Shown in pieces: positions 1-54,483 of a stretch of DNA of 54,483 nucleotides. Position 1 is the first letter of the stretch, and each line of letters starts with the position of its first letter. The position numbers were made by a program, and so were the translations under genes. This DNA is from Sterolibacterium sp. Lineage in GTDB: Bacteria > Pseudomonadota > Gammaproteobacteria > Burkholderiales > Rhodocyclaceae. Under the pieces are notes generated by a model. That model did not search any database, was not told the origin of the DNA, and saw only the letters and a program-made list of their open reading frames with translations. The DNA is taken from NCBI GenBank assembly GCA_018061005.1, contig JAGOVA010000014.1:1-54483 (forward strand), given 5' to 3'.

Positions 1-22
1 GAAACAAGAGGATAGACGCTTT

Positions 23-613
23 ATGCTGCTGATGATCGACAATTACGATTCTTTCACCTACAACCTCGTCCAGTACTTCGGCGAGCTGGGGGAGGATGTT
101 CATGTGTATCGCAACGATGCCATTACGCTGGAACAGATTGCCGCGCTGAAGCCCGCGCGGATTGTGGTTTCACCGGGGCCGTGTTCGCCGAATGAGGCGG
201 GGATTTCCGTTCCGGCAATCAAGGCGTTTGCTGGAAAGATTCCGCTGCTGGGGGTTTGTCTGGGGCATCAAAGTATCGGTGCGGCGTTGGGTGGACGGAT
301 CGTGCATGCGCGGCAGTTGATGCATGGCAAGACCTCACCGGTGCATCACCAGAATGTCGGCGTTTTTCAGGGCTTGCCTAATCCACTGACGGTGACGCGT
401 TATCACTCGTTGGCGATCGAACGCGCCACGCTGCCGGACTGCCTGGAAATCACTGCCTGGACGGACGATGGCGAGATCATGGGCGTGCGCCACAAAACGT
501 TGGCGGTGGAGGGCGTGCAGTTCCACCCCGAATCCATCCTTACCGAAGGCGGCCATGCGATGTTGCAGAATTTCCTCGACCAAACTGCCTCCGGCGCGGG
601 GGTGCGCGCATGA
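23..613 (+). CDS. trpG: Anthranilate synthase component II (glutamine amidotransferase)
   Basis: Supplies ammonia from glutamine to anthranilate synthase component I in the first committed step of tryptophan synthesis; cytosolic. The 196-residue protein is a complete class I amidotransferase: the nucleophile Cys79 lies in GVCLGHQ, and the His168/Glu170 pair lies in QFHPES. An AGAGGA ribosome site about 10 bases upstream supports the ATG. The stop overlaps the trpD start (ATGA), so the two are translationally coupled. The component I gene (trpE) is presumably just upstream, outside the window. In some bacteria the same subunit also serves folate synthesis (PabA role); the trp neighbours favour TrpG. 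Confidence 0.96.
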
Positions 614-1653
614 GTGCCACCCAGATGATCACGCCCCAGCAGGCGTTGCAACGCACCATCGAACACCGCGAAATCTTTCATGACGAAATGCTGCACCTGA
701 TGCGGCAGATCATGCAGGGAGAACTTTCACCGCTGATGACGGCGGCCATCCTCACCGGCTTGCGCGTCAAGAAGGAAACCATCGGTGAAATCTCTGCGGC
801 CGCGCAGGTGATGCGCGAGCTGTCGACCAAGGTCGAGGTGGCCGATAACCGGCATTTCGTGGATATCGTCGGCACGGGAGGCGATGGCGCGCATACCTTC
901 AACATCTCCACCGCCGCGATGTTTGTGGTCGCCGCTGCGGGAGCCAAGGTGGCCAAGCACGGCAATCGCAGCGTGTCGTCGAGTTCGGGCAGTGCCGATG
1001 TGCTGGAAGCCCTGGGTGCGGATATCCAGCTGCCCGCAGAACGTATCGGCCCCTGCATCGATGCCACGGGCATAGGTTTCATGTTCGCACCGAATCACCA
1101 TGCGGCCATGAAAAACGTGGCGGCTGTGCGTCGTGAAATGGGCGTGCGGACGATCTTCAATATTCTGGGGCCATTGACCAATCCGGCCGGTGCGCCGAAC
1201 ACCTTGATGGGCGTATTTCATCCGGATCTCGTGGGCATCCAGGTTCGTGTCATGCAGCGCCTTGGCGCGAATCATGTGCTGGTGGTGCATGGCAAGGACG
1301 GCATGGATGAGATTTCGCTGGGGGCTGCCACGCTGGTCGGTGAGCTAAAAGACGGTGAAATTCACGAATACGAAATTCATCCGGAAGACTTTGGTCTGGC
1401 CATGTCGTCGAGCCGTCGGCTGCGTGTGGCCAATGCCGAAGAGTCGAAAGCCGTGGTGTTGCGCGTGCTGGCCAACAAGCCCGGGCCGGCGCAGGACATC
1501 GTGCTGCTCAACGCCGGCGCGGCGTTGTATGCCGCCAATAGTGCGCCTTCAATCAAGGAAGGCATCGAGCGCGCGCGCGAGGTGCTGGCCAGTGGCGCGG
1601 CGCAAGCCAGGCTGGATGCTTTCGTGGCGTACACGCGCGGGGAGGCCGTATGA
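610..1653 (+). CDS. trpD: Anthranilate phosphoribosyltransferase
   Basis: Transfers the phosphoribosyl group of PRPP to anthranilate, the second step of tryptophan synthesis. The 347-residue protein has the usual length and the family signatures: the PRPP-binding GTGGDG loop at residues 88-93, followed by the [15 protein letters not shown] stretch, and a C-terminal alpha/beta domain. It overlaps trpG by ATGA at its start and trpC by ATGA at its end, which marks a tightly coupled trpGDC operon. Confidence 0.97.
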
Positions 1654-2459
1654 CGACCCTGAATGACAAGCCGGACATCCTGAAGAAAATTCTCGCCGTC
1701 AAACACGAAGAAGTCAGCGCAGCACAAGCCACCCGGTCGCTGGCGCAGGTGCGCGATGAGGCGGCGGCGCAACCCGCCCCGCGTGATTTCGTCGCCGCCT
1801 TGCGCGGAAAAATGGCACAAGGGCAATCCGCGGTGATCGCCGAAATCAAGAAGGCCAGCCCGTCGAAAGGCGTGATCCGCGCCGACTTCGACCCGGCCGC
1901 CATCGCCGCCGATTACGCGCAGCATGGTGCGGCCTGCCTGTCGGTGCTCACCGATCGCCCGTTTTTTCAGGGCGCGACGGAATACCTGCAACAGGCGCGC
2001 GCGGCCTGCATGCTGCCGGTGATTCGCAAGGATTTTCTGGTCGACCCCTACCAGGTGTACGAAGCCCGGGCGATGGGCGCGGATGCCATCCTGCTGATCG
2101 TGGCCGCACTCTCGCTGGAACAGATGCAGCAGATGGAAGTCATCGCCCACGAACTGGGCATGGCAGTTCTGGTTGAGGCGCACGATGCGGCAGAAACCGC
2201 GCTGGCACTGCAACTCAACACCCCGCTGATCGGCATCAACAACCGCGACCTGCGCAGTTTTGACGTCAGTCTCGACACTACCTTGCAGCAACTGGCGCAG
2301 ATTCCGCCGGATCGTATCGTCGTCACCGAATCCGGCATCCTCACGACAGATGACGTGACGTTGATGCGCGACCATCAGGTTCACGCCTTCCTGGTCGGCG
2401 AAGCCTTCATGCGCGCCCCCAGCCCGGGTGCGGAGCTGGCGCGGCTGTTCGGTTTTTGA
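1650..2459 (+). CDS. trpC: Indole-3-glycerol phosphate synthase
   Basis: Closes the indole ring to form indole-3-glycerol phosphate (fourth step of tryptophan synthesis). It is a single-domain TIM barrel of 269 residues, not fused to TrpF. Family motifs are present in order: [11 protein letters not shown] (about 64-74), RKDF, the INNRDL strand and VTESGI near the phosphate site. It is the last gene of the visible trpGDC operon. The following 108 bases before the convergent oxyR gene show no clear terminator. Confidence 0.97.
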
Positions 2460-2567
2460 GGGGTGGATGGTGGATGGGTGCGATTTTCACTGGCCGCTTG
2501 TTAATCCTGCCGGGCCAGTTTCGCTGGCTGCGCGCGGGTGGCGTGGTGGTGTGTGATTTACCCTCTG

Positions 2568-3512
2568 TTATCGCGAAGCCGGCGGCTGCGGTCGGCGGTT
2601 GATGGCTTTCGTGCCGGGCAGTTTGCAATCGAGTAGCGCGCCCCGCAGCAGGTCGATCGCTTTGTGGCGCGGGAAGCTGGTGCGCCAAAGCAGCCCGATC
2701 CGGCGGGTGGGGGTCGGTTCGACGAAGGGGCGTGCGCGCAGTAGCGCGTCATTTTTCGGAATCCGGTCGGCGCAGGAGGCGGGCATGACGGTAATGCCGA
2801 TGCCGGAAGCGACCATGTAACGGATGGTTTCCAGCGAGCTGCCTTCGAGCACTTGCGGCGCGCCGGTGGCGGTGAGGGGGGTGGCCTGGGCGCACAGATC
2901 GAGCACCTGATCGCGAAAGCAGTTGCCGGCACCCAGCAGCAGCAACGGTTCATCGAGGAGTTGCGTCGCTGTAATGGTTTTCTGTTTGACCCACGGATGC
3001 TGCACGGGCAGCAGCACCCGAAAGGCTTCGTCATAAACGGCTTGCGCGACCAGGCCGGGTTCGACGATCGGCAGGGCGAGGATGATGACGTCGAGGTCGC
3101 CCGCCTTGACGGCGGCCACAAGATTTTCCGTATAGCCTTCCTGGAGGATCAGGGGCATCTGTGGCGCACGTTCGCGCAGCAGCGGCACCAGCGCGGGCAG
3201 CAGGTAGGGGGCGATGGTGTGGATGACGCCGATGCGGAGTGCGCCGGATAGCGCGTCGCGCCCTTGTGCGGCCAGCTCGGGGATGCGCCCGGCCTCGGCC
3301 AGCACGCGCTGTGCCTGGGCGATGATCTGCTCACCTAGCGGGGTGAGGCTGACCTCCGCCCCGCGTTCGAACAAGGCCACGCCCAGTTCGTTTTCCAGCT
3401 TTTTGACGGCCACCGAGAGGGTAGGCTGGGTGACGTGGCATTTTTCTGCGGCGCGGCCAAAATGCCGTTCGCGGGCGAGGGCAATGATGTAGCGCAGGTC
3501 GGTCAGTGTCAT
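2568..3512 (-). CDS. oxyR: LysR-family hydrogen peroxide regulator OxyR
   Basis: Peroxide-sensing transcription factor that activates antioxidant genes when a disulfide forms. The 314-residue protein has an N-terminal LysR winged helix-turn-helix (about 1-60, with HVTQPTLS) and a periplasmic-binding-like effector domain. Two cysteines, C198 and C207, sit in GAGNCFRDQVLDLC; their nine-residue spacing and local sequence match the redox pair C199/C208 of E. coli OxyR, which separates it from generic LysR proteins. It ends convergently with trpC and starts just downstream of the SNF2 helicase gene on the same strand (17-base gap), so it may share that transcript. Confidence 0.92.
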   Translation of the reverse strand: MTLTDLRYIIALARERHFGRAAEKCHVTQPTLSVAVKKLENELGVALFERGAEVSLTPLGEQIIAQAQRVLAEAGRIPELAAQGRDALSGALRIGVIHTIAPYLLPALVPLLRERAPQMPLILQEGYTENLVAAVKAGDLDVIILALPIVEPGLVAQAVYDEAFRVLLPVQHPWVKQKTITATQLLDEPLLLLGAGNCFRDQVLDLCAQATPLTATGAPQVLEGSSLETIRYMVASGIGITVMPASCADRIPKNDALLRARPFVEPTPTRRIGLLWRTSFPRHKAIDLLRGALLDCKLPGTKAINRRPQPPASR

Positions 3513-3529
3513 GCTGGATCAAGCATGGA

Positions 3530-6964
<3,435 letters not shown>

Positions 6965-7007
6965 TTCGGCAAACCGTGCAGGTTACCAGAGTCCGCTGGT
7001 TTGCGGC

Positions 7008-7031
7008 TGATTTGGGCTGATTGGGGCTGAT
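7008..7031. repeat. Short tandem repeat of GGCTGATT units
   Basis: Three near-identical copies of a ggctgatt unit separated by one or two bases lie upstream of the SNF2 helicase start and downstream of the yggS stop. The gap between the two genes (6965-7070) is otherwise featureless. Function unknown; it may simply be slippage-derived. Confidence 0.6.
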
Positions 7032-7070
7032 TCGCCGGGTGCGCGGGAAATTGTTTAATTGTTCAGTCGT

Positions 7071-7787
7071 TCAGTCATGGCCCAGTGGATGCGCCGACAC
7101 CGGGCGGCTGCGCGCGCCAAAAATAGCTGTCCCCATGCGAACCAGCGTCGAGCCTTCCTGTATGGCCAGCTCGAAATCATCACTCATACCCATCGACAGA
7201 ACATCGAGCCGACAGCCCTGGGTATTCAACTGGTCACGCAATTCACGCAGCTGACGAAAGCGCGCGCGCAACAGTTCGGTGTCGGGGCTGGGCTCGGGGA
7301 TACACATCAGGCCGCGCAACTGCAGGCGGGGTAGCTGCATCACGGCCCGCGCCAAGGCCAGCACTTCATCGGGGGGGGCACCACCCTTGCTGGCTTCGCC
7401 GCTAACGTTGACCTGCAGGCAGAGCTGTAGCGGCGGCAGATCCGCCGGGCGTTGCGCGGAAAGACGTTCGGCAATTCTTAGCCGGTCGATGCTATGCACC
7501 CAGGTGAAATACTCGGCCACCTCGCGCGTTTTGTTGCTTTGCAGCGGGCCGATGAAGTGCCATTCGAGATCGAGGTCGGCCAATGACGTGATTTTCGTCA
7601 CGGCTTCCTGCACATAATTTTCGCCAAAGGCGCGTTGCCCGGCACGCCAGGCATCGCGCACGGCTTCGGCGGGCCAGGTCTTGCTGACGGCCAGCAGACG
7701 CACCTCGCCCTCATGTCGGCCGCAAGCCTTCACGGCGTGCCGCACCCGGTTTTTCGTGTCTTGCACGTTGTCAGATATTGTTGCCAT
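7071..7787 (-). CDS. YggS-family pyridoxal 5'-phosphate homeostasis protein
   Basis: Small single-domain PLP-binding protein of the YggS/PROSC family that buffers free PLP and affects amino-acid balance. With the ATG at 7787 the protein is 238 residues, the normal family length, and the PLP-binding lysine becomes K36 in AVSKTWP, as in E. coli YggS. The frame stays open about 39 codons further upstream, but that extension has no family similarity. The gene is transcribed divergently from pilT, a common bacterial arrangement. Confidence 0.93.
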   Translation of the reverse strand: MATISDNVQDTKNRVRHAVKACGRHEGEVRLLAVSKTWPAEAVRDAWRAGQRAFGENYVQEAVTKITSLADLDLEWHFIGPLQSNKTREVAEYFTWVHSIDRLRIAERLSAQRPADLPPLQLCLQVNVSGEASKGGAPPDEVLALARAVMQLPRLQLRGLMCIPEPSPDTELLRARFRQLRELRDQLNTQGCRLDVLSMGMSDDFELAIQEGSTLVRMGTAIFGARSRPVSAHPLGHD

Positions 7788-7798
7788 AATGCCGCGGC

Positions 7799-7804
7799 AG
7801 TATA
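7799..7804 (-). promoter_or_regulatory. Possible -10 element for yggS
   Basis: On the minus strand TATACT lies about 12 bases before the yggS ATG. It is close to the sigma-70 -10 consensus, but I see no convincing -35, and the leader would be very short. Weak prediction. Confidence 0.25.
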
Positions 7805-7917
7805 CAGTGCTGCATCGAGTCAGGCTATGCGCTGATCTCATTGCGGCATCGGCAACACCGATCACCAATAAATACCACGACACCACGACACCACGCTTAC
7901 GCACGGGACATCACTTC

Positions 7918-8961
7918 ATGGACATCACCGAACTGCTAGCCTTCTCCGTCAAGAACAAGGCCTCCGATCTGCATCTGTCGGCAGGTCTGCCACCGATGAT
8001 CCGCGTGCATGGCGACATCCGCCGCATCAATCTGCCGCCGATGGAACACAAAGACGTTCATGCGATGGTGTATGACATCATGAACGACGGTCAGCGCAAG
8101 TTTTATGAAGAGAATCTCGAAGTCGATTTCTCTTTCGCGATTCCCGATCTCGCCCGCTTCCGGGTGAATGCGTACAACCAGCAGCGTGGTGCGTCCGCCG
8201 TGCTGCGGACGATTCCTTCGAAAATCCTTTCGCTTGAAGATCTCAGCTGTCCGAAAATTTTCTCCGACATCGCCAAGTATCCGCGCGGCCTGGTGCTGGT
8301 GACCGGCCCGACCGGTTCGGGTAAATCAACCACCCTGGCTGCGATGGTCAATGACATCAACGAAAACGAGTGTGGTCACATCCTCACTGTGGAAGACCCG
8401 ATCGAATTCGTGCATGAATCGAAAAAGTGTCTCATCAACCAGCGCGAAGTCGGCCCGCATACCCTGTCATTCTCCAACGCCCTGCGTTCAGCACTGCGGG
8501 AAGATCCGGACGTGATTCTGGTGGGTGAAATGCGCGACCTCGAAACCATCCGTCTGGCCATGTCGGCCGCAGAAACCGGCCACCTGGTGTTCGGCACACT
8601 GCATACCTCGTCGGCTGCCAAAACCGTTGACCGTATCATCGACGTGTTCCCGGGTGACGAAAAGGAAATGGTGCGCGCCATGTTGTCTGAATCGCTGCGT
8701 GCGGTCATTTCGCAAACGCTGCTGAAAACCAAGGATGGCAATGGCCGTATCGCGGCGCACGAAATCATGATCGGCACGCCGGCCATCCGTAACCTGATCC
8801 GCGAAGCCAAAGTGCCGCAGATGTATTCGGCGATCCAGACCGGCCAGTCACTGGGGATGCAGACGCTCGACCAGAACCTGCAGGATCTGGTTCGCCGCAA
8901 TGTCGTCAGCTCGGCCGAGGCGCGTTCCAAGGCAGCCAATAAAGACGCTTTCCCCGTCTGA
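7918..8961 (+). CDS. pilT: Type IV pilus retraction ATPase PilT
   Basis: Hexameric ATPase at the inner-membrane base of type IV pili that powers retraction, twitching motility and DNA uptake. The start at 7918 (MDITELL) gives 347 residues, typical for PilT; the open frame reaches further upstream only through sequence shared with the yggS region. Walker A GPTGSGKST is at 130-138, followed by the Asp box, a Walker B region ILVGEMRD and the His box GHLVFGTLHT. pilU follows after 42 bases, so the two form a pilTU unit. Confidence 0.97.
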   Translation: MDITELLAFSVKNKASDLHLSAGLPPMIRVHGDIRRINLPPMEHKDVHAMVYDIMNDGQRKFYEENLEVDFSFAIPDLARFRVNAYNQQRGASAVLRTIPSKILSLEDLSCPKIFSDIAKYPRGLVLVTGPTGSGKSTTLAAMVNDINENECGHILTVEDPIEFVHESKKCLINQREVGPHTLSFSNALRSALREDPDVILVGEMRDLETIRLAMSAAETGHLVFGTLHTSSAAKTVDRIIDVFPGDEKEMVRAMLSESLRAVISQTLLKTKDGNGRIAAHEIMIGTPAIRNLIREAKVPQMYSAIQTGQSLGMQTLDQNLQDLVRRNVVSSAEARSKAANKDAFPV

Positions 8962-9003
8962 TTTTTGTTCCACATTCATACCGCATAGCAGGAAAGATCG
9001 ACC

Positions 9004-10140
9004 ATGGAGCGCGACGAGGGCCTCAAATTCATGTGCCAGCTGCTGAGCATGATGCTCGGCAAAAAAGGTTCAGACCTGTTCATTACCGCCGGTTTTCCGC
9101 CGGCCATGAAAATCGACGGTAAGATGACTCCTGCGACCTCGCAGCTGTTGTCCCCCCAGCATACGCAGGAGCTGGCGCGCTCGATCATGAACGACAAACA
9201 GGCCGCCGAATTCGAGGCGACCAAGGAATGTAATTTCGCCATCAATCCGGCGGGGATCGGCCGCTTCCGCGTTAATGCCTTCGTTCAGCAGGGCAATACC
9301 GGGCTGATCCTGCGAACCATCACCACGGAAATTCCCAAGTTTGATGATCTCAAACTGCCGCCGGTGCTGAAGGATGTCGCGCTGACCAAGCGCGGCCTGG
9401 TGCTGTTTGTGGGCGGGACGGGCTCGGGTAAATCGACCTCGCTGGCTTCGATGATCGGTCACCGCAACCAGAACAGCTACGGTCACATCATCACGATTGA
9501 AGATCCGGTGGAATATGTGCATCCGCACATCAACTGCATCGTGACCCAGCGTGAAGTAGGCGTGGATACCGACTCCTGGGAAGCCGCACTGAAGAACACC
9601 CTGCGTCAGGCACCCGATGTGATCCTGATCGGTGAAATCCGTGACCGTGAAGTCATGGAACACGCGATCGCCTTTGCCGAAACCGGCCACCTGGCAATGG
9701 GCACGTTGCACGCCAACAGTGCCAACCAGGCGCTGGATCGCATCATCAACTTCTTCCCGGAAGACCGGCGTCAACAACTGCTGATGGATCTGTCGTTGAA
9801 TTTGCGTGGCATCGTCGCCCAACGCTTGATCCCGCTCAGGGACAGCAAGGGGCGTGCGGCTGCCGTTGAAGTCATGCTCAACTCGCCGCTGATTTCCGAT
9901 CTGATCTTCAAGGGCGAAGTCTCCGGCATCAAGGAGATCATGAAGAAGTCACGCGAACTGGGCATGCAGACCTTCGATGCAGCACTCTTCGACCTGTTCG
10001 AGGAAGGTCGTATCGGTTACGAAGACGCGCTACGCAATGCGGATTCAGTGAATGACCTGCGCTTGCAGATCAAGCTGCACAGCAAGACCGCCAAGGATCA
10101 GGATCTGGCTTCGGGCATTCAGCATCTCAATATCGTCTGA
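9004..10140 (+). CDS. pilU: PilT/PilU-type retraction ATPase PilU
   Basis: Paralogue of PilT that assists pilus retraction, usually depending on PilT. It has 378 residues, longer than PilT at the C-terminus (ending in SGIQHLNIV), as is usual for PilU. Walker A GGTGSGKS is at 137-144; the Walker B region ILIGEIRD and His box GHLAMGTLHANS follow. The ribosome site AGGAAAG lies close upstream of the ATG. It ends convergently with mtgA, 26 bases away. Confidence 0.95.
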   Translation: MERDEGLKFMCQLLSMMLGKKGSDLFITAGFPPAMKIDGKMTPATSQLLSPQHTQELARSIMNDKQAAEFEATKECNFAINPAGIGRFRVNAFVQQGNTGLILRTITTEIPKFDDLKLPPVLKDVALTKRGLVLFVGGTGSGKSTSLASMIGHRNQNSYGHIITIEDPVEYVHPHINCIVTQREVGVDTDSWEAALKNTLRQAPDVILIGEIRDREVMEHAIAFAETGHLAMGTLHANSANQALDRIINFFPEDRRQQLLMDLSLNLRGIVAQRLIPLRDSKGRAAAVEVMLNSPLISDLIFKGEVSGIKEIMKKSRELGMQTFDAALFDLFEEGRIGYEDALRNADSVNDLRLQIKLHSKTAKDQDLASGIQHLNIV

Positions 10141-10166
10141 GCCAGGCCGCACACGCGCTGCCGGTG

Positions 10167-10874
10167 TTACGGCAGATCGGCACTGGGCATCCGCGACAGG
10201 ATGAGCTGCGTACGCCGGTTGAGGTACTCAGAATACGGGTTCTTTTCGAAGCGGCGTGGCGCGGGCAGCATTACGGCCAGGCGTGCGGACTGCTCGGCGG
10301 ACAGGCGCGCAGCCGGAATGCGGTAGTAACGCTGCGCGGCGGCCTCGGCACCGAATACGCATTCTCCCCACTCGACCGAATTCAGATACACCTCGAGGAT
10401 GCGCTCCTTGTCCCAGAGCGTTTCCAGCATCAGGGTGATGATGGCCTCCTGCACCTTGCGTAACGGGGTTTTGGCCGGGGAGAGAAACAGGTTTTTGGCC
10501 AGCTGTTGCGAGATGGTCGAGCCGCCCGCGACCACCTTGCCTTTCTTCTGGTTTTTCTCCAATGCCTTTTGCATGCCTTCCCAGTCGAAGCCTTCGTGGT
10601 CGATGAATTTGTCATCTTCCGAGGCGATTACCGCGCGCTTGAGCTGCACGGAGATTTTTTCGTAGGGCTGCCAGCGATGGCGTAATTCGGCCTGGGGGTT
10701 TTTGACACGCGCTTCGCCCAGACGGATCTGCATGAAGCGGGTCATGTCCGGATCGCTGAACTTCCACCAGACCACCCAGCCGAAATACCAGAGCTGCGAA
10801 AGCAGCAGCAACAGCACCAGCCCCAGCAGGATGCGTTTGCCCCAGCGCATGGTCTGGCCGATGGTTTCCTTCAT
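10167..10874 (-). CDS. mtgA: Monofunctional peptidoglycan glycosyltransferase
   Basis: Polymerises lipid II glycan strands at the periplasmic face of the inner membrane (GT51 family, no transpeptidase domain). The 235-residue protein has one N-terminal membrane anchor (about 14-35) and the GT51 donor-site motif with Glu86 in ASEDDKFIDHEGFDW, then GGSTISQQLAKNLFL. Its ATG overlaps the aroE stop (ATGA), so it is the last gene of the RNB nuclease-tonB-aroE-mtgA operon. Confidence 0.95.
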   Translation of the reverse strand: MKETIGQTMRWGKRILLGLVLLLLLSQLWYFGWVVWWKFSDPDMTRFMQIRLGEARVKNPQAELRHRWQPYEKISVQLKRAVIASEDDKFIDHEGFDWEGMQKALEKNQKKGKVVAGGSTISQQLAKNLFLSPAKTPLRKVQEAIITLMLETLWDKERILEVYLNSVEWGECVFGAEAAAQRYYRIPAARLSAEQSARLAVMLPAPRRFEKNPYSEYLNRRTQLILSRMPSADLP

Positions 10875-11683
10875 GTGCTACGCAAGCGGCTCAGCAGGGC
10901 GGCCGTTTCCGGGCGCACGCCGCGCCACAGCAGAAAGGCCGCCGCCGCCTGTTCAACCAACATGCCCAGGCCATCGGCCACGCGCACCTGCGCCCGCCGC
11001 GCCTGCGCCATGAACGCGGTTTCCCGGCCATAGAGCATGTCATAGGCCAGTCCACCGGGGGCAAACAGGGTGTCCGGGAGCGGCAGGGCGGCATCACTCA
11101 GGCCGGCCGAGGTGGCGTTGATGACGATGTCAAATGACTGCCCGGCCAGTTCATCAAAACCACAGGCCGAGAGCACGATGCCGTGAGCTTTCATCTCGCG
11201 GGCCAGTGCCTGTGCCTTGCTGGCGGTGCGGTTGGCCAGCAGCAGTTGCGCCGGGGCTTCGGCCTGCAAGGGCTGCAGGCAGCCGCGTGCTGCACCGCCT
11301 GCGCCGAGCAGCAGCACACGCTGAGCGCGGATCGGCTGGCCGAGATTGATGGTGATGTCGCGCACGATGCCTGCGCCGTCGGTGTTGTCGCCGAGAATTT
11401 CGTGACCGTCAAAGCTCAGGGTATTCACGGCACCGGCGGCGCGCGCGCGCGGGCTCAGGCGGGTGGCCAGACGAAAGGCGGCTTCCTTGAAGGGCACGGT
11501 GACATTGGCGCCTCTTCCGCCTGTGGCGATGAATTTTTCGACGCTGGCCGCGAAGCCGTCGAGTGGTGCGAGCAGGGCGGCGTAGTGCATGTCCTGCCCC
11601 GTCTGTTCGGCAAAGTGGCGGTGGATCAGCGGGGACTTGCTGTGTGCAATCGGGTTGCCGATCACGACGTATTGATCCGTCAT
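10871..11683 (-). CDS. aroE: Shikimate dehydrogenase (NADP+)
   Basis: Reduces 3-dehydroshikimate to shikimate in the aromatic amino acid pathway. The 270-residue protein carries the shikimate-binding SKSP motif, the catalytic Lys66 (NVTVPFK), Asp102 in NTDGAG and the NADP-binding GAGGAARG loop. It sits 12 bases after the tonB-like gene and overlaps mtgA by 4 bases. Confidence 0.96.
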   Translation of the reverse strand: MTDQYVVIGNPIAHSKSPLIHRHFAEQTGQDMHYAALLAPLDGFAASVEKFIATGGRGANVTVPFKEAAFRLATRLSPRARAAGAVNTLSFDGHEILGDNTDGAGIVRDITINLGQPIRAQRVLLLGAGGAARGCLQPLQAEAPAQLLLANRTASKAQALAREMKAHGIVLSACGFDELAGQSFDIVINATSAGLSDAALPLPDTLFAPGGLAYDMLYGRETAFMAQARRAQVRVADGLGMLVEQAAAAFLLWRGVRPETAALLSRLRST

Positions 11684-11695
11684 GGGTTCATCCGG

Positions 11696-12622
11696 TCAGT
11701 TGGCCTGAATCCGGTCTTCATTGGTAAATGACCAGGTGCGGGTGATGCCGATGATATCGACATCCGACAGGCTGGCAGGGAAGGACGGGAAGGGGGCTGA
11801 CTGGCGAATGATGCGGATAGCCGCTTCATCGAGCAGTTTCTTGCCCGAAGAGCGGTCGAGGGTGATCGATTCAATATTGCCGTCGGAGCGGATTTCGACC
11901 GTCACCACCAGCGTGCCGTAGAGCTTGCCGCGTGCGGCAGCCGGATAATTGAGATTGCCGATGCGCTCGACTTTTTGTCGCCAGTCTTCCTCGTACTGGG
12001 CAAAGCGGTATTCGGTGGCGCGCGCGCCGATGAATTTCTTGCGCGGACGTTTGTTGTATTCCTCGGTCTGCCGGTCGATCTGGCCTTGCAAGCGCGCCAT
12101 CGCCATGGCCGACATGGCCAGATCTGCCCCGGTGACGGAAGTTGGCGTGGGGGGCGTGGGTGGGGCGGGTTGCCGGTGCTGGGTGGAGGTGGTTTGTTCG
12201 CGGCTTTTGAGCTGGCTCATCAACTGGCGCTGCAGGGTTTCCATTTCGGCGACCTTGCGCCGTGCTTCGACCAGCTGGTCTCCCGCGCGCGCCTGCTGGG
12301 TGGCGGGCAGCGGTGTTTTGGCGATGCGCTTTTGCTCGGTGTTGCCGCCGCCATCCAGATTGGCCTGCGCGCGCGCCTGGGCATCGTGCGGGCGGGTGGC
12401 ACTTTTGGCATTGACCAGGATGATTTCGAGTGCCTGCTGACTGGCCTGCGCCAGTTTGTCCGGTACCTGAAAATGGATGGCCAGCAGGAGTGCGTGTGCC
12501 AGCAGGGAAAGGCTTAATGCAGCAGACAGCGTGATGCCCCGAGGCAGCAGAGCCAGCACGGGTTTCAGCCAGGCGGGAACGAGCGGGATGGGAATAGGGA
12601 AGGGGGGAAGGGGATGCCGCAT
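11696..12622 (-). CDS. TonB-family energy transducer
   Basis: Predicted to span the periplasm and pass proton-motive energy to outer-membrane receptors. The 308-residue protein has one N-terminal transmembrane helix (about 30-50), an extended charged and Pro/Thr-rich middle (about 70-190) and a C-terminal TonB domain with YPAAARGKLYGTLVVTVEI and a DEAAIRIIR helix. It is embedded between the RNB nuclease and aroE genes with gaps of about 12 bases. No exbB/exbD lie beside it; those in this window (52.3-54.1 kb) have their own TonB. This orphan arrangement next to aroE recurs in related betaproteobacteria as far as I recall. Confidence 0.87.
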   Translation of the reverse strand: MRHPLPPFPIPIPLVPAWLKPVLALLPRGITLSAALSLSLLAHALLLAIHFQVPDKLAQASQQALEIILVNAKSATRPHDAQARAQANLDGGGNTEQKRIAKTPLPATQQARAGDQLVEARRKVAEMETLQRQLMSQLKSREQTTSTQHRQPAPPTPPTPTSVTGADLAMSAMAMARLQGQIDRQTEEYNKRPRKKFIGARATEYRFAQYEEDWRQKVERIGNLNYPAAARGKLYGTLVVTVEIRSDGNIESITLDRSSGKKLLDEAAIRIIRQSAPFPSFPASLSDVDIIGITRTWSFTNEDRIQAN

Positions 12623-12633
12623 AACCGCTGATT

Positions 12634-14658
12634 TTACCCGGCCATCCCCGCCCCTTCCAAAGGCGTAACAGAGGGGGCTGCCGGGGCTATTTCAACGCTA
12701 TCGGCGGCCGCTTCAGATGGCGCGTCTTCAGGCGTTGCGGTGGTTTCATCGTCATCGAGGGCGAGCTGGGTGTCCGGTGCGTCGGGCAGGGTGTCGAGAT
12801 AACGGGCGCGTGCTTCGATGTCGAACAGGTCGATGTGCTCGATGGTCAGGCGTATCCGTGCGCCATAGTCGAGTGCAGGCAGCCCCGGCATGCGGATGAC
12901 CAGCGGCACCGCCTCGAGGCGCACCAGGTCTTCGCGCAGTACGCGCGCCGTGGTTTCGCTGATCTGCTCTTGTTGCAGCCAGCGCAGACACCAGTAGCGT
13001 TCCATGCCGCGCTGGAAATCGGCATAGGCGGCGTAAGTCAGTTCGAAGTCGCGCAGTGCCGAGAGAAAGTCGACCGATTTGGCCGCGTAGGTTGGTGTTT
13101 CACCGCGCAGCCAGGCGATCAGCTGCCACTGGTTGATGAGGTCAACATGGCGACGCAGGGGCGAGGAAGCCCAGCTGTAGCAATCGACCCCCAGCCCTTC
13201 GTGCGGCGCGGCGACGGTGGTCATGCGAACCTTGCCCGAGGTCTGCGCCCGGTACAGGGCGGCCACCTTGGCATCCGCCAGATCGCGCCCCCAGCCGGCA
13301 TTGGCGACGATCATCAGCTCCGCCACCAGCTTGTCGAGGGGTGAGCCACGTTTGCGGCGTTCGATGGTGATCCGTCCCGGCTCGTCGCCTGCCGCCGTCG
13401 ACCAGTCGACGAGGTAATTGAAGTCGGTCTGGTTCTGCGTTTGTCCGGCTTTGCCGCGACCGGCTTCGAGTACGGTGGCCAGTTCCCAGAGCAGTTTGAG
13501 TTCATCGCGGAAAGGAAAGTCGGGCAAACCTTCGGCCAGGGTGTCTTCGTTGAACAGCGGTTCGATATCGTGATGGCGCAGGTTGGCGACGATGGGGACG
13601 CGCTCGATCCTGCTGCTACGTCCACGCACACTGAAGTCGGGCGCGACATCGAGATAGACCGAGAGCGCCGGGCAGTCGCGTCCGGCCAGCAGGGTGTACC
13701 GCTCGACCACGGCTTCAGGCAGCATGGTGATCTTGCGCCCCGGCATGTATACCGTGGATAAACGCTGGCGGGCGATTTTGCCCAGATCGTCTTCGGGGCT
13801 GAAGCCCAGGCCGGGGGCGGCGATGTGGATGCCGATCCGCCAGCCGCCGTCGGCCTGATGGGTGACGGAGAGTGCGTCGTCGATTTCGGTGGTATGCGCG
13901 TCGTCGATGCTGAAGGCGGCCACGGCAGCCAGCGGAAGATCGGCCAGTGATGCCGCTTCTGCGGGCAGGGTATGCGCGGCAAATCCGGTGCCTTCGGGGA
14001 AATACTCGGCAAGAAATCGCCCCAGATGGAGTTCATGGCAAGAGGCGAGCGCGCCGCAGCGCATCAGCAGGCGCGGGGCAGACAGACCCGCTTCTGCACA
14101 GGCCATCTCCAATGCTTTGGTTTCCGGACGGTTGCGATCCGGCTTGTAGAGCAGTTGCCGCAACATCGGCTGGGGCTGGAATTCGGCGGGCAGCGTCCCG
14201 GCTTGCAGTTCCGTGCTCATGCGTTCGATCGCCAGTGCCTGCAGCCGTTTCTTTTCCAGCCCGGCCAGGGCAGCCTGCAGGATTTCAGGCGGTGCCTTGC
14301 GAAAACGGCCACGACCCTTGCGATGAAAATAGATGGGGGCGGCCTGCAGGTGCAGCAACATGGCCGCCGCTTCAAGCGCACTCGGCGTGTGCCCCGCATA
14401 TTCGCAGGCCAGTTCCTCGAAACTGAATTCGGTGTCGCCGCAGGTTTCCCAGAGAAAACCGGTGTCGATGTCTCCCGCTGCGCGGGTCGCCCGCTCCAGC
14501 AGTTCTGCCGGGCTGGGGGCTTCGAAACGCAGCAGAATGTTGGCGGCTTTCACTTTGCTGCGCTTGCCGGTCGGCAGTTCAACCTGCAGCGAGGTGTTGT
14601 TATCGGCCAGCACGCCCCCTGCACGGAAGGCGCCGTCCTCTTCGAACAAGACATTCAT
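12634..14658 (-). CDS. RNB-domain ribonuclease (RNase II/R family)
   Basis: Predicted 3'-to-5' exoribonuclease of 674 residues. The RNB catalytic core includes the acidic cluster IDDAHTTEIDDA at 251-262 (D252, E258, D260, D261 by spacing). In RNase II the second position is Asp (D207 in E. coli); here it is Glu. The C-terminus ends in an acidic and Ala-rich tail (about 640-674) rather than the basic tail of RNase R. It is the first gene of an operon with tonB, aroE and mtgA. The ribosome site AGGTGAT lies about 7 bases before the ATG. Confidence 0.9.
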   Translation of the reverse strand: MNVLFEEDGAFRAGGVLADNNTSLQVELPTGKRSKVKAANILLRFEAPSPAELLERATRAAGDIDTGFLWETCGDTEFSFEELACEYAGHTPSALEAAAMLLHLQAAPIYFHRKGRGRFRKAPPEILQAALAGLEKKRLQALAIERMSTELQAGTLPAEFQPQPMLRQLLYKPDRNRPETKALEMACAEAGLSAPRLLMRCGALASCHELHLGRFLAEYFPEGTGFAAHTLPAEAASLADLPLAAVAAFSIDDAHTTEIDDALSVTHQADGGWRIGIHIAAPGLGFSPEDDLGKIARQRLSTVYMPGRKITMLPEAVVERYTLLAGRDCPALSVYLDVAPDFSVRGRSSRIERVPIVANLRHHDIEPLFNEDTLAEGLPDFPFRDELKLLWELATVLEAGRGKAGQTQNQTDFNYLVDWSTAAGDEPGRITIERRKRGSPLDKLVAELMIVANAGWGRDLADAKVAALYRAQTSGKVRMTTVAAPHEGLGVDCYSWASSPLRRHVDLINQWQLIAWLRGETPTYAAKSVDFLSALRDFELTYAAYADFQRGMERYWCLRWLQQEQISETTARVLREDLVRLEAVPLVIRMPGLPALDYGARIRLTIEHIDLFDIEARARYLDTLPDAPDTQLALDDDETTATPEDAPSEAAADSVEIAPAAPSVTPLEGAGMAG

Positions 14659-14688
14659 CGGAAATCACCTGCAGCGGAAAAACCCGAC

Positions 14689-14694
14689 ATTATA
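14689..14694 (-). promoter_or_regulatory. Probable -10 box for the RNB-tonB-aroE-mtgA operon
   Basis: A perfect TATAAT reads on the minus strand 30 bases before the RNB gene start. The region 16-18 bases further upstream is not close to TTGACA, so the -35 is weak or absent. Position in front of a four-gene operon supports a real promoter. Confidence 0.45.
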
Positions 14695-14737
14695 CGGGGG
14701 ACAGGGGTTCCCCGGTTTCAGGTGGCTTCATGTGGCT

Positions 14738-15568
14738 TCAAGCGGCAGTCCAGTTCACCCAGTCCAGTTGCCAGGTGGCCAGCACGATGATGCCAAAGAT
14801 GATGCGGTACCAGGCGAAGGGCGTGAAATCATGGGTGCTGATGAAGCGCAGCAGCCAGCGCACGCAGAAAAATGCCGAGATGAAGGAGGCAATGAAGCCG
14901 ACCGAAAACAGGTCGATATCCTGCGCGGAAAACAGGGCACGATTTTTATAGATTTCATAAAAAGTCGCGGCTGACAGGGTGGGGATCGCCAGAAAGAAGG
15001 AGAACTCGGTGGCCGCCTTGCGCGACAGGCCAAACAGCAGGCCGCCGATGATGGTGGCACCCGAGCGTGAGGTGCCCGGGATCAGTGCCAGGCATTGCGC
15101 CAGGCCGATCTTGAGTGCGTCGAGTGGGCTCAGGTCGTCGGCGGTGGCCACGCGCACGACGTGCGGGCGTTTTTCTGCCCAGAGGATGATGAATCCGCCG
15201 ATGATGAAAGCCAGTGCCACGGGGATGGGTTGAAACAGGTGTGCCTTGATGCTTTTGGCAAACAGCAGGCCGGATACGGCCGCCGGGATGAAGGCGATCA
15301 TCAGGTTGGTGACCAGCCGGCGGGCGGCGAGACCTTGCGCTTGCCACAGCCCCTGAATGACGGAGATGAGTTTGGCGCGATATTCCCACATCACGGCGAG
15401 AATGGCGCCGAACTGGATGACGATTTCGAAGACCTTGCCTTTGTCGTCATTGAAATGCAGTAAATCACCGACCAGAATCAGATGGCCGGTGCTGGAAATC
15501 GGCAGAAATTCAGTCAGCCCTTCGACGACCCCCAGTATGAGGGCATGCAGCAGCAGTGTAATATCCAT
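14738..15568 (-). CDS. uppP: Undecaprenyl-diphosphatase UppP/BacA
   Basis: Polytopic inner-membrane enzyme that dephosphorylates undecaprenyl diphosphate to recycle the lipid carrier for cell-wall synthesis; often gives bacitracin resistance. Signatures: [14 protein letters not shown] (E16, E20 and H29 from the chosen start) and the second motif PGTSRSGAT. The ATG at 15568 (MDITLLL) gives 276 residues, the normal length; an upstream in-frame ATG at 15598 would add ten residues. Divergent from the HD-GYP gene. Confidence 0.95.
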
Positions 15569-15657
15569 AATCGCTTTTTGTGTGGCCGCCATGGCCATCC
15601 GGGCGGCGAGTCTAGCACGACAGAAATCCTCTTGTTTCTTGTGGTTCTTTCGCCAAC

Positions 15658-16884
15658 ATGAGTAAAAAGATCACTGTAGCGCAGCTCCAGCCGGGCATGT
15701 TTATCTGTGACCTGGGCAGCGACTGGATGGCGCATCCGTTCTTGCGTTCAAAATTTCTGGTGCATGACGAAGAACAGGTGCGAAAAATTGTGGAATCCGG
15801 CATCCACGAGGTCTACATCGACCCTGCGCGTGGGCTTGATGTACGTGACGCGCCCACGCATGTGGAGGTCGAGGCGCAGATCAGTACCGACCTTGGCCGG
15901 CTTGCCGCAAAGAAAGTGCTGCCGCGCAAGACCTCCGTGCATGAAGAGTTGCTGCATGCCCGCAGGATTTCCACGGAAGCCAACGGCATCATTCGCCACA
16001 TCATGCAGGATGTGCGCCTGGGCAAGCAGGTGACGGCGGAAATGGCCGAGCCGGTGGTCGAGAAAATTACGGATTCCATCCTGCGTAACAGCAGCGCGCT
16101 GCTGTCGCTCACCCGTGTCAAGAACAAGGACGACTACACTTTTCAGCATTCCGTCTCGGTGTGTGCCTTGCAGGTGGCGTTCTGCCACGCGCTGGGGCTG
16201 GATGCGACCACGGTGCGTCTGGCCGGGATGGGCGGCTTGCTGCACGATATTGGCAAGGTCAAAACACCGGATCAGATACTCAACAAGCCCGGGCGGTTGA
16301 GTGAAGAGGAGTTCGAGGTGATGAAGTGCCATGTGGTTGAGAGCCGGAAAATTCTCAGTGAAACCGATGGTATCAGCGAAATTTCGATACAGGTCGCCGC
16401 GCAGCACCACGAGCGTCACGATGGTTCCGGCTATCCGGAAGGGCTCAAGGGCGAGGCTATTTCGCAAATGGGGCAGATGGCGGCGATCTGCGATGTGTAT
16501 GACGCGATCAGCTCGGATCGCTGTTATCACAAGGGGATGTCGCCCCATGAGTCATTACGCAAGATCTTCGAGTGGAGCAAGTTTCATTTCAATCCGCTGC
16601 TGGTGCATCAGTTCCTGCACATCATCGGCATTTACCCGGTGGGGACGCTGGTGATGCTGGAGTCCGGGCGGATCGCCATTGTGCTCGAACAGGCGGAGGA
16701 CAACCTGTTGCAGCCGCAGGTCAAGGCTTTTTACGATAGTCAGCGCAAACAATACATTCCGCCGGTCTTTATCGATCTGGCCAAGCCGCTCGGACATGGC
16801 GGCGGCGACCGCATCACCGGGCATGAAACGGCGGAAAAGTGGGGGCTGCATCCGGAACAGATTTTCGGCACGCCTGCGGGCTGA
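15658..16884 (+). CDS. HD-GYP domain protein with N-terminal DUF3391
   Basis: Predicted cyclic-di-GMP phosphodiesterase, hence a candidate regulator of motility and biofilm. The 408-residue protein begins with a DUF3391 region (about 1-130) and carries an HD-GYP domain (about 150-330): HDIGK, then [13 protein letters not shown] and the [10 protein letters not shown] segment. All the metal and GYP motifs are intact, so it is likely active. There is no membrane segment or response-regulator receiver domain. Linkage to the pilT/pilU genes 6 kb away is suggestive only. Confidence 0.92.
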
Positions 16885-16907
16885 GGGTGGCTGCGGTGAA
16901 TCGTTGA

Positions 16908-17173
16908 TCAGCGCGTCGGCGCTGTGGCGACTTCCAGTGCGGTTAGCCATGTGAGTGCCTGCTCTCGCGAAGAACCGCACATTTCCTCGCTCGGCATCAA
17001 GCCACTGCAGCAGGCAGGGCGTTCGGGGCGGGCAAAGAGGCGGCAACGTCGATCGACATCCAGTTGCACGCAAGCCACCCCGGCGGGTTTGCCGTGCGGC
17101 ATGCCGGGAATGATGGAGCTGATGGACGGTGCGATGCAGCAGGCGGCGCAGGCGGGGCGACAGGCAGGCCGAC

Positions 17174-17177
<4 letters not shown>
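16908..17177 (-). CDS. YkgJ-family cysteine-cluster protein
   Basis: Short Cys-rich protein of the YkgJ/UPF0153 group, probably binding zinc or an Fe-S centre; biochemical role unknown. The family region runs from CRPACAACC through the [16 protein letters not shown] segment to CRLF and RPACCSG. I chose the GTG at 17177 because it gives an 89-residue protein starting right before the conserved cysteines and overlaps the upstream stop as GTGA; the longer frame would lie inside the HD gene. It is the third gene of a thiC-HD-YkgJ operon. Confidence 0.8.
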
Positions 17178-19994
<2,817 letters not shown>

Positions 19995-20048
19995 TCAACG
20001 ACTCCGGGTGAAGCAGGTGCTGCGCGGTAGGCAGACATCGCAATAGGA

Positions 20049-20070
20049 TTGCCCGCCAGGCTGCGGGCAA
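20049..20070. other. Perfect 8-bp hairpin in the thiC leader region
   Basis: TTGCCCGC and GCGGGCAA flank a six-base loop about 55 bases upstream of the thiC start. No U-run follows in either direction, so it is not a standard terminator. It sits between the divergent thiC and carbonic anhydrase genes and could be a leader structure or an operator. Confidence 0.5.
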
Positions 20071-20199
20071 ATCGTCAAACTACTGGAAACAATCATGGAA
20101 TGCAACTGTTCGCCGCTGTTGCGGGCGCTCAGGGTGCTCAGGTTAAAGTTTCATCCGTTGCAGCCGTTATGGCAGAGACGAACCAAAAGGATTCCTCCC

Positions 20200-21744
20200 A
20201 TGCGTACATCCACTCTTGGCCTGTTGCTGTTGTCGTTGACCTGTATTGCCGTTCCCGCTCAGGCGGCGCGCTGGCAGACGGTGGCGCGACAGGAGGGCGA
20301 ACGCGTTGATATTGATAAAGCACGGATCGCCCGGGTGGGCGAAGGCCAGACGCTGGCCTGGAGCCGGCTGGTGCTGAATCGCGAAATGACGGTAGATGGC
20401 AGGAGTTATAACGCGGTCGAAGCCTTGAATCGTTACGATTGCAGCCAGCACCGGTTTACCACCCTTAAACGGGTGTATCTGCAGGGCATCGAGCCGGTCA
20501 AGGAAGAGGCGGTGGGTGCCGCGCGCGTCATGAGCGCGGATGCTGGCTCAGTCGATGAAAAACTGCTCGGTGAGGCCTGCAAGCCGCGTACCGTGGGGGA
20601 AATGAAACAGACTGCCGAACTCGCCCGTCAGGCGGCGGCGATGAGTTTGCTCAATACTCCCAATGCACCCAATGCCCTGGCTGATGAGCAATCGCCCGCG
20701 CGGGTGATGCTGGCGGATGTGCGCCAGCTGGCCGATACGCCGCAAGACGCGCGGGAAAAGGCGGCGCGCCTGCGGACTGTGGCGGATACCCGCACCGATG
20801 CGCCGCACAAGATCGAGCTGCCGAGTAAAGCGGATCTGGCGGCCAGGGCGGCGGCCGAAAAAGCCGCGCTGATCCCCGCCGAAGTCGCCCCGGCGAAAGC
20901 GGTTCCTTCCGCACATCCGGCAGGCAGTGCCGCTTCCCTCGCCCCGTCCTTGCCGTTACCGGAGGTGCAGCCTTATCGCCCGGGTTATCGCAGCATTTCA
21001 CGCGGTGCGCCACGCGCCAAACCGGCGGTAAAAGCAGATCCCGCGCCGCTGCCTGACAGCCACGCGGTGCACTGGAGTTACGAAGGGGAGGGCAACCCGG
21101 CCAACTGGGGCAAGCTGCGTGCGGATTACGCGCTTTGTAGCAGTGGCCAGCGGCAGTCGCCGATCGATATCCGTGATGGCATCCAGGTTGATCTGGAGCC
21201 GCTCAAGCTGGATTACAAGCAATCCTTGTTCCGCATTGTCGATAACGGCCACACGGTGCAGGCTTCGGTGGGCGAGGGCAGCACCTTGAATATCATGGGG
21301 CGGCAATACACGCTGCTGCAAGTGCATTTCCATCGCCCTGCGGAAGAGCGCGTTCAAGGCAAGGTGTATGACATGGTGGCTCACCTGGTGCATAAAGACC
21401 TCGATGGCCATCTTGCGGTGGTTGCCGTATTGCTTGAGAAGGGGGAAGAAAATCCGCTGATCCAGACGCTATGGAACAATCTGCCTCTCGAAGTCGGTCA
21501 GGAACTCACCCCCGATACGCCGATTGATCTCAATGAATTGCTGCCGGAAGTTACGCGTCGCGCGTACTGGACGTACATGGGCTCGCTGACCACGCCGCCG
21601 TGTTCCGAGAATGTGTTATGGATGGTCATGAAGCAGCCGATGCAGGTTTCACCGCAACAGATCGCCATCTTCTCGCGCTTGTATCGCAATAACGCCCGCC
21701 CGATCCAGCCGGCCAACAACCGGCTGATCAAGAGCGCGCGTTAG
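20200..21744 (+). CDS. Periplasmic alpha-carbonic anhydrase with extra N-terminal domain
   Basis: Predicted to hydrate CO2 to bicarbonate in the periplasm. The start at 20200 has an AAAGGA site and gives 514 residues with a clear signal peptide (1-22, cleavage after AQA). Residues about 23-130 resemble the surface-adhesin E-like domain that follows signal peptides in many betaproteobacterial proteins. Residues 130-285 are an Ala/Pro-rich linker. The alpha-CA domain starts at HWSYEGEG (291) and has the three zinc ligands H376, H378 and H395. Usual bacterial alpha-CAs are about 220-260 residues, so the N-terminal half is an unusual addition. An upstream in-frame ATG at 20095 lacks a signal peptide. 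Confidence 0.87.
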
Positions 21745-21752
21745 CCTGCTGG

Positions 21753-21784
21753 GTTAGGTCGTTAGGCCGTTACGTCGTTATGTC
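21753..21784. repeat. Four imperfect 8-bp tandem repeats
   Basis: gttaggtc, gttaggcc, gttacgtc and gttatgtc follow head to tail between the convergent carbonic anhydrase and ftsX genes, running into the ftsX stop codon. No function is evident. Confidence 0.75.
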
Positions 21785-22698
21785 GTGCCGTCGCGCAGGT
21801 GACGGCCCAGCGAAAGTGCTGCCCCCAGCCAGCCCAGCCCGGCGGCCAGCGTTAGTAGCAACAGGCTTTCCGGCAAGGGCAGGGGCTGCAGCCACAGCGG
21901 CGTGTCGTAAAGTGCGGCCAGCCGGGCGACCGGCTCACGCAGCAGCAGGGTCAAGGCCAGGACGATCAGCCAGGCGACCAGCCCACCGGCCAAGCCTTGC
22001 AGGAAGCCGAAGTAATGAAACGGGCGGCGGATGTAAGCATCGGTCGCACCCAGCAGGCGACAGACGTCGATTTCAGCGCGCCGGGTCAGTATCTGCAGGC
22101 GCAGGGTGGTGAAGGTGATGGCGATCAGGCCGATCCCCAGCAAGACAGCGAGTACGCCGATCCCCAGGCGCCCCAGGCGCAGCATGGCGTCCAGCCGTCG
22201 TACCCAGGCCGCGTCGAGCTGGACCTGCTCAACGCCGGGCCAGCGTCGCAGGTCGTCGCGCAGCCACTCCATGCTTTCAGGGGTGTCGTTTTTTGGGGTG
22301 ATGATGAAGGCATCCGGGTAAGGGTTTTGCGGCAAGGCGGCAATGATTTCGCGCAAGCCCGGGTCGGCCTGCATGCGCTTCAGGGTTTCCTCGCGGGAAA
22401 CGAAGCGCACGGAACGGACGGCAGCCTGTGCGCGTAATTTTCCGCCCAGGGCATCCACCTCCTTGCGTTCGCTATCGAGTTTCATGAACAGTGAAATCTG
22501 CGGTGTCGTGGCGGTTTCAGTGGTGTTGGCCGCGCGCACGAGTTGCAGCACATTGCCCAGCAGCATCTGGCCGCTGGCAGGCAAAGCCAGCACCACACCG
22601 ATCGCCAGTAGCGCCAGTAGTGTATTTATCGGGCTGGCCCACAGGCGTTGCATGGCCCAGCGCAGTGCTGCCTGGTGTTGAGCGAGCCAGGCATTCAT
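21778..22698 (-). CDS. ftsX: Cell division ABC transporter permease FtsX
   Basis: Inner-membrane partner of FtsE that activates septal peptidoglycan hydrolases. With the ATG at 22698, which overlaps the ftsE stop as ATGA, the protein has 306 residues: one N-terminal helix, a periplasmic loop (about 60-170) and three C-terminal helices in the FtsX/MacB-type permease fold. Confidence 0.94.
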   Translation of the reverse strand: MNAWLAQHQAALRWAMQRLWASPINTLLALLAIGVVLALPASGQMLLGNVLQLVRAANTTETATTPQISLFMKLDSERKEVDALGGKLRAQAAVRSVRFVSREETLKRMQADPGLREIIAALPQNPYPDAFIITPKNDTPESMEWLRDDLRRWPGVEQVQLDAAWVRRLDAMLRLGRLGIGVLAVLLGIGLIAITFTTLRLQILTRRAEIDVCRLLGATDAYIRRPFHYFGFLQGLAGGLVAWLIVLALTLLLREPVARLAALYDTPLWLQPLPLPESLLLLTLAAGLGWLGAALSLGRHLRDGTT

Positions 22699-23357
22699 GG
22701 GATGAGCCTGCCATGATCGAGGGTGAGCTGGCGCAAACGATCGCCCGCGCATCCGGCAAACAAGCTGTGATCGTAGGTGGCAATCAAGGTGGTGACGCCG
22801 ACTTGATGGAACTCGGCAAAAATGCGCGCCACATCGCGTGCTGTTTCGGGGTCGAGGTGCGCGGTGGGCTCGTCGGCCAGCAGGATGGCGGGGCGATGAA
22901 CGACGGCGCGTGCGATGGCTAGGCGCTGCTGTTCCCCGCCAGAAAGGCTGATCGGCATGGCTTGTTCGCGCGCCAGCAGGCCGACTTTGTCGAGTGCGGC
23001 ACGCACGCGGCTGGCGGCATCGCGCGGTGCGAAACCGGCAATGGACAAGGGCAACATGACATTTTCGAAAGCGTTGCGATCAAACAGCAGTTTCTGATCC
23101 TGAAAGATCAGCCCAAGATTCCGGCGCAGGTAAGGTAGCGCCGTGCGTTTCAGGTGGCCGACGTTTTGCCCGTTAACCAGCACCGCGCCGCTGCTGGGCG
23201 GTTCGATGGCGGCCACCAGTTTGAGTAAGGTGGTTTTGCCCGCGCCCGAATGCCCGCCGATCAAGACCATTTCACCCGCTTCGATCGTCAGGCTGACATT
23301 ATTCAGCGCATTTTGAGCGGGCGGGTAACGACGGCTGACATGTTCGAAGCGGATCAT
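22695..23357 (-). CDS. ftsE: Cell division ATP-binding protein FtsE
   Basis: ABC ATPase that drives FtsX during septation. From the ATG at 23357 (MIRFEHVSRRYP) it has 220 residues with Walker A GGHSGAGKT (34-42), signature LSGGEQQR and Walker B ILLADEPTAHLD. It starts 16 bases after the ftsY stop and overlaps ftsX, giving the conserved ftsY-ftsE-ftsX order. The open frame extends upstream into ftsY but without family similarity. Confidence 0.95.
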   Translation of the reverse strand: MIRFEHVSRRYPPAQNALNNVSLTIEAGEMVLIGGHSGAGKTTLLKLVAAIEPPSSGAVLVNGQNVGHLKRTALPYLRRNLGLIFQDQKLLFDRNAFENVMLPLSIAGFAPRDAASRVRAALDKVGLLAREQAMPISLSGGEQQRLAIARAVVHRPAILLADEPTAHLDPETARDVARIFAEFHQVGVTTLIATYDHSLFAGCAGDRLRQLTLDHGRLIP

Positions 23358-23373
23358 GAGCAGGAAGAACGGG

Positions 23374-24450
23374 CTACGCGGTTTCGAACAGTGCCGAGGC
23401 AAATTCGCGGGCGACGAATGGTTGCAGATCGTCGATGCCTTCCCCCACGCCGATGTAACGCAGTGCCAGGGGTTTGCCGGTCGGCTGCTGGCGGGCAATG
23501 GCCGCGATCACGCCCCCCTTGGCGGTGCCGTCGAGCTTGGTGACCACCAGCCCGGTCACGCCGATGGCCTTGTCAAATGCCTGGACCTGCGTCAGTGCGT
23601 TCTGGCCTATGTTGGCGTCGAGCACCAGCAGGACTTCATGCGGCGCACTCGGTTCGACTTTCTGGATGACGCGTTTGATCTTGGCGATTTCTTCCATCAG
23701 GTGCAGTTGGGTCGGCAGTCGTCCCGCCGTGTCGGCCAGTACCACGTCGATGCCGCGCGCCTTGGCGGCGTTGATGGCGTCGAATACCACGGCCGCCGGA
23801 TCGCCGGACTCCTGGGCAATGACGGCGACATTGTTGCGTTCGCCCCAGGCAATCAGTTGTTCGCGTGCGGCAGCGCGGAAGGTATCTCCCGCAGCCAGCA
23901 AGACCGATTTGCCCTGATTCTGGAAATGGCGCGCCAGTTTGCCGATCGAAGTGGTTTTGCCCGCGCCATTCACCCCGGCCAGCATGATGACGAAAGGCTT
24001 GTGTGTGCCGATCTCGAGCGGTGCTTCAAGCGGCTTCAGCAAACCTTCGAGAATTTCGGCCAGAGCCAGCTGCAACTGAGTCGGTGATTCGAGCTTGTCA
24101 CGTTTGACGCGTTTTTTCAGCTCGTCGAGCAGATATTGCGCGCCGTCGACGCCCACGTCAGCCATCAGCAGGGTGGTTTCCAGTTCCTCGAGCAGTTCAT
24201 CGTCGATTTTGGCGCGACTGAACAAGCCCGTCAGCTGATGGCGGGTGCGCGACAAGCCACTCTTCAGGCGCTCCTTCCAGGAGAGCTTTTTTTCTGCCTC
24301 GATAGCCGGAGCTGGTGCGGGCGCCGGAGCTGCAACGATCGGCGCGCTGGCCGCTGGCGGCTGAATCACGGCGGCCTTTGCGACAGGCGGCGGGGGCTGG
24401 TCTGCGGGCGCGTCCGGCTGGCCAAATTTTTTCTTCAGGAAACTAAACAT
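23374..24450 (-). CDS. ftsY: Signal recognition particle receptor FtsY
   Basis: Membrane-associated GTPase that docks SRP-bound ribosomes to SecYEG. From the ATG at 24450 (MFSFLKKKFGQ, an amphipathic lipid-binding start) it has 358 residues, a Pro/Ala-rich linker (about 15-60), the N domain and the G domain with GVNGAGKTTSIGKLA, DTAGRLPTQ and TKLDGTAKGG. A TTG 15 bases upstream is possible. First gene of ftsYEX, divergent from the M16 peptidase pair. Confidence 0.96.
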   Translation of the reverse strand: MFSFLKKKFGQPDAPADQPPPPVAKAAVIQPPAASAPIVAAPAPAPAPAIEAEKKLSWKERLKSGLSRTRHQLTGLFSRAKIDDELLEELETTLLMADVGVDGAQYLLDELKKRVKRDKLESPTQLQLALAEILEGLLKPLEAPLEIGTHKPFVIMLAGVNGAGKTTSIGKLARHFQNQGKSVLLAAGDTFRAAAREQLIAWGERNNVAVIAQESGDPAAVVFDAINAAKARGIDVVLADTAGRLPTQLHLMEEIAKIKRVIQKVEPSAPHEVLLVLDANIGQNALTQVQAFDKAIGVTGLVVTKLDGTAKGGVIAAIARQQPTGKPLALRYIGVGEGIDDLQPFVAREFASALFETA

Positions 24451-24568
24451 GGAGGCAGGCTTCAAAGGGGTGGGCGGTTGCCAGGCCGTACCTCAGGTGG
24501 CGCATCATGAGTGATGACTTTATGATGCGGCTTCTTCGATCCGACAAACCGGGAATTTTAACATTGTC

Positions 24569-25969
24569 ATGATGCCCATCCCTATCTCCTTTCTTCGGCT
24601 CTGTTGCTTCGGGCTTTTGCTGGCGGCGACCGCGCTGACCAGTTCGTTGGCGCTGGCCAATCCTTATGAGAAAACACTCGCCAATGGCCTGCGCGTGGTG
24701 GTCAAGGAAGACCATCGTGCGCCGACCGTGGTGCAGATGGTCTGGTATCGCACGGGGGCGATCGACGAGAAAGATGGTTCGTCGGGGCTCGCGCACATGC
24801 TGGAACACATGATGTTCAAGGGCACGAAAACGGTCGCTTCCGGCGAGTTTTCGCGGCGCGTGGCGGCGGCCGGTGGGCGCGACAACGCATTTACCAATCA
24901 GGATTACACGGCCTATTTCCAGCAGATTCCCAAACGGGCATTGCCGGAAATGATGCAGCTTGAGGCCGATCGCATGGCTAACCTCAAACTCGATGCCAAG
25001 GAATTTGCGCCGGAACTGAAGGTGGTCATGGAAGAGCGGCGGATGCGGACGGATGACAATCCGCAAGCACTGGTCTGGGAACGCATGAACTCGGTGGCTT
25101 TTCAGACGCATCCGTATCGTCGCCCGGTGATCGGCTGGATGGACGATCTTGAACACATGACCTGGCAAGATGCCGAGCACTGGTATCGGCAATGGTACGC
25201 GCCTAATAACGCGACGCTGGTGGTGGTCGGTGATGTTGAGCATGAGGCGTTGTTCAAGCTGGCCGAGAAATATTATGGTGTCATCAAGTCGCAAAAGCTG
25301 TCACCCCGGCGGGTGCTGCATGAGCCGCCGCAGCTAGGGGTCAAGCGGATTAACGTGAAAGCCCCCGCCAAGCTGCCGTATCTGGCGATGGCATGGAAAG
25401 TCCCCCGGCTCGTGCAGGTGGATCAGGATCGCGACCCTTACGCCCTGCAGATGCTGGCGGCGATTCTCGATGGCCACGATGCTTCACGTTTTTCACGTCA
25501 CCTGGTGCGCGGCCAGAAAATCGCCCAGTCAGCCGGGGCAGGTTATGACGGCACGCTGCGTGGCGAAGCGCAGTTTGTGCTGGACGGGCAACCGGCGGCA
25601 GGCCATACGCTCGCTGAACTGGAAGCCGCGCTGCGCGCAGAAATCCGTGCGATACAGGAGCAGGGGGTGAGCGAGGATGAACTGGCGCGCGTCAAGACGC
25701 AAACGGTCGCCAGCCAGATCTACAAACGCGATTCGATGATGGGGCAGGCCATGGAAATCGGCGCACTCGAAGTCATCGGCATGCGCTGGCAGGATATTGA
25801 CAAAATGCTCGATCAACTCCGCCGCGTGACGGCTGCCGAGGTGCAGGCGGTGGCGAAGAAGTATTTTGTCGATGACCAGCTGACGGTCGCCACGCTCGAT
25901 CCGCAACCGATCAGCGATCAGGCCGAGGCGGCCGCTGCGCGCCGTGCTGGCGCGGCACATGGCCATTGA
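24569..25969 (+). CDS. Peptidase M16, zinc-binding catalytic subunit
   Basis: Secreted (periplasmic) zinc metalloprotease of the pitrilysin/processing-peptidase family. The 466-residue protein has a signal peptide (about 1-31, ending LALA) and the inverted zinc motif HXXEH as HMLEH, followed downstream by the third-ligand Glu region (MQLEADRM). It is paired with a second M16 gene lacking the motif, the usual bacterial heterodimer arrangement. Substrate unknown. Confidence 0.92.
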   Translation: MMPIPISFLRLCCFGLLLAATALTSSLALANPYEKTLANGLRVVVKEDHRAPTVVQMVWYRTGAIDEKDGSSGLAHMLEHMMFKGTKTVASGEFSRRVAAAGGRDNAFTNQDYTAYFQQIPKRALPEMMQLEADRMANLKLDAKEFAPELKVVMEERRMRTDDNPQALVWERMNSVAFQTHPYRRPVIGWMDDLEHMTWQDAEHWYRQWYAPNNATLVVVGDVEHEALFKLAEKYYGVIKSQKLSPRRVLHEPPQLGVKRINVKAPAKLPYLAMAWKVPRLVQVDQDRDPYALQMLAAILDGHDASRFSRHLVRGQKIAQSAGAGYDGTLRGEAQFVLDGQPAAGHTLAELEAALRAEIRAIQEQGVSEDELARVKTQTVASQIYKRDSMMGQAMEIGALEVIGMRWQDIDKMLDQLRRVTAAEVQAVAKKYFVDDQLTVATLDPQPISDQAEAAAARRAGAAHGH

Positions 25970-25995
25970 TGCAACGTATCCAGGAATCCATCAAC

Positions 25996-27297
25996 ATGAA
26001 TCGACTGATTTCTTTCCTCCTGTTCGCCCTGCTGCCCATGCTGGCGCACGCCGGGGTTCGCATCGAACATTGGACAACCCCCGCCGGGGCGCGGGTGTAT
26101 TTTGTGGCCAGCCGTGAAATTCCCATCCTCGATGTGCGGGTGGAATTCAACGCGGGTTCTGCCAACGACCCCGCCGGAAAATCCGGGCTGGCGGGTTTGA
26201 CGACAGGCCTGCTCGATAGTGGTGTCAAACTGGGCGGTGTCGGTTTGAATGAAGAACAGATGGCAGAAAAGCTGGCCGATCTGGCAGCGCATCTGGGTGC
26301 CGTTGTCGATACCGATCGCGCCGGGCTGAGTTTGCGTACCCTGGCCGCGCCGCCACAACGTGAAGCCGCACTCGAACTGATGCGGGCAGCGCTGACGACA
26401 CCCACATTTCCCGCAGAGGTGCTGGTGCGGGAACAAGGACGATCTGCTGCGGCCATTCAGGAGGCCGACACGCGCCCGGATGCCATTGCCGTCAAACGCT
26501 TTCGCCAGGCAATTTATCCGGGTCATCCGTATGGCATGACCCCTACGGTCGAGAGTGTCATGGCTATTTCGCGTGACGACGTGGTGGCCTACTGGCGCAA
26601 CCATTTTGGCGCACGGCGTGCCGTGGTTTCCATTATGGGTGACGTGAGCCGCGCCGAGGCCGAACGTATCGCCACGCAACTGACCGACGCACTACCCGAT
26701 GCCCCGCCCGCCGTGGCACGGCCGCCGGTGGTGCAGCCAGCGGCGACGACGCTCAAGGTGGCGCATCCGGCGGCGCAAAGCCATATCTACCTGGGCTTGC
26801 CCGCGATCCGTCGTGGGGATGCTGATTTCTTCCCGTTGCTGGTGGGTAACTATGTGCTCGGTGGCGGTGGATTTGTTTCGCGGCTCATGAAGGAAGTGCG
26901 TGAAAAGCGTGGCTATGCCTACAGCGTCTATAGCAATTTCGACCCGCGCCTGCAGGAAGGCCCGTTTGAAATCGACCTGCAGACCAAGCGGGCACAGGCG
27001 GCTGATGCCATCAAGGTGGTCAATGCCACGCTCGATACTTTCGTCAAGGACGGCCCGAGCGCGCAGGAGCTGAAAGCCGCTAAACAGAATCTTGTCGATG
27101 GCCTGGCCTTGCGGCTGGACAGCAATGCGAAGCTCATCGGTTATCTGGCGGTGATCGGTTTTTATGATTTGCCGCTGACCTATCTCGACGATTATCCGCG
27201 CCAGGTCGATGCCGTCACCACGCAGCAGGTGCGGGCGGCATTTCAGCGGCGTGTCCCGCACGAGCATCGGGTGACGGTGATCGTGGCGGCAGATTAG
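25996..27297 (+). CDS. Peptidase M16, non-catalytic partner
   Basis: Second M16 subunit. The chosen ATG (MNRLISFLL) has AGGAA at proper spacing and opens a signal peptide ending in LAHA. An in-frame ATG at 25969 overlapping the previous stop is an alternative. The HXXEH site is replaced by GLAGLTTG, so it should not bind zinc; it keeps the glycine-rich GGGGFVSRLMKEVREKRG region typical of the substrate-gripping partner. It probably forms the peptidase with the upstream product. Confidence 0.9.
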   Translation: MNRLISFLLFALLPMLAHAGVRIEHWTTPAGARVYFVASREIPILDVRVEFNAGSANDPAGKSGLAGLTTGLLDSGVKLGGVGLNEEQMAEKLADLAAHLGAVVDTDRAGLSLRTLAAPPQREAALELMRAALTTPTFPAEVLVREQGRSAAAIQEADTRPDAIAVKRFRQAIYPGHPYGMTPTVESVMAISRDDVVAYWRNHFGARRAVVSIMGDVSRAEAERIATQLTDALPDAPPAVARPPVVQPAATTLKVAHPAAQSHIYLGLPAIRRGDADFFPLLVGNYVLGGGGFVSRLMKEVREKRGYAYSVYSNFDPRLQEGPFEIDLQTKRAQAADAIKVVNATLDTFVKDGPSAQELKAAKQNLVDGLALRLDSNAKLIGYLAVIGFYDLPLTYLDDYPRQVDAVTTQQVRAAFQRRVPHEHRVTVIVAAD

Positions 27298-27308
27298 GCG
27301 GTTAGTTT

Positions 27309-28357
<1,049 letters not shown>

Positions 28358-28454
28358 AGCGCAGACCTTACTTTAACTTTTCTTGTCCCGATGCCGCGCC
28401 CACTGTGGGGCGAATGGCGTGTTCAGCGTCGGCGCGTGCCGACATTCATAATAA

Positions 28455-28718
<264 letters not shown>

Positions 28719-28727
28719 GACGACCCT

Positions 28728-28741
28728 GGGCGGCTACGCCC
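28728..28741. terminator. Weak hairpin between convergent genes
   Basis: GGGCG and CGCCC flank a four-base loop between the ends of the ferredoxin gene and mutM. It lacks a U-run, so it is at best a weak bidirectional terminator. Confidence 0.25.
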
Positions 28742-28754
28742 GCACACCGCAGAT

Positions 28755-29588
28755 TCAGCGGCGCTGGCATTGCCCGCAGTAAAAACTGGCGCGCTGCGCC
28801 TGACGCAGGCTGAGTATCGGCTGGCCGCACACGCGGCACGGCGCGCCCGCGCGACCATAGACGTAATATTGCTGCTGGAAATAGCCTGCGCTTCCATCGC
28901 TATGGATGAAATCGCGCAGGCTGCTGCCGCCCGCAGCGATCGCGGCTTGCAGGGTCAGGCGGATTTCTGTCACCAGTCGCTCCAGCCGTTTGAGGCTCAG
29001 GCGACCCGCAGCACTGCGGGGGTCGATGCCTGCGCGAAACAGGCTTTCCGATGCGTAGATATTGCCGATGCCGACGACCCGATGGCCATCCATCAGCCAG
29101 GGTTTGATGGCCACGCTGGAATTGCGGGTGGCCGCATGGAGCCAGTGCGCCGTAAAAGCGGCCTCCAGCGGCTCGATACCCAGCGCCTTCAGGAGTGGAT
29201 GGTGCGCCACCGTGTCGCCGGGTAGCCACAGTACCGCACCGAAGCGACGTGGATCATGCAGACGTAATACCGTTGAGGCAAAGCACAGATCGAAATGGTC
29301 GTGCTTCTGCGGGGCAGCAAGCGTGCCGTTGGCGGCGCGCGGGAGCAGACGCAAATGACCAGACATGCCCAGATGCAGTAACAAAACACCGGTGCTGAAA
29401 TCCAACAGCAGATATTTGCCGCGCCGGCGGATGCCCTGCAGTGCCTGCCCCACCAAGACGGGTTCCAGGTTTCCCGGCAAGGGGTAGCGCAACCGGGGGA
29501 CGCGCGCCACCACCCCGCTGACGGTTTGCCCCGTTAGCGCAGGGGCTATGCCACGTCGGGTGACTTCAACTTCGGGTAACTCCGGCAT
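28755..29588 (-). CDS. mutM: Formamidopyrimidine-DNA glycosylase
   Basis: Removes oxidised purines (8-oxoG, Fapy) from DNA. The ATG at 29588 places the catalytic Pro right after the initiator Met (MPELPEVE), which is obligatory for activity, and gives 277 residues. The C-terminal zinc finger is intact: CRVCG followed by FYCGQCQ. Divergent from the TPR gene. Confidence 0.96.
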   Translation of the reverse strand: MPELPEVEVTRRGIAPALTGQTVSGVVARVPRLRYPLPGNLEPVLVGQALQGIRRRGKYLLLDFSTGVLLLHLGMSGHLRLLPRAANGTLAAPQKHDHFDLCFASTVLRLHDPRRFGAVLWLPGDTVAHHPLLKALGIEPLEAAFTAHWLHAATRNSSVAIKPWLMDGHRVVGIGNIYASESLFRAGIDPRSAAGRLSLKRLERLVTEIRLTLQAAIAAGGSSLRDFIHSDGSAGYFQQQYYVYGRAGAPCRVCGQPILSLRQAQRASFYCGQCQRR

Positions 29589-29748
29589 GGTGGTTTGTTG
29601 TAAAGCCCATAAAACGGTTAAAAATGCAGCGCGGGCGTTGAATGGATGCACATCCTGGCGGCCACGCCCTGTCATGCGCTTGTCGCGCTGTGCGAAACTG
29701 CTAACATCATTCATTCTATTCGAGCCTTGGTTGCCCGCTGGCGAACTC

Positions 29749-31719
29749 ATGAAACCGAACCCGTACCCGCACCGCTACGCGTCATTGATTTCCCGACGGC
29801 ACCCCGGGCTGCTTCCCGCGTTGCTCTGCATCGCCTTGCTGGGGCCACCCGGCCTGGGCGCTGCCGCAGAGCCTGCGGGTGAGGTTGCGGGTGCGGGTGA
29901 GGTCGCCAGCCGCCCCCAGCCGACCGGTGCTACGGAGCCACGGCGCGAGCCTTTGCCGCAAGTCGTGTTAACCCCGAAAATTCTTTACGAAACCGTGCTG
30001 GCCGAGATAGCCGCCCGGCGCGGTAACCTGCTGCTGGCCACGCGGGTGTACAACGAACTGGCCAAGACCACGCGTGATCCGCGCATTGCCAAACGGGCGA
30101 CGGAGTTTGCCCTTTATACCCGGCAGTCTGCCCCGGCACTTGAGTCGGCGCGGATCTGGGTGCAGACCGATCCGGAGTCGGTCGAGGCTCGTCTGAACCT
30201 GGCCGATCTGCTGCTCGCCGCCCGGCATGATGAAGAGGCCATGACGCAACTCTCCCGGCTGCTTGCCATCGATAGCGGCAAACAGCTTGCGGATGAAATG
30301 CCGGAGAATGATGCGGGCGCGCTGGCTGAACGCAAGGCGCGCCAGGCTGCGGGGATGCTCAGCACCAGCGACCGGATCGGCCAGATTTATTTACTGTTCG
30401 CACGGCAGCCCGGCAAGGCCGAGAGCGCGCAACGCTTCGAGCAGCTCACGCTGCCGTATGAGCAGTTGCCGAGAACCCAGTATTTGCGTGCCTTGAGCTG
30501 GTTTGCTGCCAAGGATGAGGCGCGCGCACTGGCGGCGATCGACCGCGCCATCACCTTGAAGCCAGACTGGGCAGAGCCGGTGCTGCTCAAAGTGCGTTTG
30601 CAGCAGCGCATCAGCAGCACGCAGGCCGAGCAGACACTGAAAGACTTTCTCGCAAAGTATCCTAAATCCAGCGAAGTTCGGCTGGCTTATGCGCGCTCGC
30701 TGATTGGCGACAAGAATTACGAAGCGGCGCGGCGCGAGTATGATCAGTTGTTGGCGACAACGCCGGACGATGGTGAAGTGCTCTACGCTTCCGCCTTGCT
30801 GGCCATGCAGGTGGATGATTTTCCGGTGGCCGAGCGGCACATGAAACGCTTGCTGGAACTGGGCATCGGGAATTCGAATCTGCTGCGCTTTTATCTGGGG
30901 CGGATGGCCGAAGATGCCAGGCAGCCCGAGCAGGCCATTGCCTGGTACATCCAGGTGACCCCCGGCGAGCAATACCTGCCCGCATGGAGCCGTGCGGCCG
31001 CCTTGCGCGCCAAAGCAGGCACTCTGGATGAGGGGCGTGCCTTGTTGCAACAAGCGGCTGCCGCGCATCCGCAGGAACAGAAGATGCTGCTGCTGGCCGA
31101 ATCGCAAATGCTCGTCGATGCGGGGCGGGTCGCCGATGCCTACGATCTTCTGAACAAGCAGCTGGCGCATCAGCCAGACCAGCCTGAGCTGCTTTATGAA
31201 ACGGCATTGCTTGCGGAAAAGCTCAACCGGCTGGAGGTCATGGAGCGTCATTTGCGCAAGCTGATCCGCATCAAGCCGGAAGATGCCCATGCCTACAATG
31301 CGCTGGGTTATTCGCTGGTCGAACACGGTCAGCGGTTTGAGGAAGCCGCAAAACTGATCGACCAGGGGCTGACACTGGCGCCGGAAGATGCTTTTATCAT
31401 CGACAGCAAAGGTTGGCTGCTCTACAAGCGCGGTGAGCGGGAGGCCGCGCTGAGTACCTTGCAAAAGGCTTATGAGATTCGCGCTGACCCTGAAATTGCG
31501 GCGCATCTGGGTGAAGTGCTGTGGGTCAGTGGCAAGACGGATGAGGCGACGAAGGTCTGGGAAGCTGCACTCAAAACCAGCCCGGCTAACCGGCTGCTGC
31601 GGGAAACCTACAAGAAGTTCAAGGGGCTTGTTCCGGACAATGCGGCGCAGCCCGACCCAGCGGGGCTATCCGACAAATCCGGCAAACCCAGCAAACCTGA
31701 CACTGCGCCGCAGAAATAA
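29749..31719 (+). CDS. Exported tetratricopeptide repeat protein
   Basis: 656-residue protein with an N-terminal signal sequence (about 16-42) and TPR-like helical repeats across about residues 85-620. A stronger TPR stretch near residues 480-610 includes AYNALGYSLVEHGQRFEEA and WLLYKRGEREAAL. The C-terminus is a low-complexity Ser/Lys/Pro tail. The position directly before lolB (3-base gap) matches the TPR protein that precedes lolB-ispE in many betaproteobacteria. A role in envelope or lipoprotein assembly is inference only. Confidence 0.85.
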   Translation: MKPNPYPHRYASLISRRHPGLLPALLCIALLGPPGLGAAAEPAGEVAGAGEVASRPQPTGATEPRREPLPQVVLTPKILYETVLAEIAARRGNLLLATRVYNELAKTTRDPRIAKRATEFALYTRQSAPALESARIWVQTDPESVEARLNLADLLLAARHDEEAMTQLSRLLAIDSGKQLADEMPENDAGALAERKARQAAGMLSTSDRIGQIYLLFARQPGKAESAQRFEQLTLPYEQLPRTQYLRALSWFAAKDEARALAAIDRAITLKPDWAEPVLLKVRLQQRISSTQAEQTLKDFLAKYPKSSEVRLAYARSLIGDKNYEAARREYDQLLATTPDDGEVLYASALLAMQVDDFPVAERHMKRLLELGIGNSNLLRFYLGRMAEDARQPEQAIAWYIQVTPGEQYLPAWSRAAALRAKAGTLDEGRALLQQAAAAHPQEQKMLLLAESQMLVDAGRVADAYDLLNKQLAHQPDQPELLYETALLAEKLNRLEVMERHLRKLIRIKPEDAHAYNALGYSLVEHGQRFEEAAKLIDQGLTLAPEDAFIIDSKGWLLYKRGEREAALSTLQKAYEIRADPEIAAHLGEVLWVSGKTDEATKVWEAALKTSPANRLLRETYKKFKGLVPDNAAQPDPAGLSDKSGKPSKPDTAPQK

Positions 31720-31722
31720 GCC

Positions 31723-32355
31723 ATGCTGTGCAGCACGCTGCGTTTGATCCTGACGCTCATTGGTCTAGGGGTTGCCTGTTTGCTGCCCGGTTGCGCCAGT
31801 CTGGGGGCGGATGCTGTGCGGGTCAGTGGCAACACGCTGCCATTGCAAACATTGCGATCATCTCGCGCCGACATCACCGGTTTTGAGCTGGAAGGGCGGA
31901 TTTCCGTGCGGCAGGGCGAGAAACGCCATATCGTCAATCTCAGCTGGCATCATGAGGCCGCACAGGATCAGCTGCTGCTGACCACGCCGCTCGGTCAGGG
32001 GCTGGCTGAACTGACGCGCGATGCCCAGGGCGCGCACCTGCGCTTGTCTGACCGGCGCAGTTTTGCTGCGGCCGACCCGGAAGCGCTGGCAGAGCAAATG
32101 TTCGGCATCCGCCTGCCACTTTCGGTGCTGTCGCGCTGGCTCGTCGGCCAGGTTCCTCCGGCGCGGGAGCCCGGCCAGAACGATGCCCTGGGTCGCCCAC
32201 AGTGGCGGAAAATCGATGGCTGGCGCATGCGCTATGAGTATGCGGATTCCGAAAACCCTGCCGCCGATGCGCTACCGGTCTTGTTTGAAATGCAGCAGAA
32301 CGCTGAGGATATCGATGTGCGTCTCAAAATCGACCAATGGCAGGTGATGCCATGA
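31723..32355 (+). CDS. lolB: Outer-membrane lipoprotein receptor LolB
   Basis: Accepts lipoproteins from LolA and inserts them into the outer membrane. The 210-residue protein has a lipobox LPGC with the lipidated Cys24, then the FELEGRISV strand typical of LolB. Its stop overlaps the ispE start as ATGA, a widely conserved pair. Confidence 0.93.
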   Translation: MLCSTLRLILTLIGLGVACLLPGCASLGADAVRVSGNTLPLQTLRSSRADITGFELEGRISVRQGEKRHIVNLSWHHEAAQDQLLLTTPLGQGLAELTRDAQGAHLRLSDRRSFAAADPEALAEQMFGIRLPLSVLSRWLVGQVPPAREPGQNDALGRPQWRKIDGWRMRYEYADSENPAADALPVLFEMQQNAEDIDVRLKIDQWQVMP

Positions 32356-33245
32356 GCCTCTCCACGACGGCTTGCGGCTGGCAGGACAGCTGGCCCGCAC
32401 CAGCCAAACTGAACCTGTTTTTGCATGTCGTTGGCCGTCGTGCCGATGGTTTGCACCTGCTGCAAACCGTATTCCGTTTTGTCGATTACGCTGATACCTT
32501 GCGGTTTTGCCCGCGGGATGACGGACGCATTGTGCTGGCCACCCCGCTGCCCGGCGTGCCGCCCGCAGATGACCTGACCGTGCGCGCTGCGAAAATGTTG
32601 CAAGCTGCGGCCGGTATCACGCAAGGCGTGGATATCCACCTCGACAAGCGGTTGCCGATGGGGGGCGGGCTAGGCGGCGGCAGTTCCGATGCAGCCACGA
32701 CGCTGCTCGCCCTGAATCAGCTGTGGGGCAGCGGCCTGCCCCGCGCTGCATTGCAGGCGTTGGGGCTGCGCCTCGGGGCGGATGTGCCGGTATTCATCCA
32801 CGGCCATGCGACCTTTGCCGAAGGCGTGGGCGAACGCTTCAGCGATGTGATGCTGCCGCCTGCCTGGTATCTGGTGTTGATCCCCCCCGTTGCCGTGCCG
32901 ACCGCGCAGATTTTCAACGCGCCCGATCTGCGCCGCGACACGCCGGTCATGCGGGCGCACGAATGGCAGCCAGGGGCAGGGCACAATGACCTCGAACCTG
33001 TAGCCTGTTGCCTGTACCCCGAAGTCGCCGCGCATCTGGCCTGGTTGCGTCAGCATGCTGCTCACGCGCCGGCTCGTATGAGCGGCTCGGGAGCCTGTGT
33101 GTTTGCCGAGTTCACCGGCGATCAGGCCGAGGCGGAAGCACGCCGCGTCCATGCCACCTTGCCTGAAAACATGCGCGGCTTTGTCGCCTGTGGCCTCGAC
33201 CGCAATCCGGCCTTGCCGACACCGACGTCGATTATCTCCGGCTGA
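32352..33245 (+). CDS. ispE: 4-diphosphocytidyl-2-C-methyl-D-erythritol kinase
   Basis: ATP-dependent GHMP kinase of the MEP isoprenoid pathway. The ATG at 32352 gives 297 residues with PAKLNLFLHV at the N-terminus, the ATP loop LPMGGGLGGGSSDAA and MSGSGACVF near the C-terminus. Its stop overlaps the next start (TGATG). Confidence 0.96.
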   Translation: MSLSTTACGWQDSWPAPAKLNLFLHVVGRRADGLHLLQTVFRFVDYADTLRFCPRDDGRIVLATPLPGVPPADDLTVRAAKMLQAAAGITQGVDIHLDKRLPMGGGLGGGSSDAATTLLALNQLWGSGLPRAALQALGLRLGADVPVFIHGHATFAEGVGERFSDVMLPPAWYLVLIPPVAVPTAQIFNAPDLRRDTPVMRAHEWQPGAGHNDLEPVACCLYPEVAAHLAWLRQHAAHAPARMSGSGACVFAEFTGDQAEAEARRVHATLPENMRGFVACGLDRNPALPTPTSIISG

Positions 33246-33730
33246 TGATGGAATTTCTCTGGTGGATCATCGCGTTGCTGCTGATCGTCGGCGGGATGGT
33301 CGGCATTGTCGTGCCGCTGCTCCCTGGCACCACGTTGATCTTCGCCGGGCTTTGGCTGATCGCCTGGTGTGACGGCTTTCTCCATGTGGGTGCGGGCACG
33401 CTGTGGTTGCTGGCGGTGCTGGCCGTCCTCGCCTGGGTGGTGGATCAGGTTGCCGCCTTGCTGGGGGTGCAACGGGTCGGTGCGAGCACGCTCGCCGTCA
33501 TCGGTGCGCTGATCGGTAGTGTGCTGGGGTTATTTGGCGGCTTGCCCGGCCTGCTGCTGGGACCCATCCTCGGGGCGATGGCCGGTGAGTGGCTGGCCGT
33601 GCGCGACCCGACCCAGGCCGCGCGCGTCGGTGTGGCGGCCGGGTTGTCTTTCATCGTCGCCATGGCGTTGAAGCTGGGGCTGGCCTTTGCCATGCTGGGC
33701 GTATTCGCGCTGCGCTGGTGGCTGGCCTGA
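33245..33730 (+). CDS. DUF456 membrane protein
   Basis: 161-residue integral membrane protein of unknown function with about four hydrophobic segments, including VPLLPGTTLIFAGLW and a glycine-rich GLFGGLPGLLLGPILGA region typical of DUF456. It starts at the ispE stop (a second ATG follows immediately), so it belongs to the lolB-ispE transcript. It ends convergently with the LLM gene, separated by a C4G9 run. Confidence 0.85.
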   Translation: MMEFLWWIIALLLIVGGMVGIVVPLLPGTTLIFAGLWLIAWCDGFLHVGAGTLWLLAVLAVLAWVVDQVAALLGVQRVGASTLAVIGALIGSVLGLFGGLPGLLLGPILGAMAGEWLAVRDPTQAARVGVAAGLSFIVAMALKLGLAFAMLGVFALRWWLA

Positions 33731-33745
33731 AGCCCCGGGGGGGGG

Positions 33746-34648
33746 TCAAACAAACTTCGCAATCACCTGATCAGCATATCGCCGGATGGCATCCTGCTTC
33801 ATCTGTAGCGTGGGCTGTTGCTGCATGATCTTGCCGACCCCTTCCTCGGCTGCCATACCGGGGATCGCCCAGGGGGTGACCTGCAGATCGGTTACGCCCA
33901 GATCTTCCAGGCGTTTGATGTCGTCGATGGAAGTGGCATCCGGGCAGTGCAGCATGATGTCAAACGGCGCATGCTCGCGGCCATATTCGCGCCGGTAGCG
34001 GTTCAGTTCGTCGATGATGGCGGGGATTTCCGCCTTGTTATGGATCACGCTGAGCCAGCCATCGCCCAGGCGCGCGGCACGCTGCATGGCGGGGGAGGTG
34101 GCACCACCGACGTAGATCGGGACTTTTTTCTTCGGCGTGGGCGCCATGATGACGCGATCGAAGTCGATGAGCTTGCCGTGAAATTCCTGAAAACCGCCCT
34201 GCATCAGCAGGCGGATGGCTTGGATGGCTTCGTCCTGCCGCTTGCCACGGGTTTTCATGTCGATGCCCAGCCAGCGGAATTCTTCCGGCATCCAGGCCAG
34301 GCCAACACCCAGCGCGACGCGACCATTGGAAATTTCTGCCACGGAACACAGGCTTTTGGCCTCCAGCAGCGGCTGACGGATCGCCAGTCGCAACACCGAA
34401 GGAATGAAGCGGATGCGCTGGGTCACCACGGCCATGGCGGTGATCGCCACCCACGGATCGAGCACCGGCATGTCCAGCGGCCAGAAGCGCGAGCCGTCCG
34501 GCGTGTAGGGGTAGGGCACGGAAACTTTTTCAGGAAAGAACGGCGCGTCTGCAACCTGGATGCTGTCCCAGGCATGTTCGTCGGCGGTGCGAGCAATGGT
34601 TTGAAGTTCTGCCGGAGGAACCATGAACAGATGGAAACCAAATCGCAT
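33746..34648 (-). CDS. LLM-class F420-dependent oxidoreductase (first)
   Basis: TIM-barrel enzyme of the bacterial luciferase-like family, predicted to use F420 (or FMN) for hydride transfer on an unknown substrate. The 300-residue protein starts MRFGFHL and resembles the TIGR03619-type subgroup, with VALGVGLAWMPEEF and YVGGATSPAMQRAARLGDGW. The AGGAG ribosome site is well spaced. F420 use is inferred from subfamily and from the npdG and cofGH genes 9-10 kb away. It is divergent from the Fe-S oxidoreductase and bounds one side of the accessory island. Confidence 0.85.
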   Translation of the reverse strand: MRFGFHLFMVPPAELQTIARTADEHAWDSIQVADAPFFPEKVSVPYPYTPDGSRFWPLDMPVLDPWVAITAMAVVTQRIRFIPSVLRLAIRQPLLEAKSLCSVAEISNGRVALGVGLAWMPEEFRWLGIDMKTRGKRQDEAIQAIRLLMQGGFQEFHGKLIDFDRVIMAPTPKKKVPIYVGGATSPAMQRAARLGDGWLSVIHNKAEIPAIIDELNRYRREYGREHAPFDIMLHCPDATSIDDIKRLEDLGVTDLQVTPWAIPGMAAEEGVGKIMQQQPTLQMKQDAIRRYADQVIAKFV

Positions 34649-34931
34649 GAGGCGTGCTCCTGAAATGGATGAAAGAGAAAAACCGGTACGACCAGAAAAA
34701 CCGGCTGGTATCGATTGATTCTAATCGGCATAAGCGCTGTTTGGGTTGTGCCAAATTCACCGTGGCGGGTAGTTTCAGTCTTGCGGCTGACGGCATAAAA
34801 CGCTATCTTGACGGGTTCGCGCCGGAGTGACTGAGTGAACGTGGGGCTGTAGCGATCTACCCCGGATCACTCCGCCTGCCCGAACCTGAACCTGATCCTG
34901 ACCTTGATCCTCTGACCTCTTTGAGCCGCCG
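34649..34931. promoter_or_regulatory. 283-base divergent control region
   Basis: Non-coding stretch between the first LLM gene and the Fe-S oxidoreductase gene. It holds two copies of agaaaaaccgg (near 34676 and 34694), a small palindrome CGATT-6-AATCG near 34711-34726, a TTGACG that could be a -35, and a run of CCTGA-like hexamers (about 34885-34915) just before the Fe-S gene. These could be regulator sites; nothing is proven. Confidence 0.4.
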
Positions 34932-36908
34932 ATGTATTCCATATCCGCCATCAATTATGTTTTTCTTACGCTGCTGCTGAGCGCGTCGCTGGTTAGCCTG
35001 GGCTTGGGCCTGCGTAAATACTGGCAGCGTATCGCCCACGGCCAGGCGTATTTCGGCAAGGAAATCACCCAAGAAGCGGTGCTTGCCAAAGTGAACTGGC
35101 GCACCTTCATTCGACGCGGCTTGCTGCTGGAGCGCCTGAAGAAGCGGCCTTTTTCCGGCATTGCCCACAATCTGCTGTTCTTTGGCGCGATCATCGAAAT
35201 CCTGGGGCACGGCCTGTTTCCGTTGAGCTTCATCGGGATCGATGTCTATCACGGGGTATTTGGCCGTTACTTCATGGAGCTGGGGCGCGAAGTGGCCGGC
35301 TTGATGATTTTCACCGGGCTGCTGTTCTTCTTCATCCGTCGTCTGCTGCCGCCGGACCGGCTGACGGCCGCCGGGCATACGCGCAAGGGGTTTACGCCGC
35401 TGGAGGTGTTGCTACTGGTGGCGGTGATCTTCGGTTTTGTTGCTGAAACCTTCCGCCTGACCAACCCGGAGGCCGTCAGCCAGTTCGAGTTCGTCGGCAA
35501 GTATTTCGCCAGCCTGCTGGCGGGGCAGGATGTCCGCGCGCTGGCCACCGGCAATCTGCTGTTCTGGTGGCTGCACATGCTGTTTGGTGTGGCTTTCATT
35601 GCCCTGATCGGCCACACGCCGATGTCGCACATGGTGCTGGGGCTGGCCAATTCCGGGCTGGCGAAGAAGCGTTCCGGCATCACGCTCGCCCCCATCGACT
35701 TCGAAGCCGATGAAAAAGAAGGCGAAGAACTGCTGCTCGGTGCCAACAAGATTTCGCAGCTGAGCCAGAAATACCTGATGGATTTTTCTACCTGCCTGTG
35801 GTGTGGCCGCTGTCATGAAGTTTGCCCGGCCGCGCAGACCGGCAAGGCCTTGTCGCCCAAGTCGATCATGGCCACCTGTGCCGAATACATGGCACAGGAA
35901 AAGTTTGATGACGAGTCGCTGCTCGATGCCATCGGTCAGGAGGCCATTTTCAACTGCACCACCTGCGGCGCCTGTATCGAGCAGTGCCCGGTCAGCAACA
36001 GCCCGGCGGAAGTGGTGCTGGAATTCCGTCGCAATTTCGTCATGGAGCGTTCGGAAATGCCCGACACCATGGCGGCGGCCAATGCCAATCTGGAAAAGCG
36101 CGGCCATCCTTTTGTCGGTACTTCCGCCAATGTCGATGACTGGAAGAAGGGGCTGCCGTTTGAAGTGCCGCTATTTGAGCCGGGCGTAACCGAATATCTG
36201 CTCTGGCTGGGCTGTGCGCCGACCTATGAAGAGCGCGCCCAGAACATCGCCCGCGCCACCGCGCAGCTGCTGAATGCCGCCGGGCTGTCCTGGGGCGTGC
36301 TGGAAGGCCCGCACTGCACGGGCGATCCGGCCAAGATGATGGGTAACGAAATGCAGTTCGTGGAAATCGCCCAGGGCAACATCGAAGAATTCCAGGAAAT
36401 GCAGATCCACAAGGTCATTACCATGTGCGCGCACTGCTTCAACAGCTTCGACCGTTATTACCCCGAACTGGGCGGCCAGTGGCAGACCATCCCGCACAGC
36501 GTGCTGATCGACCGGCTGATCAAGGATGGCAAGCTCAAGGTCAAGGCCAGCAACGAAAAAATCACCTTCCATGATCCCTGCTATCACGCCCGGCACAACG
36601 ACCTCGTCGATGAATCGCGCAGCGTGATTGCCGCCCTCGGCCAGCTGGTGGAAATGCCGCGCCATGGCAAGGACAGCTTCTGTTGCGGCGCAGGCGGCGG
36701 CAATTACTGGGGCGGCCAGGGCGGCACGGCGCGCATCAACGACGTGCGCGCGCAGGAAGCTTTCGATACCGGTGCCGACAAGATCGCCACCGCCTGCCCG
36801 TTCTGCAACCTGATGCTGACTTCGAGCGCGGCGAAACACACCGAACAGCGCAAGGTGTTCGACGTGGCCGAGCTGACGCTGGAACGCCTTGAAGTCCCTT
36901 CTGCCTGA
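34932..36908 (+). CDS. Membrane HdrD-like Fe-S oxidoreductase (ETF:quinone oxidoreductase type)
   Basis: Predicted to take electrons from acyl-CoA oxidation through ETF and pass them to the quinone pool. The 658-residue protein has about five to six N-terminal transmembrane helices (1-240, NarI/cytochrome b-like), two [4Fe-4S] motifs (C288/291/294/298 and C342/345/348/352) and two C-terminal CCG-type domains (HDPCYHARHN, FCCGAGGGNYW, ACPFCNLM). This architecture matches the EMO proteins described for fatty and aromatic acid degraders. No etfAB genes are in the window, so the partner must be elsewhere. It heads the plus-strand CoA gene cluster. Confidence 0.85.
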   Translation: MYSISAINYVFLTLLLSASLVSLGLGLRKYWQRIAHGQAYFGKEITQEAVLAKVNWRTFIRRGLLLERLKKRPFSGIAHNLLFFGAIIEILGHGLFPLSFIGIDVYHGVFGRYFMELGREVAGLMIFTGLLFFFIRRLLPPDRLTAAGHTRKGFTPLEVLLLVAVIFGFVAETFRLTNPEAVSQFEFVGKYFASLLAGQDVRALATGNLLFWWLHMLFGVAFIALIGHTPMSHMVLGLANSGLAKKRSGITLAPIDFEADEKEGEELLLGANKISQLSQKYLMDFSTCLWCGRCHEVCPAAQTGKALSPKSIMATCAEYMAQEKFDDESLLDAIGQEAIFNCTTCGACIEQCPVSNSPAEVVLEFRRNFVMERSEMPDTMAAANANLEKRGHPFVGTSANVDDWKKGLPFEVPLFEPGVTEYLLWLGCAPTYEERAQNIARATAQLLNAAGLSWGVLEGPHCTGDPAKMMGNEMQFVEIAQGNIEEFQEMQIHKVITMCAHCFNSFDRYYPELGGQWQTIPHSVLIDRLIKDGKLKVKASNEKITFHDPCYHARHNDLVDESRSVIAALGQLVEMPRHGKDSFCCGAGGGNYWGGQGGTARINDVRAQEAFDTGADKIATACPFCNLMLTSSAAKHTEQRKVFDVAELTLERLEVPSA

Positions 36909-36950
36909 TTTTTCTCAAACCACGACCCTAAATAACCATGAGGACACCCG

Positions 36951-38135
36951 ATGAGCCGCGCACTTGACGACGTCATCGTACTGGATCTGACCCGGCAGTT
37001 CTGTTCTTCGCTGTCGGGCGCGTTTTTGGCCGATTTTGGCGCGCGCGTGATCCGTCTCGACTTTCTGCCTAAAACCGCTTCGGCCGCCAGCGGCGCGTGG
37101 AACCACGAAGCCGACCTGATCCATCGCAACAAGGAAAGCATCGCCCTCGATCCGCGCAGCGAGCGCGGTGCCGAGCTGCTGAAGCAACTCATCGCCAAGG
37201 CCGATGTCATCCTCACCGACTGGCAGAAGGACGAACTGGCCACGCTGGAACTGGACTACGCCCATGTCAGCGCGCTGCGCGGCGACATCATCTATGGCCG
37301 TTTGTCCGGCTTTGGCCCGGTCGGCCCTGATGCCGACCTGCCCGCCATCGACGAGCTGGCCGCCGCACGCACGGGCATGATGCCGATCCTGCCGCAGCCC
37401 GGTCAGCCGCCGGTCTACACCGGCTCGGGGGCGATGCACGCGTCTGTCATGCTGGCGTTTGGCGTGGTCACGGCGCTGGTGCATCGTGTCGATTCCGGTG
37501 AAGGTCAGGCCGTCGATGTCTCGCTGTTCGGTGCCAACATGTATGGCGCAGCACTGGATATCCAGGCCTTCCTCGCCATTGGCAAGGGCGACCGCCTGCT
37601 CAACCCGATTTCGCGCCTCGATGTCTCCAACCCGATGTCGGGCGCGCTCTACCCGAGTGCGGATGGCCGCTGGGTCACGCTCACCATGCCCGACACCGAT
37701 CGCTGGTGGCCGACCTTCTCGCAACTGGTCGGGATTGCCACCGACGATCCGCGTTTCGATACGCACGAGAAGCGCACGGCGGATCATCGTCTCGAACTCA
37801 TCGACGCGCTGGAACGCGCCTTCCAGACGCAGCCCGGCACGCACTGGCGGCAGGCTTTTCAGGAAAAGCAGCTCTCGGCGGATGTCATCGAGCAGTTTGA
37901 TTATCCGGCTAACGATCCGCAGGTGGCGGCCAACCGCTACATCATGGAACTCGACCACCCGAGCCACGGCAAGCTGCAAACCCTCGGTTTCCCGATCTAC
38001 ATGAGCGAGAGCACCGCGCGGCTGGACAAGCTCGCCCCCTGCACGGGCCAGCACAGCCGCGCCATCCTGCGCGATCTGCTGGGCATGAACGAAGACACCT
38101 ACTATCAACTCAGCGCGGCCGGTGTGGTGGCTTAA
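36951..38135 (+). CDS. CaiB/BaiF family III CoA-transferase, first of a pair
   Basis: Predicted to move CoA between acyl-CoA thioesters and carboxylic acids. The 394-residue protein carries the candidate catalytic Asp134 (PAIDELAAARTG) and the conserved SLFGANMYGAALD region. It is followed after 36 bases by a second, diverged family III gene. Adjacent pairs of this kind form the heteromeric succinyl-CoA:benzylsuccinate CoA-transferase BbsEF, so a heteromer is likely. A GAGGA site precedes the ATG. Substrate unknown. Confidence 0.87.
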   Translation: MSRALDDVIVLDLTRQFCSSLSGAFLADFGARVIRLDFLPKTASAASGAWNHEADLIHRNKESIALDPRSERGAELLKQLIAKADVILTDWQKDELATLELDYAHVSALRGDIIYGRLSGFGPVGPDADLPAIDELAAARTGMMPILPQPGQPPVYTGSGAMHASVMLAFGVVTALVHRVDSGEGQAVDVSLFGANMYGAALDIQAFLAIGKGDRLLNPISRLDVSNPMSGALYPSADGRWVTLTMPDTDRWWPTFSQLVGIATDDPRFDTHEKRTADHRLELIDALERAFQTQPGTHWRQAFQEKQLSADVIEQFDYPANDPQVAANRYIMELDHPSHGKLQTLGFPIYMSESTARLDKLAPCTGQHSRAILRDLLGMNEDTYYQLSAAGVVA

Positions 38136-38171
38136 GCGCACGAAAATTACAAAGATTACGGGGACTACAAC

Positions 38172-39380
38172 ATGGCAAAAGCACTCGAAGGCCTGCGCGT
38201 CATCGATCTTACCGTCTGGTTTCAGGGGCCGGTCGCAGCACAGTATCTCGCCGATTTTGGCGCGGAAGTCATCAAGGTGGAACGCCCCAATGGCGGCGAT
38301 CAGGCGCGCGGTGTGCGTTCCATCAAGTCGCTGGAAATCGGCGACTGGAACCAGTATTTCCTGGTCATCAACCGCAACAAGAAAAGCATCGCCATTGATC
38401 TGAAAAAACCCAGCGGGCAGAAGATTCTCTACCGCATGATCGAAAAGGCCGACGTGTTTCTTTCCAATCTCGCGCCGGAACAGCTCGCCGCCTGGAATCT
38501 TTCCTACGAGCAGCTCGCCGCCATCAACCCCAAGCTGATCTACGCCACCAACACCGGCTATGGTCGTCTGGGCGGTGTGTCCAAGCCGTCTTTCGACATG
38601 ACGGTGCAGGCACTCACCGGGGTCATGGCCCGGCTGGGCGAACCGGGTCAGCCGCCGATCTACATCGGCATGGGCTCGGGCGATGCCTATGGCGGCATCA
38701 TGTCGGCACTGGGCATCATGATGGCGATCTATCAGCGCAAACGCACTGGCAAGGGGCAGGCACTGGATGCCTCGCTGTATGGCGCGCAGCTTTATCTGGC
38801 CGCCCCCCAGCTGCAGGCCTTCCTTGCGGGTGACAAGGGTGCGGCGTTGCAGCAGTCGCGCAAGCAGGTCGAGAATCCGCTGTGGAACCTCTACCCCACG
38901 CGTGGCAAGTGGGTGTATATCTGCGAACCGAATCACGACGTGCGTTTCAATGCGCTGTGCCGCGCGCTGTGCGATGACAGTCTGGCGCAGGATGCGCGCT
39001 TCAAAACGGCCGCAGCACGCCACGAGCACCATGAAGCCTTGATCGAAGTGATCGAGACGCACACCGCCCGCTTCGACCATGGCGGCCTGCTGGCCGCACT
39101 GAAGGCGCAAGGCATCGTCGCCCAGCCGATCAATAATCTGGCGGATGTCATCCGCGACGAACAGGCCTGGCAGAACAACTATTTCATGAAGGCCTACTGC
39201 GAGGAAGTGCAGCGTGATGTCGATGTGCGTGGCCTGCCGGTAACGCTCTCGAAAACCCCCGGCGAGATCAACACGCTCGGCCCGCAACTGGGGCAAGACA
39301 CCGAACTGCTGATGATGGATCTGCTCGGCTATGAATGGGAAGAAATCGAAGCCCTGAAGGCCGAAGGTGCGATTCCCTAA
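38172..39380 (+). CDS. CaiB/BaiF family III CoA-transferase, second of a pair
   Basis: 402-residue partner of the preceding gene, with the more classical active-site region: Asp142 in FDMTVQALTGVM, RNKKSIAIDLKKPSG and DASLYGAQLYLAAPQ. It is the more likely catalytic subunit if the two form a heteromer. The downstream 142-base gap holds a repeat palindrome before the MenB-like gene. Confidence 0.88.
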   Translation: MAKALEGLRVIDLTVWFQGPVAAQYLADFGAEVIKVERPNGGDQARGVRSIKSLEIGDWNQYFLVINRNKKSIAIDLKKPSGQKILYRMIEKADVFLSNLAPEQLAAWNLSYEQLAAINPKLIYATNTGYGRLGGVSKPSFDMTVQALTGVMARLGEPGQPPIYIGMGSGDAYGGIMSALGIMMAIYQRKRTGKGQALDASLYGAQLYLAAPQLQAFLAGDKGAALQQSRKQVENPLWNLYPTRGKWVYICEPNHDVRFNALCRALCDDSLAQDARFKTAAARHEHHEALIEVIETHTARFDHGGLLAALKAQGIVAQPINNLADVIRDEQAWQNNYFMKAYCEEVQRDVDVRGLPVTLSKTPGEINTLGPQLGQDTELLMMDLLGYEWEEIEALKAEGAIP

Positions 39381-39412
39381 GCAAATCCACGCAAACCCAC
39401 GCAACCCTATGA

Positions 39413-39477
39413 CCGTTCGGGCTGAGCCTGTCGAAGCCCATGCTGAAACTGCCCTTCGACAGGCTCAGGGCGAACGG
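39413..39477. repeat. REP-like inverted repeat
   Basis: Two 27-base arms (39413-39439 and 39451-39477) match in inverted orientation at 23 of 27 positions around an 11-base loop. Both contain the TTCGACAGGCTCAG-type core that is widespread as an intergenic repeat in proteobacteria. It lies between the second CoA-transferase and the MenB-like gene and may act as a transcript-end or mRNA-stabilising structure. Confidence 0.8.
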
Positions 39478-39522
39478 ATTGTTGATTGATAAACGAGACT
39501 AAAAACTATAAGGAACACCCCC

Positions 39523-40425
39523 ATGAGCTGGAATGAATGGAGCGTCGTTGAAGGCGACGGACTCAACAACTTCAAGGAAATCATCTACGAAAAGAAGCAT
39601 CATCAGGTGCTCGGCGGGGGCATTGCCCGCGTTTCGCTGAACAAGCCCGACCGCATGAACACCCTGACGCTGGCCACCGTCGATGAAATGTTCCGCGCTT
39701 TTTACGATGCCAACCACGATCCTTCGATCGGCGTGATCATCATCGCTGGCAAGGGCAAGCACTTCGGCGCAGGGGGCGACGTGGACTGGGAACGCTGGGG
39801 GCTGCGTGAAGCCTTCTACAACCGCTATCCGCACAACCGCCTGATGCGGATGTCACGCAAGCCGATCATCGCCCAGGTGCAGGGTTACTGCATCGCCGGG
39901 CATAACCACATGGCGTATTGCTGCGACTTCACCATTGCCGCCGACACGGCGGTGTTTGGCCAGGCCGGGCCGCGCGTCTCCTCGCCCGCCGACGGGTTCT
40001 TCGTGCCTTATCTGACCAAGGTCGTCGGCACCAAGAAGGCGCGTGAAATGTGGATGATGTGCCGCAAATACAAAGCGCCCGAGGCGCTGGCGATGGGGCT
40101 GGTGAATACCGTCGTGCCGCTCGACCAGCTTGAGGCGGAAGTCGACAAGTGGTGTGAGGAACTGCTCGACAAGAGCCCCGGTTGCCTTGAGGTGCTGAAG
40201 GCGGCCTTCGATCAGGAAATGGATGGCTACAAGGAATCCTGTGTGATTTCTGCGGGCATGTATCCCGACTGGTTCGACATGCCGGAAGGCAAGGAAGGCG
40301 GCGCGGCGTTTGTCGAGAAACGCAAGGCCGAGTTCTGGGCGATCCGCAACCGCGAGGCCGAGGCACAGGCGCAGCTGCTCAAGGAATACGAAGAAATCGA
40401 AGCCCAGCGCAAGGCCGGCAAGTAA
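39523..40425 (+). CDS. MenB/BadI-like crotonase
   Basis: Crotonase-fold enzyme of 300 residues closest in pattern to 1,4-dihydroxy-2-naphthoyl-CoA synthase and the ring-opening hydrolase BadI: GAGGD oxyanion loop (82-86), FGQAGPRV, KKAREMW and EALAMGLVNTVVPL. The MenB segment GSFDAG reads SSPADG (153-158), so a key Asp is displaced and menaquinone synthesis is unlikely. No other men genes are nearby. A carbon-carbon ring-cleaving hydrolase or a hydratase in the CoA pathway is a reasonable inference. The C-terminus has an extra charged helix. Confidence 0.8.
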   Translation: MSWNEWSVVEGDGLNNFKEIIYEKKHHQVLGGGIARVSLNKPDRMNTLTLATVDEMFRAFYDANHDPSIGVIIIAGKGKHFGAGGDVDWERWGLREAFYNRYPHNRLMRMSRKPIIAQVQGYCIAGHNHMAYCCDFTIAADTAVFGQAGPRVSSPADGFFVPYLTKVVGTKKAREMWMMCRKYKAPEALAMGLVNTVVPLDQLEAEVDKWCEELLDKSPGCLEVLKAAFDQEMDGYKESCVISAGMYPDWFDMPEGKEGGAAFVEKRKAEFWAIRNREAEAQAQLLKEYEEIEAQRKAGK

Positions 40426-40444
40426 AACGCCCCCACCTGTCCGC

Positions 40445-40460
40445 CCCGGGGGGGCGGTTA
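40445..40460. terminator. GC-rich hairpin between MenB-like and thiolase genes
   Basis: A CCGCCCC stem pairs with the following GGGGCGG within a C4G8 run. There is no U-run, so it may attenuate rather than terminate transcription. The remaining gap carries an AAGAGAGAA ribosome site for the thiolase-like gene. Confidence 0.3.
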
Positions 40461-40533
40461 CGGGCTTGCTCGCTACGCGCGCAGTTTTATCTGACCCTGA
40501 TTTTGTTCTTTCACCTTAACCAAGAGAGAATCC

Positions 40534-41697
40534 ATGCTTAAAGACCAAGCCTGTATCGTCGGCATCGGGGAAACCCCTTACTGCCGCAAACCCGGCTCCG
40601 GCATGTCCGAAATGGCGTTGCAGCTCAAGGCCTCGATCGCAGCCATCGAAGATGCGGGGCTTAAAGCGCAGCAGATCGACGGCATCCTGCCGTTTCCCAA
40701 TCTGGGTAAGGCCGAAGGTTTTGCCGCGAGCCTGGGCTGTGCCAATCTGCGCTTTGCCGCCACGTTGCACATGGGCGGCGCCGCCCCCGTGGCGGGGCTG
40801 CGTGCGGCGGCCATGGCGGTGACTTCCGGGGCGGCCGATTATGTGCTGATCCCCGGCGCGTGGAACGGCTTTTCTGGCGCGCGCGTGCGTGAGACCACCA
40901 CCAACGATGCCGATTCCATCCCCGGTGGCGCGATTGCCCGCGATTTCTACATGCCCTTCGGCTTCACCGCACCGCCGCAGTGGTACGCGCTGATGGCGCG
41001 TCGCCACATGCACGAGTTCGGCACCACCCATGAGCAACTCGGTGCGGTGGCACTGGCCATGCGTAAGCACGCCAACCTCAATCCGGCCGCGCTGATGCAC
41101 AGCAAGCCGCTGACCATGGCGGATTATCTGGCGTCAATGATGATTGCCGATCCCTACAAATTGCTCGACTGCTGTCTGGAAACCGATGGCGGTGCGGCCT
41201 TTATCGTCACCAGCGTGGATCGCGCGCGCGACCTCAAGCAGAAGCCGATTTATGTGATGGGTGCGGCTGCGGGTCAGCCCTATCCGGCAGACGAAATTCC
41301 CAACCGCAAGGACATGCACAAGATCGGCCTGTCCATTGCCGCACCGGAAGCCTTCCGCATGGCGGGCGTGAAGCCAGCCGATATCGATTTCGCGCAGATT
41401 TATGACTGCTTCACTTTTGAAGTCATCCAGCAGCTCGAAGAAGCCGGTTTCTGCCAGCGCGGCGAAGGGGGCGCGTTTGTCGAGAACGGCGGCATTGAAC
41501 TGGGTGGCCGCTTGCCGGTAAATACCCACGGCGGCCTGCTCTCGCATGCCCACTCGCTGGGGGTGGGGCATCTGGTTGAAGCCGTGCGCCAGTTGCGCGG
41601 CGGATGTGGCGAGCGTCAGGTCAAGGATGCCGAAATTGGCGTGGTGACGGGCTGGGGCGACTTCGGCGATGGCAGTATTGCCATCCTGCGGCGTTAA
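40534..41697 (+). CDS. Thiolase-fold enzyme of the Ltp2/BbsB type
   Basis: 387-residue thiolase-superfamily protein of the SCP-x group. Where acyl-forming thiolases carry the nucleophilic Cys, this protein reads HMGGAAPVAG (79-88), with no Cys. The C-terminal DCFT and NTHGGLLSHAHSLG motifs are kept. The loss of this Cys is known from Ltp2-type retro-aldolases, which work with a DUF35 partner; here the next gene is such a DUF35 protein. In the bbs toluene pathway, a thiolase (BbsB) likewise pairs with a DUF35 protein (BbsA). The reaction could thus be retro-aldol or retro-Claisen cleavage. Confidence 0.85.
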   Translation: MLKDQACIVGIGETPYCRKPGSGMSEMALQLKASIAAIEDAGLKAQQIDGILPFPNLGKAEGFAASLGCANLRFAATLHMGGAAPVAGLRAAAMAVTSGAADYVLIPGAWNGFSGARVRETTTNDADSIPGGAIARDFYMPFGFTAPPQWYALMARRHMHEFGTTHEQLGAVALAMRKHANLNPAALMHSKPLTMADYLASMMIADPYKLLDCCLETDGGAAFIVTSVDRARDLKQKPIYVMGAAAGQPYPADEIPNRKDMHKIGLSIAAPEAFRMAGVKPADIDFAQIYDCFTFEVIQQLEEAGFCQRGEGGAFVENGGIELGGRLPVNTHGGLLSHAHSLGVGHLVEAVRQLRGGCGERQVKDAEIGVVTGWGDFGDGSIAILRR

Positions 41698-41712
41698 TCT
41701 GGGGGAACGAAC

Positions 41713-42126
41713 ATGACTGAAACCGCATACAACAAACCCCTGCCCAAGCTGGAAGGCTTGACCGGGGAATTTTACGGCTGGTGTGCCCAGGGCGAGCTGC
41801 GCTTCCAGCGTTGCAAGTGCTGCGGCGCGTGGCGGCATGTGCCGCGTGAAATCTGCGCCGAATGCAGTTCCTTCGACTGGGAATGGGCGAAATCCAGCGG
41901 TCAGGGTACGGTCTACACCTGGACGGTGGTGGAGCGCGCCCTGCATCCGGCCTTCGGCCAGTCCACGCCTTACGCACCGGTGGTGGTGGAACTCGAAGGC
42001 GGCGTGCGGCTGCTCACGCAGCTGACCGACGTGCCCCCGGCCGAACTGAAGATCGGCATGTCGGTGCAGGTCGATTTCAAGGCCGTCACGGCGGAAGTGA
42101 CCCTGCCCTATTTCAAACGCGCCTGA
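41713..42126 (+). CDS. DUF35 OB-fold/zinc-ribbon partner protein
   Basis: 137-residue accessory subunit with a rubredoxin-like zinc ribbon (C34, C37, C48, C51) followed by an OB-fold (GQGTVYTWTVVERALHPAF). Such proteins bind and stabilise thiolase-fold partners (ChsH2 domain with Ltp2; BbsA with BbsB). It lies 15 bases after the thiolase-like gene with a GGGGGAA ribosome site, supporting a complex. Confidence 0.9.
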   Translation: MTETAYNKPLPKLEGLTGEFYGWCAQGELRFQRCKCCGAWRHVPREICAECSSFDWEWAKSSGQGTVYTWTVVERALHPAFGQSTPYAPVVVELEGGVRLLTQLTDVPPAELKIGMSVQVDFKAVTAEVTLPYFKRA

Positions 42127-42153
42127 ACATTTCTTGAACTGAAAGGAAGCCTC

Positions 42154-42933
42154 ATGTCCCTGAATCTGCCTGCAACGTTTACCTACGAAAAAAAGGGGCG
42201 CATCGCCCTGATGACCATCAATCGTCCGGATTCCTACAATTCCTTCACCCGCGAAATGCTGGTGGGTATGGATGCCGCGTTTGACGATTTCAATGCCGAC
42301 CCCAACCTGTGGGTGGCCGTGATTACCGGCGCAGGCAACAAGGCGTTCTGTACCGGCATGGACATCAAGGACGCGCTGCCGGCCATCGCCGCAGGTGACC
42401 AGATGGGCTACGACGACCCGGCCAAGCGGCCGTTCCAGCACATTTTCAAGCCCATCATCGCCGCCGTGAATGGCTTCTGCATCGCTGGTGGCCTTGAATT
42501 CCTGCAAGGCATGGACATCCGCATCGCGGCTGAAAACGCCCAGTTTGGCCTCGGTGAAGTGAAGTGGGGCGTGATTCCCGCCGGCGGTTCGCACATTCGT
42601 CTGCCGCAGCAAATTCCCTGGGCGGTGGCGATGGAACTGCTGCTCACCGGGCAGAACATCGACGCCAAGCGTGCCTATGACATCGGCCTGGTGAATAAGG
42701 TCGTGCCCGCTGACAAGGTGCTGGAAGAAGCGATGGCCTGGGCGGAAAAGATTTGCGAAAACGGCCCGCTGGCCGTGCGTACCGCCAAGGAAATCGCCGT
42801 GCGCGCACTCAACAACGAACCGAAGTTCGTGCTGGAAAAGAGCATCGCGCCGCGCGTGTTCAATTCCGAAGATGCCAAGGAAGGCCCGCGCGCCTTCGCC
42901 GAGAAGCGCAAGCCGAATTTCACTGGGCGTTAA
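42154..42933 (+). CDS. Enoyl-CoA hydratase/isomerase
   Basis: Crotonase of 259 residues, probably hydrating an enoyl-CoA intermediate. Both catalytic-type Glu positions are present: one in GGLEFLQ and one in FGLGEVKWGVIPAGG. An AAAGGAAG site precedes the ATG. Position after the DUF35 gene suggests it works in the same beta-oxidation-like module, analogous to BbsH. Confidence 0.9.
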   Translation: MSLNLPATFTYEKKGRIALMTINRPDSYNSFTREMLVGMDAAFDDFNADPNLWVAVITGAGNKAFCTGMDIKDALPAIAAGDQMGYDDPAKRPFQHIFKPIIAAVNGFCIAGGLEFLQGMDIRIAAENAQFGLGEVKWGVIPAGGSHIRLPQQIPWAVAMELLLTGQNIDAKRAYDIGLVNKVVPADKVLEEAMAWAEKICENGPLAVRTAKEIAVRALNNEPKFVLEKSIAPRVFNSEDAKEGPRAFAEKRKPNFTGR

Positions 42934-42951
42934 GCCGCACGCCACAACCCG

Positions 42952-43054
42952 CCGTTCGCCTGAGCCCTTTGAGTGACCTCAAGGCAGGTTTGTCGAAGGT
43001 TCGTGTCAGTCATATCGCACGGAATCTGCGGTTCGACAGGCGCACCGCGAACGG
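42952..43054. repeat. Degenerate copy of the REP-like element
   Basis: Starts with CCGTTCGCCTGAGCCC and ends with GGTTCGACAGGCGCACCG then CGAACGG, matching the arms of the element at 39413-39477, but with an enlarged, altered centre. It lies between the enoyl-CoA hydratase and npdG-like genes, in the same cluster as the better copy. Confidence 0.6.
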
Positions 43055-43071
43055 TGGTGATTAACCGATTT

Positions 43072-43098
43072 ATTGATTGAATTGATTGAATTGATTGG
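43072..43098. repeat. Three 9-bp ATTGATTGA tandem repeats before npdG
   Basis: Three successive ATTGATTGA units (the last ending GG) lie 12 bases upstream of the npdG-like ATG, inside the expected promoter or leader. The copy number could change by slippage and alter expression. Confidence 0.75.
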
Positions 43099-43109
43099 AA
43101 TCCAACATC

Positions 43110-43784
43110 ATGAGCGAAAAACTCCCCGTTATTGCCATTCTCGGTGGCACCGGCGACCTCGGCACCGGCCTCGCACGTCGCTGGGCGCAGGCTGGTTATG
43201 AAGTCATCATCGGCTCGCGCACGCAAGACAAAGCCGAAGTCGCGGCGGCTGACCTGAAGAAAATCATGGACGAACGCGGTGTGAAAAGTGTCACCGTGCG
43301 CGCCGCCGACAACCTCGCCGCCGCGCAGGCGGCCGATATCGTCGCCATGACCGTCCCCTTCAGCCACCAGAAAAGCACGCTGGAAGGCGTGAAAGACGCT
43401 TTGCAGGGCAAGATCCTGATCGACGTGACCGTGCCGCTGGTGCCGCCCAAGGTTGCCCGCGTGCAACTGCCCGCTGAAGGCTCGGCCGGGCAGATTGCCC
43501 AGGCGTTGCTGGGTGAAAACGTCAAGGTCGTCTCGGCCTTCCAGAACGTCGCCGCGCACCATTTGCAGGAAGGCCAGGGGCTGGAATGCGACGTACTGGT
43601 CTGTGGCGACAGCAAGGATGCCCGCGCCGAAGTGATCAAGCTGGTCGAAGCCGCTGGGATGCGTGGTTTCCACGCCGGCAGCATCGCCAATGCCGCAGCC
43701 GTGGAAGCGATGACCTCGGTGCTGATTTTCATTAACAAGCAGTATGAGTGCCACGCGGGAATCCGCGTGACCGGGATTAAATAA
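43110..43784 (+). CDS. npdG: NADPH:F420 oxidoreductase-like protein
   Basis: Predicted to exchange hydride between NADP(H) and coenzyme F420. From the ATG at 43110 it has 224 residues, beginning with the nucleotide loop GGTGDLGTGLARRW (about 10-23), then the IIGSR strand and a dehydrogenase fold like archaeal and actinobacterial Fno/NpdG. The open frame extends to a TTG at 43095. The presence of a CofGH gene 0.4 kb downstream supports F420 rather than ordinary NADP use. A related oxidoreductase fold without F420 is the main alternative. Confidence 0.8.
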   Translation: MSEKLPVIAILGGTGDLGTGLARRWAQAGYEVIIGSRTQDKAEVAAADLKKIMDERGVKSVTVRAADNLAAAQAADIVAMTVPFSHQKSTLEGVKDALQGKILIDVTVPLVPPKVARVQLPAEGSAGQIAQALLGENVKVVSAFQNVAAHHLQEGQGLECDVLVCGDSKDARAEVIKLVEAAGMRGFHAGSIANAAAVEAMTSVLIFINKQYECHAGIRVTGIK

Positions 43785-43814
43785 ACCCAGTCTCAAACCA
43801 TCGTTTCGTCCGTC

Positions 43815-44165
43815 GTGCTGTATTACGCCTTAAAGGTCGCGCTGTCCGCCATGATACTTGTGGCGGTTTCCGCGATTGCCAAACGCAATTCAGGTGCGGC
43901 GGCATTACTCGCCGCGCTACCGCTAACATCAATACTTGCCTTCATCTGGCTGCATGTCGAAGGCACTTCGAGTGTGGCGATCGGTGAGCTTTCAGGACAG
44001 ATCTTCTGGCTCGTACTACCATCGCTGGTTCTATTTCTGCTACTGCCTGCCCTGCTCAGATATGGCCTGGGATTCTGGCTGAGCCTGACATTGGCTGCAC
44101 TGGCTACAGTAGCCAGTTACTACGTCCTGCTACCCGTTTTACGCAGAATGGGCGTGCAGTTGTGA
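43815..44165 (+). CDS. DUF3147-like small membrane protein
   Basis: 116-residue protein with about four hydrophobic helices, similar in pattern to DUF3147 proteins (SAIAKRNSGAAALLAALPLTSILA). The likely start is the GTG at 43815. It sits between npdG and cofGH on the same strand, with gaps of about 30 and 46 bases. Function unknown; transport or quinone roles would be guesses. Confidence 0.7.
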   Translation: MLYYALKVALSAMILVAVSAIAKRNSGAAALLAALPLTSILAFIWLHVEGTSSVAIGELSGQIFWLVLPSLVLFLLLPALLRYGLGFWLSLTLAALATVASYYVLLPVLRRMGVQL

Positions 44166-44211
44166 TTTCAGAATCTAGCGTGACCCTTCCGTACACTGCC
44201 TGTGATAACCG

Positions 44212-46725
44212 GTGAAAACAACCATGGGAAACCTCAGCGATCACCGTCTATTGAATACGCAGCAGACGGGTCTTCCATTGGATCGGGGTGCCGCACGGGC
44301 ACTGGCTGATGAAAAAGACATTGCCGCACTGATGGCTGCTGCTGCGGCACTGCGGGATCGCGGCTTCCGCGATGTCGTTACCTATTCGCGCAAGGTGTTC
44401 CTGCCGATCACCAAATTGTGTCGCGATGTTTGCCACTACTGCACCTTTGCCAGCACGCCGCGCGAAGTGGGGCAGGCGTATATGTCGCTCGATGACGTGC
44501 TCACCGCCGCCCACGCCGCGAAGCAGCAGGGCTGCAAGGAAGCCTTGCTGACGCTGGGCGAACGCCCCGAGTTGCGCTACCAGGCGGCGCGCGATGCGTT
44601 GGCGCAGATGGGGTTTGCCACCACGCTGGATTACGTCGCCCATGTCGCGGGCGAAATCTTCCGCCAGACCGGCCTGTTGCCGCACGTCAATCCCGGCTGC
44701 ATGGATGCTGCCGAACTGGCGATGCTGCGGAAAGTGTCGCCCTCGATGGGGCTGATGCTGGAATCCGCATCGCCGCGCCTGGGCGAGAAGGGCATGCCGC
44801 ACTACGGCTCGCCCGACAAGGAACCGGGGCGACGGCTGGAAACCCTGCGACTGGCGGGTGAGGCGAAAGTGCCGTTCACCTCGGGCATCCTGATCGGCAT
44901 CGGCGAAACACGGCGCGAACGCATCGAGTCGCTGCTGGCCTTGCGTGAATTGCACGAACGCTACGGCCACATCCAGGAAATCATCGTCCAGAACTTTCGC
45001 GCCAAGGCCGACACCCTGATGGCCGACGCGCCCGAGCCTTTGCAGGACGATCTGCTGTGGACGCTGGCCGTGACCCGCCTGATTTTTGGCGCGCAGATGA
45101 GCATCCAGGTCCCGCCCAATCTCAACCCCGGCGTGCTGCCGCAATTGATCGCGGCGGGCATCAACGACTGGGGTGGCGTGTCACCCGTCACGCCCGATTT
45201 CGTCAATCCCGAAGCCCCCTGGCCGCACCTCGATCAACTGGCGCAGGAAACCGCCGCCGCCGGTAAGTTCCTGCAAGAACGTCTGACCATTTATCCCGAA
45301 TACGCCCTCGACGGCGCGCAGTGGCAAGATGCCAGCCTGCGAACGGCCATCCTGCAAAGCATCGACGGCGAAGGGCTGGCGCGCACCAATGACTGGATAC
45401 CCGGACAGGATCAGCCCCTGCCGGCCGAAGACCTGCGCTGGCTGGAACCCCCGGTGCTTGTCGAAGATGTTAGTGCTGACTTACGCGCTATTGCCCACCG
45501 TGCCTCGATGGGTGCGGAGCTGACGGAAGCCGAGATCGTCCGTCTGTTTCAGGCGCGCGGGGCGGAGTTCGGCTATGTTTGCCAGCAGGCCGACCGGCTG
45601 CGCCAGCAGGTCAATGGTGAAACCGTCCGCTATGTGGTGACGCGCAACATCAATTACACCAACGTCTGTTACTTCAAGTGCCAGTTCTGCGCCTTCTCCA
45701 AAGGCAAGCTTTCCGAAAACCTGCGCGGCCAACCGTATGACCTGGATGAAAGCGAAATCGCCCGCCGCTGTCAGGAAGCCTGGGCGCGCGGCGCGACCGA
45801 AGTCTGCCTGCAAGGCGGCATCCATCCCGATTACACCGGGCAAACCTACATCGACATTCTCGACATCGTGCGCAGGGTCACGCCTGAAATGCACATCCAC
45901 GCCTATTCGCCGCTGGAAGTCTGGCAGGGTGCGGCGACGCTGGACATGCCGGTCGAAGACTACCTGCGCCAACTCAAGGCGCATGGCCTCAATACCCTGC
46001 CCGGCACGGCGGCCGAAGTGCTCGATGACGAAGTGCGCGCCGTGCTGTGCCCCGACAAGATCAACACCCGGCAATGGATGCAGGTGATCGAAACCGCGCA
46101 TGTCGTGGGTCTGCAAACCACCGCCACCATCATGTTCGGCCATGTCGACCGCTACCAGCACTGGGCGCGGCATTTGCGGCGGGTACGCGAGATCCAGACG
46201 GGAACAAAAGGCTTCACCGAATTCGTGCCGCTGCCCTTCGTGCCGATGGAAGCGCCGCTCTACCTGAAGGGACGTGCGCGCAAAGGGCCGACTTTCCGCG
46301 AAGTCCTGCTGATGCACGCCGTGGCTCGCCTCGCGCTGCACGGCCAGATCGACCACATCCAGGCCTCATGGGTGAAACTGGGCGACGACGGGGTGCGTGT
46401 GGCACTCGAGGCGGGCTGCGATGATGTGGGCGGCACGCTGATGAATGAAACCATCACCCGTGCTGCCGGTGCCACCCATGGCGAAGGCAAAACCCCGCAG
46501 GAACTCGAAGCCCTCATTCTCAAGGCCGGTCGCCAGCCGCGCCAGCGCAGCACGGATTATGGTGATGTCAGCAGCGAACGCCAGCAGGCCGGTCGCCACG
46601 CTGCACCGCTGGCAGCCGTCATCAACAATATGGACAGCGGCAAAGCCAGCGGCAAGCCGCGCCGTCTACTGGTTCGCTTTGCTGTTGAAACGGAGAACAA
46701 GGAAATAGGCGGCTGTGCGCGATAG
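44212..46725 (+). CDS. fbiC: Fused CofG-CofH (FbiC-type) FO synthase
   Basis: Makes 7,8-didemethyl-8-hydroxy-5-deazariboflavin (FO), the chromophore of coenzyme F420, from tyrosine and a flavin-pathway intermediate. The 837-residue protein has two radical SAM halves with CX3CX2C clusters: C70, C74, C77 in the CofG half and C486, C490, C493 in the CofH half. Archaea and cyanobacteria keep two genes; the fusion is typical of actinobacteria and scarce in proteobacteria. The GTG at 44212 or the ATG at 44224 may start it. A polar C-terminal tail of about 70 residues is unusual. No cofC, cofD or cofE genes are in the window. Confidence 0.93.
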   Translation: MKTTMGNLSDHRLLNTQQTGLPLDRGAARALADEKDIAALMAAAAALRDRGFRDVVTYSRKVFLPITKLCRDVCHYCTFASTPREVGQAYMSLDDVLTAAHAAKQQGCKEALLTLGERPELRYQAARDALAQMGFATTLDYVAHVAGEIFRQTGLLPHVNPGCMDAAELAMLRKVSPSMGLMLESASPRLGEKGMPHYGSPDKEPGRRLETLRLAGEAKVPFTSGILIGIGETRRERIESLLALRELHERYGHIQEIIVQNFRAKADTLMADAPEPLQDDLLWTLAVTRLIFGAQMSIQVPPNLNPGVLPQLIAAGINDWGGVSPVTPDFVNPEAPWPHLDQLAQETAAAGKFLQERLTIYPEYALDGAQWQDASLRTAILQSIDGEGLARTNDWIPGQDQPLPAEDLRWLEPPVLVEDVSADLRAIAHRASMGAELTEAEIVRLFQARGAEFGYVCQQADRLRQQVNGETVRYVVTRNINYTNVCYFKCQFCAFSKGKLSENLRGQPYDLDESEIARRCQEAWARGATEVCLQGGIHPDYTGQTYIDILDIVRRVTPEMHIHAYSPLEVWQGAATLDMPVEDYLRQLKAHGLNTLPGTAAEVLDDEVRAVLCPDKINTRQWMQVIETAHVVGLQTTATIMFGHVDRYQHWARHLRRVREIQTGTKGFTEFVPLPFVPMEAPLYLKGRARKGPTFREVLLMHAVARLALHGQIDHIQASWVKLGDDGVRVALEAGCDDVGGTLMNETITRAAGATHGEGKTPQELEALILKAGRQPRQRSTDYGDVSSERQQAGRHAAPLAAVINNMDSGKASGKPRRLLVRFAVETENKEIGGCAR

Positions 46726-47488
46726 CAGGCACTCACGTCTTGGCGATGGCGTGGTGCTGGTCGTCGGCGGCAGTGGCGGCATGGGCAGCGTCATCTGCCA
46801 GCACTTCGCCGCGCAGGGCTGCGATGTCGCGCTGACCTACCACCGCAATCCAGCCCGTGCCGCAACCGTGGCGCAAGCCGTTCGCGCCCAGGGGCAGCAC
46901 GCCAGCGTGCATGGCATGGACATCGCCGACGCCGCCAGCGTGGCCGCCACCATTGCAGAAATCACCGCCACCCAGCGCATCCACACCGTGATCGTCGCCA
47001 GCGGTTCGGACATCGACCAGCGCCGCATCGCCGACCTCACCCCCGCGATGTGGCACAGCGTGCTCGCAGCCGACAGCAACGGCTTCTTTCATCTGGTGCA
47101 CCACACCCTGCCGCATCTACGCGCCGCAGGCGGCGGCTCCTATGTGCATCTCTCTACCTGCGGCCTGCAACGCTGGCCCGATGGCGACGCACTGTCCGTC
47201 GCTCCCAAAGCCTGTAACGATGCCCTGCTGCGCGGCATCGCCCGCGAAGAAGGCCGCCACGGCATCCGCGCCAACGCCATCGCCGTCGGCGTCATCGAAA
47301 GCGGCATCTTCCTGCGCCTGAAACAACAAGGCCATTTCGACGAGCGCTGGCATCAGGCCGTACAACGCAACCTGTGCCTCAAACGCTACGGCCAACCCGA
47401 AGAAGTCGCCGAAGCCGCCTGGTACCTCGCCACCGCCGCCTATGTCACCGGCCAGACCCTCGCGGTTTCTGGCGGGTATGGGGTTTGA
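46715..47488 (+). CDS. SDR-family protein with altered catalytic residues
   Basis: 257-residue Rossmann protein starting from a GTG that overlaps the end of the FbiC-type gene by 11 bases, so it is probably co-translated with it. The cofactor loop GGSGGMG (18-24) and the C-terminal VTGQTLAVSGG are typical of SDRs. At the catalytic YxxxK position it has SVAPK (S161, K165): the Tyr is replaced by Ser, and the usual Ser 13 residues earlier is Thr148. It may be non-catalytic or use a modified mechanism. A decayed partial copy lies at 48796-48954. Confidence 0.87.
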   Translation: MRDSRHSRLGDGVVLVVGGSGGMGSVICQHFAAQGCDVALTYHRNPARAATVAQAVRAQGQHASVHGMDIADAASVAATIAEITATQRIHTVIVASGSDIDQRRIADLTPAMWHSVLAADSNGFFHLVHHTLPHLRAAGGGSYVHLSTCGLQRWPDGDALSVAPKACNDALLRGIAREEGRHGIRANAIAVGVIESGIFLRLKQQGHFDERWHQAVQRNLCLKRYGQPEEVAEAAWYLATAAYVTGQTLAVSGGYGV

Positions 47489-47623
47489 GAGAGCGGATCG
47501 ATGACGAGGCGTGCGCCCGTCAGATCATCTGGATAAGCAGGCGCTTGCCGGGGCTGCGGTGAGACAAACCCCAGGAGGAGGCGGATAATTGGGGATTGCA
47601 CCCGTAATCGAAAAGAGGAAGTC

Positions 47624-48769
47624 ATGGCTACGACCACCACACGCAAACCCCAGCGTTCCGCTACCCCAAAAACAACCCCGCCTATGACCAACACCGCCAA
47701 GGCACCGCGCCGCGCCCCTGCCAAGGCGCGTCTTGCCTCGGCAGGTGACATCGGGCCCATCAGCTCAGCGGAAAAGATTGAAACGAATGTGGTCACCCAG
47801 GCGGTGGACGCTGCCCAGCAAGCCCGGCTGGCGGCCTTGCGCGACATTGTTTCCGGCACGACGGCTGACGAGGCGCGCGACCTCCTGCACGGGCTGCTCA
47901 AAGAGCAGCAACTGAGCACGGAAAAGAACATCATCAATCCCGATCTTGAGCTGGCCGCAGCTTGGCGTGAGGGCGGGTATCCGTACAAAAATCTGATGGC
48001 CCGCCGTAATTACGAGGGGCAAAAATATCGCTTGCAGGTTGAGTTGCTCAAGCTGCAAGCCTGGGTGAAGGAAACCGGCCAGAAAGTGATCATTCTCTTT
48101 GAAGGCCGTGATGCGGCTGGCAAAGGGGGCACGATCAAGCGGTTCATGGAACATCTCAACCCACGGGGCGCGCGCGTCGTCGCTTTGGAAAAACCCAGCG
48201 AGATCGAACGCGGTCAGTGGTATTTTCAGCGCTATGTGCAGCACCTGCCGACCGCCGGTGAAATCGTGCTGATGGATCGTTCCTGGTACAACCGCGCCGG
48301 GGTCGAGCGTGTCATGGGTTTTTGTTCCAACGCCGAGTATTCCGAGTTCATGCGTCAGGCACCAGAATTCGAGCGCATGCTGGTTCGCAACGGTACGCAT
48401 TTGATCAAGTTCTGGTTCTCGGTCTCGCGCGAAGAACAGCGCCGCCGCTTCAAAGAACGCAAGGTGCACCCGCTCAAGCAGTGGAAACTCTCGCCGATTG
48501 ACATGGCCTCGCTGGATCGTTGGGATGACTACACCAAGGCCAAGGAGTCGATGTTCTTCTACACCGACACGGCCGACGCCCCCTGGACCGTGATCAAGTC
48601 AAACTGCAAAAAGCGCGCGCGCCTGAATGCCATGCGTTACGTCCTGCACCGGCTGTCCTACGCCAACAAGGAAGTCGAACACATCGGCCAACTGGACCCG
48701 CTCATCGTCGGCCGCGCCAACGTGGTATACGAACAAGGCGAGCACCAGCTCAACGTGCCGTTGCTGTAA
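47624..48769 (+). CDS. ppk2: Polyphosphate kinase 2 family protein
   Basis: Transfers phosphate between polyphosphate and nucleotides. The 381-residue protein has a Lys/Ala/Pro-rich N-terminal tail (1-40), then the PPK2 kinase domain with Walker A EGRDAAGKGG (160-169), the MDRSWYNRAGVERVMGF lid and Walker B region, and FKERKVHPLKQWKLSPID. The AAGAGGAAG ribosome site is strong. It lies between the SDR gene and the decayed SDR copy, so it may have entered with a local duplication. The subclass (GTP/ATP direction) cannot be read with certainty. Confidence 0.92.
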   Translation: MATTTTRKPQRSATPKTTPPMTNTAKAPRRAPAKARLASAGDIGPISSAEKIETNVVTQAVDAAQQARLAALRDIVSGTTADEARDLLHGLLKEQQLSTEKNIINPDLELAAAWREGGYPYKNLMARRNYEGQKYRLQVELLKLQAWVKETGQKVIILFEGRDAAGKGGTIKRFMEHLNPRGARVVALEKPSEIERGQWYFQRYVQHLPTAGEIVLMDRSWYNRAGVERVMGFCSNAEYSEFMRQAPEFERMLVRNGTHLIKFWFSVSREEQRRRFKERKVHPLKQWKLSPIDMASLDRWDDYTKAKESMFFYTDTADAPWTVIKSNCKKRARLNAMRYVLHRLSYANKEVEHIGQLDPLIVGRANVVYEQGEHQLNVPLL

Positions 48770-48795
48770 CGAAAACGAATGAAAATGAATGGGGG

Positions 48796-48954
48796 CACGT
48801 CTGGGTGATGGCGTGGCGCAAGCCGTTCGCGCACGGGTGTAGAGCAAGCCAGCCGTGTATGGCATCGCCGACGCAGCCAGCGTGGACGCCACCATTGCGG
48901 AAATCACCGCCACCCGTCGCATCCACGTCGTGCTCGCCGACGACAGCAACGGCT
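48796..48954 (+). pseudogene. Decayed partial copy of the SDR gene
   Basis: The sequence repeats pieces of the SDR gene at 46715-47488. CACGTCTGGGTGATGGCGTGG resembles 46734-46754; the next part matches about 46868-46989; the end GTGCTCGCC...CAACGGCT matches 47060-47084. Two internal deletions of about 113 and 70 bases, several substitutions and in-frame stops are visible, and nothing of the 3' part remains. It is a duplication remnant on the far side of ppk2. Confidence 0.85.
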
Positions 48955-48996
48955 AGGAATCAGATCATCAGATGATCCGCACATTCATTCGTTAAT

Positions 48997-50001
48997 TCAT
49001 CCATTCATCAACTCGTCGATCAGCCCCCATTCCAGTGCGGTCGCTGCGTTGATGCGTTTGCAGGATAAGGCCAGCCATGCGGTGCGTTGGCGGCCGATGC
49101 GGCGGGGAAGGCTGACGCAGCCGCCCGCGCCGGGGATCAGGCCGAAGCGGAGTTCGGGGAGCTGGAAGAAGGTCTTTGGTGAGGCCACCACATGCTGGGC
49201 GAAAGCCGGCAGTTCGATGCCTGCGCCAATGCAGGCGCCGTGCAGATGGCATTCGACACGATCGGCGCAGCGCGCCAGCAGTGCGCTGGGCAGGCGCAGG
49301 CTGCGGATGGCGTGGGCGCTGGCGGGGTCGGGCGTGCTGCCGAATTCGTCGAGGTCGCCGCCGGTGCTGAAGCAGTCGCCGTTGCCACGGAGGGTCGCGC
49401 GGGTGATGGTGCTGTCGGCGAGCAGCAGTTGCAGTGCTTCAAACAGGGCATCGCGCATGTCGACGGACAAGGCGTTGCGACGCTCGGGGCGATTGAGGCG
49501 GATGTCGAGCAGATCGCCTTGCCGGTTCAGTTGCACGGCGGCTTCTGCAAAGCCCGTGTGGCTCGGTTTGCGCGGGTTTTCTTTCAGCCAGGCACGGAAT
49601 TCGCGCCCTCCCTGCAGGGTGGCGTACGCTAGGGATTCGATGGTGAGTGCTGCGGCAACGGGCAAGCCCGCCGTGACGCGTAGCGTCTGTACCAGCACCG
49701 TCGCGGCCAGCGGCGCGCGTTCGATGTGGGTGAGCAGCGGGGTTGCGGCAGTGATATCTTCGACGACGACGTCATAGACATCGCGCCACGGATCGTCAAT
49801 ATCTGCACCGATGGCGATGACCGGGCAGCTCTGGCGCAGCAGCCAGGCGGCGACGGTTTCACGTTCGCGAGCCTCCACGGGACAGGCGGAGGACTGCACT
49901 AGCAGGTAGGGGGGCGCATCGAATGGCGACGGCATCGACACCGACGCGCCGGGCAGGGCGGCAAGCTCGGGGAGTTGCGCGGCGGAAAGCGTCGGATTCA
50001 T
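48997..50001 (-). CDS. Crotonase with a degenerate N-terminal crotonase-like half
   Basis: 334-residue protein of the enoyl-CoA hydratase/isomerase superfamily. The C-terminal two-thirds (about 155-334) is a crotonase core with GAGIELPAFA and LPELRFGLIPGAGG, keeping both catalytic-type Glu residues. The N-terminal 150 residues are not a standard extension: they include LAATVLVQTLRVTAG and ESLAYATLQGGREF, a pattern I associate with similar long actinobacterial crotonases. The gene follows the second LLM gene on the minus strand after 126 bases, with a hairpin in the gap. Reaction unknown. Confidence 0.82.
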   Translation of the reverse strand: MNPTLSAAQLPELAALPGASVSMPSPFDAPPYLLVQSSACPVEARERETVAAWLLRQSCPVIAIGADIDDPWRDVYDVVVEDITAATPLLTHIERAPLAATVLVQTLRVTAGLPVAAALTIESLAYATLQGGREFRAWLKENPRKPSHTGFAEAAVQLNRQGDLLDIRLNRPERRNALSVDMRDALFEALQLLLADSTITRATLRGNGDCFSTGGDLDEFGSTPDPASAHAIRSLRLPSALLARCADRVECHLHGACIGAGIELPAFAQHVVASPKTFFQLPELRFGLIPGAGGCVSLPRRIGRQRTAWLALSCKRINAATALEWGLIDELMNG

Positions 50002-50087
50002 GGCGACAGGCGATCCGGATGATGGCCGCTTGCAAACTCATCCCGCCCCGTCCCTTGAAGGGCTATCGTATGCACACTATTCGAATA

Positions 50088-50121
50088 CCTTGTCATTCCC
50101 GCGCACGCAGGAATGACAAGG
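50088..50121. repeat. Perfect 12-bp palindrome between LLM and crotonase genes
   Basis: CCTTGTCATTCC and GGAATGACAAGG flank a ten-base loop directly after the LLM stop codon (minus strand). The TCATTCC core resembles widespread proteobacterial intergenic repeats. No U-run follows, so it is a stem-loop without a classic terminator tail. Confidence 0.85.
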
Positions 50122-50127
50122 GCGCGG

Positions 50128-50997
50128 TTACAGTTTGGCAATCACCTCGTCGCCAAAGCGGCGGATGCCGTCGATCTTGGCTTGCGTGGTGAGGCTTTCG
50201 TCAAACGGGTTCCAGCCCAGCGCGCAGGCATCCGTCACGCCCAGGTCGCGCAGTTGCTTGAAGTCGTCCAGGCTGTAGGCGAACTGGTTCATGGCATGGA
50301 TGCGGAAGTCCGGGTGTTTGTCGGTGCCGTATTCGCGGCGATAGCCGTTGAGCTCATCGATCAGCTTCTTCAGCGTATCGGGTTCGCTGTTGGCCGAGAA
50401 CCAGCCGTCGCCCAGGCGTGCGGCGCGTTGCAAGGCGGCCTTGGCGTGGCCGCCGATGATGACGGGAATCGGCTTTTTTGGCACGGGGCACAGGCGCAAC
50501 GGGCCGAAGTCGTAGTTGGCACTGTGGTGTTCAAAATACACGCCCTGCTGGGCTGCACGGATGATCTGGATGACTTCGTCAAAGCGTTCGCCACGTTTTT
50601 CAAACGGCACGCCGTTGTAGGTGAAGTCTTCTTTCCACGGGCTGATACCCGCGCCGAAATCGATACGCTCGCCGCTCATCACCGACAGCGAGGTGAGTTG
50701 CTTGGCGAGGATCAGCGGCTGGCGCATTGGCACTTTCATCACGCCGCAGCAGAAACGCAGTTTTTTGGTCGCAGAGGCCATGAAGGACATGGCGACGATC
50801 GGTTCGATGAAGGGCGATACTTCGAGAAAGCCACGGATCATGTCGTGGTCGGAATAGGGATATTCCGATTCGGTGGCCTGGGGGAAGAAAAAACTGTCGG
50901 GAACGCTGAGGGTCGTCCAGCCCGAGTCTTCCGCCGCTTGAGCCACGGCGACGTAGTCTGCATAGCCACCGATACCGGTCATCAATGTATAGCGCAT
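50128..50997 (-). CDS. LLM-class F420-dependent oxidoreductase (second)
   Basis: 289-residue luciferase-like oxidoreductase related to the first LLM gene (both have QRAARLGDGW, a RREYG segment and a C-terminal IRR...VIAK). It keeps an AGISPWKEDF loop and VPVPKKPIPVIIGG-like strand. The AAGGAG site precedes the ATG. It lies 21 bases after the TPR gene of the exb cluster on the same strand and so may share that transcript. Coenzyme is inferred to be F420; FMN is the alternative. Confidence 0.85.
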   Translation of the reverse strand: MRYTLMTGIGGYADYVAVAQAAEDSGWTTLSVPDSFFFPQATESEYPYSDHDMIRGFLEVSPFIEPIVAMSFMASATKKLRFCCGVMKVPMRQPLILAKQLTSLSVMSGERIDFGAGISPWKEDFTYNGVPFEKRGERFDEVIQIIRAAQQGVYFEHHSANYDFGPLRLCPVPKKPIPVIIGGHAKAALQRAARLGDGWFSANSEPDTLKKLIDELNGYRREYGTDKHPDFRIHAMNQFAYSLDDFKQLRDLGVTDACALGWNPFDESLTTQAKIDGIRRFGDEVIAKL

Positions 50998-51018
50998 GCG
51001 GGTTGCTCCTTTTTGTTT

Positions 51019-52254
51019 TTAAGGTGAAATTTGCAGCAGCCAGAGGCGGGCAAGGTCGGCGGTGCCATCTGTGCTATTCGTGCCATTTGTATTTTGTACG
51101 CTCTTGAATGCCTGAATCGCTTTGGCCTTTTGCCCCGCCAGCAAGTAGGCGTGTGCCAGATGCAGCTTCGCATCTTCCGGCCGTTTCAGCCCGCCTTTGG
51201 CGATGCCTTTTTCCATGAGTGCCAGCCCTTTGTCGTGCTGGCCATTCAGTACCAGGTTGTAGCCGACATTGACCGGCACCGTGCCTTCTTTGGCCGTATT
51301 GGCCTGCGCCTCGTCGCGCGCCTGATTTTTCTGGTCTTCGCTCAGCTGGCGTGTGATGAGATCGCGCAGACGTTTGTGGCGATCCACGTCGGCCGGCGCA
51401 CCGCTGCCCAGCAGGTTCCTGGCGTAGCCTTCATCGACAATTTTCTTGGCTTCGGCCGGATAGCCCGCCTGTAATGCCAGTTGCGCCATTTCCATATAAT
51501 CGCCCGTACCACCAATGTGGCCGCTGGCCAGTTTCAGGCGGTACAGATCCAGCGACAGACGATCGGAAAAGCCCGCTTTGCGCTGCAGGCGATAGAGCAG
51601 GTCGGCCCAGTATTCTTTTTTCGGGTGATAAGTGGCCAGCTTTTCCAGCACGCCCACATAGCCATTCATGTCGTCGAGCTTGAGGTAACAGCTGGCCAGC
51701 AGGTTCAGGCGATCTTCGGTCGGTTTGCCGCCGGCTTTTTCTTCGGCGTGAATCTCGGCGGTAAGGGTTTTGGCCGCACTCGCATACTCGCCGCCGAGGT
51801 AGTAAGACTGTGCCAGCAGAACCCGCATCTGGCCATCGTTACCGCCTTCCTTGAAGTAACGCTGTAGCCATTGGATGGTCTTGCTGTAATCTTTTTCGCG
51901 ATAGTAGGCACTAACCACCGCCTGAATGAAACGGGGGGCGTCGGTTGCGGCCAGTTTGCCTGAAGCGAGCAGGGATTCGAGTGCCTTGGCCGCGCCATCG
52001 GCATCACCTGCGTTGCTGGCGGCGACGAAACGCATGCGTTCGATCGTCTGGGTTTCGTGCGCGCTTTTGCCGCTGACGGCATCGGCATCGCGGATCTTGG
52101 CCAGGGCTTCCTTGTATTTGTGCGTCTTGATGAGCTCCTGGGCAGCCTGCAGGGGCTTGCCGACTTCAGGGCGCAACGCTTCCTGGGCATGGAGATGGCC
52201 AGCCACCAGCAGCAGAGACAACAAGCCGGAAAGAATGAGATGGGGTTTCTTCAT
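51019..52254 (-). CDS. TPR protein of the exb operon
   Basis: 411-residue protein with a signal peptide (about 1-23, ending LHA) and tetratricopeptide-like repeats along its length, e.g. the stretch ending in GKADEALARYQAA-like helices and LALMEKGIAKGGLKRPEDAKLHLAHAYLLAGQKAKAI near the C-terminus. The ATG at 52254 (MKKPHL) opens the signal; an upstream frame extension is not family-like. TPR genes beside exbBD occur in many betaproteobacteria; a role in scaffolding the TonB system is inference. Confidence 0.83.
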   Translation of the reverse strand: MKKPHLILSGLLSLLLVAGHLHAQEALRPEVGKPLQAAQELIKTHKYKEALAKIRDADAVSGKSAHETQTIERMRFVAASNAGDADGAAKALESLLASGKLAATDAPRFIQAVVSAYYREKDYSKTIQWLQRYFKEGGNDGQMRVLLAQSYYLGGEYASAAKTLTAEIHAEEKAGGKPTEDRLNLLASCYLKLDDMNGYVGVLEKLATYHPKKEYWADLLYRLQRKAGFSDRLSLDLYRLKLASGHIGGTGDYMEMAQLALQAGYPAEAKKIVDEGYARNLLGSGAPADVDRHKRLRDLITRQLSEDQKNQARDEAQANTAKEGTVPVNVGYNLVLNGQHDKGLALMEKGIAKGGLKRPEDAKLHLAHAYLLAGQKAKAIQAFKSVQNTNGTNSTDGTADLARLWLLQISP

Positions 52255-52345
52255 GACGATGTCTGGCGATGTGCAGCCTTGGGGTGATGGAGCAAGGTGG
52301 GCAGCCGGTGGCTTGATCCGTGCCTCAGTGGGCACTCGTGGGCAC

Positions 52346-52777
52346 TTATTTGGTAAATTGCTCGCCACCGACCAGGCCGATTTTGGTCACGCCCAGTCGC
52401 TGTGCGGCGGCCATGACCGTGGCGACCGTGCGGTAGGTCACCAGCTTGTTGGGGCGCAGATGGACTTCGGGTTGTTGTGGCTGGGTCGTGGCGACCGCGC
52501 GCAACTTGCTGTCCAGCGTGACGCTGTCGGGAACGGTTTCGCCATTCCAGAGGATCGTGCCGTCAAAGTCGATGTCGATGCGGACAACTTCGGGCTGCAC
52601 ATCCGAAGGCGGCGGGTTGCCCGTCGGCATGTTCATCTTGACGGCGTGGGTCTGGATCGGAATGGTGATGATGAGCATGATGAGCAGCACCAGCATCACG
52701 TCAATCAGCGGCGTGGTGTTGATGTCCACCATTTCTTCCGGATCACCCGAGCCGCCGGAACCGATGTTCATTCCCAT
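52346..52777 (-). CDS. exbD: ExbD/TolR biopolymer transport protein (second)
   Basis: 143-residue proton-channel subunit with one N-terminal transmembrane helix carrying the essential Asp (DINTTPLIDVMLVLLIMLI, Asp at about residue 25-26). The ATG at 52777 gives the normal length. It is the second of two tandem exbD genes, 22 bases after the first, suggesting a heteromeric ExbD pair. Confidence 0.9.
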   Translation of the reverse strand: MGMNIGSGGSGDPEEMVDINTTPLIDVMLVLLIMLIITIPIQTHAVKMNMPTGNPPPSDVQPEVVRIDIDFDGTILWNGETVPDSVTLDSKLRAVATTQPQQPEVHLRPNKLVTYRTVATVMAAAQRLGVTKIGLVGGEQFTK

Positions 52778-52799
52778 GTTGAGATTCCTAATTCCTGTA

Positions 52800-53234
52800 T
52801 CAGCCGCCGCGAGCGGGTGGTTCGGTAATGAAGGCGATTTTCTGGATGCCGGCACGCTGGCAGGCGAGCACCACTTTGCCCACGCCTTCGTAACGGCCAT
52901 CCTGATCGCCACGGATATGGATCTCGGGTTGCGGCTTCAGTACAGAGACTTCCTTGAGGCGCGTGACCAGGTTTTCCATGCCTGAAACTTCCTGCATGTT
53001 CCAGTAAGTGTCGCCTTCGCGGCTCACCGAGATGATGATGTTTTCTGGCTTGGTCTGCGTCGGCAGATTGGTTTCCTTGGGCAGCTGCACCGGCACGGTT
53101 TGCACCACCACCGGGATGGTAATCAGGAAAATGATCAGCAGTACCAGCATCACGTCGACCAGCGGCGTGGTGTTGATGGCGGCGATTTCCTGATCTTCGT
53201 CGGAGCCACTGCCGGAGCCGAGCGTCATCGCCAT
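52800..53234 (-). CDS. exbD: ExbD/TolR biopolymer transport protein (first)
   Basis: 144-residue ExbD with the TM-helix motif AAINTTPLVDVMLVLLIIFL and the conserved Asp in VDVMLV. It starts four bases after the exbB stop and has a GGAG site, so it is coupled to exbB. Forms the ExbB-ExbD motor that energises TonB. Confidence 0.92.
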   Translation of the reverse strand: MAMTLGSGSGSDEDQEIAAINTTPLVDVMLVLLIIFLITIPVVVQTVPVQLPKETNLPTQTKPENIIISVSREGDTYWNMQEVSGMENLVTRLKEVSVLKPQPEIHIRGDQDGRYEGVGKVVLACQRAGIQKIAFITEPPARGG

Positions 53235-53238
53235 GAGA

Positions 53239-54075
53239 TTACGCTCCGCGCGTCGGACGGATCATCAGTGCGGCATGCAGTTCGCCGCTGAAGGCGCGTA
53301 CATCTTCCATGACCAGCTTGTTGCGGCGCACCAGCCAGTTGTAGGAGAGCACGGCAGGCACCGCGACGGCCAGACCAATCGCCGTCATGATCAGGGCTTC
53401 ACCGACCGGGCCGGCCACCTTGTCGATGGAGGCCTGACCGGCAATGCCGATCGCCGTCAGCGCGTGGTAGATGCCCCAAACTGTGCCGAACAACCCCACG
53501 AAAGGCGCGGTCGAGCCGACCGTGGCGAGGAAGGAGAGGCCGTCCTGCATGCGGTTCTGTACCGAATCAGTGGCGCGCTGTATGGCCATGATCGCCCAGG
53601 AATTGAGGTCGATGGTTCCCGGATTGGACTTCTGGTACTGCCCCACGGCATTCACGCCGGTTTCAGCGATGTAGCGGAAGGGGCCGTCCTGTGCCAGCCC
53701 TTGTATCCCTTGATCGATCGAGCCTGCGGACCAGAAAGTTTCCTGCATGTGCTTTGCCTGCTGGCGCAATTTGTACTGTTCGTAGAGTTTGATCGCCAGG
53801 ATGTACCAGGAGCCGAAAGACATGATCAGCAGCATGAGCAGCGTGCCTTTGGCGACGAAGTCGCCTTGCTTCCAGAGGGCATCGAGACCGTAGGGGTTAT
53901 CGACGGATTCCTTGCTGGTCGTGGCGGTCGGTGCGGCGGTGGCCGTTGGAGCCGGAGCTGGAGCCACTGTCGTTTCTTCAGCCTGAACCAGCGGCGATGT
54001 CACGAGTGCGGCAAGTGGTGCGCCGGCGATCATGACAGCGGCCAGCAGGGATGACAGTTGTTTTTTGAGGGACAT
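53239..54075 (-). CDS. exbB: ExbB/TolQ proton channel protein
   Basis: 278-residue integral membrane protein of the MotA/TolQ/ExbB family with a signal-like N-terminus (about 1-30), an extended Ala/Pro/Thr-rich periplasmic stretch (about 30-55), and three further transmembrane helices including the GTVWGIYHALTAIG segment. It heads exbB-exbD-exbD after the tonB gene, with a GGAGAAG site. Confidence 0.92.
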   Translation of the reverse strand: MSLKKQLSSLLAAVMIAGAPLAALVTSPLVQAEETTVAPAPAPTATAAPTATTSKESVDNPYGLDALWKQGDFVAKGTLLMLLIMSFGSWYILAIKLYEQYKLRQQAKHMQETFWSAGSIDQGIQGLAQDGPFRYIAETGVNAVGQYQKSNPGTIDLNSWAIMAIQRATDSVQNRMQDGLSFLATVGSTAPFVGLFGTVWGIYHALTAIGIAGQASIDKVAGPVGEALIMTAIGLAVAVPAVLSYNWLVRRNKLVMEDVRAFSGELHAALMIRPTRGA

Positions 54076-54090
54076 GAGCTTCTCCGTGTA

Positions 54091-54146
54091 CAGTTTTTTC
54101 AGTTTGTTTCAGTTTCGTGTGGCGGGGTGTGTTCCGGGGTGTGTTC
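54091..54146. repeat. Short tandem repeats between tonB and exbB
   Basis: Three CAGTTT-led units (54091-54115) and two perfect 12-base CGGGGTGTGTTC units (54123-54134 and 54135-54146) fill the gap of about 90 bases. No function is assigned. Confidence 0.75.
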
Positions 54147-54166
54147 TTGTGCGCGCCGGTGATGGG

Positions 54167-54483
54167 TTATTGTTCCAGCCGCCAAGTGTATTTGATGCTG
54201 GCCCAGCTTTGCTCCGGCTTGCCATCGATCGTGCCGGCCTTGAATTTGCACTTGCCCAGGGCATTGCGAGCGGCCTGGTCGAGGCGGTCAAAGCCGCTGG
54301 ATTTCTCGATCTTGCTATCCACCACGCGACCATCGACCTCGATCAGGAAGTTCACCACCACCGTGCCTTCTTCTTCCATGCGCTTGGAAGCCGCCGGGTA
54401 TTCAGGCTTTTCGCAGGAGTGCGCCGCATTGATGACCGGTGCGACACGGACGGGGGGGCGCGCCGGGGCAGTGACGACCGGGG
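54167..54483 (-). CDS. tonB: TonB-family energy transducer, cut by the window end
   Basis: C-terminal TonB domain only; the frame continues past the end of the window. Visible are CEKPEYPAASKRMEEEGT, VVNFLIEVDGRVV and a C-terminal DRLDQAARNALGKCKF helix followed by an YTWRLEQ end. It precedes exbB on the same strand and so forms a tonB-exbB-exbD-exbD-TPR operon distinct from the orphan tonB at 11.7 kb. The N-terminus cannot be described. Confidence 0.85.
   Translation of the reverse strand, partial: PVVTAPARPPVRVAPVINAAHSCEKPEYPAASKRMEEEGTVVVNFLIEVDGRVVDSKIEKSSGFDRLDQAARNALGKCKFKAGTIDGKPEQSWASIKYTWRLEQ

Follow-up and report, generated by a model that had tools for sequence, protein, structure and literature searches.

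The gene island at positions 33746..50997 of the Sterolibacterium sp. contig analysed here (54,483 nucleotides, hereafter the window) is probably part of oxygen-independent (2,3-seco) steroid degradation, with F420 being used in this pathway. Judging from sequence, it is very likely that the island belongs to steroid catabolism at all, and given this membership we consider it likely that its luciferase-like (LLM) oxidoreductases use F420 there. As the island combines F420 genes with companions of steroid key enzymes, it probably supplies as yet unassigned steps by which cholesterol and hormones are broken down in the absence of oxygen. A first-pass annotation had proposed an F420-linked route for ring- or branched-acid degradation; that a betaproteobacterium cleaves a ring by a CoA-dependent route is still the best reading. 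The substrate class, which that annotation did not reach, is best read as steroid from the linked genes (IpdA, an AtcA-type gene and a FadD3/FadE30-type operon).

Profile searches recovered every gene family that had been named in the island. It opens on the minus strand with LLM1 (33746..34648), an F420-type LLM oxidoreductase (TIGR03619), and continues on the plus strand with an EMO-type membrane Fe-S oxidoreductase (34932..36908; CCG, Fer4, nitrate-reductase-gamma-like). The core is a six-gene cassette, also on the plus strand, of two class III CoA-transferase chains (CoAT1, 36951..38135; CoAT2, 38172..39380), a MenB/BadI-type crotonase (39523..40425), an Ltp2-like aldolase of thiolase fold (40534..41697), its adjoining DUF35 or ChsH2-type OB-fold partner (41713..42126), and ECH2, an EchA19-like crotonase with both hydratase Glu residues (42154..42933). 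Downstream on the same strand lie NpdG, an NADPH-dependent F420 reductase (43095..43784), the fused FO synthase CofGH (44212..46725), an SDR oxidoreductase (46715..47488) and a PPK2 polyphosphate kinase that may or may not belong to the pathway (47624..48769); the latter two had gone unnamed in the first-pass annotation. Its description of the stretch 34932-48769 as a one-direction run with short gaps is accurate, the intergenic gaps ranging from -11 to 161 bases with the single exception of 427 bases between npdG and cofGH. On the minus strand, ECH3 (48997..50001) and LLM2 (50128..50997; F420-type, TIGR03619) close the island. The "two or three crotonases" counted earlier are two and a partial third, as ECH3 is N-terminally extended and its crotonase match spans only positions 4-173 of 251; its orthologs adjoin LLM2 in several steroid islands. 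The flanks are housekeeping-like (LolB, GHMP kinase and DUF456 on the left; TPR, two ExbD and one MotA/TolQ/ExbB protein on the right) and close to the island in GC (0.594-0.615 versus 0.611). From gene sizes a molybdenum hydroxylase or cofC had been suspected at 29548-33730, left of the island, but family searches returned TPR, LolB, GHMP kinase and DUF456 and ruled both out. There is no acyl-CoA dehydrogenase gene in the window, which counts against our preferred reading.

F420 biosynthesis is complete, as predicted, in the island's genome, where NF006687, TIGR03552, TIGR01819 and TIGR01916 are all passed. CofGH scores 1131.4 bits on NF006687 (cut-off 1018) and NpdG, which would exchange hydride between F420 and NADP, 205.8 bits on TIGR01915 (cut-off 149.8). 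CofC, CofD and CofE (148.5, 301.7 and 275.6 bits, each above its NCBIfam equivalog cut-off), whose absence from the genome was to have refuted the first-pass proposal, are encoded on contig C37. All three LLM proteins of the genome, the third being encoded on contig C80, exceed the cut-off of the F420 model TIGR03619 (166.9) with 196.3 (LLM1), 167.8 (LLM2) and 203.3 bits. It is nevertheless conceivable that the island LLMs use FMN, or that F420 belongs to some other process and the steroid genes are nearby by accident, as LLM2 clears the model by 0.9 bits only and FMN-type LLM structures occur among the distant relatives of LLM1. We consider this improbable, since all three proteins score above the F420 cut-off, LLM1 has the F420-dependent enzyme Mer as its best solved relative, and LLM2 orthologs turned up only in genomes that carry CofGH. 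In addition, a CofGH tree with the window's sequence and those of 18 cassette genomes out of the 26 described below (best piece of each; the fragments L116 and L117 were left aside, as were six genomes for which no CofGH locus had been retrieved) does not place these sequences in one clade, so that the same cassette is accompanied by different cof lineages.

The active-site residues of the cassette are compatible with CoA transfer, hydration, aldol cleavage and C-C hydrolysis. Both CoA-transferase chains match PF02515, as the earlier call of two CoA-transferases implied, but CoAT2 alone has the catalytic Asp, CoAT1 having His in its place (26 rows each, the window plus 25). The pairing of a thiolase with DUF35 likewise needs a partial correction: the pair is present, while the "thiolase" is probably an aldolase. 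Its catalytic Cys sites hold Ala or Ser and a Gly/Trp stretch in the rows shown (window and four orthologs, as for the crotonase columns), and thiolysis is rejected because the thiolase Cys is missing. Its closest solved relative is the Ltp2-ChsH2 side-chain aldolase (6OK1, 261 bits), likewise with a DUF35 partner, and Tyr290, corresponding to the active-site Tyr of Ltp2, is invariant in 21 rows (window plus 20); it differs from 6OK1 in having His for Tyr in the NTHGG region. The crotonase at 39523-40425 (window plus 21 rows aligned) is without the hydratase Glu pair. It falls into the same crotonase subgroup as MenB and BadI, with about 42-46% identity, compared with 28% to EchA20. Plain MenB or BadI identity is rejected because its scores lie under the equivalog cut-offs (221 bits on the BadI model TIGR03210, cut-off 467.6; 228.9 on MenB NF005637, cut-off 380; 197 on MenB TIGR01929, cut-off 342.7).

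To place the cassette among other genomes we scanned genome contigs with CoAT2 as the query, and found orthologs in 26 genomes. The scan is no census because it relies on exact peptide patterns to detect relatives and near records of the island's own genome were left out; its listing is without Sterolibacterium denitrificans, Steroidobacter denitrificans and Denitratisoma. Seven of the 33 loci (L090, L092-L097; 29-35% identity) were dropped as non-orthologous, and L091, on a cut contig, is counted among the 26 genomes and absent from the 25 loci read. The hosts span Beta- and Gammaproteobacteria and Myxococcota or Deltaproteobacteria. CofGH is present in all 26, compared with 14 of the 199 controls from the order. 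Around the CofGH genes of those 14 the cassette was not found, apart from a crotonase (45%) next to CofGH in G055 and an ECH2 match of 37% in G181. CoAT2 had no match among plasmids at 1e-60, and a widespread plasmid island was discarded as an explanation, the four plasmid regions read around CofGH containing other CoA genes but not the cassette. Conserved co-occurrence in relatives, which the first-pass annotation had put forward as a check, was found in the Sterolibacterium MAG L065, where ten genes from EMO to SDR keep the same order at 80-94% identity (the SDR, again 3' of CofGH, at 80%), so the grouping is not due to chance. Over the 25 loci the F420 genes are seldom close by, as the flanks read contain LLM1 in 3 (L075, L079 and L082; 75-78%), LLM2 in 2, NpdG in 3 and CofGH in 1, and this sparseness counts against our preferred reading; an EMO-type gene is near the cassette in 5 of the 25. 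Genome-wide, LLM2 orthologs (at least 51%) occur in 18 of the 26 genomes and in 0 of 20 controls; the other 8 (best 39-46%) likewise count against it.

The cassette genomes are marked by steroid key enzymes. IpdA, the steroid ring hydrolase, is present in 23 of 26 compared with 1 of 199 order controls, its lack in the other three being a point against us, and an AtcA-type molybdenum subunit (at least 59% identity) is present in 26 of 26, while 0 of 15 controls reach 40% or comparable scores and the best match in the 14 F420-positive, cassette-free genomes is 38-39%. Thauera terpenica and Thauera butanivorans, the two Thauera in the scan, have one AtcA-type match each at E 1e-40, and both are reported with atcABC, the genes for an XDH-family hydratase/dehydrogenase, in the portion of PMC9980454 used here. 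In 16 of the 26 there is also KshA_C, which marks the aerobic route; this counts against our reading, and because of it a distribution of the cassette in strict anaerobes only was dropped. The KshA_C matches in both Thauera are at odds with the statement in the same portion of that paper that atcABC and kshAB occur together in only 1 of 26 Thauera strains (PMC9980454). One could also argue that the cassette serves to break down a different alicyclic substrate, for instance a monoterpene or cyclohexane derivative, in hosts that are steroid degraders by coincidence of lifestyle. Thauera terpenica was isolated on a monoterpene and another host, Aromatoleum diolicum 22Lin, on a cyclohexane diol, and BadI acts in cyclohexanecarboxylate breakdown. 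This is very improbable given the frequencies of IpdA and AtcA-type genes over such distant lineages, the presence of cassette and AtcA-type gene on one contig in 9 of 26 genomes, and two Sterolibacterium MAGs among the hosts.

The island's own genome, 93% complete as assembled, contains the marks of the 2,3-seco pathway and no PF19298 match for KshA, the aerobic 9,10-seco mark. On C37 the FadD3/FadE30-type ligase operon, with the cof genes at its end, has the order CofC-CofD-CofE-ACS3-steroid isomerase-hydratase-SDR-two ACADs-SDR. C80 encodes IpdA, IpdB and IpdC (57, 60 and 50%), and C105 an AtcA-type operon beside a CoA-transferase gene, its AtcA-type subunit being 77% identical to that of A. 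anaerobium, which was named by position and from the reported atcABC of the two single-gene Thauera rather than by an AtcA reference sequence. If the cassette is steroid-catabolic, it might still act elsewhere, either in side-chain removal, a setting in which Ltp2-like aldolases are known, or in HIP degradation, for example as a substitute for the ring D hydrolase EchA20. On C80 a thiolase-fold/DUF35 pair lies between ipdB and ipdC, the position that EchA20 occupies in A. anaerobium and T. terpenica. EchA20, too, falls into the MenB group (PMC5380842, in the part considered), and in the published Sterolibacterium clusters covered here SEDNCHOL_10337-10341 (two CoA-transferases, an acetyl-CoA acetyltransferase, an unknown protein and an enoyl-CoA hydratase) close a cluster and may represent the cassette without its MenB/BadI-type gene, in clusters assigned to ring C/D (PMC6678751). 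Such a placement is a possibility but not a likely one: EchA20 (67%) and the cassette crotonase (83%) coexist in A. anaerobium and T. terpenica, the N. aromaticivorans pNL2 HIP clusters show no such cassette in the stretch read, G093, with IpdA and KshA, is missing from the genomes that match the cassette crotonase, and AtcA-type genes accompany the cassette in 26 of 26 genomes.

We therefore return to the 2,3-seco reading, in which the cassette most likely acts after ring A cleavage and before HIP, providing CoA activation, hydration, retro-aldol cleavage and hydrolysis; given the pathway, this assignment of steps is tentative and falls somewhat short of probable. An acyl-CoA dehydrogenase encoded in a linked cluster would make the double bond, its electrons passing via the EMO-type protein to quinone. 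ECH2 would then add water, the Ltp2-like aldolase with DUF35 would split off acetyl-CoA, and the MenB/BadI-type crotonase would hydrolyse a ring bond en route to HIP, while the LLM enzymes may shuttle hydride between F420 and intermediates with a keto or enone group. It counts against this scheme that the diketone remaining after acetyl-CoA loss carries no CoA, as the substrates of BadI and MenB are thioesters, and that an acyl-CoA synthetase rather than a CoA-transferase is expected for 2,3-SAOA activation. The latter expectation is from the sections used of a 2019 review (PMC6678751). The atc operon of seven genomes carries an LLM gene, and a further, rather unlikely extension would have F420 as the dedicated hydride carrier of proteobacterial anaerobic steroid degradation, with this LLM using F420H2 to remove the delta-4 double bond and yield the AtcABC substrate.

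Why Proteobacteria make F420 is described as an unanswered question in the part consulted of a 2021 review (PMC8498797), and the island offers a substrate class and named genes for it. According to section 13 of the 2019 review, it is unknown which enzyme activates the product of ring A cleavage, and Sterolibacterium has yielded no ring-B hydrolase candidates (PMC6678751); the cassette offers a set of candidates that can be tested. If our reading is true, these genes would also mark the removal of steroids without oxygen in wastewater and sediment.

Finally, the cassette can be compared with known systems. The bbs operon of anaerobic toluene degradation (BbsEF, BbsH, BbsAB) likewise combines a CoA-transferase pair, a hydratase-type crotonase and a thiolase-fold protein with DUF35, and 9FN0 and 7PXP are among the solved relatives; in contrast to bbs, the cassette has an extra MenB/BadI-type crotonase and its thiolase-fold protein, without Cys, is nearer 6OK1 than BbsB (108 bits). 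The C37 proteins match the HIP cluster of N. aromaticivorans pNL2 and M. tuberculosis in order (39-65%; IpdA 57%; PMC5380842, in the portion used), whereas pNL2 has a thiolase before FadD3 that is absent from C37 and, in the stretch read, no cof, LLM or cassette genes. The NpdG-CofGH-LLM island with its MenB/BadI-type crotonase is not in the part covered here of the Sterolibacterium denitrificans list, where F420 genes beside HIP genes are already printed without comment (PMC6678751). In the same part, the gene order kept by C37 is that of a HIP (steroid ring C/D) cluster among the acd1-acd5 clusters of the 2,3-seco pathway, and the printed clusters have their counterparts in C80 (IpdABC-like) and C105 (AtcA-type operon).

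All genes that the first-pass annotation had assigned to an F420-linked CoA island of undetermined substrate (window ~33746..50997) are recovered by family searches, and its plus-strand run additionally holds SDR and PPK2 genes. The flanks carry housekeeping-like genes and are much alike the island in GC. In a Sterolibacterium MAG (L065) a membrane Fe-S oxidoreductase (EMO), two CoA-transferases (CoAT1, CoAT2), a crotonase, an aldolase, a DUF35 protein, a second crotonase, NpdG, the fused FO synthase CofGH and the SDR follow one another on a single 11.8-kb contig with 80-94% identity to the window, and in a second Sterolibacterium MAG (L066) EMO, CoAT1, CoAT2 and crotonase do so at 83-91% up to the contig end. 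This genus includes the model anaerobic cholesterol degrader (PMC6208644; PMC6678751). Five other members of the family lack CofGH at 1e-80, the steroid gene IpdA at 1e-60 and any relative of LLM2, one of the two F420-type luciferase-like oxidoreductases (LLMs) of the window, at 1e-20. The PPK2 polyphosphate kinase (47624-48769) closes the plus-strand run, and its relatives were not seen in the steroid islands read; elsewhere in the window a single protein (20095-21744) combines a eukaryotic-type carbonic anhydrase domain with an Adhesin_E-like one.

To follow the island across genomes we scanned contigs with CoAT2, keeping 26 of 33 loci as orthologous (59-90% identity, L091 partial) and dropping seven at 29-35%. 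Six genes, CoAT1, CoAT2, a MenB/BadI-type crotonase, an Ltp2-like aldolase, DUF35 and a hydratase-type crotonase (ECH2), occur in this order at 18 of the 26 loci (L070, with an internal 1.2 kb gap, among them); L066, L068 and L078 hold three to five of them, L091 is cut, and four Myxococcota or Deltaproteobacteria MAGs have CoAT1-CoAT2 only. Hosts of this cassette include four Aromatoleum or Azoarcus species, Thauera terpenica, T. butanivorans, Halieaceae and a Steroidobacteraceae MAG. Close to the cassette, in the flanks read at 25 loci, the companions are less constant (LLM1 at 3, LLM2 at 2, EMO at 5, the partial crotonase ECH3 at 6, NpdG at 3 and CofGH at 1). The 17-kb grouping of the first-pass annotation, as such, is thus particular to Sterolibacterium; what stays constant is the cassette, and F420 is linked to it through the genome and the wider island.

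At the genome level CofGH is present in 26/26 cassette genomes (as separate CofG and CofH pieces in Myxococcota) versus 15/200 in the order sample, own genome included, and IpdA in 23/26 (not found in G214, G219 and G224) versus 2/200, one being the own genome. No match above 46% to the cassette crotonase occurs among the other 199 order members. An AtcA-type subunit is found in all 26 cassette genomes at ≥59%, while the same query reaches 33-39% in 14 F420-positive, cassette-free genomes and a best E of only 9e-41 in G093, which has IpdA and KshA. The Fisher values for the co-occurrence contrasts (3e-24, 4e-27 and 2e-11) are guides only, as the genomes share ancestry, differ in selection and are partly incomplete. 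Judged from equal contig sizes of matches, the cassette shares a contig with the AtcA-type gene in 9/26 genomes (G202-G206, G211, G216-G218) and with CofGH in 8/26 (G200, G202-G206, G211, G216). HIP (steroid ring C/D intermediate) genes, the atc operon, cassette, LLM2-ECH3 and two cof sets lie inside ~160 kb in A. anaerobium, and IpdA, CofGH, LLM2, the AtcA-type gene, EMO, cassette and NpdG inside ~80 kb in the Steroidobacteraceae MAG. One A. anaerobium contig (G205:C13) encodes CofGH twice at full length, the copies ~100 kb from each other and each next to further cof genes; a single contig of T. butanivorans (G218:C20) likewise has two, and Azoarcus Aa7 has three.

Other contigs of the own genome (3.08 Mb in 135 contigs, 93% complete, the window being one entire contig) carry further steroid genes. 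Contig C80 encodes orthologs of IpdA (57%), IpdB (60%) and IpdC (50%) with two acyl-CoA dehydrogenases and a FadA6-like thiolase, and C105 an AtcA-type operon (77, 79 and 68% identity to Aromatoleum anaerobium). We name this XDH-family enzyme AtcA from its position and because T. terpenica and T. butanivorans, for which atcABC is reported (PMC9980454), have a single match each to the query at 1e-40. IpdABC and the AtcA-type operon are accompanied by a HIP-type row on contig C37, and the genome (93% complete) has no KshA_C match; this combination is indicative of the oxygen-independent 2,3-seco steroid route. Between IpdB and IpdC (L063:10410-12150) lie thiolase-fold and DUF35 genes, a slot filled in A. 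anaerobium and T. terpenica by EchA20 (67% to N. aromaticivorans); EchA20 is not among the two best matches of any reading frame across the first 40 kb of C80, and this genome may encode its ring D hydrolase at another place or use a substitute.

The genome has the genes to make F420: cofC, cofD and cofE, which the first-pass annotation had proposed to look for, are all on the 10.8-kb contig C37, above NCBIfam equivalog cut-offs. They end the row SDR-ACAD-ACAD-SDR-MaoC-NTF2-ligase-CofE-CofD-CofC, in which the ligase scores 744.3 against the FadD3-family model (cut-off 657). In a 2019 review, a figure legend gives this row in reverse order for Sterolibacterium denitrificans (SEDNCHOL_10763 to 10772; PMC6678751), so the linkage of cof and HIP genes was already visible in print. 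We equate the row with acd5, a cluster that, together with one other, is credited with bringing HIP to central metabolism (PMC6678751). F420 goes unmentioned in the pathway section of that review (PMC6678751), the string 'F420' is absent from the text of a 2024 Sterolibacterium paper, and titles and abstract openings in the openly accessible literature searched gave no role for F420 in anaerobic steroid degradation. Within that literature Sterolibacterium denitrificans and F420 occur together in two papers, the review just named and one about early bioenergetics.

The 19 cassette rows of a 34-row CofGH tree do not form a single clade but need four label changes, at least three of them by strong branches; several gains, or one gain with losses, can account for this. 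Under either history the same cassette occurs with CofGH of different lineages, an argument for need over hitch-hiking. LLM2 orthologs at ≥51% occur in 18/26 cassette genomes, with best values of 39-46% in the remaining eight; among the 14 F420-positive controls, ten stay at ≤35% and four, like G093, have no relative at 1e-20. The own genome has three LLMs above the TIGR03619 cut-off, two of them encoded in the window and the third on C80. The latter has relatives at 68-72% in a row of two CoA-transferases, LLM, crotonase and then atc genes in A. anaerobium, T. terpenica (with a SnoaL-like gene between crotonase and atc genes), Azoarcus Aa7, G206, G207 and G216; in T. butanivorans the contig starts inside the LLM gene of the same row. 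This LLM is a candidate delta-4 reductase solely through its place beside atcABC and the 2019 review's account that ADD is reduced before AtcABC acts (PMC6678751). Three Myxococcota MAGs (G221-G223, via L086-L088) have 14 to 20 LLM matches at 1e-20, versus 3 in the window's genome.

The cassette itself suggests a sequence of reactions. At the position of the catalytic Asp, CoAT2 has Asp and CoAT1 His in all 26 rows each, and we take the Asp of CoAT2 as catalytic from formyl-CoA transferase. The 'thiolase' of the first-pass annotation does have the thiolase fold and a DUF35 partner, but both thiolase Cys are missing in the rows printed (window and four orthologs), while Tyr290 is kept in 21/21 rows; the best-matching solved structure is 6OK1, a lipid-transfer protein by title and known as Ltp2 of the Ltp2-ChsH2 aldolase. 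The product of the third gene groups with MenB and BadI, and neither hydratase Glu is present in its aligned rows from the window and four orthologs; ECH2 keeps both. Together, the CoA-transferases could activate an acid, ECH2 could hydrate an enoyl-CoA, the aldolase could split the hydrated product by a retro-aldol reaction and the MenB/BadI-type crotonase could hydrolyse a C-C bond. The 2019 review sets out a series without assigned genes, namely activation, double bond, hydration, retro-aldol acetyl-CoA release and ring-B opening, the last lacking a hydrolase candidate (PMC6678751). From this likeness we infer that the cassette enzymes may act in this series. Against this match, BadI and MenB act on thioesters, whereas the diketone would be without CoA once acetyl-CoA is released. 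A second point against the match is that the review expects activation by an acyl-CoA synthetase (PMC6678751).

F420 and CoA genes also meet outside these genomes. On the Sphingobium herbicidovorans plasmid pMSHV (L007:19938-36314) CofGH lies ~3.5 kb from a HIP-type operon with up to 57% identity to C37 proteins, a second F420-steroid link in an alphaproteobacterial host. The same plasmid encodes an LLM with 40% identity to LLM2 (L060:12001-12870), and comparable LLM and acyl-CoA dehydrogenase genes are found on Sphingobium TomTYG plasmids. Sinorhizobium meliloti R28 pSymA (L008:16726-34348) is another F420-CoA neighbourhood, its cof cluster with NpdG adjoining two CoA-transferase subunits, a TIGR03619 LLM, a transhydrogenase and an XDH-family set. 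Aromatoleum aromaticum EbN1 plasmid 2 (L005:5190-26447) has a complete cof set with NpdG and a crotonase gene at the end, and, ~12 kb from it among insertion sequences, a row of DUF35, thiolase and acyl-CoA dehydrogenase.

The F420-linked, CoA-dependent route put forward by the first-pass annotation is partly supported, and is made specific by a probable substrate class it had not reached, steroids. Two stated open questions, F420's job in Proteobacteria and the oxygen-free opening of ring B, become gene-by-gene tests. The island is best read as a variant of the known steroid pathway and not as a system of a new kind. Gene order on C37 follows that of the HIP cluster of Novosphingobium aromaticivorans pNL2, with 39-65% identity between the proteins, differing in the thiolase that precedes FadD3 on pNL2 and is absent from C37.
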